From IMG/VR virus record IMGVR_UViG_3300046557_000129, positions 1 to 46,276 of that record: a DNA stretch of 46,276 nucleotides, one strand, 5' to 3'. This DNA comes from a virus. This document shows positions 1-46,276 of this stretch, in pieces (the stretch's first letter is position 1; each line of letters opens with the position of its first letter). The notes under the pieces were generated by a model. The model was not told where the DNA came from, did not search any database, and saw only the letters and a list, made by a program, of their open reading frames with translations. The translations under genes and the position numbers were made by a program.

Positions 1-127
1 TCGCGCGCTCGGGCCGTGCGACAGAGAACCTATCGGAACTATCCAAGAACGTGGCCGGGGACATCGGCTCCTCGCTGGAATTCACCGCGACAGACAAGAC
101 GATCGCCAACTATTCTTTCTCAGGATC
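1..127. repeat. Left copy of the 127-bp terminal direct repeat
   Basis: Bases 1-127 are identical to bases 46150-46276. The reading frame of the baseplate hub gene continues through the overlap without a break, as expected when a circular sequence is cut at an arbitrary point. 127 is also a common largest k-mer in short-read assemblers, so an assembly overlap is more likely than a biological terminal repeat. Confidence 0.95.
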
Positions 128-467
128 GTCATTGAAACAGATTTCCGCCCTGGCGACCGCCGGTAAGGTGGATGTTTTTCAAGACGATGATGTGCTCGTG
201 GTCAAAGACGCCGGTAAGCCGCGCACCAACCGTTCTACAGTCCTCAACATCGACACCGGCATGATTGGTATCCCGGAAGTCAATGAACGGGGGATCAAAG
301 TCCGTTTTCTCTTCAACCCGAATACGGTATTGGGTGGCGCGCTCGAAGTCACAAGCAAGTTGAACCCCTCGCTCAATGGATCATATACGATATATCAGCT
401 AGACTTCGATCTAGCGACCCGAGAAGTCCCGTTCTATTACACGGCACAGGCAACCCGAAATGGCTAA
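1..467 (+). CDS. Baseplate hub protein, C-terminal part (gene spans the circular junction)
   Basis: This is the 3' part of the gene that begins at 45684. The frame runs in from base 3 and ends at the TAA at 465-467. Joined across the overlap, the protein is about 310 residues. It looks like the Mu gp44 / P2 gpD / T4 gp27 class of hub proteins, which form the ring joining tail tube to spike; this rests on gene order (hub, spike, gp25-like, J-like) and a beta-rich sequence rather than on a single motif. The last 8 bases overlap the start of the spike gene. It should not be annotated as a separate 138-residue protein starting at base 51. Confidence 0.8.
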   Translation, partial: ARSGRATENLSELSKNVAGDIGSSLEFTATDKTIANYSFSGSSLKQISALATAGKVDVFQDDDVLVVKDAGKPRTNRSTVLNIDTGMIGIPEVNERGIKVRFLFNPNTVLGGALEVTSKLNPSLNGSYTIYQLDFDLATREVPFYYTAQATRNG

Positions 468-1095
468 CGAGAACTCGCAACCATCAGTCAATCCTGCCGA
501 TGAGGACAGCCTTGCCGGCCTCATGCGGTTAGTCATGACCAAAACCATGCAATCTATGGATGGTCGAATGCCGGCACGCGTCATCGCGTATGACCGTGCC
601 ACCAATCGCGCCACTCTTCAACCCGTGATCAAGATGGTCGGAACGGATGGTCGGGAAGTGGCCCGAGCGCCCGTCGCCAGCGTCCGGGTGTATCAATTTG
701 GCAACGGTCGTTTCTCCCTTTCTCTGCCGATTAAAGAGGGCGATCTAGGCTGGCTGCATGCCGGGGACCGGGACACGAGCGCATTCCTTCAGGATCACAA
801 GGATGGCCCCCCAAACACGGCCCGCATGCATTCTTTTCAGGATGGGGTGTTCTATCCCGACGCCATGAAGTACGGCAATGTGGGCGCCACGGACGGTGAA
901 CGCGCGGTATTTGCGACAGGGGATAACGGCTCGAGCATTGCGTTCGATGAGAGCGGCATATACCTTACCGTAGGGGGGAATGTTCTCTCCCTGACATCCG
1001 CCGGTCTCCATATGAACGGGAAGAACATCGGCGATACTCACACGCACGGGGGCATCACTCCGGGCGGTAGCAACACGGCGGTTCCAAACGTATGA
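460..1095 (+). CDS. Baseplate spike protein, Gp138/gpV/Mu gp45-like
   Basis: A 211-residue protein that probably forms the trimeric membrane-piercing spike at the baseplate centre. Residues about 20-110 resemble the Gp138-type N-terminal OB domain (a conserved RVIAYDRATNRATLQP stretch followed by a LSLPIKEGDLGWL stretch). The C-terminus is a short beta-repeat region ending in a DTHTHGG motif; HxH motifs near the tip of P2/Mu-type spikes bind a metal ion. The ATG overlaps the hub stop codon. It lies between hub and gp25-like genes, as usual in this module. Confidence 0.8.
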   Translation: MANENSQPSVNPADEDSLAGLMRLVMTKTMQSMDGRMPARVIAYDRATNRATLQPVIKMVGTDGREVARAPVASVRVYQFGNGRFSLSLPIKEGDLGWLHAGDRDTSAFLQDHKDGPPNTARMHSFQDGVFYPDAMKYGNVGATDGERAVFATGDNGSSIAFDESGIYLTVGGNVLSLTSAGLHMNGKNIGDTHTHGGITPGGSNTAVPNV

Positions 1096-1442
1096 CGCGC
1101 ACATTGGGGGTTGATGACAATAATGACATCTATATCGACGGCGCGGGCAACCTAGCCGTGGTGACAGGCGTCGTCGCGGTGCTTCAAACCTGTGAACACG
1201 TCGTCAAAGCTATCCTCAAAGAGATGGTATTCGCCCAAGACCAAGGCATGCCGTACTTCGAAACAGTATGGAACGGAACGCCATCGACCGACCCTTTCGA
1301 AGCGGCATTCCGATTGCGCATCGCTCAAGTGCCAGACGTGACCGGGATTGAGGATCTGGAGATAAATCAGGTTGCTGACCGCTTCGTCTATACCGCCACC
1401 ATCGCGACGATCTACGGGACGGGAACTATAAGTAATGGCTGA
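1092..1442 (+). CDS. Baseplate wedge protein, gp25/GpW-like
   Basis: A 116-residue protein matching the small wedge proteins of contractile tails (T4 gp25, P2 gpW). The N-terminus holds the DDNNDIYIDGAGNLAVVTG stretch, followed by a helix (VLQTCEHVVKAILKE) and the C-terminal strands that, in the family, continue the sheath fold and start sheath assembly. It begins with an ATGA overlap of the spike gene and is followed directly by the J-like protein, a conserved gp25-J pairing. Confidence 0.8.
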   Translation: MTRTLGVDDNNDIYIDGAGNLAVVTGVVAVLQTCEHVVKAILKEMVFAQDQGMPYFETVWNGTPSTDPFEAAFRLRIAQVPDVTGIEDLEINQVADRFVYTATIATIYGTGTISNG

Positions 1443-2634
1443 TTATCAGTACCTCACGGACAATGGTGTCATCGTCCCGGATACGAGCGACATCCTCACG
1501 GAAACTCAAACGGAGTTCAAGAATGCGCTAGGCGATGACTTGGACGTGTCGAGCGAGACCCCGCAAGGAACGCTGATCGCAGCGGAAACCCTCGCCCGTG
1601 AGGAAGTGGTGCGCAACAATGCTGCCGTCGCCAACCAGATCAATCCTAACTTAGCCGGCGGTATCTTCCTTGATGCAATTTGGGCGCTCACGGGCGGTCA
1701 ACGCTTCGTTGCGCTTCCGACGATTGTCCGTGACGTGGTACTGACGGGTATCCCCGGTGTGATCGTGACATCCGGCGCCATCGCCACAGTTGGGGCGGCG
1801 GGCGATCAGTTCCAGCTTCTGAGCAACGTCACCATCGGATCGGACGGAACCGGACTTGGCACGTTTCAGTCCGTCGAGCTCGGTCCGATTGCCGCGCCGG
1901 CTCTAGGGCTCAATTCCATCGCATCTAGCGTACTAGGGTGGGAAACCGTGAGCAATCCGGCCGCCGGTACGACAGGTCAGCCAGAAGAGAGCGATATCGC
2001 CAGCCGCACCCGGCGCCGCCGCACACTCGCACTCCAAGGCGTGGCGCTCCCGGAGGCAATTACGTCCTCAGTCTATTCGGCCGAAGGTATTCGGTCGATG
2101 ACCTTCCGGGAGAATGTCACCAACGCGAGCATCGTGATCGAGGGCAAGACCCTCGTGGCTCATTCTATCTATGCCTGCGTGGACGGCGGAACGGATCTCA
2201 TCGTAGCCACCGCGCTGCTTCAAAAGAAGAGCTTGGGTGCCAACTGGAACGGAACGACGGTAGTCAACGTGACGGAGCCGATTACAGGGCAAATTTATCC
2301 AGTACAGTTCGATCGCCCAACAGAAGTCCCCATCTTTGTTCAAGTCACGGTTAGGGGCGGGGCGGCATATCCGGACGTGCCGGGTATCGTGCGTTCTTCG
2401 ATGATCGATTACGCCAACGGCCTGCAAGAGGGAGAAGACGGTTTCATCGTCGGCGGCGACGTGTCGCCTTTTGAATTGGCGGGTGCGGTTAACCGAGAGG
2501 CGCCGACGATCTTTGTACAGAATTTGCTCCTCAGCTTGAATAACGTGACATTCTCCGCTGCCACGATCCCTATCACCATCTCCCAACTCGCGACCCTTCT
2601 CGAGGGTAATATTGCCGTGACGGTGACGCCTTGA
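1435..2634 (+). CDS. Baseplate J-like protein
   Basis: A 399-residue protein of the baseplate J / T4 gp6 family, a structural part of the wedge ring. The N-terminal segment (residues about 15-60) has the family pattern of FKNALGDDLDVSSETPQGTL followed by LAREEV; the middle carries GSIA-type beta strands, and the TGQPEESDIASRTRRR stretch near residue 180 is typical. Its ATG lies 8 bases upstream of the end of the preceding gene. The length is normal for the family. Confidence 0.88.
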   Translation: MADYQYLTDNGVIVPDTSDILTETQTEFKNALGDDLDVSSETPQGTLIAAETLAREEVVRNNAAVANQINPNLAGGIFLDAIWALTGGQRFVALPTIVRDVVLTGIPGVIVTSGAIATVGAAGDQFQLLSNVTIGSDGTGLGTFQSVELGPIAAPALGLNSIASSVLGWETVSNPAAGTTGQPEESDIASRTRRRRTLALQGVALPEAITSSVYSAEGIRSMTFRENVTNASIVIEGKTLVAHSIYACVDGGTDLIVATALLQKKSLGANWNGTTVVNVTEPITGQIYPVQFDRPTEVPIFVQVTVRGGAAYPDVPGIVRSSMIDYANGLQEGEDGFIVGGDVSPFELAGAVNREAPTIFVQNLLLSLNNVTFSAATIPITISQLATLLEGNIAVTVTP

Positions 2635-3275
2635 GCACAATCCAAGAATTCGATTTCTCGGTTAATCTGCTCCGCGCCATCCTCTGGCAGTACAATGACG
2701 CGGCCCGTCTGCAATCTATCCTGCAACAGAAGTCCGATTGGTATGAGACCAACCAAGAGGAGTTCTGGACAGATTGGTATCGAGATGTTTTCAACCTACA
2801 GACAGCCAATGACTTTGGTTTGTCGGTGTGGGGGATCATTCTCGGTATCCCACTATCCGTGGGTCTCCCCAGTTCGGGCACGCGCCCGGTGTGGGGTTTC
2901 GGGGCGTTCAATCAGAACTTCTTCAAATACAACTTCGGCCGGGATAGCTCTGGCGTCGCAGGCTTGACCACGGAACAAAAGCGCCTCGTGCTACGGCTTC
3001 GGTATTACCAACTTGTGACGGATGCCAGCGTGCCTAATGTCAACTTCATCCTGAACCAGATCTTTGGTATGGGCAAAGTGCTCGATCCGCTCGATATGAC
3101 CGCCAGTTATGTATTCCCCGTCGCTTTGGATAGTGACGTGCTCTTTGTCTTGCAGAATTACGATCTGTTGCCGCGTCCGGCTGGCGTGCAACTCAACATT
3201 TTGATAGACCCGAGTGAAGCTTTCGGGTTTGATCCCTACTACCAGAATTTCAATAACGGCACCTTCGGGGAATAG
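2631..3275 (+). CDS. DUF2612-type baseplate protein
   Basis: A 214-residue protein of the DUF2612 kind, found after the J protein in myophages with DUF3383 sheaths; its place corresponds to P2 gpI. The N-terminal half is helical with several Trp residues (WQYNDA, FWTDWYRDVF); the centre has the SVWGIILGIPL motif and the C-terminus a NILIDP stretch. It starts with TTG overlapping the J stop (TTGA), and no ATG nearby fits better. It probably joins the baseplate to the fibre encoded next. Confidence 0.75.
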   Translation: MSTIQEFDFSVNLLRAILWQYNDAARLQSILQQKSDWYETNQEEFWTDWYRDVFNLQTANDFGLSVWGIILGIPLSVGLPSSGTRPVWGFGAFNQNFFKYNFGRDSSGVAGLTTEQKRLVLRLRYYQLVTDASVPNVNFILNQIFGMGKVLDPLDMTASYVFPVALDSDVLFVLQNYDLLPRPAGVQLNILIDPSEAFGFDPYYQNFNNGTFGE

Positions 3276-3277
3276 TC

Positions 3278-5857
3278 ATGGTTGACAGCAAATTTTTCGG
3301 TATTCCTTTCGGCACTAGCGGCGATCGCGCGACCATTCCCGAAGCCTCCCAACCGTCCGGCGCAGTCAGCTATACGCAGGGTTTTGGGCCGGATTATGAG
3401 CGTAATCCCGATACCGATCCGGCCGCCAAGCGCGTTCCCCGCGATGAGACGAATGAATATGTCTACCAGATGACGAATGCCATCAAGTACCTCCAGCTTT
3501 ACGGCCTGCCCGAATGGTATGCGGTGGACGGGAGTGGCGTCGCGGTGAGTTATCCCCTTACCGCCCGCGTTCGGTACAACGCGGGTGCGGGCATGCAGGC
3601 GTGGGTCTCCATTGTGGCCGCGAATACGGCGACGCCGGGAAGTGACGCAACCAAGTGGGCGTTGGATGAGGCATTTTCTCTAACCGCGCTCGAGGCCACC
3701 CAGGCCGAAGCGAACGCAGGTTTGATCGGGACCAAGATCATTACGCCGCGTCGCATGGCGAGCGCCGTTCAGCGCGGCTCGTGGAACTTCTCCGTTGCGG
3801 GCGGTACGGCGGATGTTATCACCGCCACGCTCTCCCCTGTCCCCGCTGCGTATGTAGATGGGATGCTCGTGGCGCTGCGTATCGCAACCGCTAATGCGAC
3901 GACGACCCCTACGCTCAATGTCAACGGCCTTGGTGCGGTCACTATTCAGGATCCCAGTGGCGCGGCTCTCCAGGCGAACGATCTCTCTCCGGGACCGATG
4001 GTATTCATCTATCGCGCCGGCTTCTTCAACCCGGTAAACTTCTTCGGCTCTTCTGAAACGCGTCGGGGGTCAGTAGAGCTGGGTTCGGCCGCCGAACTGA
4101 CGGCTGGTACGGATCTTACTCGCGCGCCTTCCATCGGTCGTATCGCCACGCAAGTTCAAGGTGGCCGATGGAATTATGCTTCCGCCGGGGGCTCTACAAA
4201 CGCATATACTTTGACGCTCGTACCCGCACTAGCCTCCTATATTGGTGGCCGCACCATTGTAGTTAATTTCCCCTCGGGTATCGTAAATACGGGCGCATCT
4301 ACGATCGATGTCAATGGTCTCGGCGCCCTTCCGATTACGGATGCCCGTTCCAATGCGCTCAAGGGCGGGGAATTGTACAACCACGTCCAGTTGACTTGCG
4401 TTAATGGCGTGTCGTGGGTCGTCACTAATATCGTGCAAAGTACCGAAGCTCTTTTGGGTGTATCCCGTTTTAGTACCGCGGCAGAATTGATCGCTGGTGC
4501 CGATCTCACGATTGCCCCCTCCGTTGGGCGCCTAGCCACCCAAGTCCAGCGGAATTCGTGGCTTCAAGGTATTATCGCTGGCTCCGCGAACACGTATACC
4601 CTAACCCTCACCCCGGCCATCACTGCTTATATTTCCGGTTCCATTATCTTTATCGGTGTTCCCGGCGCCCTGACCAATACCGGCGCGTCCACGATCAACG
4701 TGAACGGTCTTGGTGCTCTCCCGATCACCGATACCCGGGGCAATCCGCTCCTTGGCGGGGAGATTTTCGGGCAGGTCATGCTGACCTGTAAGGATGGCAC
4801 GTCATTTGTCATCACGAATGCCGCGCAGACTTCGGAAACAGTACTGGGCAATGTCCGCCTCGCCACGGCGGCGGAAGTGGCGGCGGGTTCTACCTTTACG
4901 CAGGCTATCGGTCCGCGTCGCATGTCTACCCAGATCCAATCCGGGTCTTGGGTTTATGTCGCCACCGCTGGTACGGCCAATGCGCTCACCGCTACGCTTG
5001 TTCCGGCGATCACGGCGTATACGGCCGGTCTCCGCGTGTCTCTCGGCATAACCACAACTAACACGGGCGCCGTTACGCTCAATCTGAATGGTCTTGGTGT
5101 CAAGACGGTCATTCGCTCGGATGGTTCCCCTGCTCAATCGGCGGACCTGCAATCCGGCTCCATTGTGGATTTCATCTATGATGGCACTAACTTTCAAATC
5201 TCCGGCCTGAATACCTCCTTCCTCCCGGGTCGATCGGTTACGACTTTCTCGACCGCAGGCACATCCAACTTTACGGTTCCCGCCGGCGTGTTCAAGATCT
5301 ACGGGACGGTCGTCGGTGGTGGTGGTGGGGCGGGTGGCGCCGGACAGAACGGGTCCGGTATCATAAACCCCGCTGGCGGCGGTGGAGCAGGCGGTAGTTC
5401 GGAAGGATGGATTACGGTTACCCCCGGGCAGGTAATATCCATTACCGTTGGTGCGGCGGGTACGGGCGGCGCGGCTAGTGCCAATTCCCCCAATGCAATT
5501 GGCGCGGATGGTGTTACGGGCGGTACGTCCAGTATTGGTGCGTTCATGTCAGCAACCGGCGGCGTCAAAGGGCAGGGGACTCCTTCAGCGGGTGGCGCCG
5601 GTGGTGTCGGTAGCGGCGGCCAAATTAATAAGACCGGCGGTAATGGCACGGATGGCGGCGGTACGGCAGTTACTCCAGTATATGGCGGTAATGGAGGGGC
5701 TAGTTCCATGGGTGGAGGCGGTCGAGCATCCACCACCCCTAACTCTATCCAAAATGGTACAGCTCCCGGTTCCGGCGGTGGTTCCGTCTATGCCACTTGG
5801 GTTGCAAGCGCCGCAGGCGGTGCGGGCGCTCCCGGCCTCGTCTTCCTCCAATACTAA
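3278..5857 (+). CDS. Tail fibre protein with four repeated modules and a Gly-rich tip
   Basis: An 859-residue fibre, probably the main receptor-binding protein. After an N-terminal attachment region (about 130 residues, with a DETNEYVYQM stretch also seen in other fibres), four related modules of about 130 residues start near residues 134, 261, 391 and 522. Each has an AAEL..G.DLT..P..GR.ATQVQ head and a NGLGA..I.D core. From about residue 650 a TFSTAGTSNFTVPAG strand leads into a glycine-rich C-terminus with GGGGG runs, resembling the Gly-rich adhesin domains of other phage fibres. The module count and the tip are likely the variable parts. Confidence 0.85.
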   Translation: MVDSKFFGIPFGTSGDRATIPEASQPSGAVSYTQGFGPDYERNPDTDPAAKRVPRDETNEYVYQMTNAIKYLQLYGLPEWYAVDGSGVAVSYPLTARVRYNAGAGMQAWVSIVAANTATPGSDATKWALDEAFSLTALEATQAEANAGLIGTKIITPRRMASAVQRGSWNFSVAGGTADVITATLSPVPAAYVDGMLVALRIATANATTTPTLNVNGLGAVTIQDPSGAALQANDLSPGPMVFIYRAGFFNPVNFFGSSETRRGSVELGSAAELTAGTDLTRAPSIGRIATQVQGGRWNYASAGGSTNAYTLTLVPALASYIGGRTIVVNFPSGIVNTGASTIDVNGLGALPITDARSNALKGGELYNHVQLTCVNGVSWVVTNIVQSTEALLGVSRFSTAAELIAGADLTIAPSVGRLATQVQRNSWLQGIIAGSANTYTLTLTPAITAYISGSIIFIGVPGALTNTGASTINVNGLGALPITDTRGNPLLGGEIFGQVMLTCKDGTSFVITNAAQTSETVLGNVRLATAAEVAAGSTFTQAIGPRRMSTQIQSGSWVYVATAGTANALTATLVPAITAYTAGLRVSLGITTTNTGAVTLNLNGLGVKTVIRSDGSPAQSADLQSGSIVDFIYDGTNFQISGLNTSFLPGRSVTTFSTAGTSNFTVPAGVFKIYGTVVGGGGGAGGAGQNGSGIINPAGGGGAGGSSEGWITVTPGQVISITVGAAGTGGAASANSPNAIGADGVTGGTSSIGAFMSATGGVKGQGTPSAGGAGGVGSGGQINKTGGNGTDGGGTAVTPVYGGNGGASSMGGGGRASTTPNSIQNGTAPGSGGGSVYATWVASAAGGAGAPGLVFLQY

Positions 5858-5866
5858 GGGCTCATC

Positions 5867-6265
5867 ATGACACAGTATCTCGCTCGTATTTTAGATGGAC
5901 TGGTGGCGGAGATCATTCAGCTCCCTGACGATGTCGCCGTTTCCGACGCCTTCCATCCCGATGTCGTGGCTACGCTGAAGCCGTGTTCTGAAGAGACGGC
6001 GCAGGGATGGACCTACGATGGGAAGAAGTTCTCCGTCCCTGTCGAGCCGGCCGCCGCCCCGTCCTTCGAAGGCCTTAAAGCTCTGGTGGATATGCTGGCG
6101 GCCAATCGTCGCGTAGAAGCCGCTACGGGGACCTATCAGCAATGGGTTGATATCTGCGCGGCGATCGACACGGCGACGGCGGCGACTAAGGCGGCGATCG
6201 ATAAATCCAAGACATCTGATAAAGCATGGATTATCGCCACATCGATCGATTGGCCCACCGCATGA
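5867..6265 (+). CDS. Putative tail fibre accessory/assembly protein
   Basis: A 132-residue protein directly after the fibre gene. It begins with a compact YLARILDGLVAEII segment and a GWTYDGKKFSVP motif near residue 48; small proteins with this pattern often follow phage fibre genes and are thought to help fibre folding or cap it. The C-terminal half is Ala-rich and helical. The role comes from position and pattern only. Its TGA overlaps the next ATG. Confidence 0.5.
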   Translation: MTQYLARILDGLVAEIIQLPDDVAVSDAFHPDVVATLKPCSEETAQGWTYDGKKFSVPVEPAAAPSFEGLKALVDMLAANRRVEAATGTYQQWVDICAAIDTATAATKAAIDKSKTSDKAWIIATSIDWPTA

Positions 6266-6534
6266 ATGAACTACTGAAGGCGCTCGAGGGGGCAACGTCA
6301 TGGAAATGGCGCCGCCTCTATGTGTTTGTCATCCTGTTTTGGGCAATGGGTCTGATTACATATATCGCGATCGTCGGCAGTGATGCGACACGCGATGGGA
6401 TCGCCTTCAATGTCACGGGGCTGCTCATTACTCTAACGGGCACCTATATCTTCGGCGCCGCGTGGGAGGGCAAGGATGCCCGCAAGTCCATGATCGCCGC
6501 TAGCAACAAACCAGACGATCGGCCGGAGCAATGA
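6262..6534 (+). CDS. Candidate holin (two transmembrane segments)
   Basis: A 90-residue protein with two predicted membrane helices (YVFVILFWAMGLITYIAIV and ITLTGTYIFGAAW), a short N-terminus and a charged C-terminal tail. It lies directly upstream of an Rz/Rz1-like pair, so a holin is the best guess; the endolysin is encoded far away at 25406. The ATG at 6262 overlaps the previous stop (ATGA); an in-frame ATG at 6226 would lie inside the upstream gene. The membrane proteins at 7143 and 7674 are alternative holin or antiholin candidates. Confidence 0.55.
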   Translation: MNELLKALEGATSWKWRRLYVFVILFWAMGLITYIAIVGSDATRDGIAFNVTGLLITLTGTYIFGAAWEGKDARKSMIAASNKPDDRPEQ

Positions 6535-6914
6535 CCGCCGCCCTCTGGGCACTTCTCGGGGGCATTGGCGGGACGCTCCGCATGCTGGCGGCTGGCGCGA
6601 CCGTGGCGGCGCTCGGCTTCATCTACGTAACGATCTGGATGGTCCCCCGCGCGGCTGAAGCGGCCCGACAGGGGTACGTGCTCGAAGCCGCGGCGACGGC
6701 CGCCACCGCACGCGCAGACGAGCTGCAACGCCAGATCGACAAGCAACGCCCTCTATTCGATGCTTATGCGGCCGGCTATACTGATCTCCTCCAGAAGCAA
6801 GCCGCCCAAGACGCGGAAACTGAAAAGGTGATCGCCCTCAATGAGAACCAACGTCGTCTTGCGGGCCGGACTTGTGGTCTTGACCAGTCTGATATTGATT
6901 TCTTGCGCAAATGA
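6531..6914 (+). CDS. Inner-membrane spanin, Rz-like
   Basis: A 127-residue protein with an N-terminal membrane anchor (ATVAALGFIYVTIWMV, about residues 22-40) and a long helical periplasmic part rich in Ala, Glu and Gln, as expected for an i-spanin. With the lipoprotein encoded inside its 3' end it would link inner and outer membranes and fuse them at lysis. The Rz1-like gene starts in another frame 73 bases before this gene ends, the classic embedded arrangement. It starts with an ATGA overlap of the holin candidate. Confidence 0.75.
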   Translation: MTAALWALLGGIGGTLRMLAAGATVAALGFIYVTIWMVPRAAEAARQGYVLEAAATAATARADELQRQIDKQRPLFDAYAAGYTDLLQKQAAQDAETEKVIALNENQRRLAGRTCGLDQSDIDFLRK

Positions 6915-7143
6915 CCGCGCCAAGCTGAACGCCGCCGCAACCACACAAGGCGTGGCCCAAGCCCGTGTCAATCTCGCCCCACAACCAGATGATTGCCGCG
7001 TCCAAGAAAGCCATGCGGTGTTACGGCTCGGGGATGATACGCTCTCATTGCTGAAGATAGAGCGGCGGGGGCTTGACCGGGCGAACGCACGCGTGTTGAG
7101 ATGCTACCAGCTTAGGGAAGAACAGGCAAAGGCGCTGCGGTAA
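6841..7143 (+). CDS. Outer-membrane spanin lipoprotein, Rz1-like
   Basis: A 100-residue protein with a lipoprotein signal peptide: positive N-terminus, hydrophobic stretch, then a LISC lipobox with Cys near residue 22. The mature part is longer than lambda Rz1 (about 40 residues) but of similar size to several other o-spanins. It begins inside the Rz-like gene in the +1 frame. An o-spanin implies an outer membrane, hence a Gram-negative host. Its TAA overlaps the next ATG (TAATG). Confidence 0.75.
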   Translation: MRTNVVLRAGLVVLTSLILISCANDRAKLNAAATTQGVAQARVNLAPQPDDCRVQESHAVLRLGDDTLSLLKIERRGLDRANARVLRCYQLREEQAKALR

Positions 7144-7460
7144 TGGATGAGCTATTGGGAAAGGGCTTCGAATGGCTGCTTACCCAAGGGGTTCTGGGCC
7201 TGACCACGGTGATCGGTGCGGCTCTCGCTCTCGCCCTATTCCGAGCCCGCGAGCGGGATCGTTTAGAGCATGCGGATAAACTTCAGGCACGAGAGGTTGC
7301 CCATGATGCGGAAATCTCTTCGTGGATCAAACTCTACATCGATGTTCAGGCCGAACGACTATCGGACCAGAAACTACAGAACGAAAAGCTAGCGAGCGCC
7401 CATGACCTTGTTCGTAGTCTATACGAGGCCGGAAGAGGGAGTTATGTTAAAGCTTCTTAA
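7143..7460 (+). CDS. Single-pass membrane protein with coiled coil, lysis cluster
   Basis: A 105-residue protein: one transmembrane helix (GLTTVIGAALALALF, about residues 18-33), then a charged helical region likely to form a coiled coil (RARERDRLEHADKLQAREV). No family recognised. Its place after the spanins suggests a lysis-related role such as antiholin or second i-spanin. It overlaps the next gene by 17 bases. Confidence 0.6.
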   Translation: MDELLGKGFEWLLTQGVLGLTTVIGAALALALFRARERDRLEHADKLQAREVAHDAEISSWIKLYIDVQAERLSDQKLQNEKLASAHDLVRSLYEAGRGSYVKAS

Positions 7461-7677
7461 CTTTCTGCTACCACACAAAACGACCAATCCCAGGCGTCCG
7501 CTCCGGACAATGGATGGCGTTGGTGCAGCGCTGTCTCCCGCCCCAGAACTGGACGAACAGGTACGGGTCGAGCGCGGCCGTTTTGCCGAGGAAGTCATTC
7601 GTATGGAACACACCGCCGCCGACATCCGCTTAGCGCTCAGCCGCGCAACACTCGATTTCCGTGCGAGGCCACATTGA
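7444..7677 (+). CDS. Small hypothetical protein in the lysis cluster
   Basis: A 77-residue basic protein with a short hydrophobic start (MLKLLNFLLPHK) and a charged helical C-terminus. I chose the ATG at 7444 because GGAAGAGGGAG lies just upstream; a longer frame starting at 7402 has no such site. No domain recognised. The following gene starts at its stop codon (TTGA). Confidence 0.5.
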   Translation: MLKLLNFLLPHKTTNPRRPLRTMDGVGAALSPAPELDEQVRVERGRFAEEVIRMEHTAADIRLALSRATLDFRARPH

Positions 7678-8267
7678 ACTATCTCCGGCGCAATATCATC
7701 CTGTCCCTGACAGCGTTCTACATCCTGCTCTACACCGCTCTCTTTATCTTCACCGGATATGAGATGACGGCGTTCATGCTGTCTTCGATGATCTTCGGCG
7801 TGGCCATGATTGTCCTCGTGACTTGGTCGAGTACGGCGTATCAAGCATTTCGGGATGGCGGCCGGGAGGGGGAGGCGATCTTAGCTTTCTCTATCTGTAT
7901 CGTGGCGGCGTACGCGGTCTATACGCGGGTTTGGGTCGTTTCCAAGATCGCCCTCAATAATCCAGAATGGATGAACACGAGCCCGATCGGCCTGGCATCC
8001 GCCGTACTTCTTTTGATTTTCTTCACGGGCGTTCTCCTTGCCCCCAATACGAGGGATGGAAACGTGCCAACAAAGAACCTGATATTTTGGGGCGCGGCTA
8101 TCTTCCTGGCAGGCGTCTTCCTCGGTGTGAGCTTGGGGGCATCCCTTTCTCGAAGCGATGAGCCACAGGCCGTCCCTACATTGATCTCGCCCATGCGTGG
8201 GGGATGTGAGGAACCAAAGCCCGTCTACGTCAAAGCGTATTGTCGCTCCCGCCCTAATGGATTGTGA
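7674..8267 (+). CDS. Multi-pass membrane protein
   Basis: A 197-residue protein with about five hydrophobic segments (IILSLTAFYILLYTALFIF; FMLSSMIFGVAMIVLV; ILAFSICIVAAYAVY; LASAVLLLIFFTGVLL; IFWGAAIFLAGVFLG), then a Cys-containing soluble tail. No family recognised. It starts with TTG overlapping the previous stop, with GCGAGG six bases upstream. It could act in lysis timing or in superinfection control. Confidence 0.6.
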   Translation: MNYLRRNIILSLTAFYILLYTALFIFTGYEMTAFMLSSMIFGVAMIVLVTWSSTAYQAFRDGGREGEAILAFSICIVAAYAVYTRVWVVSKIALNNPEWMNTSPIGLASAVLLLIFFTGVLLAPNTRDGNVPTKNLIFWGAAIFLAGVFLGVSLGASLSRSDEPQAVPTLISPMRGGCEEPKPVYVKAYCRSRPNGL

Positions 8268-8273
8268 GGAACC

Positions 8274-8915
8274 ATGTTTCGCGAAAGCATTTTCGGCGGC
8301 TTCGGACGCGCAGCTATCCGCCGCATTGTTGAGCAATACTTTGTATCGAACCCGCCGGCCGCTGGTCCCCAAGGACCGCAGGGGGTAACTGGTGCCATCG
8401 GGCCCGCTGGAGCGACGGGTTCGAAAGGCGATATCGGAAGTAACGGAACGCCGGGAGCCACGGGGGAAACCGGCGTGCAAGGCCCCATAGGAGCGACCGG
8501 CGCAACTGGTGCACAAGGTACTGCCGGGGCGGCGGGCGTTACCGTGGCGCCCGGGGTGCCTAATGCGCGCACCTTGGCCTTTGGAACCGTTTATCAAGCG
8601 ACGGCTGTCGCCAAGCCCGCGCTGCTTTCCGTCATGATCGATGTCGGTTATTCGGTTTCCGTCGCCAGCACACAGAACGATACGGTTGAACTACGGATTG
8701 GGGCCGCATCAACGGGCCTTGCGGACGGAACCGGCGGTGTGGCGATTGCGTCGTTTCGCTCATCCCTAACGGGCATCCTGCTGGTCGTGGGCATGGGCTC
8801 CGCCGATCGCAATCAGCTCAATGCGATGTTGCCGCCGGGGTGGTTCTTTTGCGTGCGGCGGGTGACTGGAACGGCAGCAACAATCAACGCGGCGTTCGAT
8901 CAACCGCTTGGATAA
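8274..8915 (+). CDS. Collagen-like fibre protein
   Basis: A 213-residue protein with a short N-terminal region, then about 19 uninterrupted Gly-X-Y triplets (residues about 34-95, starting [14 protein letters not shown]), then a beta-rich C-terminal domain of about 115 residues. Phage proteins of this type form trimers with a collagen triple helix and act as fibres or virion decorations. The C-terminal domain would register the trimer or bind a target. The ATG follows a GAGGA site. The position after the lysis genes resembles an accessory side fibre. Confidence 0.75.
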
Positions 8916-8963
8916 TATCACGACCTATGCGATTAATGGCGGATCAACCTATCGGGGCCCGCC

Positions 8964-9239
8964 ATGTCACTCAATTTCAAACGTTACGTCCTCGCTCTTG
9001 ATGCATGGACGCAGATTTGTTCGCCATCGGATGAGTGCGTGACGATCGAGAACACAGGGTCAAATGTCTACCAGGGCGCCCGCATCGTGGCATCTGAGCT
9101 AGAGCCCTCCTTAGATTTCGCGGACTTCCGTTCCATCCCCGCCGGCCGCCAGCAAACCTTCACCAATATCGAGGAGGGGACCATCTTGTGGGCCCGTGCG
9201 GTAGGGATGGTTGTTTCGATCGAAGTGATCGCACAATAA
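8964..9239 (+). CDS. Small beta-rich hypothetical protein, end of the rightward late run
   Basis: A 91-residue protein, compact and beta-rich by composition (VTIENTGSNVYQGARIV, TILWARAVGMVVSIEV). It may be a small virion or fibre-associated protein, inferred from position alone. It is the last rightward gene before the convergent boundary and ends in the A-tract of a leftward terminator. The 48 bases before it hold no clear signal except a GGGGCCCGCC stretch next to the start. Confidence 0.55.
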   Translation: MSLNFKRYVLALDAWTQICSPSDECVTIENTGSNVYQGARIVASELEPSLDFADFRSIPAGRQQTFTNIEEGTILWARAVGMVVSIEVIAQ

Positions 9240-9266
9240 AAAAAAAGCCCGGTGGTTAGCCGGGCT
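9238..9266 (-). terminator. Intrinsic terminator for the leftward replication operon
   Basis: On the minus strand, a 7-bp GC-rich stem (9246-9252 with 9260-9266, core GCCCGG/CCGGGC) with a 7-nt loop is followed by a run of nine T. It stops leftward transcription between convergent operons. The rightward reading has no T-run, so no strong rightward terminator is visible here. Confidence 0.9.
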
Positions 9267-9275
9267 CGGTATACC

Positions 9276-9719
9276 TTAACGTTTGGTTGGTCTCCAGGGC
9301 GTGCCGGGAATACCGCGCGCCGCGCGCACCATGCCGCCCCCTTCCATTGTGTAGATCTGTCGCGAATGGTTTTCGAATTCCCGTTGCTCGAGCGCAATCC
9401 GACGACGGCGTGCGGCCACAGTGGTGTAGACGAAAATCGCGATCATAAGGAAAAAACTCGCCACACCGGCCGGCGCAGAACCAGTACTCATGAAGACAGC
9501 CCAAATGGTCAAAACGGCAAATGCGCGCATTAGCAGGGGGACCACGGGGACCCGTATCCACGCGGCGACCCAATCGATAAGGAGGGCCGGCGCAAGGCAA
9601 GTCAAGAAGATGACGACGAACCCGACAGGTGCGGCGGCAATGGCCGGATTGAGCGCCATCAGAACGCCCGCGAAGACGATCAATCCGATGGCGAAGAAGA
9701 ACCAGAGTTTCAGGCGCAT
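9276..9719 (-). CDS. Membrane protein, last gene of the leftward operon
   Basis: A 147-residue protein with four likely transmembrane helices (LWFFFAIGLIVFAGVLMAL; FVVIFLTCLAPALLIDWVAAW; AFAVLTIWAVFM; ASFFLMIAIFVYTTVAA) and a basic cytoplasmic tail. No family recognised. GGGAG lies nine bases before the ATG. As an early-region membrane protein it could alter the host envelope or block superinfection. Confidence 0.65.
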   Translation of the reverse strand: MRLKLWFFFAIGLIVFAGVLMALNPAIAAAPVGFVVIFLTCLAPALLIDWVAAWIRVPVVPLLMRAFAVLTIWAVFMSTGSAPAGVASFFLMIAIFVYTTVAARRRRIALEQREFENHSRQIYTMEGGGMVRAARGIPGTPWRPTKR

Positions 9720-9746
9720 TTGAGTATCTCCCGTTGGTTAAGATAG

Positions 9747-9760
9747 GGGGCCGAAGCCCC
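9747..9760 (-). other. UUCG tetraloop hairpin between two leftward genes
   Basis: On the minus strand the sequence reads GGGGC-TTCG-GCCCC, an exceptionally stable C(UUCG)G-capped hairpin. No T-run follows, so it is not a standard terminator; it may protect or define an mRNA end between the 55-residue gene and the membrane protein gene. Confidence 0.7.
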
Positions 9761-9775
9761 GCACCTTAGCCCGCG

Positions 9776-9943
9776 TTAGCTGCGCCCGCTATCCTCCATG
9801 GCTAGCGCCAACATTTTCTTAATTTCATCAACGGTGTAGCCATTAATGGCTAAATCATGGGCCCATTTAGCGAGACCCCCATCGATAGGCACAAGCCTCA
9901 TAGCGAATGTACGAGCCTTGTCTTCCGTCTTTGTGATATCCAT
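9776..9943 (-). CDS. Small early protein (55 aa)
   Basis: A 55-residue acidic protein starting MDITKTEDKARTFAMRL, with a likely helix-turn-helix-sized C-terminal segment (GYTVDEIKKMLALAMEDSG). No family recognised. It has the conserved AGGAGTTGGCA box just before its ATG and an operator/promoter copy about 40 bases further upstream, so its expression looks strong and regulated. The ATG at 9943 is the only good start. Confidence 0.7.
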   Translation of the reverse strand: MDITKTEDKARTFAMRLVPIDGGLAKWAHDLAINGYTVDEIKKMLALAMEDSGRS

Positions 9944-9954
9944 TGCCAACTCCT
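9944..9954 (-). promoter_or_regulatory. Conserved ribosome-binding box AGGAGTTGGCA
   Basis: One of six exact copies of this 11-mer, ending directly at the ATG of the 55-residue gene. The Shine-Dalgarno core is AGGAG; TTGGCA is conserved beyond what ribosome binding needs. Confidence 0.8.
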
Positions 9955-9983
9955 TTATTGATGCACCCTCTATCTATGCTAAC

Positions 9984-9999
9984 TTGACCGGTGCGTCAA
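9984..9999 (-). promoter_or_regulatory. Operator copy 1, overlapping a leftward -35
   Basis: Minus strand TTGACGCACCGGTCAA. Taking TTGACG as a -35, a TAGATA -10 follows after 17 bases, with transcription starting near 9963, upstream of the ribosome-binding box of the 55-residue gene. It lies about 10 bases downstream of the polymerase stop codon. Confidence 0.65.
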
Positions 10000-10007
10000 G
10001 TGCCCAA

Positions 10008-12263
10008 TTATGCTTTTCTATACCGATAGCCGCGCCACCCACCGGACGCGCGTACGGGCCAATCATGAGCCCATGACGGCATGGTCCCCATGATCCGCTC
10101 GAACTCCTCAAGCGAGCCCCACCCAATCGGCACCTCGGCTACATCTTCATCATAGACATGGAGGATAATCGGATAGCCGGCCGCCTCGAGCGCCAAGATA
10201 CCGAACCGCTGAATATCGTGGGCGACGGCCTGAACAATATTTTCCGCAATACGTCCGGAATATGTCTTCATCGGACCCCATCCTGGCGGCCCATATTTGG
10301 CATTGGAATTCCAAGTCATATAGGTGATATCGAGAATGCCGGCGCGCGTCTCGTTTTGCCACAAGCGAGGGGAGTTATAGACCAGTTCCCGGCCGGATAA
10401 GAGCCGCACGATCAGCGCGTCCTTGCGCATGTAGAACTTGATCCCGTGGCTTTCGAATAGATGGCCGGGATATTGGATGGCGTTGACGAAAGCGCCTTCA
10501 AAACCGAACCGTTCGAGCGTCGGTCGCTTCTCGTAAATCGGATCTCTGGTTTGGCCGCCCCACATCTCGGGGATCTCGGGGGACGCGGCGCGCCATGCGA
10601 GGATGTTCCTCTTCACCTCATCATCCGTGAAGTTGTTCGTGCTATCGAATTGGCGCCACGCCGCAAGCCATCCTCCAAAACCTAGAGCGAGTTCCGCGAC
10701 TTTACCTATCTTCTGGCGATCGGGGTGATGGGTGCGACCATTGGCGGCGAAGTATTCAATATACCCTTCGTATGTCCGACCAGGGACGATCTTGGCCGCC
10801 GACACTAGATAGATGTCCTCCCGACGCTTGAACGTATCAATACGCCATTGGCAACCAGCCAGTTGCGCCGTAACCACGGCCTCAATGGCGCTGTAGTCCG
10901 ATGCCATTAGCTCCATACCCGGACCAGCCACGATCATCCCGCGCACGCACCCCGAAATAGATAAGAGCGCATCACCGAGGAAATGTTCTACGACCGGGAG
11001 CGACCGAGTGGCCATCACCTCTTGAACCGCGTCCACCGGATTGGTGTGCTCGAGATGGTCCGGGGTGTTTGGCCATTTGTATTTCTTGAGCAATGGATGC
11101 ATTGGCGTTGCACACCATGGGCATACCGTGGGCGGCCATTTGCTCGGCTTATCACATGCCTCGCAATAAACCAGATCCGGGCCAGCCTTAGGCAGGTTGA
11201 GCGGCTGCACGAGATCGCCCGTGGGGCGGCCGGTACGAGCGCCATGGTGGACAATGATGTCCCGCACGCGGTCATCACTCGCGGCTGTGCGATCGATCGA
11301 ATAGAGCTTCTTAACCGAGGCCGAACCGATGAGCCCGCGTATCTCGAGCACGCGCCTTGCTTCGGGCGGTAGATTATTCCGCGTGAGCGCCTCGGTAATC
11401 GCCTCTTCGTCCAGGGCGTCCATGAACACGCCTTTGGCCCGCAGCCATCCTTGTGTAGCCTGCACCTGCGTGGGATTGAGCCCGCCAGTGATAATGCGAA
11501 ACTCATCACCATATTGGAGGAGCGCTCGGTCGAGCACGGCGGTCATGTTGCGCACGCTTGCTCGGTCTACCGCGATGCCGCGCCAGTTCATTTCCTGGTC
11601 GAGTTGCCAGAATTCAAGCTCGGCCGCCGTCATCGGCATAATCTGGTTTGATTTGTCGATCTCCGTCCGCACGTCACCAGCGCAATAAGCATACAGCTTC
11701 GGCCCGTCGATCGGATCGGTTGCCGGATCAAGCCAGATATTTGGTTGCTTGGCGGTAGGTTTTTGTGGGATCGAGAATTTGTTGATCAGCCGCCGACCGT
11801 CTTCGTCCTTCTCCTCTGTTCCCGGAAGTACTTTACTCAGATCGCCAAGAGCGCCGGGAAGATTGTTCACACGAGCCTTAGCCATGCTGCAACGGAATTG
11901 TTTTGCTGGGATTGGCGGCCACCCATGCTTGCGCACCATGACAAGATGCCAGATCGCCCGCTCAAACATGGCCTTGTGGCATTCCACGAGACCACCGGTG
12001 GCTATCCAATCAAATAGACGTTGCGGCGGCGGATCACCGGGATGCCATCCACTCGGCTGGTTATCGCCGGGAAGAGAGTAATAGAGGCAAAGGACATCCG
12101 TGCTCGGGTGCTCGGCATAGACATACGTGCCGACTGCGGAGATACCCTTTTTCTTCTCCGCGCCAGGCGGCCCGATCCAAGTATTCTTTTCGCCGTTCCA
12201 GTGAAAACCTGCGGCACTTCGGGTTTCAAAATCCATGGTCGCATGCTGTTCAATCAGCCACAT
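10008..12263 (-). CDS. DNA polymerase, family A, with 3'-5' exonuclease and zinc-ribbon insert
   Basis: A 751-residue replicative polymerase. The N-terminus has a DnaQ-type exonuclease: DFET near residue 11 and an Asp in YCAGDVRTE near 197. Polymerase motifs follow: motif A ASDYSAIEA near 453, motif B KVAELALGFGG near 520, motif C HVYDEDVAE near the C-terminus. Between exonuclease and palm a four-Cys cluster (YCEACDKP ... VCPWCATP, about 366-386) looks like a zinc ribbon. I chose ATG 12263; the in-frame TTG at 12275 abuts the AAAGG site with no spacing. A terminator hairpin lies just upstream, so expression probably depends on read-through from the SSB gene. Confidence 0.92.
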   Translation of the reverse strand: MWLIEQHATMDFETRSAAGFHWNGEKNTWIGPPGAEKKKGISAVGTYVYAEHPSTDVLCLYYSLPGDNQPSGWHPGDPPPQRLFDWIATGGLVECHKAMFERAIWHLVMVRKHGWPPIPAKQFRCSMAKARVNNLPGALGDLSKVLPGTEEKDEDGRRLINKFSIPQKPTAKQPNIWLDPATDPIDGPKLYAYCAGDVRTEIDKSNQIMPMTAAELEFWQLDQEMNWRGIAVDRASVRNMTAVLDRALLQYGDEFRIITGGLNPTQVQATQGWLRAKGVFMDALDEEAITEALTRNNLPPEARRVLEIRGLIGSASVKKLYSIDRTAASDDRVRDIIVHHGARTGRPTGDLVQPLNLPKAGPDLVYCEACDKPSKWPPTVCPWCATPMHPLLKKYKWPNTPDHLEHTNPVDAVQEVMATRSLPVVEHFLGDALLSISGCVRGMIVAGPGMELMASDYSAIEAVVTAQLAGCQWRIDTFKRREDIYLVSAAKIVPGRTYEGYIEYFAANGRTHHPDRQKIGKVAELALGFGGWLAAWRQFDSTNNFTDDEVKRNILAWRAASPEIPEMWGGQTRDPIYEKRPTLERFGFEGAFVNAIQYPGHLFESHGIKFYMRKDALIVRLLSGRELVYNSPRLWQNETRAGILDITYMTWNSNAKYGPPGWGPMKTYSGRIAENIVQAVAHDIQRFGILALEAAGYPIILHVYDEDVAEVPIGWGSLEEFERIMGTMPSWAHDWPVRASGGWRGYRYRKA

Positions 12264-12285
12264 ATCCGGTGCCAACCTTTCTAAA

Positions 12286-12325
12286 TAAAACGGCCCTCGG
12301 TTGCAGATACGATAAACCGAGGGCC
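12286..12325 (-). terminator. Terminator/attenuator between SSB and polymerase genes
   Basis: An 11-bp perfect stem (GGCCCTCGGTT at 12292-12302 with its complement at 12315-12325) and a 12-nt loop. On the minus strand it is followed by GTTTTATTT. The polymerase ribosome-binding site (AAAGG) begins right after the T-run. I see no promoter between it and the polymerase gene, so it probably lowers polymerase expression relative to SSB. Confidence 0.88.
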
Positions 12326-12355
12326 TAAATCATAGGTTATGTGGGTTCCTTATGA

Positions 12356-13558
12356 CTATGCGTTTGGGGCCATCATTCCATGTTGGATCATCTGCTCATC
12401 TGTCCAACCACCGGCCTTGAGTTGATCGTATGTGGCGTTCTGAGCGGCCGGTAACATACGGAACGCGCTATACGGCGGGGGTGGCGGGCTAGAAGGGGAT
12501 GGCGTCGCAGGCGCCCCGGTGGAGACAGATGGGATAGGAACACTTGGCGGCGGCGGGGGCGCGGCAGGTGACGGGGGGACCGGGGGAGCGACCACCGACG
12601 CCGTCATGTATCCGCCCGCAATCAGCGCCTCATCCGTCCAACCAGCCGCAATGAACTGGTCCCGCGTCATGCCGCCGGCAAGGGCGGTCATGGTGGGGCC
12701 AGATGCAACGGGTGGGGGAGGGGGCGCCACAGCGGCTACCGGGGGAGGCGGGGGAGCAGCCGCCCGTGTGGCGTGACCGGCGGCGATCATCTGGTCATCC
12801 GACCAACCGGCCGCCTTGTATGCCGCGTAATCGGCGCCGTTCAGCATCGTGAGTGTGCCCGTAGAGGGCGTTGGGCCGGACGCAGCAGCGCCACCCATGA
12901 CATCCGAAGCGCTCGGGCCGCTGCGGATCTCTTCGCCAGCATGTTCGATGACCACGAACTTAGGGTTCAGGTAGAGACCAGGGCGCTGTTCATTCTCATT
13001 GTCCGATACCTGAGCACCGACGCGGACATAGTAACCCGTCTTGAGGAGCGAATGACGCGCTTTGTCCATGTCCACACGGAAGTTCGGTGCGCCGCCGATC
13101 TTGCCGGCTTCGTAGACTTCCGGTGCGGATGGCTGGCTGAACTTGATGATCCAGTGACCGGCATGGCCCTGCTTGCCGCTATTCGGTTTGCTGTTGCCGT
13201 CGTAGCCATCGCCGTCCTGCACCTTGAGGGCAAACTGCGGATGGATGCAGCCGAAGAGTTTGGCCACGTCCTGGACAAGTGATGGCGGGAAGTTAGCCGG
13301 CGGGGCTTTGACACCTTGCGGCCAATTCGCCGGCTTCGCCTTGGCGGCGATCGCCGCAAGCTTCATCAGATAGGGGATAGCTTCCGGATCGTTCTTGGCG
13401 ATCGCGCAGGTCAGGATGAACGCCTGTGTGGGTTGACCGGCATTCGGGCCGGTCTTGACGGTCATGGGGTTGCCCTGCATGTCCGTGGTCGAGGGATTGA
13501 ATGCGTCCCCCTGTACCAATCGCATCTTCGGCGACGGGAAAGTTTCAGATATTGCCAT
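12356..13558 (-). CDS. ssDNA-binding protein, DUF2815-like, with three C-terminal motif repeats
   Basis: A 400-residue protein. Residues 1-205 match the DUF2815 type of phage ssDNA-binding protein (OB fold; conserved FILTCAIAKNDPEA and GLYLNPKFVVIEHAG stretches). The rest is unusual: long Pro/Ala linkers (PPPPP runs) carry three copies of a short helical motif of the form Y..Q..AGWTDE.MI..G.M at about 242-265, 297-320 and 376-399, the last at the C-terminus. A fourth copy lies inside the helicase encoded at 15726. SSB tails often bind other replication proteins, so these may be docking peptides. It has the conserved ribosome-binding box and an operator/promoter inside the upstream gene. Confidence 0.8.
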   Translation of the reverse strand: MAISETFPSPKMRLVQGDAFNPSTTDMQGNPMTVKTGPNAGQPTQAFILTCAIAKNDPEAIPYLMKLAAIAAKAKPANWPQGVKAPPANFPPSLVQDVAKLFGCIHPQFALKVQDGDGYDGNSKPNSGKQGHAGHWIIKFSQPSAPEVYEAGKIGGAPNFRVDMDKARHSLLKTGYYVRVGAQVSDNENEQRPGLYLNPKFVVIEHAGEEIRSGPSASDVMGGAAASGPTPSTGTLTMLNGADYAAYKAAGWSDDQMIAAGHATRAAAPPPPPVAAVAPPPPPVASGPTMTALAGGMTRDQFIAAGWTDEALIAGGYMTASVVAPPVPPSPAAPPPPPSVPIPSVSTGAPATPSPSSPPPPPYSAFRMLPAAQNATYDQLKAGGWTDEQMIQHGMMAPNA

Positions 13559-13560
13559 AT

Positions 13561-13571
13561 TGCCAACTCCT
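13561..13571 (-). promoter_or_regulatory. Conserved ribosome-binding box AGGAGTTGGCA (SSB gene)
   Basis: An exact copy of the 11-mer, ending two bases before the SSB start codon. Its first bases overlap the stop codon of the upstream nuclease gene. Confidence 0.8.
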
Positions 13572-14703
13572 ATTTGAACACCTTAGCGGCGCGGTTGTCA
13601 TCAACACTTACAATCTTGAATTCCCCCGACCGTCTATCGGAGTAGGCCGATATGACCTCTGCGTCAAGTCCTAACTTCCGGGCTTGGGCGGGGGTAATTG
13701 CAGCGGGTTTGCGCAGCTCTTTGCCAAACATATCGCCCAGGATATAGACTTCTTCCAAAGGCCGTGACCAGAATTCGCGGCCTTCTCCTTGCTTCCGATC
13801 GGCGAACGGAACTGCTTTACCGGCGCGGATGAATGCATCGATCTGAGCATCCAATCCGGATTGCAGCGCCTCAAGCCGGGCGATCGCATCCGTAACATGT
13901 TTACGCATCAACCCGGCTCGTAAGGGGGTTAGTTCCTGCGGTGCACCCTTGCGAGATAGATCGATCGCGACGCCGCCGACCGCCAGCAATGCCGGACAAT
14001 CGTATCGTGCCGGGCAATGGTCGCAATGATCCCCCGTGTGGTATGGCGCATCGGGATCATTGGTCTTGCGTGCGGCATGGGCGAGCCCGTCCGCTAACTC
14101 CAAGAAACGGGCGCCGGAGCAAGGCCAGATTTTGCGCGGTCCCTCGGGATGATAACAACGCGGCTGGAATATGCCGGCGTTGACAGTCCATTCGGCCCAT
14201 ACCGTATCCGGGATAGCAAAATGTCGGAACAGACCGACGACATAATCCACGAGTTGCAAGTTCTCCCACGCATCGACGTACCCGTGACCGAATTTATAAT
14301 CCCGCACATAAAGCGTCTTACTCGTGAAATCGGCGCCACCGATATCCGCCGTTCCCCAATTGAGTGTAGGATGGATCGAGGGCATATAGACGCGTTCTTC
14401 TACCACGAACCGGTGGCCGCATGCGGGGCGCCATGTTGCGACATCTTCGAGCAGGTCTTGCGCCCCATCCACCATCTCTTGCGTGATAGGGTGGCCGTTC
14501 GTGGCGATATCTCCTAATCCCAGGACGGCGAACTTGCCGAGATGGGAGGCGAGATAATCGTGGGCGGCGGTTCCCTCCCGCGCTTCTGGTCGTTCTTCGT
14601 CTTCCGGATATAGCACCGCCATGCGGGGGTATGCGGGACACCCATCGGGCGCCCCCCAGATATCCGCCGCCGATGGGGCAAGGAATGCGTGGTCGCCGCT
14701 CAT
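13570..14703 (-). CDS. PD-(D/E)XK nuclease, DUF2800/Cas4-like
   Basis: A 377-residue protein of the DUF2800 type, related to Cas4/RecB-like exonucleases. Visible features: an N-terminal SAADIW..CPAYPR and EGTAAHDYLA segment, the catalytic core GTADIGGADF followed by VRDYKFGHG (the D-x-K of PD-(D/E)XK), and a C-terminal DHCDHCPARYDCPAL cluster that could hold an Fe-S centre or zinc. It probably processes DNA ends in replication or recombination. It overlaps the upstream gene by ATGA. A promoter/operator for SSB sits in its last 100 bases. Confidence 0.85.
   Translation of the reverse strand: MSGDHAFLAPSAADIWGAPDGCPAYPRMAVLYPEDEERPEAREGTAAHDYLASHLGKFAVLGLGDIATNGHPITQEMVDGAQDLLEDVATWRPACGHRFVVEERVYMPSIHPTLNWGTADIGGADFTSKTLYVRDYKFGHGYVDAWENLQLVDYVVGLFRHFAIPDTVWAEWTVNAGIFQPRCYHPEGPRKIWPCSGARFLELADGLAHAARKTNDPDAPYHTGDHCDHCPARYDCPALLAVGGVAIDLSRKGAPQELTPLRAGLMRKHVTDAIARLEALQSGLDAQIDAFIRAGKAVPFADRKQGEGREFWSRPLEEVYILGDMFGKELRKPAAITPAQARKLGLDAEVISAYSDRRSGEFKIVSVDDNRAAKVFK
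13652..13667 (-). promoter_or_regulatory. Operator copy 2, inside the nuclease gene, ahead of SSB
   Basis: Minus strand TTGACGCAGAGGTCAT. With TTGACG as -35, a weak TACTCC -10 follows after 17 bases, giving a start about 70 bases before the SSB ATG. It is the only clear copy well inside a coding sequence, and the following bases (GGTCATATC) match copy 3. Confidence 0.55.
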
Positions 14704-15464
14704 CCTTGCGATGCCAGGTGATCATCAATCAGTGCGTCAAAGGCCGGAATGAGCGCCTTGTTCTTGCTCAGATCCACGATACTCTTGGCGCCGACCGAGA
14801 GGAGCAGATTGGTATACGCGTCCTGTGCCAACTTACCCTCCGCCTGCATCCGAGTGACCTTCATCATCAGTTGCGGGAAAGTCGTCTCACCAGCGACCGG
14901 TGGGGCCGGCACGCCGGGGGCGGTCGAGGAGACAACCGGATCGGCAGGCGGTGGGGATGGGACAGTTGCGGCGGTCGTGGGGGCAGATGATGGCGGCGGG
15001 GGGACAAGGCCGCCCACCTGAGCGGCTTGCAAGGTGTGCGCGGTATTAGCCGCCTTCAGTTCAGCCATGACATTATCGAACAGCGCGTCATCCGTGTTGC
15101 GACGGCGGGTCCACGCGCCGTTGGCCGTCTTCGTCTTCGTGCTGGCGTGGATGCGATCGTCCCAGGGGATACCTGCGCTATCGCGCTCAACACCCGTTCG
15201 GTCATATGGGTTGGTGACTGGGGTCACATCATCTACGCGGGGGGTGCCAAAGACAGAGGCGGCGTCGGGCTCCGAGACATTAACTGTTGTCGTTCCTGTC
15301 CCAGTAGGCAAAATTAGAGAGGCCGGGCCGCTCACGGACACATCGCCCACGGTGACCGTTGCCTCCTTCGGCAATACGCCCGGGCCATAAACCGACGCGA
15401 GCAGCGCGACCATACCCCGGGCTTGGGCAAGCGGTGTGCTTTCATGAAGTTCAAAAGTGATCAT
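14700..15464 (-). CDS. Replication-module protein of unknown function
   Basis: A 254-residue protein that opens the leftward operon. The middle has a PWDDRIHASTKTKTANGAW motif followed by RRRNTDD, a pattern I recognise from proteins next to phage replication genes but cannot assign a function. The region before is Thr/Val-rich, the region after a Pro/Ser/Thr linker, and the C-terminus a helical domain of about 75 residues. I chose ATG 15464, with AAAGGA upstream; an upstream in-frame TTG lies inside the operator and is unlikely. Confidence 0.65.
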   Translation of the reverse strand: MITFELHESTPLAQARGMVALLASVYGPGVLPKEATVTVGDVSVSGPASLILPTGTGTTTVNVSEPDAASVFGTPRVDDVTPVTNPYDRTGVERDSAGIPWDDRIHASTKTKTANGAWTRRRNTDDALFDNVMAELKAANTAHTLQAAQVGGLVPPPPSSAPTTAATVPSPPPADPVVSSTAPGVPAPPVAGETTFPQLMMKVTRMQAEGKLAQDAYTNLLLSVGAKSIVDLSKNKALIPAFDALIDDHLASQG

Positions 15465-15483
15465 ATTTATAGTTCCTTTCCGG

Positions 15484-15513
15484 TTGACTGGCTTTGGTGT
15501 AATCGGATATGAC
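15484..15513 (+). promoter_or_regulatory. Rightward promoter facing the helicase operon
   Basis: TTGACT (15484-15489) and TATGAC (15508-15513) with an 18-base spacer, or ATATGA with 17. The -10 is the left half of operator copy 3. It would start transcripts about 30 bases before the 59-residue gene. Confidence 0.45.
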
Positions 15514-15524
15514 CGTAGCGTCAA
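15509..15524 (-). promoter_or_regulatory. Operator copy 3, between divergent early operons
   Basis: Minus strand TTGACGCTACGGTCAT. It serves as the -35 of a leftward promoter (TACACC after 17 bases) while overlapping the -10 of the rightward one. A protein bound here could control both early operons at once. Confidence 0.65.
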
Positions 15525-15549
15525 GTGTAAATTATGGAGGGTTGGTCAG

Positions 15550-15729
15550 ATGAGAGAAAAAGATATAATTTATGAAAATGATGGTTTTTGGATTGGTCTT
15601 GATAAAAATATCTATGTAGTTTACCGGCCAAGTCCGTCTTTCACTCATTCCATATCTGATAGCGGATATGAAGAATTGAGCTTGGCTAAAGCTCGTTGTG
15701 ATTATCTCGCCCGGCGTTCAACTTTATGA
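15550..15729 (+). CDS. Small AT-rich early protein (59 aa)
   Basis: A 59-residue protein (MREKDIIYENDGFWIGLDKN start) with lower GC than its neighbours, which suggests a separate origin. No family recognised. The ATG at 15550 has GGAGG nine bases upstream; the reading frame is open further 5' but crosses the promoter. Its TGA overlaps the helicase start (ATGA). Confidence 0.65.
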   Translation: MREKDIIYENDGFWIGLDKNIYVVYRPSPSFTHSISDSGYEELSLAKARCDYLARRSTL

Positions 15730-17564
15730 CCATCGCGCTCCGCCCATACCAAACGGAACTGAAAACCAAGGTCTTCATTGAATGGCAAGCGGGGCGTCCC
15801 AATGTCGTCATGCGGCTTGATACCGGCGGTGGCAAAACCCGAATATTTGCTTCCATCATTGAAGAGCATCTCGGTTCGTCGTGTCTTATCGCGCATCGAA
15901 CCGAGATCGTCTCGCAAATCTCGCTCGCCTTGGCAGTATGCGGGGTACGTCACAATATCATCGCCGACAAGAAGATGTGCCGTGCGATCGCGGATCTCCA
16001 TATCGCGGAAACGGGTCGGAGCTATTACGACCCCGGTGCCCGATGTGCCGTCGCCAGCGTGGATACTCTAGTCCGACGCGAGGGGCTCGAGGCATGGGCG
16101 GCGCAAGTCACGCTGTGGATCGTGGATGAGGGTCACCATCTGGTCGAGGATAACAAGTGGCATCGTGCCATTGCCCTCTTCACCAATCCCAATTGTCGCG
16201 GCCTATTGCCCACGGCGACGCCGAAGCGTGCGGATGGTCGCGGTCTTGGCCGGCGCACGGCCGTTATGACGCCGAAGGCCGGCAAGCTCACCTACGAGCA
16301 GTTCATCGCCGATGGTTGGTCTGATGTCGGGCTGATCGAAGCGGCCTACATGTTGCCTTCCCTCAATGGCGACGGCGTTGCGGATTGCATGGTTGAAGGG
16401 CCGCCTATGCGGTGGCTCATCGAAGAAGGCTATTTGACGGATTACGATGTCATTTGCGCGGATAGCCATCTGACGGAACTGCTTGGCGAAGTGGGTAAGT
16501 CTGGCGATTGGTCAACCGCGCAGCTCAAGGCGGCGGCGGATGCGAGCCCGATCGTCGGCGATGTCGTCAAGACATATCAGAAGCTCAACTCCGGCTATTA
16601 TCGCGGTCATGAAGCGCGGCCGGCGCGCACGGGTATCGCCTTCGCCCCCGATGTGGGCACCGCGACCAAGATGCTCGAGGCGTATCGCCGTGCGGGGATC
16701 AAAGCGGAATTGGTGACAGGGGATACCGATCCTGGCGTGCGGCGACAAGTCTTCAAGAGTTTGGAGCGCGGCACGGTTCATATGGTGATCGCCGTGGATA
16801 TCGTCAGCGAAGGGACGGATATCCCCGCGTTGATCGTCGGGCAGTTCGGGAGAGCCACGGCATCACTCGCTGTCTACATGCAGCAATTGGGGCGCCTACT
16901 CCGACCGATCTATGCGCCCGGCTTCGATCTAACAACTCGAGAAGGACGCTTGGCGGCTATCGCGGCAAGCATAAAGCCGATCGCCATCATCATCGATCAC
17001 GTCGGTAACTTCATGCGGCACGGACCACCGGATCGGGTGCGCCAATGGCCTCTCGCCAGCACAGGGCGCAAGAGCGGGCCGTCCGACGCCATTCCTATGC
17101 GCGCCTGTCTCAACCCCGAATGCGGTCACCCCTACTTCCGCCATCTGCTTGAGTGCCCATATTGCTGCACCCCGGCGCCGGAACCCGCCGGCCGATCGAG
17201 CCCATCCATGGTCGAGGGCGATATGACGCAGCTTGACCCCGAAGTGCTCAGAGCATTGCGCGGCATGGTCGAAGAGGCCGTCATGAGCGTGGATAGCTAT
17301 CGCGCGGCGCTGGCGGCCAAAGGGGCGAAACACATGTGGATCATGGCGAATGTTAAACATCACGATGCTAAACTAAAGGCGCGCGAAGCGGTATGCTTAG
17401 TCATGGATCGATGGGGCGGCCATCAACGTGCCGCTGGGCTTAGTGATCGCGAAATGCAAAAACTTTTTTGGTATAAATTTGGTATCGATGTGTTACATGC
17501 GCAAACATTAGAAGAAGATGACGCAAAAGCGCTCATGAAACGCATCGAAGAGGACTTTCCATAG
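15726..17564 (+). CDS. SF2 DEAD/DEAH-box helicase with inserted SSB-type motif
   Basis: A 612-residue helicase. Motif I is DTGGGKTRIF (about 32-41), motif II VDEGHH (133-138), motif III TATP (163-166), motif VI QQLGRLLRP (386-394). Two CxxC-type pairs near 460-480 suggest a zinc finger. Between GRGLG and the VEGPP..WLIEEGYL stretch that normally follows closely, about 36 residues are inserted (about 176-214), containing LTYEQFIADGWSDVGLIEAAYM cut here into its parts LTYEQFIADGW and SDVGLIEAAYM. This matches the repeats in the SSB tail. It probably unwinds DNA for replication or recombination. Confidence 0.88.
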   Translation: MTIALRPYQTELKTKVFIEWQAGRPNVVMRLDTGGGKTRIFASIIEEHLGSSCLIAHRTEIVSQISLALAVCGVRHNIIADKKMCRAIADLHIAETGRSYYDPGARCAVASVDTLVRREGLEAWAAQVTLWIVDEGHHLVEDNKWHRAIALFTNPNCRGLLPTATPKRADGRGLGRRTAVMTPKAGKLTYEQFIADGWSDVGLIEAAYMLPSLNGDGVADCMVEGPPMRWLIEEGYLTDYDVICADSHLTELLGEVGKSGDWSTAQLKAAADASPIVGDVVKTYQKLNSGYYRGHEARPARTGIAFAPDVGTATKMLEAYRRAGIKAELVTGDTDPGVRRQVFKSLERGTVHMVIAVDIVSEGTDIPALIVGQFGRATASLAVYMQQLGRLLRPIYAPGFDLTTREGRLAAIAASIKPIAIIIDHVGNFMRHGPPDRVRQWPLASTGRKSGPSDAIPMRACLNPECGHPYFRHLLECPYCCTPAPEPAGRSSPSMVEGDMTQLDPEVLRALRGMVEEAVMSVDSYRAALAAKGAKHMWIMANVKHHDAKLKAREAVCLVMDRWGGHQRAAGLSDREMQKLFWYKFGIDVLHAQTLEEDDAKALMKRIEEDFP

Positions 17565-18308
17565 ATGAAAACCGTTCCCGATGGATACTGGACGTACGAA
17601 CGGTGCCTTGCCGAAGCATTAAAATACGAGACGCGTCGCGACTTTCGCGCGGGGAGTTCTGCATATTTTAGAGCAAGTGAAAAAAGGTGGCTACGGGAAA
17701 TATGCCGCCACATGAAACGGCTTGGGGGCGCATCGCATCGGTTCGTATATTTGGTCACAGATCACGCACATCAAACAGTATACGTGGGTCTAACGAGCGA
17801 CCCGAAACGCCGCGAGCGGGATCATCGGTACACTGGACCTTGCGCCATGTTGTTTCGCAACGGGGCGAAAATGACTGTGTTTTCCGAGCTACTCCCATCC
17901 AACGAAGCGGCCGAACTCGAAATCCAAACCGTGAGTTTATTTCGAGCCGAGGGGTTCTTTGTCCTAAACAAGATGCGTGGGGGCGGCCTAGGTGGGAAGC
18001 CAATTTGGACTATCGAGAAATGTACTTCCGAAGCTTCCAAATATGCGACACGGACGGAGTTCGCCAAGGGATCAAGCGGAGCGTATACCGCAGCATGGGT
18101 AAACTCATGGCTCGATAGAGTTTGTGTTCATATGCCGAAACGCAAGCGTCGCCGGCTGGTGAAATGGGATAAGCCTAAAATATATGCGGAAGCCGCGAAG
18201 TATCGATCTCGTACTGACTTCGCACATGGATCTAGCGGAGCATATCAATGTGCCTGGAAACAGGGATGGCTTGATTTAGCATGCCTGCATATGAAGCCGC
18301 TAAGATAG
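17565..18308 (+). CDS. GIY-YIG homing-type endonuclease with three flanking repeats
   Basis: A 247-residue protein. The catalytic domain (about 62-150) shows FVYLVT, TVYVGLTSDPKRRERDH, an AAELEIQ glutamate and FVLNKM, matching the GIY..YIG, Arg, Glu and Asn positions. One repeat precedes it and two follow: each reads as EA.KY..R..F..GSS.AY..A...WL...C.HM (about 11-50, 150-186, 205-243). Such repeats are common in phage homing endonucleases and probably read DNA. It begins at the base after the helicase stop and is less GC-rich, fitting a mobile insertion. Confidence 0.8.
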   Translation: MKTVPDGYWTYERCLAEALKYETRRDFRAGSSAYFRASEKRWLREICRHMKRLGGASHRFVYLVTDHAHQTVYVGLTSDPKRRERDHRYTGPCAMLFRNGAKMTVFSELLPSNEAAELEIQTVSLFRAEGFFVLNKMRGGGLGGKPIWTIEKCTSEASKYATRTEFAKGSSGAYTAAWVNSWLDRVCVHMPKRKRRRLVKWDKPKIYAEAAKYRSRTDFAHGSSGAYQCAWKQGWLDLACLHMKPLR

Positions 18309-18311
18309 TTG

Positions 18312-18343
18312 TTGACGACGGTACGACTTGACGCTATGGTCAA
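18312..18343 (+). promoter_or_regulatory. Promoter with operator copy 4 over the -10
   Basis: -35 TTGACG (18312-18317), 17-base spacer, -10 TATGGT (18335-18340). The -10 lies inside TTGACGCTATGGTCAA (18328-18343). If the palindrome itself were the -35, the start would fall after the ribosome-binding box, so the upstream -35 is the better reading. It drives the small-gene operon from 18370. Confidence 0.7.
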
Positions 18344-18355
18344 GTTAATCAAACA

Positions 18356-18366
18356 AGGAGTTGGCA
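18356..18366 (+). promoter_or_regulatory. Conserved ribosome-binding box AGGAGTTGGCA
   Basis: An exact copy of the 11-mer, three bases before the ATG at 18370. Confidence 0.8.
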
Positions 18367-18369
18367 CTC

Positions 18370-18543
18370 ATGACATACGAAGAAATGATAGCTCGTATGA
18401 GCGAACGCTGCGAATTAGCGGCGATATATGCCGAAGATGGCGCGTTCTTTCATGCGGCGGAGATCTTGGATGAACTCGGGGCCGAAGTGAAACGGTTTGC
18501 GAAAGAACTCCACCGCATGCCTGCTCGTATGAGAGAGCGCTAA
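18370..18543 (+). CDS. Small acidic helical protein (57 aa)
   Basis: A 57-residue, probably all-helical protein (MTYEEMIARMSERCELAAIY start, KRFAKELHRMPARM end). First gene of the small-gene operon. No family recognised. The start is fixed by the ribosome-binding box; the stop overlaps the next ATG (TAATG). Confidence 0.7.
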   Translation: MTYEEMIARMSERCELAAIYAEDGAFFHAAEILDELGAEVKRFAKELHRMPARMRER

Positions 18544-18641
18544 TGCGTAACCTTCTCATCCTCATCGCGATCTTGTCCGCCTGTGGTTATGTCGCCGGTT
18601 CCAATCTTGAACACTGCTACGCCCTGGAGGATCGGGTATGA
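18543..18641 (+). CDS. Tiny lipoprotein (32 aa)
   Basis: A 32-residue protein with a textbook lipoprotein signal: MRNLLILIAILSAC, lipobox LSAC, Cys at 14, leaving a mature part of 19 residues with a second Cys. It is tightly coupled on both sides (TAATG at the start, ATGA at the end). Small phage lipoproteins made early can block receptors or DNA entry (for example T5 Llp); here that is only an inference. Confidence 0.65.
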   Translation: MRNLLILIAILSACGYVAGSNLEHCYALEDRV

Positions 18642-18847
18642 CCGCTTTCTATGCTGGTTTATTGATCTGGCTTAGCGGCACGATCTATATCGCTTGGTTC
18701 GGCCTGAGTTCTCGCGGGTTGCACTTGCTGGTGTTCCTCTTTCTCAACCTTGGGCTATGGGTAGCGGTGATCGCCGCTGTTCTCGTAATTACGGGGTGCG
18801 GTCATTATCAGCCGCCGGGCGATGATCTTTGGAGGATGGTGCATTGA
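18638..18847 (+). CDS. Small two-helix membrane protein (69 aa)
   Basis: A 69-residue protein with two hydrophobic helices (FYAGLLIWLSGTIYIAWFGL and LLVFLFLNLGLWVAVIAAVL). It ends with a GCGHYQPPGDDLW tail. It starts with an ATGA overlap of the tiny lipoprotein gene. The pairing of lipoprotein and membrane protein suggests a joint envelope function. No family recognised. Confidence 0.65.
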   Translation: MTAFYAGLLIWLSGTIYIAWFGLSSRGLHLLVFLFLNLGLWVAVIAAVLVITGCGHYQPPGDDLWRMVH

Positions 18848-19086
18848 GCAATCTCGAATGGAAGAACACATCGCGCGGTTTCCGTCGCGCCGACTTTTTG
18901 GATAGCTATCGGTCAAAATGCTCCTTGCAAAAATCTTCTATCGCTACGGTGGATTTGGTTTGGCTCGGGGTTGACGAACTCAGCGATGGCAAACCCGGCG
19001 AACGGATGCACATAGATCAAGAACTGGCGGCGGAGCTGATCGTCGCTCTTCAGGTCTTCGTTGATACGGGGGAGTTGCCCGAATGA
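18844..19086 (+). CDS. Small hypothetical protein (80 aa)
   Basis: An 80-residue protein with a mixed alpha/beta look (RRADFLDSYRSKCSLQKSS; DQELAAELIVALQVFVDTG). I chose TTG 18844, which overlaps the previous stop (TTGA) and has GGAGG eight bases upstream. Its TGA overlaps the next ATG. No function assigned. Confidence 0.6.
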   Translation: MSNLEWKNTSRGFRRADFLDSYRSKCSLQKSSIATVDLVWLGVDELSDGKPGERMHIDQELAAELIVALQVFVDTGELPE

Positions 19087-19322
19087 GCACTCTCACTTTT
19101 ACCGGCAAGCAACATCTCGTCCGCGCCAAGCTGACCGAACTAGTGGACCTGGTGCAAGAGCTGTTCCCCATCGGCGCGCCGATCGCGTGGCGGACGGAAG
19201 TTGGCTGGCAGCAAACCGGAACTGTCATCACCCACCACTCCAACCACGCAATACGAGTGGTGGACGGCGACGGGTTTTACTCCATAATCACAGTGGCGGA
19301 TATTTTGAGGGCTCAATCATGA
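19083..19322 (+). CDS. Small beta-rich protein (79 aa)
   Basis: A 79-residue protein: a helix (HLVRAKLTELVDLVQELF), then strands with a WRTEVGWQQTGTVITHHS stretch that resembles SH3-like barrels. No family recognised. ATGA overlaps at both ends place it in the translationally coupled chain. Confidence 0.6.
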   Translation: MSTLTFTGKQHLVRAKLTELVDLVQELFPIGAPIAWRTEVGWQQTGTVITHHSNHAIRVVDGDGFYSIITVADILRAQS

Positions 19323-19529
19323 CCAATCCAATCACACGGCCTGGGGAGACTTGGCACCTCAGTCTCTTCGGAAACTCTGTTTACGTCATTCGAGAGGGAG
19401 AAGACGAACCGGTGGTTACTGTAGGTAGCTTCAAAACCGATCGAGATCGTGGACCTGTACAAAGAAGCGATGCAGCCGCACGAACGGGATGTCCGAGTGC
19501 AGATGGCTTTGGGGAGGTATGGGCGATGA
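19319..19529 (+). pseudogene. Small gene with an apparent +1 frameshift at an AAAA run
   Basis: The frame starts at ATG 19319 (ATGA overlap) and reads MTNPITRPGETWHLSLFG ... VVTVGSFK in good protein style. After AAAA at 19433-19436 it turns into low-quality sequence, while the +1 frame reads PIEIVDLYKEAMQPHERDV and ends at the TGA at 19527-19529. That TGA overlaps the next ATG exactly as elsewhere in the operon. Removing one A gives a 69-residue protein. This is a sequencing error, a real mutation, or a +1 recoding site. Confidence 0.65.
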
Positions 19530-19933
19530 CCCGGCCAATGACTATTATGAAGAACCCTCTCATTCCTAGCATCCCTTGGGGGCTGATCGCCCCGCACGAA
19601 GCGCAAGCTCGAGAGAACCATTCTCAGTCTTTAACAGGGTTAAACGGTCGCGGCGGCCTGTCGGCTTGTGAAGCTGTGGCTATAATCGAAGATAGACGAT
19701 GGGAAAAGATGTCTCTTGCCGAGGCAACAGCTCGACTTAAGGAATTGGTTGACCAGTTCAACGGGCGGCATGTCCCGGCTCTTGTCTCCGCTCCCGCTAT
19801 TCCGATTATAGATCGACTGCAACACGCCATCATCCTGCTCGAGGATATTCGTGAGGGAAGATCGACGCCACACCGGGGGACACTCAATCGGATTATCGTA
19901 ACCCTAGAAGCGGCCAAGGAGGCATTGAGATGA
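19526..19933 (+). CDS. Hypothetical protein (135 aa)
   Basis: A 135-residue protein. The N-terminal part has IPSIPWGLIAPHEAQARENH followed by SLTGLNGRGGLSACEA, a pattern I recognise from uncharacterised phage proteins; the rest is helical. The ATG at 19526 overlaps the stop of the frameshifted gene. Reading it as one 290-residue protein from 19061 would join three unrelated pieces and is wrong. Confidence 0.65.
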   Translation: MTRPMTIMKNPLIPSIPWGLIAPHEAQARENHSQSLTGLNGRGGLSACEAVAIIEDRRWEKMSLAEATARLKELVDQFNGRHVPALVSAPAIPIIDRLQHAIILLEDIREGRSTPHRGTLNRIIVTLEAAKEALR

Positions 19934-21087
19934 TCACCGCTGAAATGAACAAAGCCGCTCGCGATGCATATCATGCGGAGCTTCCCGAGGCGCTATACCC
20001 AAGTGGCTTTGCAATGGAAGCCGCGCTCACCGCAGCCCTTGCGCTGCTGCCCGGCCAACCGGTAGCGTGGGTAAGTCAATCCCTGATTGACACATTGAAA
20101 ATAGGGTCTAGTGACGCTGTCTATGGAGCGGAAGTTTCAAATATAAAGTTCTTGAAATTTACCGTATCCCTCTACGCCAAGCCACCCGCAGCAGTGCAAG
20201 AGCCGGAGCCGGTGGCTTGGCGCTGGAGTTTTGATGAAGGTGAGTCGTGGCACTTCGGGACATTCACGCCTGGACATTTCAGGTTTGGAAATCCAGATAA
20301 CTTTGAACCCCTTTATGCCGCCGCGCCTAAATTACTCAAAGCAGAAGGTCACGCTGTCGCCCCTGAGCCGGAGGGCTTTGTGGTCTGGTATGATCCAACG
20401 CGTGATCTAAATGCGATGCGCCCTCGCAAGGTGATCGATGCCAGCATCGGCTTCTTGGAAGCTGCAGAACTCGGCACGAAGCTCTACACCTCCCCACAAC
20501 TCGCAGCAGTGCAAGAGCCGGTGGCTGTGAAGATGACGCCGGACATGCTGATGGCAGCTAAGGAGCAAATGGAGCTAGCGGGGTTCTATTCGCCGCCCGC
20601 AGATGTCTGGGACCGGGCTTTTACTGCCGCTCTCTCCGAATACCAAAGCGACCCCGCACCCGAAATAGCCGCGCTTAGGGACTATGCCCTTGCCGCAACC
20701 AAGACCATCACAGGGTTGGCCGGAGGCGCAAGCGAGCTATTCGCTGGCCAGATCGGAGACATGTTCAAGGCCGACCTTCAAGTCTGCGCCAGTAAAGTCC
20801 ACGATCGTCACGCGAAAATGCATGGTCTTCTTGTCAAATCTAAGAAGGATGCTGACGCGTTTAGGGCTGAGAATGAGCGGTTGCGGGAGGCGCTCATAGA
20901 TTTGATTAATGCCGCAGAAGAGGATTTCGGCGTCCCGAGCGACAACGATGAAGACAATGAACCTGTTGGCGGTAGCCTGAAGGCTGATGGATCGCCGGAC
21001 CCGATGGCAATAACCTTCGGCCACATGCGTCGTGCCCGCGCCGCCGTCGCCCTCCGCACCACAGAGGAAAAGGAGGAGCGGGAATGA
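19930..21087 (+). CDS. Hypothetical protein with triplicated PVAW...LYxxP modules
   Basis: A 385-residue protein. Three related segments of 45-50 residues run from PVAW (or FVVW) to LYxxP, at about 39-84, 94-135 and 148-195. Such modules are common in uncharacterised phage proteins. A 20-bp exact direct repeat (20187-20206 and 20502-20521), encoding part of AAVQEP, follows two of them and points to duplication. The C-terminal third is a helical/coiled-coil region with an acidic DNDEDNE patch. Function unknown. ATGA overlaps at both ends. Confidence 0.7.
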   Translation: MITAEMNKAARDAYHAELPEALYPSGFAMEAALTAALALLPGQPVAWVSQSLIDTLKIGSSDAVYGAEVSNIKFLKFTVSLYAKPPAAVQEPEPVAWRWSFDEGESWHFGTFTPGHFRFGNPDNFEPLYAAAPKLLKAEGHAVAPEPEGFVVWYDPTRDLNAMRPRKVIDASIGFLEAAELGTKLYTSPQLAAVQEPVAVKMTPDMLMAAKEQMELAGFYSPPADVWDRAFTAALSEYQSDPAPEIAALRDYALAATKTITGLAGGASELFAGQIGDMFKADLQVCASKVHDRHAKMHGLLVKSKKDADAFRAENERLREALIDLINAAEEDFGVPSDNDEDNEPVGGSLKADGSPDPMAITFGHMRRARAAVALRTTEEKEERE

Positions 21088-21329
21088 GTGAGGCCTTGGA
21101 CGAGTTGAAGGCTATCGGTCTTCACATGCACGCGACTAGCAAGGCCCTGAATAAGGCGATACGCGAGATCGAGCGCCTAGAAGCGGAGAACAGATATCTA
21201 AGGCAGACGGTGGAGTTCGTGGCGTCGTGGGCGTGGCGCGCCGACCCTCCGAATGCTTCGCGGCACTTAACGGATGAGGAGCGCCTTTCCGCGATCAAAT
21301 ACTATCCGGCCATCAAGGAGATGAAATGA
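21084..21329 (+). CDS. Small coiled-coil protein (81 aa)
   Basis: An 81-residue, mostly helical protein with a heptad-like stretch (LNKAIREIERLEAENRYLRQ) near residues 25-50 and a Trp-rich middle (FVASWAWRADPP). No family recognised. It is part of the coupled small-gene chain. Confidence 0.65.
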   Translation: MSEALDELKAIGLHMHATSKALNKAIREIERLEAENRYLRQTVEFVASWAWRADPPNASRHLTDEERLSAIKYYPAIKEMK

Positions 21330-21463
21330 ACCATATCGAGGGGGCTTTTGACCGGTGGTGGCATTCGATAGGGATCGGGCCGGTATTCCGTTTATTCTCC
21401 TGGACCGCGTATCTAGCCGGGTATCAGGAAGGATATGATCAAGCAAAGAGGGATAGGCTATGA
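21326..21463 (+). CDS. Small hypothetical protein (45 aa)
   Basis: A 45-residue protein, MNHIEGAFDRWWHS start, with an aromatic, amphipathic middle (GPVFRLFSWTAYLAGYQEGYD). It fits exactly between two genes through ATGA-type overlaps, which supports it as real. It might be membrane-associated. No family recognised. Confidence 0.6.
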   Translation: MNHIEGAFDRWWHSIGIGPVFRLFSWTAYLAGYQEGYDQAKRDRL

Positions 21464-21963
21464 CAATTCAATTGCAGGAATGGGCGACGCGATGGGCTAT
21501 ATCCCCCGCTGCCCTGGCGGACCTCCTGCATATCATGGGCGTGGTGTCCTCCTCCCCGCCAGCCCATGAGGACCCACGCACCAGCGAAGCCTATGTGCAA
21601 TCGCTGGTGCGTGGGGAAGCTCCCCGATATGGCGTGCACCTGTGGCGCAATAACGTCGGGGCGCAGGCGATCGTGGATGAGAAGACGGGACAGAAATCCT
21701 TCATCAGATGGGGGCTCGCCAACGAAAGCGCACAACAGAACAAGACTTTCAAATCGGGCGATCTGATCGGTTGGAGAAGTTTCATCATTGAGCCCAAGCA
21801 TGTTGGTGCCCGCTTTGCGCAGTTCGTCAGCCGGGAATGCAAAAAGGTCGGATGGACCTGGAGCGGTAATGAACACGAACTAGCGCAGCTCAATTGGGCG
21901 AACTTGGTTACAAAAGCCGGCGGTGACGCGCGGTTTACAACTGGAGAGGGGTCCTTCCTATGA
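21460..21963 (+). CDS. VRR-NUC-like PD-(D/E)XK nuclease
   Basis: A 167-residue protein. Residues about 58-160 look like a VRR-type nuclease core: VHLWRNNVGAQ, RWGLAN, KSGDLIGW (catalytic Asp), SFIIEPKHVG (the E-x-K pair), then a terminal AGGDARF. This family cuts branched DNA and is common in phage replication regions. About 57 residues at the N-terminus form a helical extension that may bind DNA. ATGA overlaps at both ends. Confidence 0.7.
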   Translation: MTIQLQEWATRWAISPAALADLLHIMGVVSSSPPAHEDPRTSEAYVQSLVRGEAPRYGVHLWRNNVGAQAIVDEKTGQKSFIRWGLANESAQQNKTFKSGDLIGWRSFIIEPKHVGARFAQFVSRECKKVGWTWSGNEHELAQLNWANLVTKAGGDARFTTGEGSFL

Positions 21964-22055
21964 TTGATCCCGATTTCGCCAGGGGGTTCTTCATCGGTGT
22001 GGCTTGCGTCGCGGTGTGGATCGTTGGCTCCTATCTCTTAACGGTGTTCGCGTGA
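21960..22055 (+). CDS. Tiny single-pass membrane protein (31 aa)
   Basis: A 31-residue protein, MIDPDFARG followed by one hydrophobic helix (FFIGVACVAVWIVGSYLL). It is coupled by ATGA at the start and GTGA at the end. No function assigned. Confidence 0.55.
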   Translation: MIDPDFARGFFIGVACVAVWIVGSYLLTVFA

Positions 22056-22249
22056 GCATCGATCAGCGGGCCGGGCTCAAACCCCCGTCACACGCCCTAT
22101 TGCGTCGCGTATCCGCTTCTCCCGTCTATTATCTCGGGCTCACGAGCGCGGACAAGAAGAGAGCACAAGGATTGATAGCGCGCGGACTAATCGAGATCCG
22201 GGACTATTATGCATATGTGACCGCCGTGGGCGCGGGTGTGTTGACTTAA
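22052..22249 (+). CDS. Small winged-helix-like protein (65 aa)
   Basis: A 65-residue protein from GTG 22052, which overlaps the previous stop. The pattern HALLRRV ... LTSADKKRAQGLIARGLIEIRDYYAYVTAVG resembles a winged helix (recognition helix, then a beta wing). It could bind DNA or pack against another protein. It is the last gene before the promoter of the TetR-like gene. Confidence 0.55.
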   Translation: MSIDQRAGLKPPSHALLRRVSASPVYYLGLTSADKKRAQGLIARGLIEIRDYYAYVTAVGAGVLT

Positions 22250-22269
22250 CTTGACGCAGCGGTCATATT
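22241..22269 (+). promoter_or_regulatory. Promoter with operator copy 5, ahead of the TetR-like gene
   Basis: -35 TTGACT (22241-22246), 17-base spacer, -10 CATATT (22264-22269). The operator TTGACGCAGCGGTCAT (22251-22266) covers the spacer and the start of the -10. Transcription would start near 22276, before the GAGGG site. Confidence 0.65.
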
Positions 22270-22294
22270 GCGGTGACAGAAGTGAGGGCATGGA

Positions 22295-22597
22295 ATGAGT
22301 GTTAAAATAGAAAATCTAAGCGGTGTAGTGCTGCAAGCGGCGATCGCATGCGCGCGGGAAGACGGCTATCAATGGATCACCCGCAAGACGGTTGCCCAAC
22401 GCGCGGGTGTCTCGCTCGGTAGTGTCAGCAACGCCTATGTCACCATGCGCGATCTGAAACGCGCGGTGCTGCAATACGCCGTGGACAACAGTCTGGTTGA
22501 TATCGTGGCGCAGGGACTGGCGGATCGACATCCGATTGCCGGCGCCGCGCCCCCGGAATTGAAGAGTGAAGCCGCCCGTCTTATCATGACGGTGTAG
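22295..22597 (+). CDS. Short TetR-N-like DNA-binding protein; candidate operator-binding regulator
   Basis: A 100-residue protein. Residues 8-60 match a TetR-type N-terminal helix-turn-helix: VLQAAIACAREDGYQWITRK, then VAQRAGVSLGSVSNAYVTMRDL. Only about 40 residues follow, too few for the usual ligand-binding domain. TetR proteins bind palindromes of about 15 bp, and one operator copy covers this gene's own promoter, so it is the best candidate for the factor reading the dispersed sites; that is an inference. The stop is one base before the primase start. Confidence 0.7.
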   Translation: MSVKIENLSGVVLQAAIACAREDGYQWITRKTVAQRAGVSLGSVSNAYVTMRDLKRAVLQYAVDNSLVDIVAQGLADRHPIAGAAPPELKSEAARLIMTV

Positions 22598-22598
22598 C

Positions 22599-25031
22599 AT
22601 GCTCCCATCAGCGTTGGCGCCCTTGGCCTCGTGGCCACAATTCGTCGTTTGGCGACTAGAAAATAGACCGGGAAGCGAAAAACCTACTAAGGTTCCGTAC
22701 TCCCCGGTCCACGGCAGAAAAGCCTCCTCCACCAATCCCGCCGATTGGGGAACATATGAACAGGCGATCGCTTTTCAAGCCCGCGAACCGGTCAATGGCG
22801 TCGGCTTCGTCTTCACCGCTCTAGATCCCTTCTTCTTCCTTGATATCGACGGCGCGCTCGTTAACGGCGCGTGGTCACAGCTTGCCCAAGAGATGTGCGC
22901 CCGCCTATCTGGCGCGGCCGTTGAAGTCTCCCAATCCGGCGCAGGTCTCCACATCATCGGCTCCGGTGCGGTTCCTCCTGAACACGCCAACCGCAACATA
23001 CCGTTGGGCCTCGAGTTCTACACCAAGGAGCGGTTCGTCGCGCTTACCGGTTCGCATGCCTCTGGTAGTGTCTCGGCTGATGTATCGGCCGCATTGCCGG
23101 GCGTAGTCTCGCAATTCTTCTCGCGCGCTACCGCTGGCGTCTCAACCGAGTGGACAACCGCACCCGTGCCGGAATGGAATGGGTATGCCGATGACGGCGA
23201 ACTCCTCGAGCGAGCGCTCGCCAGCGGTAAGAACAACGCCGCATCGGTCATGGGCGGCGCGGGCGATCCAACCTTTGCCGATCTGTTCACCGCCAATACC
23301 GACGTGCTTGCGCGTAAATGGCCGCCGAACCCCAATAGCTCCGATCGCTTCGACCATAGCTCAGTTGACCAAGCGTTTGCCAACTCGCTGGCCTTCTGGA
23401 CCGGCAAAGACTGCGAACGGATGGAACGCATCATGCGTCTGTCCGCACTCGCCCGCGCCAAGTGGGATATTCGGGAGACCTATCTCCAGGACACCATCCT
23501 GAATGCCACTGCCTGGACACAACAGGTCTACGTGAAGAAGGAGGATCGGCCGGTCATACCGTTGCCGCCACCCCCGCTTGATGAAGAGGTAGAGGCGGCC
23601 GGGTTCTCTCCGCGTCCCGGTGACGAGTTCATGCTTTCGGGGAAGCAACTCGATCATTTCGCCGGCTGTATCTATGTCGTGGCGCCGAACAAGGTGCTTA
23701 TTCCCGGCGGCGACATACTAGATCAAGCTCGGTTCGATGTAATCTATGGCGGTCACGACTTCGTCATAAGCCGAAATGGTAAGAAGGTAGTCAGCAGCGC
23801 GTTCGAAGCCTTCGCCAAGAACCAGAATTTCACGGCTTCCCGCGCTGACCGGCTTTGCTTCCGCCCGGAATATGGTGCCGGGGGCATCATCGTGGACGGT
23901 GGCAAACGGTTGGCCAATACGTACTATCCGGCCGAGACGGAAGAGACTGAGGGTGACCCAAGCCCGATGATCAATCATATCCATAAGATGCTACCGATCG
24001 GCCATGACGCGGAGCTCCTCCTCACCTATATGGCCAGCGTCAAGCAAAATCCCGGTATGAAAGCGCAATGGTGGCCGATCGTGCAGGGGGCGGAAGGGAA
24101 TTTCAAATCTTTCCTGCTCAAGATTATGGCATTCGCGGTGGGCTCCCACTATAGCCACATGCCTAACATGGAGAAGATGGTCAACGGAAAATCCAACTTC
24201 AATGGCTGGATAGACCGTAAGCTCTTCCTCGGCTTGGATGAGGTATACGCGACGCATCGGCGGGAGTTCTTCGAGGGCTTCAAGACCACTGTGACCAATC
24301 TCTCCCTGCCGATCGAAGGCAAGGGGATCGAGGAAGTGACTGGGGACAATCGCGCCAACGGGTTTATCGTGACCAACTGGCAGGATGGTGTCCCGATCAC
24401 CGGCAAGAACCGTCGATACGCCGCATTCTTCTGCGCTCAACAGACGCCCGAAGATATGGTCCGGGATGGGATGGACGCCGAATATATCCGCAATCTCAAG
24501 GATTGGTTGCTCGGTAGTGGCATCTATGCTGCCTACGGACCCAACTACGGGATGCGCGTGATGAACTGGCACCTTGCCCGCAAGGTACTCGTGGCCGAAC
24601 TGGATCCGGCCCAGCTCGCCATCCGTTGCCCGGATACGAGCTCTACTCAAGCTGCGATAGTCGCCGGCCGTGGCCGCGTGGAACAGGAAGTGCAAGAGGC
24701 GATCGAGGAGGAACGGCCGGGCTTCGCGGGGGGATGGGTATCCAGTATTTACCTGGACAAGCTCATGCGCGATTGTCGCCACAACGTGGCCTTTGCTAAG
24801 CGCCGCGAAATGATGCTGACCCTCGGCTATGATTACCATCCTGCTCTGCACGAGGGTCGCGTCAACAACCCCGTGACGCCGGACGGGGGAAAGCCCCGTA
24901 TTTATGTTCGGGTTGGTTCTATCCAAGCCCGTAATCTGACGGACGCCGCCAGTGTGGCCAAGGCGTATAGCGACGCCCAGACGCGTGCGGCGATCGAGAA
25001 AAGCGCGGCTGGACAAGTCATGTCGAAATGA
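22599..25031 (+). CDS. Primase-polymerase/SF3 helicase, NrS-1 polymerase-like
   Basis: An 810-residue replication protein. The N-terminus resembles archaeo-eukaryotic-type primase-polymerases such as that of phage NrS-1: FFFLDIDGAL (DxD at about 82-84), EVSQSGAGLHIIG (about 109-121) and LEFYTKERFVALTG (about 138-151). The C-terminal half has an SF3-type ATPase: GAEGNFKS Walker A (about 497-504), LFLGLDEV Walker B (about 540-547) and a TNW..G..ITGKNRRYA sensor region. One protein may thus prime and unwind at the origin, beside a separate family A polymerase. The C-terminus is basic/helical. Confidence 0.85.
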   Translation: MLPSALAPLASWPQFVVWRLENRPGSEKPTKVPYSPVHGRKASSTNPADWGTYEQAIAFQAREPVNGVGFVFTALDPFFFLDIDGALVNGAWSQLAQEMCARLSGAAVEVSQSGAGLHIIGSGAVPPEHANRNIPLGLEFYTKERFVALTGSHASGSVSADVSAALPGVVSQFFSRATAGVSTEWTTAPVPEWNGYADDGELLERALASGKNNAASVMGGAGDPTFADLFTANTDVLARKWPPNPNSSDRFDHSSVDQAFANSLAFWTGKDCERMERIMRLSALARAKWDIRETYLQDTILNATAWTQQVYVKKEDRPVIPLPPPPLDEEVEAAGFSPRPGDEFMLSGKQLDHFAGCIYVVAPNKVLIPGGDILDQARFDVIYGGHDFVISRNGKKVVSSAFEAFAKNQNFTASRADRLCFRPEYGAGGIIVDGGKRLANTYYPAETEETEGDPSPMINHIHKMLPIGHDAELLLTYMASVKQNPGMKAQWWPIVQGAEGNFKSFLLKIMAFAVGSHYSHMPNMEKMVNGKSNFNGWIDRKLFLGLDEVYATHRREFFEGFKTTVTNLSLPIEGKGIEEVTGDNRANGFIVTNWQDGVPITGKNRRYAAFFCAQQTPEDMVRDGMDAEYIRNLKDWLLGSGIYAAYGPNYGMRVMNWHLARKVLVAELDPAQLAIRCPDTSSTQAAIVAGRGRVEQEVQEAIEEERPGFAGGWVSSIYLDKLMRDCRHNVAFAKRREMMLTLGYDYHPALHEGRVNNPVTPDGGKPRIYVRVGSIQARNLTDAASVAKAYSDAQTRAAIEKSAAGQVMSK

Positions 25032-25077
25032 GTATGGTATCGGGGCATAAGCAACCCCTCGCTGCATGCAACCCCCT

Positions 25078-25113
25078 AGCCCGCGATCGCCGCCAACCCG
25101 GTCGCGGGCTTTC
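25078..25113 (+). terminator. Terminator after the primase/helicase gene
   Basis: A 9-bp stem (AGCCCGCGA 25078-25086 with TCGCGGGCT 25102-25110) with a 15-nt loop, followed by TTTCAAATT. The T-run is short, so termination may be partial. Confidence 0.75.
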
Positions 25114-25143
25114 AAATTGGCAGGGTAAGTAGTTTTGATACTC

Positions 25144-25212
25144 CCCATCGCATGCTTTCAAGGAGGGGCCATGCGGCTCCGCTAGTAACTAGAAAGACCC
25201 CCATGCGATGGG
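25144..25212 (+). ncRNA. Long branched hairpin with a four-codon open frame
   Basis: CCCATCGCATG (25144-25154) pairs perfectly with 25202-25212; CTTTC (25155-25159) pairs with GAAAG (25192-25196) across an ACCCC bulge. Inside are GGGGCC-ATGC-GGCTCC and CTAG-TAA-CTAG hairpins, a three-way-junction shape. The inner part holds AGGAGG, then ATG CGG CTC CGC and tandem stops TAG TAA (25171-25188). It could be an RNA, a leader-peptide element or a DNA site; no promoter for it is obvious apart from read-through. Confidence 0.45.
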
Positions 25213-25222
25213 CGCCATCCAC

Positions 25223-25250
25223 TTGACCATGGCGTCAATCAGAGTAGTAT
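25223..25250 (+). promoter_or_regulatory. Late promoter candidate with operator copy 6
   Basis: -35 TTGACC (25223-25228), 16-base spacer, -10 TAGTAT (25245-25250). The operator TTGACCATGGCGTCAA (25223-25238) covers the -35; on the minus strand it reads TTGACGCCATGGTCAA. The expected start is near 25257, ahead of the endolysin and packaging genes. Confidence 0.65.
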
Positions 25251-25256
25251 CCCTTT

Positions 25257-25378
25257 CGTAAGACACCAAGCAGGCAACAGAGGGAGCCGGTCATCATGGT
25301 CTAAGCAATAGGGGGACGCCGCTGCAACATGTCCCTTGTAATGGGCCGCTCTTCTCGTGATGGTGAAGGGCGGCTTTT
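25257..25378 (+). ncRNA. Short leader RNA ahead of the endolysin, lambda 6S-like arrangement
   Basis: The promoter at 25223 and the terminator at 25345-25378 would define an RNA of about 120 nt. It has a small GGGAC/GTCCC hairpin and a two-codon frame, ATG GTC TAA at 25296-25304, with GGGAG nine bases upstream. Promoter, short leader and terminator just before lysis and packaging genes is the layout of lambda pR'-tR', where an antiterminator allows read-through. The RNA ends are inferred. Confidence 0.45.
25345..25378 (+). terminator. Leader terminator upstream of the endolysin
   Basis: A 10-bp stem (GCCGCTCTTC 25345-25354 with GAAGGGCGGC 25365-25374, one G-U pair) with a 10-nt loop and TTTT after it. 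It ends 27 bases before the endolysin ATG, so full late expression needs read-through. Confidence 0.75.
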
Positions 25379-25405
25379 CGCGTTTAACACCTTGGAGATA
25401 AGAGA

Positions 25406-26065
25406 ATGGACAGAGCAAAACTATTCACCAGCCTGCGCCCCATCATCGGTAAGCTATCCCAGACACAGGTTGATGGAGTAGGGGCGATCCTGGACGCATG
25501 TGACGAGGAGGGAGTGACTGACCTACGTCACATCGCCTACCTGCTCGCTACACCGATGATCGAGACTGAGAAGAGCACCTATCTGCCTGGCGTGGAGAGC
25601 CTGAACTATTCCAGTGCCTCCCTGACGGCCAAGTTCCCGTCACGCATCACCGCCACGCAGGCGGTCCAATATGGCCGCACGACGCAGCACCCGGCCGATC
25701 AGAAGGCTATTGGCAACATCATCTACGGCGGTCCGTGGGGCAAGGCCAATCTCGGCAATACCGAGGTCGGGGATGGCTTTCTCTATCGCGGGCGTGGGTT
25801 GGTCCAGATCACCGGGCGGCGGCTCTATACGCTCTTCGGCTTCGCGATTAATCCGGACGGTGCCTGTGACCTCGAGGCGGCCGCCGATATCATGGTGCGC
25901 GGTATGCGCGACGGGTTATTCACGGGGAAGAAGTTGTCCGATTACCTGAGTGGGGCAATGCCGGACTGGCGTAATGCCCGGCGCATCGTCAATGGTGTGG
26001 ATCGTGCTGACGATATCGCCGGGTATGCGGTCAAGATCTACGGTGCGTTGAAGGCGGCCGTCTAG
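25406..26065 (+). CDS. Endolysin, glycoside hydrolase family 19-like
   Basis: A 219-residue protein of the GH19 chitinase-like endolysin type that cuts peptidoglycan glycan strands. Visible family features: HIAYLLATPMIETEKST with the candidate acidic residue (about 44-60), and the signature DGFLYRGRGLVQITGRRLY (about 125-145). There is no signal peptide or membrane anchor, so release depends on a holin encoded elsewhere (candidate at 6262). GGAGATAAGAGA precedes the ATG. Its stop shares the CTAG at 26062-26065 with the convergent gene. Confidence 0.88.
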   Translation: MDRAKLFTSLRPIIGKLSQTQVDGVGAILDACDEEGVTDLRHIAYLLATPMIETEKSTYLPGVESLNYSSASLTAKFPSRITATQAVQYGRTTQHPADQKAIGNIIYGGPWGKANLGNTEVGDGFLYRGRGLVQITGRRLYTLFGFAINPDGACDLEAAADIMVRGMRDGLFTGKKLSDYLSGAMPDWRNARRIVNGVDRADDIAGYAVKIYGALKAAV

Positions 26066-26553
26066 AGCCCCATATCGCGCTTGAGTTGGCGGTACGCCGC
26101 CCACTCTTTTTCATATCTTTCTTTAATCCCTGCGGACATTTCCCGAAGAATTAACTGTAGACGCTCTTTCTCCGATTGATCCTCAATAATACGGGGGCGC
26201 CCTACCGGCCGCACAGCCTCTCGCGGGAGCATCTCATGGAGACGAAGGCGCGTCCCTTCCGGATCTCGAAATTTCTGGTCCTCCATAACAAATTCCAGAG
26301 TGTCCAATGAATATTGGGCCAAGCGTTTCCAACTCGCCATATTTATAAGTTGATCCGCGTTGGATGCCTTAGTTGCCACGAGGTCGCGATAGTCATCGTT
26401 ATAATTTATATGACCATCTATAATTATAAAAACCCCCTGACAGATGGCTTTAGATAGTTCGATATTATCTTTTATAATTCCTTTTAAATTTATAGGATTT
26501 CTCCATGTTTTTGAACCAGCCCAATCTCGGTATACATTCAGCGCTACGCCCAT
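26062..26553 (-). CDS. Leftward orphan gene with AT-hook-like motif
   Basis: A 163-residue protein, the only leftward gene in the late half. Its 5' part is AT-rich. The N-terminal half is mixed (VYRDWAGSKTWRNP, IICQ-like hydrophobic core GVFIIIDGHINYN); near residue 115 is RPVGRPRII, resembling an AT-hook, followed by a charged helical C-terminus (EKERLQLILREMSAGIKERYE). No family recognised. GGGAG lies six bases before the ATG. It reads away from an AT-rich inverted repeat that it might bind. Unlike base composition suggests recent acquisition. Confidence 0.65.
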   Translation of the reverse strand: MGVALNVYRDWAGSKTWRNPINLKGIIKDNIELSKAICQGVFIIIDGHINYNDDYRDLVATKASNADQLINMASWKRLAQYSLDTLEFVMEDQKFRDPEGTRLRLHEMLPREAVRPVGRPRIIEDQSEKERLQLILREMSAGIKERYEKEWAAYRQLKRDMGL

Positions 26554-26618
26554 TTCAGTCTCCCTTTACCCCGGTGTGGCAACCCCAAAGCCGGAGCATA
26601 TTTGTTAATTAATACATA

Positions 26619-26646
26619 TGGTTAGAAGATTTACCCCGTCTAACCA
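26619..26646. repeat. 8-bp inverted repeat in the AT-rich zone
   Basis: TGGTTAGA (26619-26626) and TCTAACCA (26639-26646) with a 12-nt centre. No T-run follows on either strand. It lies between the leftward orphan gene and the 16-bp inverted repeat and could be part of the same control or packaging region. Confidence 0.6.
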
Positions 26647-26673
26647 CGACGGTTTCAATCCGTAGTCCAAAAT

Positions 26674-26729
26674 CATAAACGTAAATAATATTAATGTATA
26701 CCCTCTTTAGATAATTATTTACGTTTATG
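26674..26729. repeat. 16-bp perfect AT-rich inverted repeat
   Basis: CATAAACGTAAATAAT (26674-26689) and its exact complement (26714-26729) are separated by 24 bases. It lies about 140 bases before the small terminase gene, where cos, pac or origin sites are often found. Most of the window has no such AT-rich stretch. Confidence 0.8.
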
Positions 26730-26758
26730 TGTGCGCTGTGCGGATAGCGTGTTTGTTA

Positions 26759-26853
26759 GGGGTATTGGGGGTATAGAGTAGTAATAATATAATAAAAACA
26801 ATAGGATAGAATAATACCCCAGAGAGAAAGAGATAGGGGGTATATCGGGGTAT
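26759..26853. repeat. GGGGTAT repeats (four direct, one inverted)
   Basis: Direct copies start at 26759, 26768, 26837 and 26847; an inverted copy (ATACCCC) is at 26814-26820. The direct copies come in two pairs spaced 9 and 10 bp, about one helical turn. They flank a promoter just upstream of the small terminase gene and may bind TerS or a regulator. Confidence 0.7.
26765..26793 (+). promoter_or_regulatory. Promoter for the small terminase gene
   Basis: -35 TTGGGG (26765-26770), 17-base spacer, -10 TATAAT (26788-26793, exact consensus). Transcription would start near 26800. The -35 lies between two GGGGTAT repeats, so a protein bound there would block it. Confidence 0.6.
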
Positions 26854-26865
26854 GTCAGGGTTAAC

Positions 26866-27669
26866 TTGCCAAGAGCGGCTAAGAGCGGTATCCCTGTGGA
26901 TATGAGCGAACCAGTAAAACAAATGCTTACACCCAAGGAAGAAGGTTTTTGCCAATCTTATATTTTAGAGGGCAAGAACAAGGCGGACGCGTATCGAGCG
27001 AATTATGATACGAGCCGGATGAAGGAACAGACCATCTGGACAGAATGCGTTAAATTATCGCGCGTTCCAAAGGTGGCCGCTAGGATCGATGAATTAGCAA
27101 AATCTTGGGAAGACGCGCTGCAAGGCAAGATCTCGATGACCGTGACAAAGCTCCTCGAAACATACATTTCGCTGTCCTTCGCGGACCCCAATGAGCTGAT
27201 ATCGGTGAAGGTTGGCTGCTGCCGATATTGCCATGGCGTCGGCGGTGGCTTCCAATGGCGGGAGCGAGAGTATCTGAAGGAATTGGTAAAGTGGGAAAAG
27301 GCGCCTTCGAGGCATGAGATGCCCGATATTGCAGGGGGTTTCGGGTTCCGTATGGGCACTCCCCCAAACCAAGATTGCGAGGAATGTCAGGGAGACGGCG
27401 TAGAGCGCGTTGTGCCGATGGATACGACGAAGCTCTCCCCCGGCGCCAAACTCCTCTACAGGGGCGCTCAGCGGACCAAGGAGGGCATTAAGATCTTGTT
27501 CGCCGACAAGGACAAAGCGCTCGATCAAATCGGCCGCATGCTAGGCGCGTTTGACGACAAGCTCCGCGTAAACCTAGACGGCAAGATCCAGAACCTCCAG
27601 CTCACAACGGACGATCCGGCTGAAGCATCGCGTATTTACCAAGCGATGCTTGACGGCAAAGCAGATTGA
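26866..27669 (+). CDS. Terminase small subunit, Terminase_2-like
   Basis: A 267-residue DNA-recognition subunit of the packaging motor. The N-terminal domain (LTPKEEGFCQSYILEGKNKADAYRANYD split here as LTPKEEGFCQSY and KADAYRANYD) is the helix-turn-helix part of the family. The middle has two CxxC motifs (CRYCHGVGG and CEECQGDG) that probably bind zinc. The C-terminus would oligomerise. The start is uncertain: TTG 26866 has AGGG five bases upstream; ATG 26902 (255 residues) has no clear site. Its stop lies inside operator copy 7. Confidence 0.85.
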   Translation: MPRAAKSGIPVDMSEPVKQMLTPKEEGFCQSYILEGKNKADAYRANYDTSRMKEQTIWTECVKLSRVPKVAARIDELAKSWEDALQGKISMTVTKLLETYISLSFADPNELISVKVGCCRYCHGVGGGFQWREREYLKELVKWEKAPSRHEMPDIAGGFGFRMGTPPNQDCEECQGDGVERVVPMDTTKLSPGAKLLYRGAQRTKEGIKILFADKDKALDQIGRMLGAFDDKLRVNLDGKIQNLQLTTDDPAEASRIYQAMLDGKAD

Positions 27670-27681
27670 CGCTACGGTCAA
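27650..27681 (+). promoter_or_regulatory. Promoter with operator copy 7 over the -10
   Basis: -35 TTGACG (27650-27655), 17-base spacer, -10 TACGGT (27673-27678), inside TTGACGCTACGGTCAA (27666-27681). The start would be near 27685, exactly at the foot of the hairpin that follows. It starts a cassette of four small genes inside the packaging region. Confidence 0.65.
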
Positions 27682-27686
27682 GTTAG

Positions 27687-27777
27687 GTAGGACGCCGCCC
27701 GGTTCTCCTTGTGGGTGACGGGTTGATTACCGCCGATCGAGAGATTGGAGATAGGCTTCAACTAGCGGGCGTCCTAC
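27687..27777 (+). ncRNA. Structured 5' leader upstream of the Tad2-like gene
   Basis: GTAGGACGCC (27687-27696) pairs perfectly with GGCGTCCTAC (27768-27777), and the next bases extend it with one bulge. Inside, TCTCC (27704-27708) pairs with GGAGA (27747-27751). The 10-bp base would form at the very 5' end of the transcript, and the ribosome-binding box follows nine bases later. It could be a regulatory leader, an mRNA-protecting element or a small RNA; no known riboswitch class is recognised. Confidence 0.55.
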
Positions 27778-27785
27778 CGCCTCAA

Positions 27786-27796
27786 AGGAGTTGGCA
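27786..27796 (+). promoter_or_regulatory. Conserved ribosome-binding box AGGAGTTGGCA
   Basis: An exact copy of the 11-mer, three bases before the ATG at 27800. It decides this start over the in-frame TTG inside the box. Confidence 0.8.
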
Positions 27797-27799
27797 AAT

Positions 27800-28009
27800 A
27801 TGAGAATGGGCGATCAGTTACTTACAGCATTCTACGAAGAGGGTAAATCGATCCGGCGCATGTCTTGGCCAGTAGGTGACTACCTTGACACCGATGGTGC
27901 TGAAGGTGGGACGATTTGGTATTATTGCGCTGAAGAAGATGAGCTAACGGCGGGTTACCGCCTCGGCTATCATGATCTCGGCACCGATGAGTGGGAGATA
28001 ATCCCGTGA
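27800..28009 (+). CDS. Tad2/DUF2829-like small protein, candidate anti-defence gene
   Basis: A 69-residue protein. The N-terminal pattern MGDQLLTAFYEEGKSIRR followed by SWPVGDYL and the C-terminal DLGTDEWEIIP match the layout of the DUF2829 family (about 70-90 residues: A...L..G..I.R..W near the start, D..A.DWE at the end). Some members, Tad2, sequester the signalling nucleotide of the Thoeris defence system; many others are untested. It heads an operator-controlled cassette, a usual place for anti-defence genes. The assignment is by pattern only. Confidence 0.5.
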   Translation: MRMGDQLLTAFYEEGKSIRRMSWPVGDYLDTDGAEGGTIWYYCAEEDELTAGYRLGYHDLGTDEWEIIP

Positions 28010-28203
28010 TCATCAAGCACAAGAAAGAATTGGTTTCGCAGGGGCATTGGTATGAGCGGCTTCCGGTCAATAGGGACGCCGCGCTAGAGACCATCGAAAT
28101 CCAGCGCCAAACGATTGAGCTTCAGCGTGATCATATCCGCGATCTCAATGCCCGCATTGTCAAACTGGAGAAAGAAGCCAATGGGCTTACGTCTCTCCTC
28201 TGA
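28006..28203 (+). CDS. Small coiled-coil protein (65 aa)
   Basis: A 65-residue protein from GTG 28006, overlapping the previous stop (GTGA). Residues about 28-60 form a clear coiled coil (ETIEIQRQTIELQRDHIRDL). It probably forms dimers or pairs with a neighbour. No family recognised. Confidence 0.6.
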   Translation: MIIKHKKELVSQGHWYERLPVNRDAALETIEIQRQTIELQRDHIRDLNARIVKLEKEANGLTSLL

Positions 28204-28675
28204 GTTCCCGATCGGCACGACCGCGCATATCCCCGCGCTCGGTAAAGCGGGGCTTATCGTCGGTCACCCATTCCCCTATTCGCTCGAGGTCAAGATTGGT
28301 CCATGCGAATATCTTGTCTCGACATCTGGAGTTGGCACCATGTCCGCAGAACGACCATACGAGGACGCGCCCCGCGAAGTCCTCGAGCAGCAACTCATAC
28401 GACAAGCGGCGGAGATCGCCAGCATGCTGGCGGAAGCCGAGGGGATGGCGACGGTGGTCGCGGCCCAGATGGAGCTGATCGGTGACTTGCAGTCTACCGC
28501 GCGCCCGCTCCCTGCCAGCGGTCCTATCGTGCCCAAGGAACAGTCTGATGACGAATGGTTTCTTGGGCTGGTCGATCACCTGCAAACTTATCTCAGCCAG
28601 CAATGCGGAAGTCGTGCGCCGCTTCATATCGCCGACGTAGCCTTGCGGGATCTCGTCTCGCATATTCTGGATTGA
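28181..28675 (+). CDS. Hypothetical protein (164 aa) of the terminase cassette
   Basis: A 164-residue protein. A beta-rich N-terminus (IGTTAHIPALGKAGLIVGHP, EVKIGPCEYLVS) is followed by a helical middle (APREVLEQQLIRQAAEIASM) and a helical end. I chose ATG 28181 with GGAGAAAG upstream; it overlaps the previous gene by 23 bases. No family recognised. Confidence 0.6.
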   Translation: MGLRLSSEFPIGTTAHIPALGKAGLIVGHPFPYSLEVKIGPCEYLVSTSGVGTMSAERPYEDAPREVLEQQLIRQAAEIASMLAEAEGMATVVAAQMELIGDLQSTARPLPASGPIVPKEQSDDEWFLGLVDHLQTYLSQQCGSRAPLHIADVALRDLVSHILD

Positions 28676-28881
28676 TGGCGATGGGTCTCACGAACCGCGT
28701 TCTTCAGATAGCCCTTGACCGCCCGCTTATCCTCGAGCCACGCTTGATCGGCCATGATTGCCTATGCGCCAATCTCGAATGGATATGCGGAGAAGCGCAC
28801 GTCACAATCGACTGGTGCGAGGGGCGGATCCGGTATCAGCCGACTGAGTTGTTGGTGTCGAGCGTGAGGCGATTGCAATAG
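28675..28881 (+). CDS. Small hypothetical protein (68 aa)
   Basis: A 68-residue protein, MAMGLTNRVLQIALDRP start, then a short beta-rich Cys-containing part (CLCANLEWICGEAHVTIDWCEG). The four Cys could bind a metal. It overlaps the previous stop (TGATG) and ends right before the TerL GTG. No family recognised. Confidence 0.6.
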   Translation: MAMGLTNRVLQIALDRPLILEPRLIGHDCLCANLEWICGEAHVTIDWCEGRIRYQPTELLVSSVRRLQ

Positions 28882-30507
28882 GTGACCGATAGCTTTAACT
28901 GGCAGTCCCCCGACTATATTCCTATCCTCAAAGCTCGCCTCGCTCGCCTGCAATGGCTTCGTTCCAATCCGGCCAATCTCCCCGCCGTGCGTACCTACTA
29001 CCGCGAAAACCCATGGGATTTCATCAATGATTGGGGCATGCTGTATGAGCCGCGTAATGCGGAGATTGGTCTGCCGAACGCTATCCCATTCATGCTGTTC
29101 CCCAAACAGATCGACTGGCTCAAATGGGTCGTGACGCAATGGAAAGCGCGTGACGGCGGCGTGACGGAGAAGAGCAGGGACTGCGGCGTATCGTGGCTAT
29201 CGGTCGCGCTAGGAGCCACTCTCAGCATGTTTTACCCTGGCCTGACGATCGGTTATGGCTCCCGCAAACAGGACTACGTCGATAAGCGCGGATCACCCAA
29301 GGCGCTATTCTGGAAGGCGCGGGAGTTCATCAAGCGCGTGCCACCGGAATTCACGGGCGGATGGGATGAGAGGGTCCACAGTATTGAGAACCTAATTCGC
29401 TTCCCTACCGGCTCCGTCATGACGGGCGAGGTGGGTGATGGCATTGGGCGCGGGGACCGAGCATCCATCTACTTCGTGGATGAGGCGGCCCACTTGGAGC
29501 GGCCCGAGATAGCCGACCAGGCGCTATCCGCCACAACCAACTGTCGCATCGATATCTCTTCGGCCAACGGCACGGACAATCCGTTCTATGCCAAGGTATC
29601 GGGCGGGAGGGTCAATAAGTTCACGTTTCACTGGCGGGATGATCCCCGCAAGGATCAAGCTTGGTATGACCGGGAAGTCTATCGCCTTGATCCTGTGACC
29701 GTCGCTCAAGAAATCGATATCAACTACAGCGCCAGCAAGACCGGTATCCTCATACCATCGGCCTGGATCAATGCGGCCGTCGATGCGGACAAGGTGCTCG
29801 GCTTCGAGGTGCGGGGGGCCAAGCGCGGCGCATTGGACGTTGCGGATGAGGGTATCGATCTGAATGCATTCTGCTCAGCCATGGGAGTACGCATAGACGA
29901 GGTGACCGCCTGGAGCGGCAAGGGTGACGACATCTTCGGGACTGTTCAACGCGCCTTCGAGCTATGCGATGAATGGGGTTTGGACGAATTTGATTATGAC
30001 GCCGATGGTCTGGGGGCCGGGGTGCGAGGCGACGCCCGCGTGGTTAACAGCGAGCGCCTGAAGAACAAGGTCCGACAGATCAAGGTCAATCCTTTCCGGG
30101 GATCGGGGGCGGTATTCCAGCCGGACAAGGCTATTCCCCAGGCGCTCCCGCGCGGTGAGCACGCCGACGCCAAGACCCGCAAGAACGCAGACTTCTTCGC
30201 CAACGCTAAAGCGCAAGGTTGGTGGAATTTGCGGGTGCGGTTCCAACGAACGTATAGGGCGGTCGAAGCGAAGAAGTCCGGTCAGCCAATCCTTTATGAT
30301 TTTGATGATTTGATCGTGCTCAATGGGCGCATGATTGAGCTCGCCAAAGTGATCCTAGAACTAAGCCAACCGACATACACACAGACGACGGCCGGTAAGA
30401 TCCTCGTGGACAAGGCGCCCAAGGGGACCAAGAGCCCCAACTACGGCGATAGTGTTATGATCCGCATGGCCCCGCGCCGCACCAGTTTCTTGAGCTACCT
30501 CGATTGA
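28882..30507 (+). CDS. Terminase large subunit
   Basis: A 541-residue packaging motor with ATPase and nuclease domains. The ATPase has a divergent Walker A-type stretch TEKSRDCGVSW (about 94-105) and Walker B IYFVDEAAHL (about 195-204). The nuclease shows ALDVADEG (about 316-323), a DADGLGAGV acidic segment (about 373-381) and a GDSVMI segment near the end. It starts with GTG; the upstream gene stops at 28881. Its TGA is inside the TTGACA -35 of the next promoter. Confidence 0.93.
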   Translation: MTDSFNWQSPDYIPILKARLARLQWLRSNPANLPAVRTYYRENPWDFINDWGMLYEPRNAEIGLPNAIPFMLFPKQIDWLKWVVTQWKARDGGVTEKSRDCGVSWLSVALGATLSMFYPGLTIGYGSRKQDYVDKRGSPKALFWKAREFIKRVPPEFTGGWDERVHSIENLIRFPTGSVMTGEVGDGIGRGDRASIYFVDEAAHLERPEIADQALSATTNCRIDISSANGTDNPFYAKVSGGRVNKFTFHWRDDPRKDQAWYDREVYRLDPVTVAQEIDINYSASKTGILIPSAWINAAVDADKVLGFEVRGAKRGALDVADEGIDLNAFCSAMGVRIDEVTAWSGKGDDIFGTVQRAFELCDEWGLDEFDYDADGLGAGVRGDARVVNSERLKNKVRQIKVNPFRGSGAVFQPDKAIPQALPRGEHADAKTRKNADFFANAKAQGWWNLRVRFQRTYRAVEAKKSGQPILYDFDDLIVLNGRMIELAKVILELSQPTYTQTTAGKILVDKAPKGTKSPNYGDSVMIRMAPRRTSFLSYLD

Positions 30508-30535
30508 CACCGGCGGCGTATGACGCTAGCGTCAA
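30504..30535 (+). promoter_or_regulatory. Promoter with operator copy 8 over the -10
   Basis: -35 TTGACA (30504-30509), 17-base spacer, -10 TAGCGT (30527-30532). The operator ATGACGCTAGCGTCAA (30520-30535) has a perfect 14-bp palindromic core TGACGCTAGCGTCA. It starts a second small-gene cassette, between TerL and portal. Confidence 0.7.
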
Positions 30536-30547
30536 GTGGCATAAACA

Positions 30548-30558
30548 AGGAGTTGGCA
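30548..30558 (+). promoter_or_regulatory. Conserved ribosome-binding box AGGAGTTGGCA
   Basis: An exact copy of the 11-mer, three bases before ATG 30562; the bases between operator and start closely resemble those at 18343-18370. Confidence 0.8.
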
Positions 30559-30561
30559 AAT

Positions 30562-30909
30562 ATGAATTTCCTCAATTGGACTAAGTTTTATATTCCCCCG
30601 CCCGTACCCCCTCCGCAGCGGCCGACTATTTCCCCACCAGCGCCGATCCGCACAACGGCCATTGGCTCTGCGGTGCTTGCTCTAGACGGATCGTATCAAA
30701 CGCTCCTCGCCAAGCGTGCCGGACTGGATACCCAGATTGCCGATTTGCGGGAAGAGCGCCGTCAATCCATCGTCATGATCGCGGCGCTCGAGGCGGCGAT
30801 GACCGTCGTATGCGCGGACCCCGCGTTGACCGAGGCCGAAAAGCAAGTTGCAACAGCGGCGGTCTCCAATCGGATCGAGGCGAGTGTGGGGGAGGTTAGC
30901 GATGTCTAA
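30562..30909 (+). CDS. Proline-rich/helical small protein (115 aa)
   Basis: A 115-residue protein with a Pro-rich N-terminus (FYIPPPVPPPQRPTISPP) and a helical, probably coiled-coil rest (LLAKRAGLDTQIADLREERR). No family recognised. First gene of the TerL-portal cassette; the stop overlaps the next start region. Confidence 0.65.
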   Translation: MNFLNWTKFYIPPPVPPPQRPTISPPAPIRTTAIGSAVLALDGSYQTLLAKRAGLDTQIADLREERRQSIVMIAALEAAMTVVCADPALTEAEKQVATAAVSNRIEASVGEVSDV

Positions 30910-31243
30910 ACCCACGCTCTTCTTCACCCTCGTCAAATGCTGGCACGTTGGCGGCTATGCGATCATGCGTGTCACCACGGAAAAGCCGCGACAACTTTAT
31001 GGTTCGGATATGGACGGTATGCCCACCCATTGCGCCCCTCGTAACACAGTTGGGCGCTTTGAAACCCAAGAAACCGCGCAAGCCAAGATCGACGGCGTTA
31101 TGCGGGTAAGAGCTCGATACGCCGGGCAGTTCAAATACCTTCGGGAAAAAGAACGTGCGCTCGAGGCAGAGCAGCGAGATGCGATTGACGCCCTGCTTAT
31201 GAGGTCAGAGGGGGATTACGCTAATGCACTATTATCGGTATGA
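30902..31243 (+). CDS. Hypothetical protein (113 aa)
   Basis: A 113-residue protein with a beta-rich N-terminus (TLFFTLVKCWHVGGYAIMRV) and a helical C-terminus (LREKERALEAEQRDAIDALL). Starts at ATG 30902, eight bases inside the previous gene. No family recognised. Confidence 0.65.
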   Translation: MSKPTLFFTLVKCWHVGGYAIMRVTTEKPRQLYGSDMDGMPTHCAPRNTVGRFETQETAQAKIDGVMRVRARYAGQFKYLREKERALEAEQRDAIDALLMRSEGDYANALLSV

Positions 31244-31592
31244 GGACGGGCATGTTTGGGGCGATGGTGGGAGTTCGGCCCCTAAACTATTGGAATTCCC
31301 AGTAGTTGAAGAAACGAACGCGACCGTTGTTATTCTGACGGGCTTTGATACTCGAAAAAGGGTATTTAAGTACGCCGCCAAAAGCTTCGCATATCCAACT
31401 CCGGAAAGGGCGCTGGCGTCTTATGTCCGTCGCAAGGAATGGCACATCGTTCACGCGGCGGCGGCTCACGATCGGGCAACATGGAATTTAGCGGCCGCCA
31501 AGGCTATGCAAGCGGGCGAAGTCGTGAAAGATTTGGAGCGATGGAGAAACCCCTTGTTCGGAGCAGGAAATGGCGGACCAGTTGCAGTTTGA
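31224..31592 (+). CDS. Hypothetical protein (122 aa)
   Basis: A 122-residue protein, MHYYRYEDGHVWGDGGSS start, with a beta-rich first half and a helical second half (ALASYVRRKEWHIVHAAAAH). GAGGTCAGAGGGGG lies upstream of the ATG. It overlaps both neighbours by about 20 bases. No family recognised. Confidence 0.65.
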   Translation: MHYYRYEDGHVWGDGGSSAPKLLEFPVVEETNATVVILTGFDTRKRVFKYAAKSFAYPTPERALASYVRRKEWHIVHAAAAHDRATWNLAAAKAMQAGEVVKDLERWRNPLFGAGNGGPVAV

Positions 31593-31782
31593 AGTAGAAA
31601 CCATTCAAGTCACCAAACAGGTGGAAGTCGCCCCCGTCACCCTGACCGGCGAACAGGTGGCACAGGCCATTTGCACGTTCGTCTGCGCCCTTTACAGCGT
31701 GACAGATAGCGTGACAATCCGTCTGCCCGACTATCTCGCGGAACAGGGTCTATCCCTCGGAGTTGTACGCGAGATCTCTTGA
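31570..31782 (+). CDS. Small hypothetical protein (70 aa)
   Basis: A 70-residue acidic protein (MADQLQFEVETIQVTKQVEV start) with a Cys-containing helix (QVAQAICTFVCALYSVTD). No family recognised. Its stop TGA is inside the TTGACG of the portal promoter. Confidence 0.65.
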   Translation: MADQLQFEVETIQVTKQVEVAPVTLTGEQVAQAICTFVCALYSVTDSVTIRLPDYLAEQGLSLGVVREIS

Positions 31783-31807
31783 CGCCCATATCATGCGCGG
31801 GCATAGT
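31779..31807 (+). promoter_or_regulatory. Promoter-like signal ahead of the portal gene
   Basis: TTGACG (31779-31784), 17-base spacer, CATAGT (31802-31807). The first seven bases match the operator consensus, but the right half is degenerate (TATCAT). The predicted start falls at or after the portal ATG at 31815, so the transcript would be nearly leaderless, or this is only a decayed operator. Confidence 0.35.
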
Positions 31808-31817
31808 CCCGCGCATG
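31792..31817 (+). other. 10-bp perfect inverted repeat containing the portal start codon
   Basis: CATGCGCGGG (31792-31801) and CCCGCGCATG (31808-31817) flank a 6-nt loop. In RNA made from upstream, the ATG of the portal would be the last three bases of the stem. No Shine-Dalgarno site is visible between loop and ATG. Confidence 0.8.
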
Positions 31818-33332
31818 TTCCCTTTCTCGCTCTTCCGCCGCCAGCCCCCCGCCGCTCCGGAACTACCGAAGCGCAATCGGCTTTTCTCCACAGACCATGA
31901 CATGCCCGGAACCGGTCGTGCTACGCTCGAGCAAATGGCCGATCGTATCCGCGCCACCCGTCCGCGCATTCAGGCTGTTGAGGGCGCCACTATGGATAGC
32001 TCGAGTGATGGCAGTTTCAGGGGCTTTGACGATCTCCAAGTCTCCAACCTGCCTGACGCCCTTGTGGGTTGGTACGCGGCGCAAAGCTTCATTGGCTATC
32101 AGATGTGCGCTATCATCGCCCAACATTGGCTGATCGATAAGGCGTGCACCATGCCGGCCCGCGACGCTATTCGTCATGGCTTCGATTTGCAAGTGAGCGG
32201 CGCTCCAGTTGAGGACGACAATAGCGATATAGCCGAGGAGATCGAGAAGCAGGATAAGCTATTCCGTCTCGGCTGGAATATGGAACAGTTCGTGCGCATG
32301 GGTCGTGTGTTCGGTATCCGTGTGGCTTTCTTCAAAGTCGATAGTGACGACCCCCTCTACTATGAGAAGCCCTTTAACCCGGACGGTATCTTGCCTGGCA
32401 GCTATAAAGGCATTGTCCAGGTTGACCCTTATTGGTGTGTGCCGGTGCTCGACATCGAAAGCTCGAGCGACCCCGCCAGCGTTCATTTCTATGAACCGGC
32501 ATGGTGGATCATCAACGGCAAGAAGTATCATCGTTCCCATCTCTGCATCTTCCGTAACAGCGAAGTGCCGGACCTATTGAAGCCGCTCTATCAGTATGGC
32601 GGGATCTCAGTTCCGCAAAAGATCATGGAGCGCGTCTATGCGGCGGAGCGCACGGCCAATGAAGGTCCGCAGCTCGCCATGACCAAACGCACCATGGTCC
32701 TCAAGACCGACGTGGCCGAAGCGCTCGGCAATCAGACGAAGTTTGTTGAACACATGCAGGTGTTCACGCAGCTCATGAATAACTTCGGTGTCAAGGTTGT
32801 CGATACGGATGACACCATGGAGCAATTTGATACCTCGCTCAGTGATATCGACGCGGTTATTATGACGCAGTACCAACTCGTATCGGCCGCTGCCAACGTG
32901 CCGGGAACCAAGCTCCTTGGTACGACGCCGAAGGGTTTCAACTCATCGGGCGGTTATGAGGAGAGTAGTTATCATGAGGAGTTGGAGAGCATCCAGGCCA
33001 ATGATTTGACGGCCTTCGTGGACCGCCATCATGAGTTGGTGATGCGGTCGATCGTGCTCCCTGCGCACGGATTGGCGGCGGGAGTGATCACGGTTAAGAT
33101 TGATTGGGCACCTGTCGATAGCCCGTCCGCACTCGAATACGCCGATATCAATCTGAAGAAGGCGCAGACGGATGGGCTGTATGTCACCGCCGGGGCGATT
33201 GATGGTCACGATATCCGCAATCGTCTCAAGGCCGATCCGAACAGCGAATACACCGACATCCCCGACGTGATGGATGAGGGAGACGTGCCCGATGCCACCC
33301 CGGACCCGGCCGCCGCTACGCCCGATCAATGA
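31815..33332 (+). CDS. Portal protein, DUF1073-like
   Basis: A 505-residue portal of the DUF1073 type, the dodecameric DNA channel at the capsid vertex. Family features: the WLIDKACTMPARDAIRHGFDL stretch (here WLIDKACTMPARD plus AIRHGFDL) near 105, a GRVFGIRVAFF segment, and the GTKLLGTTPKGFNSSGGYEE loop (parts GTKLLGTTPKGF, NSSGGYEE) near 365. The C-terminus is acidic and Pro-rich. ATG 31815 lies in a hairpin; a longer frame from the TTG at 31779 is unlikely. Confidence 0.88.
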   Translation: MFPFSLFRRQPPAAPELPKRNRLFSTDHDMPGTGRATLEQMADRIRATRPRIQAVEGATMDSSSDGSFRGFDDLQVSNLPDALVGWYAAQSFIGYQMCAIIAQHWLIDKACTMPARDAIRHGFDLQVSGAPVEDDNSDIAEEIEKQDKLFRLGWNMEQFVRMGRVFGIRVAFFKVDSDDPLYYEKPFNPDGILPGSYKGIVQVDPYWCVPVLDIESSSDPASVHFYEPAWWIINGKKYHRSHLCIFRNSEVPDLLKPLYQYGGISVPQKIMERVYAAERTANEGPQLAMTKRTMVLKTDVAEALGNQTKFVEHMQVFTQLMNNFGVKVVDTDDTMEQFDTSLSDIDAVIMTQYQLVSAAANVPGTKLLGTTPKGFNSSGGYEESSYHEELESIQANDLTAFVDRHHELVMRSIVLPAHGLAAGVITVKIDWAPVDSPSALEYADINLKKAQTDGLYVTAGAIDGHDIRNRLKADPNSEYTDIPDVMDEGDVPDATPDPAAATPDQ

Positions 33333-34191
33333 GGCGCTAGCCAAGGCGCGTCGGGGTGAGATCGTGCGCGGTCGTCCCCTGGTCGTGCCGGCCGTCGTTC
33401 AGATCAAGTTCGCCGCTACTCTCGAGCGTATGGTTCTCGAGATGTCGCATGGAGTGAGCGGGGAATTACATCAACTATTTCAGACGCAGCAAGCGGGTGC
33501 CCTCGGCTTAGACGCCATGGATGCGAGCTTCGCCAACATGGCCGCCGCGCTTCTTAAGAAACTATCGAGTAAATTCACCGCGCTCTTCACCGGGCGTGCG
33601 GGAGGTCTCGCCAAAGCCGTTGCCGAAGGTGTGAACATCTCGAGCGCGCAGCAACTCGGGTCCAGCCTCAAGGAAGTATCCGGCGGCGTTACCCTCAAGA
33701 CCGATGTCATCAGCGGACCGATCGCCGACGCGCTCACCGCATCGATCAAACAGAACGTCGGGCTTATCAAGTCCATCCCGGCGGAATATTTCCAGAAGAT
33801 TGAGGGTGAAGTGTTCCGCTCCATTCAGACGGGTCGCGGCATGGCGGATCTCCAGCCGTATCTTGAGAACCTCGGGCAAACGACCAAAAAGCGGGCCGAT
33901 CTCATCGCTCGAGATCAAACCAGTAAGGCGACGACAGCTATCAATCGCGCCCGGTTCCAGCGGCTCGGGATCAAGAAATTCGAGTGGCTTCATAGCGCTG
34001 GCGTTCATGAGCCCCGCCCGCTCCATATCCACACGGTTGCTGAAGGCGGTTTGAATGGCGGTATCTTCGATATTGACAATCCACCAGTCATAGACGAACG
34101 TACGGGCGAACGCGGGCTACCGGGCCAACTTATAAATTGTAGTTGCCGGATGGCGCCGGTAATTTCATTCGAGGCCGTAGAGATTAAATGA
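33292..34191 (+). CDS. Head morphogenesis protein, Mu gpF-like
   Basis: A 299-residue minor head protein. The C-terminal domain (about 205-295) has the Mu F signature: RDQTSKATTAINRARFQ, a HEPRPLH segment, then GLPGQLINCSCRMAPV. The N-terminal part is helical. Members are packaged in small numbers and help capsid assembly. I chose ATG 33292, with GGGAG upstream; an in-frame ATG at 33274 is possible. It overlaps the portal end by about 40 bases. Confidence 0.85.
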   Translation: MPPRTRPPLRPINEALAKARRGEIVRGRPLVVPAVVQIKFAATLERMVLEMSHGVSGELHQLFQTQQAGALGLDAMDASFANMAAALLKKLSSKFTALFTGRAGGLAKAVAEGVNISSAQQLGSSLKEVSGGVTLKTDVISGPIADALTASIKQNVGLIKSIPAEYFQKIEGEVFRSIQTGRGMADLQPYLENLGQTTKKRADLIARDQTSKATTAINRARFQRLGIKKFEWLHSAGVHEPRPLHIHTVAEGGLNGGIFDIDNPPVIDERTGERGLPGQLINCSCRMAPVISFEAVEIK

Positions 34192-35297
34192 GCGCCCGCA
34201 AGTATGACACCAATGGCTGGTTTGAGATCGAGAGTAACCCGATTTCACAAGTTGGCGTCTATCCATATAGCGGTGCTCAACTCGGTCGCACCGATCAGCC
34301 GGACAAGATCTTTCAAGTTTATCGCCCCGCTGAAGAACTCTCCCGCCCTGAAACCATGGATAGTTTCCGTTTGGTCCCCGTGATCGATGATCATGTGATG
34401 CTTGGGGAAGGGGCACTGGCGGCCGAAGATAAGGGCGTGGCGGGTGTTCTTGGGGACAAAGTGACGTTTGTTGGCGATACTTTGCGCACGAACGTCAAAA
34501 TTTTCAGCAAGACACTTGCTCAAAAAATTAAAGCCGGTAAAACTCAGCTATCTTTGGGATATCGGGCGACCTATGATTTTACCTCCGGGGTCTATAATGG
34601 GCAGGCGTATGATGCCATCCAACGCAATTTGCGCGGCAATCATATCGCCCTGGTAGACAACGGAAGAATGGGGCCCGGCGTTCGGGTCTTGGATTGCTTG
34701 GATCACATGACTTTCACGGTTGACGCAAAGGAGACCACCAGCGTGGACGAAGAACTGAAAAAGGCCCTTGCGGCAATGGATGAAAAGCTCCTCTCCACGA
34801 CGGCGGCTTTCGATACCGCTCTTGCGGCCCTTGGAACCCAGCTCAAAACCGCGCTCGATAGCCTTGCGGACCTGAAGAAGGCCAAGGAAGACACCACCGA
34901 TGACGATACTGGCGAAGAGGCCGCCGTCACCGCTGAAGCCATGGACGCCGCGAACAAAAAGATTACTGAGCTGACCGCCACGGTTGCCGCACTCTCCGCC
35001 CGTCCGGCGATGGACGAAAGCGCCGTTGTGGCCACTCTCGCCACCAAAACCAGTCTCGTCGCTCGTCTCTCCGATCACATCGGTGTCTTCGACGCTGCCA
35101 CCATGACGGTTGCAGATGTCGCCAAGTATGGCATTGAGAAGCTCGGCATTCAGAATATCGTCGCTGGCACCGAGATGGTCGCCCTCGATGCATATCTCCA
35201 GGCCAAGCCGAAGCCCACCCCGGTCATTACGACTACGGATGGGGCGCTCAATCCGAAGAGCCCGGTTGCCGCCTTCCTCAACCCGAACGCCGCATAA
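34188..35297 (+). CDS. Prohead protease-scaffold fusion, DUF2213-like
   Basis: A 369-residue protein. Residues 1-165 match DUF2213, a head protease type: FRLVPVIDDHVMLGE, QLSLGYRATYDF with the likely catalytic Ser, and GNHIALVDNGRMGP with the likely His. Residues about 185-300 are helical and charged (KKALAAMDEKLLSTTAAFDT; KKAKEDTTDDDTGEE), as in scaffolds. It would shape the prohead and then cut itself and other head proteins. ATGA overlap with the previous gene. Confidence 0.85.
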   Translation: MSARKYDTNGWFEIESNPISQVGVYPYSGAQLGRTDQPDKIFQVYRPAEELSRPETMDSFRLVPVIDDHVMLGEGALAAEDKGVAGVLGDKVTFVGDTLRTNVKIFSKTLAQKIKAGKTQLSLGYRATYDFTSGVYNGQAYDAIQRNLRGNHIALVDNGRMGPGVRVLDCLDHMTFTVDAKETTSVDEELKKALAAMDEKLLSTTAAFDTALAALGTQLKTALDSLADLKKAKEDTTDDDTGEEAAVTAEAMDAANKKITELTATVAALSARPAMDESAVVATLATKTSLVARLSDHIGVFDAATMTVADVAKYGIEKLGIQNIVAGTEMVALDAYLQAKPKPTPVITTTDGALNPKSPVAAFLNPNAA

Positions 35298-35309
35298 GGA
35301 ACCGATACA

Positions 35310-35858
35310 ATGACTTTGCAGTCTACTGTTTTCCCGAATATCGGTTTCGGCGTCGTCGGGGAGCTTTTCCTCGAAGGCCCTCTCCGCGCTCAACCGGCGC
35401 GTCTCAACTCCGCCGACCCGACGCTCAATGTCGTCGGTCGCGCGTTCACCATCGCCGCCGGCGGCGATGCCACGGGCTCATACAACACCATCGCCGATCC
35501 GGCGGCTCTTCAGGTCCAGGCGGGCGGCACGACCGTCATCGCGGGTATCTTGGCTAATCCCAAGCTATACGCCCTGCTTGGTACGGCGGCCGGCGGCTCT
35601 CTTGCCCCCAGCCTGACACTGCCGAATAACACCATGGTCGAGCTGGTCCAGGAAAGCGCGGGTCTGATTGTCTCGCTCCCGGCCGCTGCGGCCATCGGCG
35701 ATTGGGTCTACTACACCAATGCGACGGGCGCCCTCGTGACCACCGCTCCGGGTGCAGCCGCTCCGGGTGCGTCTACCCGCCTTCCGAACGGCCGCGTTAC
35801 CCGCTACGGCATTGCCGCCGCTGGTCTTGCGGTCATCGAATTCGATCTTGAAGCCTAA
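35310..35858 (+). CDS. Head decoration/cement protein, DUF2190-like
   Basis: A 182-residue, beta-rich Ala/Gly-rich protein just before the major capsid gene. Features such as FLEGPLRAQPARLNSADP, NNTMVELVQESAGLIVSLP and a GDWVYYTNATGAL stretch match structural cement proteins that stabilise capsids. AAGGA lies about ten bases before the ATG. Confidence 0.75.
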   Translation: MTLQSTVFPNIGFGVVGELFLEGPLRAQPARLNSADPTLNVVGRAFTIAAGGDATGSYNTIADPAALQVQAGGTTVIAGILANPKLYALLGTAAGGSLAPSLTLPNNTMVELVQESAGLIVSLPAAAAIGDWVYYTNATGALVTTAPGAAAPGASTRLPNGRVTRYGIAAAGLAVIEFDLEA

Positions 35859-35878
35859 GCGAAAGGTGACTTAAAGTC

Positions 35879-37030
35879 ATGAACCCGACAACGATCCGTT
35901 CTCACCTCTTCGCTTCAGCCGCTGCGGCGGCAATGGCGGCTTCGGGCGGCGCCCACGTTCGCTCCCTGAACATCACCTCTCAAGCCGTCATGGACGCCGG
36001 CCTTGGTATCCTGAACGATCTCCGCGCCCTGGGCGTGAGCTTCAATGAACGCGACGTTCGCCAGATGATGGCGGCAATGGACGCCAACGTTCTGCAGCCG
36101 ACCATTCAGGGCGGGTCCATGACCACGCCGGCTCAGTTCCTTCAGAACTGGTTGCCGGGCATCATCCGCACCATCACCGCCGCTCGCAAGATCGATGAGC
36201 TGGTGGGGATCACAGTGGGCGGGTCCTGGGAAGATGAGGAAGTCATTCAGACCATCCTCGAGCCCACGGGGCTCGCGGTTCCTTACGGCGACTACACCAA
36301 TGTCCCGCTGTCGTCCTGGCAGAACAGCTATGAACGCCGTTCGGTCGTCCGTTTCGAAGAGGGTCTCCGCGTTGGCCGTCTCGAAGATGCCCGCGCATCG
36401 CGGATCAACATCAATAGCGCCTCTGAAAAACGTGGTGCAGCCGGTATGGCCCTGGAACTCCAGCGCAACCGCGTCGGCTTCTATGGCTACAATGGTGGCG
36501 CCAACCGTACTTACGGTTTTCTGAATGATCCGAACCTCCCGGCCTACGTCACCGTAGCCGCTGGTGTAGGCGGTACGACCTGGGCGCTCAAGACATATCT
36601 GGAGATTACCGCCGACATTCGTTCGGCCCTCTCCTCGCTGCGCACCAACTCCGGCGACATTATCGACCCGGAAACCACGTCGCTCACCCTGGCACTGCCT
36701 ACCTCCGTTGTGGATTATCTGTCCGTAACGTCGGAATTCGGCAACTCAGTTCGTGACTGGATGACCAAGACATATCCGCGCATTCGGGTCGTCTCAGCTC
36801 CGGAACTGGTTGGCGCGAACGGCGGCGCCAACGTCTTCTATCTCTACGCTGACATTGTGGTTGATGGCTCCAGCGACGGTGGGCAGACGTTCGCTCAGTT
36901 CGTCCCCGCCAAGTTCCAGACGCTCGGTGTCGAGCAGCAGGCCAAGGCGTACATCGAGGACTACACCAACGCCCTCGCTGGCGTTATGGTCAAGCGCCCG
37001 TTCGCGGTTGTTCGCCGCTCCGGATGCTAG
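35879..37030 (+). CDS. Major capsid protein, DUF2184-like
   Basis: A 383-residue HK97-fold capsid protein of the DUF2184 type. Visible family features: an FLQNWLPGIIRTITAARKIDEL stretch (parts FLQNWLPGI, TAARKIDEL) near 75-100, GSWEDEEVIQTILEP, ARASRININSASEKR, and GFLNDPNLPAY in the middle. The N-terminal 30 residues may be removed by the protease. AAAGG lies upstream of the ATG, and a strong terminator follows within 40 bases, as usual for a highly expressed gene. Confidence 0.9.
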   Translation: MNPTTIRSHLFASAAAAAMAASGGAHVRSLNITSQAVMDAGLGILNDLRALGVSFNERDVRQMMAAMDANVLQPTIQGGSMTTPAQFLQNWLPGIIRTITAARKIDELVGITVGGSWEDEEVIQTILEPTGLAVPYGDYTNVPLSSWQNSYERRSVVRFEEGLRVGRLEDARASRININSASEKRGAAGMALELQRNRVGFYGYNGGANRTYGFLNDPNLPAYVTVAAGVGGTTWALKTYLEITADIRSALSSLRTNSGDIIDPETTSLTLALPTSVVDYLSVTSEFGNSVRDWMTKTYPRIRVVSAPELVGANGGANVFYLYADIVVDGSSDGGQTFAQFVPAKFQTLGVEQQAKAYIEDYTNALAGVMVKRPFAVVRRSGC

Positions 37031-37068
37031 GAGCCTTTTCACACCGAAAATAAAATGCTCCCTCAACT

Positions 37069-37100
37069 AGGCCTCATGCAACCCATGGGGCCTTTTTCTT
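37069..37100 (+). terminator. Strong terminator after the capsid gene
   Basis: A 10-bp stem (AGGCCTCATG 37069-37078 with CATGGGGCCT 37084-37093, one G-U pair) with a 5-nt loop, then TTTTTCTT. Confidence 0.92.
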
Positions 37101-37106
37101 GCGGGC

Positions 37107-37135
37107 TAGACAAGGCTATCGTCAATCTGTAGCAT
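37107..37135 (+). promoter_or_regulatory. Promoter after the capsid terminator, degenerate operator
   Basis: -35 TAGACA (37107-37112), 17-base spacer, -10 TAGCAT (37130-37135). The spacer has GGCTATCGTCAA, close to the right half of the operator, but the left half is lost. It would restart transcription for the tail genes. Confidence 0.5.
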
Positions 37136-37168
37136 CCGTTCAGCATTCGTCATCAAGGAGATATAGAG

Positions 37169-37561
37169 TTGGCCAAGAAGCGCACTTATGATTATTACGT
37201 CTACTCCACCCTATCGGCCAATATGGATTACACCATCTGGAAGCAGGGTGGCGGCGATCTTCCGGCGGTTGCGGGAACCGTGCGCATTGGCGGTCATGCC
37301 AATGTCGCGGACAAGCACTTTGACACTCCACTCGGGGTATCCACGGGTATCAGTTCTTCCGATCTAGAATTGCTGAAGGTCAATCCGACGTTTCTGCTTC
37401 ATGAGCAGAATGGCTATATCATCGTGAAGCAGGCCGATGACGATATTGAAACGGTGGTTGCGGATATGGAGGGGCGCGATCAGTCCGCCCCGCTTGTCCC
37501 GCAAGACTTCGAAGCGGCCGGCCAAGAAGCGCCCAAGACCACTTCGTCCCGCAAAGCCTGA
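37169..37561 (+). CDS. Small virion-region protein (130 aa)
   Basis: A 130-residue protein starting with TTG 37169, which has AAGGAG nine bases upstream. The first 90 residues are mixed alpha/beta (YDYYVYSTLSANMDYTIW; FLLHEQNGYIIVKQ); the end is acidic/Lys-rich and disordered. No family recognised. It is enclosed by its own promoter and terminator. Confidence 0.65.
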   Translation: MAKKRTYDYYVYSTLSANMDYTIWKQGGGDLPAVAGTVRIGGHANVADKHFDTPLGVSTGISSSDLELLKVNPTFLLHEQNGYIIVKQADDDIETVVADMEGRDQSAPLVPQDFEAAGQEAPKTTSSRKA

Positions 37562-37582
37562 GTGACCCGCTTGTAATTTCCA

Positions 37583-37617
37583 GCCCCCGGCCATATCATC
37601 CGGGGGCGTTTTCTTTT
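37583..37617 (+). terminator. Terminator after the 130-residue gene
   Basis: An 8-bp stem (GCCCCCGG 37583-37590 with CCGGGGGC 37600-37607) with a 9-nt loop and GTTTTCTTTT after it. The next gene starts 12 bases later, so the tail operon needs read-through or a promoter I do not see. Confidence 0.92.
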
Positions 37618-37628
37618 GAGGGTAGCCG

Positions 37629-38075
37629 ATGGCTCAACACGTCCTGGACATTGCGACTTTCCGGCTCCTCTTCCCGGCCTTTGCTGATACGACCAAATTC
37701 CCCGATGCGTACATCCAAGCTCAATGGGATATGGCGACAAGCTATCTTGGCGATGTAGATGGGTGTCTATTCAGCGGCCCGGAAATGCAGAGCGCGCTCA
37801 ATCTCATGACTGCCCATCTTATGGCTATCAATGTGCTGATCGCAGCGGGTGGGGGATCGGGAGATGTCAATGTATCCACGGGAGCCACGATTGATAAGGT
37901 GAGCATCACTGCCGCCGCGCCGCCGTTCAAGAATGGCTGGCAGTATTGGTTATCCACAACCCCATACGGCAAGCAGCTATGGGCGCTTCTCGGGCTCAAG
38001 TCAGCCGGCGGCTGGTACTTTGGCGGCCGTCCTGAGCGTCAAGCCTTCCGCAAGGTCGGGGGGCGTTTCCTATGA
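37629..38075 (+). CDS. Head-tail connector, DUF4054-like
   Basis: A 148-residue protein of the DUF4054 type, an adaptor that extends the portal. Family features: FRLLFPAFADTTKFPD at the start, MTAHLMAI in the middle, and a C-terminal TTPYGKQLWALLGLKSAGGWY segment (parts TTPYGKQLWALL, SAGGWY). GAGGGTAG lies upstream of the ATG. Confidence 0.85.
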   Translation: MAQHVLDIATFRLLFPAFADTTKFPDAYIQAQWDMATSYLGDVDGCLFSGPEMQSALNLMTAHLMAINVLIAAGGGSGDVNVSTGATIDKVSITAAAPPFKNGWQYWLSTTPYGKQLWALLGLKSAGGWYFGGRPERQAFRKVGGRFL

Positions 38076-38539
38076 CGGTTACGCGTTCTGGACCGGGCAT
38101 CGCCGTACTTAAGGCGGCCCTCTCTCAATTAGACGGGATCGAGGGTAAGACAGGCTGGTTTGAGACGGCGCACTACCCCGGCGGACCACCCGTGGCTTAC
38201 GTTGCCACCATCCAAGAGTTCGGGACGGAGCGCATTCCACCACGCCCGTTCATGCGGCCGGCCGTTGCCGACGATGGATCGAAGTGGCTCAACACGCTCG
38301 CGGGCGCGGCCAAGGTCGTGTTGACAGGTGGTATGTCTGCAAGCGATGCCATGGAGATTACCGTGTTGCAGGCGGCTTCCGATGTCGGCAAGCACATTGA
38401 TGCGGTCGTGACGCCGGGTCTCGCCCCGTCTACTTTGGCTAATCGCGCACGTCGCGGCAATAAGTCGAGCAAACCGCTCGAGGATACGAAACAAATGCTC
38501 ATGTCTGTCACCGGTAAGGTTGAGGCCAAGGGTTCATGA
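38072..38539 (+). CDS. Neck/tail-completion protein, HK97 gp10-like
   Basis: A 155-residue protein. The VAYVATIQEFGTERIPPRPFMRPA segment (parts VAYVATIQEFG, IPPRPFMRPA) near residues 43-66 is typical of HK97 gp10 / virion morphogenesis proteins, which finish the tail end facing the head. ATGA overlaps at both ends. Confidence 0.75.
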   Translation: MTVTRSGPGIAVLKAALSQLDGIEGKTGWFETAHYPGGPPVAYVATIQEFGTERIPPRPFMRPAVADDGSKWLNTLAGAAKVVLTGGMSASDAMEITVLQAASDVGKHIDAVVTPGLAPSTLANRARRGNKSSKPLEDTKQMLMSVTGKVEAKGS

Positions 38540-38907
38540 TTGTTCCGGGCTCTAATCTGCTCACCCAAGCATTTGGCATGATCGCCCGCCAGCCTGTGCA
38601 ATGGCTGCAATTTCAGGGGATAGTCACGAATGCCGCCGGGATAGATGCGGTCACGTGGGCCGCTCCTGTGGATATTGCCGGGAGTTTCCAGCCAATCGAT
38701 CGTAATCTCTATCAGACGTTAGGTCTCGACTGGACCAAGAACTACGCGAACTTCTACGATGAGAATACTTTCAAGGACGTTACGCGCAATATCACGGGGG
38801 ATCGACTGATCTACGCCGGGCGCACGTATCAGGTCGAGAGCAAACAGCCGTGGTTCTCGCAGGATGGGTGGGAGAAAGTGCTCTGCATCGAGGTGACGAA
38901 TGCTTGA
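38536..38907 (+). CDS. Neck (collar) protein
   Basis: A 123-residue protein (LTQAFGMIARQPVQWLQF start; DRLIYAGRTYQVESKQPW later) of a kind found between the gp10-like protein and the terminator in DUF3383-type myophages. The assignment rests mainly on position. ATGA overlap at the start. Confidence 0.6.
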   Translation: MIVPGSNLLTQAFGMIARQPVQWLQFQGIVTNAAGIDAVTWAAPVDIAGSFQPIDRNLYQTLGLDWTKNYANFYDENTFKDVTRNITGDRLIYAGRTYQVESKQPWFSQDGWEKVLCIEVTNA

Positions 38908-39448
38908 GAACGCTTTGATGGCGCTCATTCGGTCCACTCTCTTGGATGGTTTTACTGCGTATTCTGGCTATTCCGATATTCTCGTGAAGCAGAAATATCA
39001 GCCATCTACCATCGGCGTGACAAGTGCGCCAACCATTCAGCTCCACCACATCCACAGCAAGCGATATGGCGTTCTCGGTCGCGAGGAGATCAATACCGCG
39101 ACCCCTGATTTTACCCATGTTGAGACACAATGGTGGGAAACGACCATCCAAGTGGGCTGCACGGCGCGGCGCGACCCAAATGATCCCAACTTTCTCACGC
39201 TTCCTAGTGCGCTGGATATTGTCAAGGTGGCTTCGGATATCTTACAAGGTGACCGGGGCTTGGCTCTCCTTGCCGTCCAACGGGTGCGACCGCTTCGCAT
39301 AACGCAAGTCCGCGATTTACGATTTATAAATGATAGCGATCAGTATGAGGCGCAACCATCCTTTGACATTGTGCTCTCGCATGTGCAGATTACGGAAAGC
39401 ACCACGCCGCCGGTCGCGGTAACGGTCCCGAACGTCGGGCGGGTATAG
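38900..39448 (+). CDS. Neck/tail terminator protein, LIC_12616-like
   Basis: A 182-residue protein of the kind placed just before the sheath (HHIHSKRYGVLGREE; ETQWWETTIQVGCTARRD; SFDIVLSHVQI). The family caps the tail at the head-proximal end. It overlaps the previous gene by 8 bases and precedes the sheath by 12. Confidence 0.65.
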   Translation: MLENALMALIRSTLLDGFTAYSGYSDILVKQKYQPSTIGVTSAPTIQLHHIHSKRYGVLGREEINTATPDFTHVETQWWETTIQVGCTARRDPNDPNFLTLPSALDIVKVASDILQGDRGLALLAVQRVRPLRITQVRDLRFINDSDQYEAQPSFDIVLSHVQITESTTPPVAVTVPNVGRV

Positions 39449-39460
39449 GAGCAACGGGAA

Positions 39461-40966
39461 ATGGCAATCAGCATTAAGAAATATGTCGACATCACATCTG
39501 GTGTCGGCGGGAGCGGAGCGGTCCGCCAGCGCGACCTAATCGGCCGTCTGTTCACGACCAATCCGAAGGTTCCGGCCGGCGCGGTGGTTGAGATCGAGAG
39601 TGCGGATGACGCGCTCCTCTATTTCGGTTCCTCCAGCGAAGAATACGCCCGCGCTGTCTTCTATTTCTCCTTCATCTCGAAACTGATCGTTGCCCCCCAA
39701 AAGCTCTCATATGCCCGTTGGGCGAATGCTGCCGATGTGCCCCGGATCTACGGTTCCAAGATCACTGCGACCCTCGCCTCTTTCGTGGCCATAGCCGCCG
39801 GCACACTGATGATCACCGCTGGCGCCAATACCGCCAACCTGACGGCTATGGACTTCACGGCGGCCACTAGTTTCGCCGATGTCGCGGCTATCGTACAGAC
39901 TGCCGTTCGTGCGGCTACTGGCACGCAGTTCGCAACCGCCCTAGTCACATACGATGCGATCGCGGGCGCGTTCAATTTCGCCGGCACGGTCGCTGAAACC
40001 GCCCCGGTCAGCGTGACCGTCACCGGCACGGCCAACGATATCGCCGGCAAGTTTGGATGGGGGACAACCGCCGTCTTCTCGCCTGGCGTCGATATCACAC
40101 CTTTGTCGGATACGCTCACCGCGTCCGCCGATCTGAACAACAACTTCGGTTCGTTCCTCTTCATCCCTACCTTGACCGATGACCAAGATATTGAAGTTGC
40201 CACTTGGAACGGCGCCCGCAATGTCGAATTTATGTACTGCGATCGTCTGAACGACACCAACATGGTGGCCCGCTCGGCCGCTTTGATCGGTGTGGCGGGA
40301 TGGGCCGGCACTTATGCGCCGACCACCGGCGAGTTCGATGAAATGTGCCCCATGATCATCATGGCGGCCACGGACTATACCAAACGCAATAGCGTTCAGA
40401 ACTACATGTTCCAGCAGTTCCCAACGCTCACCCCCAAAGTATCGACCACTGCGCAGTCCGATCAGCTCGACCCGCTCCGCGTCAACTATTACGGTGTGAC
40501 GCAGACAGCCGGCCAACAGATCGCATTCTATCAGCGCGGCGTACTTGGCGGGGGCTCTACTGCCCCCGTTGACATGAACACATACGCCAATGAGCTTTGG
40601 CTCAAGGACCGGGCCGCTTCTGACATCCTGTCGCTGCTTCTCTCTTTGGCGCGGATCTCCGCCAATGTTGAGGGTAACGGTCAGATCATCGGTATTGTCC
40701 AGCAGGGCGCTGTTGACCAAGGCCTTTTCAATGGCGTCATCAGCGTCGGCAAGACCCTGACGACCCAACAGAAGCTTTATATTGCGAGCATCACGGGCGA
40801 TGATCTGGCGTATAGCCAAATCCAGAATATCGGCTACTGGCTGACCTGCGAAATGCAGAGCTACGTGACCACGGATAGCCGCACGGAGTACAAAGCCGTC
40901 TACACCCTCGTTTATTCGAAGGATGACGATATCCGTAAGGTCGAAGGTACTCATATTCTCATCTAA
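39461..40966 (+). CDS. Tail sheath protein, DUF3383-like
   Basis: A 501-residue contractile sheath protein. Features: YVDITSGVGGSGAVRQRDL at the N-terminus, LYFGSSSEEYARAVFYFSF near 50, and the C-terminal sheath core with NGQIIGIVQQGAVDQGLFNGV (parts NGQIIGIVQQG, DQGLFNGV) and TEYKAVYTLVYSKDD. The sheath makes this a myovirus-type phage. It is directly followed by the tube gene. Confidence 0.88.
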   Translation: MAISIKKYVDITSGVGGSGAVRQRDLIGRLFTTNPKVPAGAVVEIESADDALLYFGSSSEEYARAVFYFSFISKLIVAPQKLSYARWANAADVPRIYGSKITATLASFVAIAAGTLMITAGANTANLTAMDFTAATSFADVAAIVQTAVRAATGTQFATALVTYDAIAGAFNFAGTVAETAPVSVTVTGTANDIAGKFGWGTTAVFSPGVDITPLSDTLTASADLNNNFGSFLFIPTLTDDQDIEVATWNGARNVEFMYCDRLNDTNMVARSAALIGVAGWAGTYAPTTGEFDEMCPMIIMAATDYTKRNSVQNYMFQQFPTLTPKVSTTAQSDQLDPLRVNYYGVTQTAGQQIAFYQRGVLGGGSTAPVDMNTYANELWLKDRAASDILSLLLSLARISANVEGNGQIIGIVQQGAVDQGLFNGVISVGKTLTTQQKLYIASITGDDLAYSQIQNIGYWLTCEMQSYVTTDSRTEYKAVYTLVYSKDDDIRKVEGTHILI

Positions 40967-40981
40967 CCGGGGGTCCCCGCA

Positions 40982-41425
40982 ATGCAAGACATTTCAGCAT
41001 TTGGCATTCGCGTACAGCTTTACGCATCTGTCACTTTCCCAGCGGGTATCACGCTTTCGCAGTTTTCGGACGACGCGGATAGCTTGGATCTCCCCTCGCA
41101 ACAGGTCAATGATAAGGCCATGGGCGTCAATGGCGATCTGGTCGTGTGGTCAAAGGCCAACCCTTTGAACCTCACGCTCAACATGATCCCCGCCACTCCC
41201 GACGACATCAATCTGTCGGTCCTGCTCGAAGCCAACCGCACATCACGCGGCAAGCGGTCGGCACAGGATAGCATCACTCTCGTGGCGCTCTATCCTGATG
41301 GCCGTTCGATCACCTGGAGCCCCGGCAAGATCACCGATGGTATCCCTGGCAACGCTCTCGCCAGCTCGGGCCGCATGAAATCGAAGCCGTATCAGTTTAC
41401 CTTCGAGAACCTCGCACGGGCTTGA
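40982..41425 (+). CDS. Tail tube protein, DUF3277-like
   Basis: A 147-residue tube subunit, the usual partner of DUF3383 sheaths. Features: [41 protein letters not shown] (parts [18 protein letters not shown]), then the [16 protein letters not shown] end. Its TGA overlaps operator copy 10. Confidence 0.85.
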
Positions 41426-41449
41426 CGCTACCGTCAGATAAGCTAGAGT
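41422..41449 (+). promoter_or_regulatory. Promoter with operator copy 9 (right half TCAG)
   Basis: TTGACGCTACCGTCAG (41422-41437) with TTGACG as -35 and TAGAGT (41444-41449) after 16 bases. The start would fall at the foot of a terminator hairpin, so the output may be low unless termination is blocked. Confidence 0.55.
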
Positions 41450-41452
41450 TAG

Positions 41453-41488
41453 CGCCGGGCCGCGTTATGCGCCCGGTGTTTCTCTTTT
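41453..41488 (+). terminator. Terminator after the tube gene
   Basis: An 8-bp stem with one G-U pair (CGCCGGGC 41453-41460 with GCCCGGTG 41471-41478), loop of about 10, then TTTCTCTTTT. It lies between a promoter signal and the ribosome-binding box of the next gene. Confidence 0.85.
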
Positions 41489-41499
41489 AGGAGTTGGCA
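41489..41499 (+). promoter_or_regulatory. Conserved ribosome-binding box AGGAGTTGGCA
   Basis: An exact copy of the 11-mer, two bases before ATG 41502 and directly after the terminator T-run. Confidence 0.8.
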
Positions 41500-41501
41500 A
41501 A

Positions 41502-41741
41502 ATGATAAATGAAATTGCTATTGCGCGAGAAGCGCGTAAAGGCCGGGATATCGAGCGGGAAATGGACGCCGCCGTCATTCGGGATAGCGTTCTGGCCGGT
41601 TCGTCGGCCCATAATTTCAAGCTTTTGCGGGAATTCAAGACCGCCGCTCAGAGCTTCGTTGATATGTATGACAGCGGTCGCGCGCCGATGACGGGCAACG
41701 TAACTAATCATGTCGAATGGTTCCGGGAGTTGCTGAAGTGA
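41502..41741 (+). CDS. Small helical protein between tube and chaperone genes (79 aa)
   Basis: A 79-residue charged, helical protein (EIAIAREARKGRDIEREMDA start). No family recognised. It sits where tail genes are normally contiguous and has its own operator and ribosome-binding box, so it may be an inserted accessory gene. It overlaps the chaperone start (GTGA). Confidence 0.65.
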   Translation: MINEIAIAREARKGRDIEREMDAAVIRDSVLAGSSAHNFKLLREFKTAAQSFVDMYDSGRAPMTGNVTNHVEWFRELLK

Positions 41742-42181
41742 CGCAGATTGAGCCCAAAGAGATCGAACTCAAGAACCAGAAAGGCGTCGTCAAAACCTTC
41801 GTTCTCAGCAAGTTTCCCGCCGTTGCCGGCCGGGAAATCGTCACGAAGTACCCGCTTAGCAATATCCCCAAGATCGGCGAATATCAGCAAAGTGAGGAGG
41901 TCATGCTCAAGCTCATGTCCTTCGTCGGCGTCATCACGGCGGCCGGGACCACGCAAATGCTGACGACCCGCGCCCTCGTGGATAATCATTGTGAGGATTG
42001 GGAGACGCTCGCCCGCCTCGAATGGGCTCAACTGGAGTACAATTGCAGTTTTTTCGACAAAGGGCTGATCTCCGGTTCCTTAGAGAGTATCAGCCAAAAG
42101 GCCGTTCTGTTGATTACAAAAATGTTGACGGCTTCATCGGCTGCATCGTCGCCAACGGAAAAGCCACCCTCCATGAACTGA
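41738..42181 (+). CDS. Tail assembly chaperone, short form (G-like)
   Basis: A 147-residue protein, the short product of a lambda G/GT-type pair that coats the tape measure during tail assembly. It starts with GTG 41738, overlapping the previous stop, with GGGAG upstream; an in-frame ATG at 41717 lies inside the upstream gene. It has an ELKNQKGVVKTFVLSKFPAV start and a C-terminal part after the slip site that is Ser/Ala-rich. A minority of ribosomes should shift at 42049-42055. Confidence 0.8.
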   Translation: MTQIEPKEIELKNQKGVVKTFVLSKFPAVAGREIVTKYPLSNIPKIGEYQQSEEVMLKLMSFVGVITAAGTTQMLTTRALVDNHCEDWETLARLEWAQLEYNCSFFDKGLISGSLESISQKAVLLITKMLTASSAASSPTEKPPSMN

Positions 42182-42270
42182 AAACCGTCTATTCCCTTGA
42201 AGACGCCTTCGACATGTGGGAAGTGATAATGGTCACCAACTTTAACGAATGGCTGGCGTATCAGATATGA
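41738..42270 (+). CDS. Tail assembly chaperone, frameshifted long form (GT-like)
   Basis: A predicted 177-residue fusion: 106 codons of the short form to 42055, then 71 residues in the -1 frame to the TGA at 42268-42270. The added T-like part includes KNVDGFIGCIV, LHELKTVYSLEDAFDMWEV and NEWLAYQI, a pattern typical of the second chaperone domain. The T-like part has no good start of its own. Confidence 0.78.
42049..42095 (+). other. Programmed -1 frameshift signal
   Basis: Slippery heptamer T TTT TTC (42049-42055) in frame, a 7-nt spacer (42056-42062), then a hairpin whose stem GGCTGAT (42063-42069) pairs with ATCAGCC (42089-42095), with three inner pairs (CTC/GAG) across a bulge. Slip site, spacer and stem match the standard layout. 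Confidence 0.85.
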
Positions 42271-44765
42271 GCATCCTCGATACCTTCTATATCCTCTTCA
42301 AGACCGACGCCGACAAGGCGCAAAAAGAGATTGAAGGTGCGGACAAGGCGGCTACCAGTCTTGCGGATAAGATAGACAAAGTCGGCAAGGTGGATACGTC
42401 CGGCCTTGCCGATGTCAATGCGAAGTTGGTTGACGCCACGGCCTCCGCCGAAGCACTGAACACCGCGTTGAACCAGACCGCCGCTACTCCCGTTCCCGGC
42501 GCCCCTACTCCGACCGGGACTACCCCGCCGATAGCTCCAGCCCCAGTTGCCACCCCTACATCGGGTCTATCCAAGGCTCTTCAAGACGCAGGCGCCATTA
42601 GCCCGATCGGCGTGGAGAAGCTTAATGCTGCTCTCACCGCCGCAAAGATGAATGCTAAGGAGCTGACACAGGAAGCCGCTCGGGCTAAGTTTGATGGCCG
42701 TCCTAATGCGGGGGATCTGGCGGAGCAGGCGAAAAAGGCGGCTCTTGACGCCAAGGAGCTGGAACTCGCGGTTGGCCGCGCCAGGACGGAACTTAAAAAT
42801 GCATCGGGTGAAGCGGGTAAGCTGGATAGCAACCTGGACAAAGCGAACGCGCATGCTAAACGGCTAGGGGTGTCCTTTACCCAATTCGTCGAAGCGATGG
42901 CCATCCCGCTTATAGGCGTGGCCGCCGCCGCCGCTGCGGTCACTCTTGGCCTGAGCCGCATTAAACCCGTAGCGGACATCGGGGACCAGTCCGGAAAGCT
43001 ACGATCCTCGGCACAAGACTACGATGCGTTCACGCGGGCCGTGCGCGCTTCGGGAGGCTCGATTGATGAGGCCAAGAACAATCTCATCAAGTTCAATGAC
43101 AAGCTTAATGACGCGTCCAACAACGCCAAGGGGCCGGCGGCGAAAGAATTCGCCAAATGGGGCATCCAATTTAGGGACGTCAAAGGTCACGCGCTCGGGG
43201 CGGTGGATGGTATAATTTCCCTATCCAAGAGCCTCGAGAAGGTCAGTCAGGCCGACGCCATGGCTCGCCTCAAGAAGCTGGGTATTAATGACGCCGCGAC
43301 GATCGCGCTCATCCTCCAGGGCAAAAACGCCATCATCGAAAAGATGAACGCGGAGAAAGCAGCCGGTGTGGTCACGGATGATCAAATCCGTATAGCCGGC
43401 GAATATCAAAACGAGCTAGGCGCCACTCAAAATGTCCTCGATAGCTTTGGTAACAAGGTGATGGAGCTCGTCATCCCGTCCGTCACCGCCCTTATGCGAG
43501 TGTTCCGGGATACGTTCACGTGGCTCATCAACCATCGTGTCCTGGTCGAAGGCTTCTTCATCGGCGTGGCCGCCGCCGTTACTGCATTTTTTCTCCCCGC
43601 CATGATCGCGGCCGCCGCCGCCGTTATCGCCGCCACGTGGCCGTTCCTCCTCATTGGTGCGGCCATTGCTGCCGTCTCGGCCGCCTTTGCATTGCTCTAT
43701 GAGGACATCGTAGCCTTCATCAATGGTGACCCTTCGGAAATCGGGGTGCTCGCGGGCAAGTATCAAGCTTTCGCATTCATCGTGCGATCAATCGGGGAAT
43801 TCTTCAAAGAACTATCGGACGCGGCCACTCAGTCATGGGCGCAAATCAAGGAGGCGGTGGCGATCGGCGCTCAGGCATTCAGTGGTGCGTGGACCGCGAT
43901 CAAACCTGTTCTTGACGGCATTATTGCCGGTGGCGAAGAAATGGCCGGTAAGTTTGTAGCTTTTTGGATGTCGATGGGCGAGGGAGCGCGGGCGTTCTTC
44001 ACATCGTTAGATCCGCTTTGGGCTACATTCAAAGATGCGGGACAGGTAGTCATTGATGTTTTCCGCAGGATCTTTCCGCAGCTCGAGGACGATGCAGCCC
44101 GACTAAAGGATGTCTGGACGGAGAACTTCGAAGAACTAAAAACCAATGTTGTGAATGCCATCACGACGCTATACGATAGTGCGAAACCAATCTTTGACCG
44201 TATAGCGGAAGCGGCTGGCCTCATCAAAGATGCATTTGTATCCGCGTTCAACGCCATTACATCCGTGTGGAATAATACCATCGGTGGGATCGTGGATGGT
44301 ATTCAGCGGGCCATCACCGCTGCACGCGGTCTATTGGGTCTAGGTGGGGCGCCATTGCCCGCCGGAGCGGGTCCTAATGCCGGCGGCGGTCTAGCACCAC
44401 CTGGTCCAGTGCCGACTACGGCAGGCGGTATCATTCACAGCACTATGCAAGGTTTGGTGGGGACGCCGCCGGTCCAGCCGATCCCAGATAGCGCGGGCGC
44501 TCAGATGGGGGCGCTCATGGGTAAACGCGCTGTCCAAGAGGCAACAACCAATCCGCTTGGCGCTCAGACACCGGGTACGATCGCGGCGGCCGGTGCGGCC
44601 AATATCGACAACAGTAAGACCCAGACGAACACGGTCAATGTCGGATCGGTGACAGTGCAGACACAGGCGACGGATAGCCACGGGATTGCCGCCGGTATCC
44701 GGGACGGCATTCGCAGCGAGCTGCGCACCACCATTTCCAACTTCGATGATGGGGTAGAGAAGTAA
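42267..44765 (+). CDS. Tail tape measure protein
   Basis: An 832-residue tape measure that sets tail length and crosses the host membrane. It has a charged helical N-terminus (DKAQKEIEGADKAATSLADK), a hydrophobic helix near 210-230 (IPLIGVAAAAAAVTLGLS), further hydrophobic segments near 430-490, and a Gly/Pro/Thr-rich C-terminus. At about 0.15 nm per residue the tail would be near 125 nm. ATG 42267 overlaps the chaperone stop (ATGA); an in-frame ATG at 42249 is inside the upstream gene. Confidence 0.88.
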   Translation: MSILDTFYILFKTDADKAQKEIEGADKAATSLADKIDKVGKVDTSGLADVNAKLVDATASAEALNTALNQTAATPVPGAPTPTGTTPPIAPAPVATPTSGLSKALQDAGAISPIGVEKLNAALTAAKMNAKELTQEAARAKFDGRPNAGDLAEQAKKAALDAKELELAVGRARTELKNASGEAGKLDSNLDKANAHAKRLGVSFTQFVEAMAIPLIGVAAAAAAVTLGLSRIKPVADIGDQSGKLRSSAQDYDAFTRAVRASGGSIDEAKNNLIKFNDKLNDASNNAKGPAAKEFAKWGIQFRDVKGHALGAVDGIISLSKSLEKVSQADAMARLKKLGINDAATIALILQGKNAIIEKMNAEKAAGVVTDDQIRIAGEYQNELGATQNVLDSFGNKVMELVIPSVTALMRVFRDTFTWLINHRVLVEGFFIGVAAAVTAFFLPAMIAAAAAVIAATWPFLLIGAAIAAVSAAFALLYEDIVAFINGDPSEIGVLAGKYQAFAFIVRSIGEFFKELSDAATQSWAQIKEAVAIGAQAFSGAWTAIKPVLDGIIAGGEEMAGKFVAFWMSMGEGARAFFTSLDPLWATFKDAGQVVIDVFRRIFPQLEDDAARLKDVWTENFEELKTNVVNAITTLYDSAKPIFDRIAEAAGLIKDAFVSAFNAITSVWNNTIGGIVDGIQRAITAARGLLGLGGAPLPAGAGPNAGGGLAPPGPVPTTAGGIIHSTMQGLVGTPPVQPIPDSAGAQMGALMGKRAVQEATTNPLGAQTPGTIAAAGAANIDNSKTQTNTVNVGSVTVQTQATDSHGIAAGIRDGIRSELRTTISNFDDGVEK

Positions 44766-45380
44766 ATGGCTATCTCCGATATCCTCGGCACGGCGGTTTC
44801 TCTCGGCCGCTCATTATTGGCGCCATCGCTCGCTGTCGATGTCGTGGCCATAACCGCCGATGGCTTTACGCCGCTATTCCCGGCCGCGCGCCCCATGCAG
44901 GCGTCGGTGTTTGAAATCGCCAAGCTCATGGACCATCCGCTTGAGACGGGCTCGGTCATCTCAGATCACATCGTCTTTGACCCGATTGAAATTCGCATGC
45001 CCATGATTTGCGTGGGGGAGATCAGTTACCGCGCTACCTACGCCACTATCAAGGCAGTCTATTTGGCCGGAACCGTCCTGTCCGTGGTCACACGGACCGG
45101 TGTCTATTCAAGCATGGTGATCGCCGAAATCCCCCATGAAGAGGACCCGGCCCATTTCAATGCAATCCAGATTAATATCCGCCTCCGGGAGGCCAAATTC
45201 GTTACCCCCCAGACAGGGAAACTGACAACTGCTAATACGGATGCCAGTAAGACATCCACCGTGTCTAGGGGTGCTCAAACAGCGTCTACCGCCCCCACCG
45301 CACAGGCGGCAAAGGCAACATCGTCCTACGGCGATAGTGGTCTGAGCAAGGGCTCTACGCTTTATAGGTGGTTCAATTAA
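44766..45380 (+). CDS. Tail/baseplate protein, Dit-N-like
   Basis: A 204-residue protein between tape measure and hub. Residues 1-150 (AITADGFTPLFPAARPMQAS; ETGSVISDHIVFDPIEIRMP; IQINIRLREAKF) look like the Dit-type N-terminal domain of tail proteins in Mu- and DUF3383-type phages; the last 55 residues are Thr/Ala/Ser-rich. It probably joins tube to hub. Confidence 0.65.
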   Translation: MAISDILGTAVSLGRSLLAPSLAVDVVAITADGFTPLFPAARPMQASVFEIAKLMDHPLETGSVISDHIVFDPIEIRMPMICVGEISYRATYATIKAVYLAGTVLSVVTRTGVYSSMVIAEIPHEEDPAHFNAIQINIRLREAKFVTPQTGKLTTANTDASKTSTVSRGAQTASTAPTAQAAKATSSYGDSGLSKGSTLYRWFN

Positions 45381-45697
45381 TGGCAACAATCATCCCAATT
45401 CAGGCCACGGCCAACCAGTCTTTTACGACCCAGCTTGGCGATGACCGCTATGCGCTCACGCTTAAACTGTCAGTCAATTGCATGGTAATGTCGATCGAAC
45501 GCAATGAGGTAGTGATAATCGAAGGGACCCGTGTTCTAGCGGGAGAACCGGTTATCCCATATCACTATCGAGAGGCGGGCAATTTCCTCCTTACCACGCA
45601 GGACGATGAATTGCCGGACTGGCAACAGTTCAACATAACCCAATTTCTCATCTTCTTGAGCGCGGCGGAAATCGAGGCGATCATTGCCGGTAGTTGA
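45380..45697 (+). CDS. Baseplate plug-like protein
   Basis: A 105-residue beta-rich protein (IIPIQATANQSFTTQLGDDR start; AGEPVIPYHYREAGNFLLTT later), matching small proteins located before the hub in this phage type. It starts at ATG 45380, overlapping the previous TAA; the hub start lies inside its end. The name rests on position and pattern. Confidence 0.6.
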   Translation: MATIIPIQATANQSFTTQLGDDRYALTLKLSVNCMVMSIERNEVVIIEGTRVLAGEPVIPYHYREAGNFLLTTQDDELPDWQQFNITQFLIFLSAAEIEAIIAGS

Positions 45698-46276
45698 TCA
45701 AAGAATTGTCCGTGTGACCATCGAAGTCTCCGGAGAAACACGGACCTACGAAGGGCCGATGAGCATCCATGTTTCTGGGACGAAGTATGGTAACGCCAAT
45801 CAGAACACGGCGACTGTCAAAATCGCTAATCTCTCGAAAGAGATCCGCAATTATCTGTTGACGGAAACCAGCCCGTTCAACAAAAACAAAACGCCAAAGA
45901 AACTGACGATCGAGGCGGGCCGGGTATCGACGGGCGTTACGAAGGTGTTCACCGGGGAAATCATCACCGCCAGCCCCAAGGGTACACATCATAATGGATC
46001 GGACGCCGGTAAATCCAAGCACCATGGCGGTGACGGCGGTAAGCGGCCTTCTCAATTGGGCGCCCGCGCATCCTCCACCGTGTCGGCGCCGCCCGATATC
46101 GTTCTGGAGCTAAAGGCCCAGACCGGCGCCTTTCAGAAGGGCAATCTCATCGCGCGCTCGGGCCGTGCGACAGAGAACCTATCGGAACTATCCAAGAACG
46201 TGGCCGGGGACATCGGCTCCTCGCTGGAATTCACCGCGACAGACAAGACGATCGCCAACTATTCTTTCTCAGGATC
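45684..46276 (+). CDS. Baseplate hub protein, N-terminal part (continues at base 1)
   Basis: The 5' part of the gene that ends at 467. I chose TTG 45684, with GAGG about eight bases upstream; GTG 45714 is an alternative. It starts in hub style (VRVTIEVSGETRTYEGPMS; TATVKIANLSKEIRNYL). Around residues 95-125 it has an insertion rich in His, Gly and Lys (GTHHNGSDAGKSKHHGGDGG) before the second domain (IVLELKAQTGAFQKGNL). The full protein is about 310 residues. Confidence 0.8.
   Translation, partial: MPVVDQRIVRVTIEVSGETRTYEGPMSIHVSGTKYGNANQNTATVKIANLSKEIRNYLLTETSPFNKNKTPKKLTIEAGRVSTGVTKVFTGEIITASPKGTHHNGSDAGKSKHHGGDGGKRPSQLGARASSTVSAPPDIVLELKAQTGAFQKGNLIARSGRATENLSELSKNVAGDIGSSLEFTATDKTIANYSFSG
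46150..46276. repeat. Right copy of the 127-bp terminal direct repeat
   Basis: Identical to bases 1-127. Removing one copy gives a 46,149-bp circle in which the hub gene is intact. Confidence 0.95.

Follow-up and report, generated by a model that had tools for sequence, protein, structure and literature searches.

Dispersed palindromic operators over core promoter elements suggest a phage-wide regulon of a half-size TetR-like protein in phages with no detectable integrase

Dispersed sites for a single phage repressor are already known in P1 and in the cluster A mycobacteriophages, and these phages are temperate or derived from temperate ones. In P1, which is temperate, the single repressor C1 acts on operators that are scattered over the genome, many of them at promoters; the operators are asymmetric, and C1 is not a TetR-type protein. 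In T4, dispersed middle-promoter elements near −30 are read by the small phage protein MotA, which activates promoters without a −35 element and needs AsiA. The cluster A mycobacteriophages (L5/Bxb1) use one repressor and many dispersed short stoperators, mostly oriented with transcription; among relatives, a change of repressor goes with a change in the consensus (PMC6550527). The stoperators are asymmetric 13-bp sites, lie mostly away from promoters, and block elongation (PMC6550527), and the repressor is monomeric (PMC9283540).

The DNA analyzed here, called the window, is a whole viral record of 46,276 bases with a 127-base terminal repeat at its ends. It represents a contractile-tailed phage and has genes for DNA polymerase A, an SSB-like protein, exonuclease, helicase, primase, terminase, capsid, sheath, tube, and baseplate. 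Nine copies of a palindromic site are dispersed over the window. We propose, with a probability of about 0.8, that they are putative operators of one autoregulated, phage-encoded repressor, the half-size TetR-like protein encoded at 22295-22597, which would bind them and repress transcription.

As in L5/Bxb1, one phage protein would read dispersed short sites that mostly follow transcription and whose consensus shifts with the regulator, though here the binding is deduced from sequence. Unlike the asymmetric, off-promoter, elongation-blocking stoperators, the sites are 16-20-bp palindromes inside the core promoter, 17 bp from the −10 box and outside genes or at their ends, the protein is of the TetR type, and no integrase was found. 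P1 C1 resembles the proposed repressor in having genome-scattered operators, many at promoters, but here the operators are palindromic and the protein is TetR-type. The likeness to TetR/AcrR regulators (EilR, KstR, and TetR) lies in the fold and sequence of the helix-turn-helix (HTH), the palindromic operator over a promoter, and putative autoregulation. Unlike these regulators of ~200 residues, however, the window protein has 100 residues and lacks the ligand-binding/dimerisation domain, so that no inducer is evident, and it would control a whole virus genome, not a neighbouring operon. T4 MotA shares the dispersed phage promoter elements near −30 and the small phage protein as proposed reader, whereas the sites here contain a good −35 part; TTGAC is retained, with an outer T in 97% of the oriented sites, where the MotA box replaces the −35 element. 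We found no description in the open-access literature of a −35-merged palindrome with a half-size TetR protein in integrase-less phages.

The pattern TTGACGCnnnGGTCAW occurs in seven exact copies in the window, where ~0.003 are expected, and in two further variants. The exact matches to TTGACGCNNNGGTCAW are at 9984, 13652, 15509, and 25223 on the minus strand and at 18328, 22251, and 27666 on the plus strand, while the sites at 30520 and 41422 have one and two mismatches, respectively. All nine sites described in an earlier note on this DNA were found where it had placed them. With up to two mismatches allowed, the window holds 13 matches against 2.2 ± 1.6 in shuffles (shuffle maximum, 8); the additional ones at 31185, 31779, and 41563 look like chance matches. 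In a palindrome scan with no assumed motif, covering all 5-mer half-sites and spacers 0-14, TTGAC-N6-GTCAA is the best palindrome of the window genome, and its score exceeds that in every one of 60 first-order Markov genomes. The frequency scan proposed in the earlier note thus finds an excess over expectation and over shuffles. Alignment of the sites widens the symmetric core to ACTTGAC-N6-GTCAAGT (20 bp).

Eight of the nine sites lie at gene boundaries, in agreement with the earlier claim that all but one do so. On the minus strand, the candidate operator TTGACGCACCGGTCAA (9984..9999) is located at the polA stop, with a −10 sequence TAGATA 17 bp on, and would drive a small gene at 9776-9949(−); sites at the polA end are also found in the metagenomic relatives G005 and G002. 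The exception, TTGACGCAGAGGTCAT (13652..13667, −), is within the 3′ end of exo, ~94 bp before the SSB gene at 12356-13558(−). This position, the 3′ end of the gene before SSB, is kept in G011, MSW-3, and SppYZU01, and the site is therefore probably the promoter of the SSB gene and not a stray site. TTGACGCTACGGTCAT (15509..15524, −) is placed between the leftward exo operon and the helicase gene, and helicase-adjacent sites are also found in G002, G005, G011, JD001, and MSW-3.

The remaining candidate operators would face rightward. TTGACGCTATGGTCAA (18328..18343, +) follows the helicase/GIY-YIG genes and has TTGACG upstream at 18312; sites after the helicase gene are also found in G001, G002, and G011. 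TTGACGCAGCGGTCAT (22251..22266, +) is located 29 bp before the TetR-like gene and is a candidate autoregulatory site, at which promoter scoring pairs an upstream TTGACT at 22241 with CATATT at the right edge of the operator. TTGACCATGGCGTCAA (25223..25238) follows the primase gene. Its motif match is on the minus strand, but its promoter reads in the plus direction (TTGACC-16-TAGTAT, with the −10 sequence 16 bp on) toward the endolysin gene at 25406-26065, which it would drive. TTGACGCTACGGTCAA (27666..27681, +) overlaps the TerS stop and would drive the genes before TerL, and TerS-end sites are shared by G001, G003, and G011. ATGACGCTAGCGTCAA (30520..30535, +), after TerL, has TTGACA upstream at 30504, and sites after TerL occur in G001, G002, G003, G005, and G011 as well. 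TTGACGCTACCGTCAG (41422..41437, +) overlaps the tail-tube stop, has a −10 sequence TAGAGT 16 bp on, and would drive the tail module; G001 and G011 also carry tail-tube-end sites.

The positions of the sites relative to the promoter elements should be noted. In the enterobacterial phages, TANNNT peaks 23 bases past the site start, that is, 17 bp past TTGACG, in 50 of 111 sites, against few at other offsets. The same peak is seen in the metagenomic loci, at offset 23 in 60 and at offset 24 in 28 of 390 oriented flanks, where half is the ceiling because each flank was counted in both orientations. This peak at a 17-bp spacing places the operator center near −27.5, covering the −35 box and the spacer. 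When sites are oriented by the −10 box, 97% have T as the outermost base toward the −35, whereas the base at the other end is relaxed (A, 44%), which accounts for the asymmetric consensus ending in A/T of the earlier note; since the pooled logo was oriented by means of the −10 match, its −10 columns are circular, but its offset-0 column is not. One half-site would thus serve both the polymerase and the regulator, and the other half the regulator only. In the window itself, TA is found 22 or 23 bases from the site start in seven of the nine sites, and promoter scoring gives weak predicted −10 boxes, while the MSW-3 sites rank among the strongest predicted sigma-70 promoters of that phage.

The earlier note had distinguished two promoter layouts, with the palindrome over either the −35 or the −10 box. 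The former is strongly supported by the 17-bp peak, while the latter is drawn from the window genome only: TTGAC is exactly 16 bp upstream of the sites at 18328, 27666, and 30520 and 10 bp upstream of 22251. An upstream TTGAC at 16 bp was not seen at the sites of relatives, and the over-the-−10 layout was rejected as a general one. At the four window sites 18328, 22251, 27666, and 30520 it is plausible, and at 18328 and 30520 this is because of a Shine-Dalgarno sequence close behind the site, within which transcription would begin under the −35 layout. Whichever layout applies, the promoter would be expected to be blocked by a bound dimer. Paired operators ~27-28 bp apart are found in MSW-3 (34326/34354) and upstream of the TetR-like genes in L313, L316, and L321, and TTGAC in the metagenomic loci has a peak at −27/−28. 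These pairs and this peak suggest back-to-back divergent promoters occupied by two dimers.

The gene proposed to encode the regulator (22295..22597, +; 100 aa; phrog_8723) encodes a TetR_N-type HTH protein and lies directly upstream of its conserved neighbour, the DNA primase gene (22599..25031, +). Almost every viral locus recovered with the primase alignment has a TetR-like gene ahead of primase. The Pfam domain TetR_N (PF00440) matches 54 of 55 family members (best E-value, 1.7e-11), and the window protein itself gives an E-value of 0.0013, below the gathering score. Its AF2 model has a pLDDT of 95.1. The top Foldseek matches in the PDB are nearly all TetR family proteins aligned over the DNA-binding part, with probabilities of 0.99-1.00 and TMq of ~0.5-0.6, but with weak E-values of ~0.01-0.06 (best, 0.0098). 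The family-wide Pfam matches are the main basis for the TetR assignment. The PDB matches, of ~170-215 aa, are covered only in part (TMt ~0.3), and the model ends after a short helical tail. With respect to the TetR/AcrR family, the protein therefore has the N-terminal TetR_N HTH and, putatively, a palindromic binding site overlapping its own promoter (41 of 79 genes; 22251 in the window), while the C-terminal ligand-binding and dimerisation domain is absent. Annotations call the gene hypothetical or a putative TetR protein, and we found neither a target of its product nor anything relevant on this regulator or motif in the open-access literature. Longer TetR-like genes with the helix motif LCERAGIPDGSF are located before primase in L263, L269, L281, L290, L294, L305, L315, and L322, and some of them still have an upstream operator.

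A megablast comparison of cultured phages with 18 kb of window sequence found no match, and relatives were then sought by protein searches. The operator is retained in metagenomic relatives at 40-70% protein identity. In the scan with no assumed motif, either TTGAC-N6-GTCAA or TGACG-N4-CGTCA, which overlaps it, ranks first among palindromes in G000, in the metagenomic relatives G001, G003, G005, G010, and G011, and in the cultured phages JD001, MSW-3, PEi21, PEAT2, AAM22, LAPP1, KsaM-C1, and ZCEC13, among which are members of Jedunavirus, Yokohamavirus, and Peatvirus. The scan in relatives for which the earlier note had called therefore ranks this palindrome first in about a dozen diverged genomes. 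One-mismatch counts for the motif and a reversed-pattern control are 15 and 2 in JD001, 21 and 1 in PEAT2, 13 and 1 in ZCEC13, and 15 and 0 in G005. The sites are syntenic; they recur at the polA end, the exo/SSB junction, beside and after the helicase gene, before the TetR-like gene, after primase, and at the TerS, TerL, and tail-tube ends. They also avoid gene interiors, contrary to a motif that is equally common inside genes: of the intact sites, none of 11 in JD001 and one of 11 in MSW-3 is found well inside a coding sequence, a location that makes up 82% of the genome (binomial, 3e-9 and 4e-7). All four one-mismatch sites of JD001 with a broken core, on the other hand, are deep in genes, which matches chance. 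The carriers B2, CKB-S1, R9Y3, PLPE, and PY6 show no excess of TTGAC-N6-GTCAA, and the palindrome scan gave no clear TTGAC-type operator in B2, CKB-S1, PLPE, and R9Y3.

The motif is linked to the TetR-like gene. A scan of genome contigs with the window primase alone found no relative, and the alignment of all TetR-like proteins was too diverse as a query; a primase alignment was used instead and gave 105 loci (80 viral and 25 from genomes). A TetR-like gene is present in 85 of them, typically ending just before primase. In these 85 loci (1088 kb), TGAC-N6-GTCA has 206 copies, and each of the other spacers in the range 2-10 has 9-21. The 20 loci without the gene (332 kb) contain 10 copies, compared with 1-8 at other spacers; these 20 are mostly bacterial contigs, and the contrast is thus partly one between kinds of element. 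Within 250 bp upstream of the HTH domain, an operator is found for 41 of 79 distinct TetR-like genes, where 3.6 would be expected; most of these operators are at −74 to −124. The other 38 have no canonical operator just upstream. A search upstream of these genes for an alternative gave no convincing recurrent one beyond that of G002 and weak variants in L274 and L297, and a changed operator accounts for only some of the gaps, both among these genes and among the carriers that show no excess. The phage-wide regulon under one factor that the earlier note had considered the simplest reading is thus supported by sites that are in excess, outside genes, syntenic in relatives, and tracking a single gene.

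The operator may also change with the recognition helix. In the close relative G002 (polymerase, 67%), whose helix is divergent (GMSKASIFNCF), TTGAC-N6-GTCAA is absent, and TTGAAC-N4-GTTCAA takes its place at mostly syntenic positions (following polA, on both sides of the helicase gene, ahead of the TetR-like gene, and past TerL). L252/L254 (helix GVAKGG) have TGACC-N4-GGTCA, and Scuro (helix GVTHGTVLRYY) has TGACA-N4-TGTCA. These three to four cases, judged by eye, are suggestive of covariation.

The repressor reading draws on the motif excess, the synteny, the motif-gene linkage, the position over core promoter elements, and the TetR-type fold, and from these observations we infer direct binding, dimerisation, and repression by the TetR-like protein. 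A dimer would read ACTTGAC-N6-GTCAAGT, in which the TTGAC half would in most sites also be the −35 box of a host sigma-70 promoter, while in up to four window sites the palindrome would cover the −10 box instead. Since the operator overlies core promoter elements, the bound protein should exclude sigma-70 polymerase, and the early, replication, packaging, lysis, and tail operons as well as the protein's own gene would be repressed. Speculatively, its role is most likely to hold back transcription genome-wide by negative feedback, which might ease as replication increases the number of operators. Homotypic superinfection immunity may be a by-product or a second role, also speculatively. Late-gene expression with a repressor over nearly every operon is left unaccounted for, which counts against the repressor reading.

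The same protein might instead bind the sites and activate, switching on middle or late genes in the manner of T4 MotA. The sites are found before both early and late operons, the −10 boxes of the window are weak, MotA shows that an activator can bind at about −30, and some TetR-family proteins activate. MotA promoters, however, have no −35 element, whereas a near-consensus TTGACG at the optimal 17-bp spacing is kept here; the strength predicted for the MSW-3 promoters and a palindrome over the −35 box and spacer, which is a repressor position, also argue against activation, and we regard it as unlikely. It is also rather improbable that the sites are immunity operators of the P1 or L5 kind, in a temperate or plasmid-like phage with the TetR-like protein as lysogeny repressor. 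In favor of this reading, temperate phages such as those of cluster A typically have one repressor with dispersed operators (PMC6550527), and the contig is circularly permuted. A search aimed at integrase and resolvase, however, found neither tyrosine integrase (PF00589) nor resolvase (PF00239) genes in 14 phages of the group, and cultured Jedunavirus relatives are used as lytic phages. From the absence of these genes, and of the TetR-like gene from those chromosomal relatives of primase that were found, classical lysogeny is not supported, while plasmid-like maintenance is still conceivable.

Another factor, either a host regulator or a different phage protein, could read the palindrome, with the TetR-like gene merely a linked member of the regulon. 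The canonical upstream operator is missing from about half of the TetR-like genes, and direct binding by their products is putative. The motif, however, persists in phages whose hosts are far apart (Klebsiella, Edwardsiella, Pectobacterium, Acinetobacter, and others), varies along with the TetR-like protein's recognition helix, and is near background in primase loci without the gene, all of which makes a different reader quite improbable. The last reading takes the sites as only a conserved −35 box with an extended promoter, in which the right half-site would be incidental. It explains the left half, TTGAC, and the −10 box at 17 bp, but sigma-70 promoters do not carry GTCAA 6 bp after TTGAC. 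In the same loci, the 206 copies at spacer 6 against 9-21 at spacers 2-5 and 7-10 led us to reject this reading, which we consider virtually negligible.

The autoregulated repressor, if correct, bears on a group of phages of 42-50 kb (Jedunavirus, Yokohamavirus, Peatvirus, and many metagenomic relatives) whose regulation appears undescribed. Phages of the genus Jedunavirus are under study for phage therapy against Klebsiella. A proposed regulator, its operator, and the target operons can now be named. Expression of one 100-aa protein should then silence an incoming phage, which would be surprising with no detectable integrase. The divergent operators of the relatives (TTGACG, TTGACC, TTGACA, and TTGAAC) provide a ready set for how a minimal TetR protein reads DNA. 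A broader generalization is tentative, and we hold it to be doubtful as a whole: in a large group of virulent phages, from alphaproteobacterial-like metagenomic ones to the Klebsiella Jedunavirus, most transcription units might be under a −35-fused, half-size TetR protein that acts as a copy-number-linked feedback or titration timer and gives homotypic immunity without lysogeny.

Several other sequence features should be mentioned. The intergenic region upstream of TerS faces a leftward or divergent small gene in the window (26553-26866), JD001 (22924-23335), and MSW-3 (42339-42746). None of the three regions contains the operator, and in the window, where the region is AT-rich, predicted promoters are no commoner than in shuffles. 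That this region holds operator-free, immediate-early promoters outside the regulon is only a suggestion. A different palindrome, TTCGC-N3-GCGAA, is present in six to nine copies within ~14 kb in L273, L276, L278, L279, and L293, and is perhaps a terminator or another repeat. The GIY-YIG domain protein (17565-18308) sits between helicase and the operator at 18328 and may be a homing endonuclease inserted in the operon. The sequence AGGAGTTGGCA has six exact copies in the window (0.02 expected), at 9944(−), 13561(−), and 18356, 27786, 30548, and 41489 (+). They directly precede the ATGs of the first gene in six putatively operator-controlled units, and G011 also holds three copies; a predicted ribosome-binding leader with AGGAGTTGGCA is thus shared and accompanies the operators.
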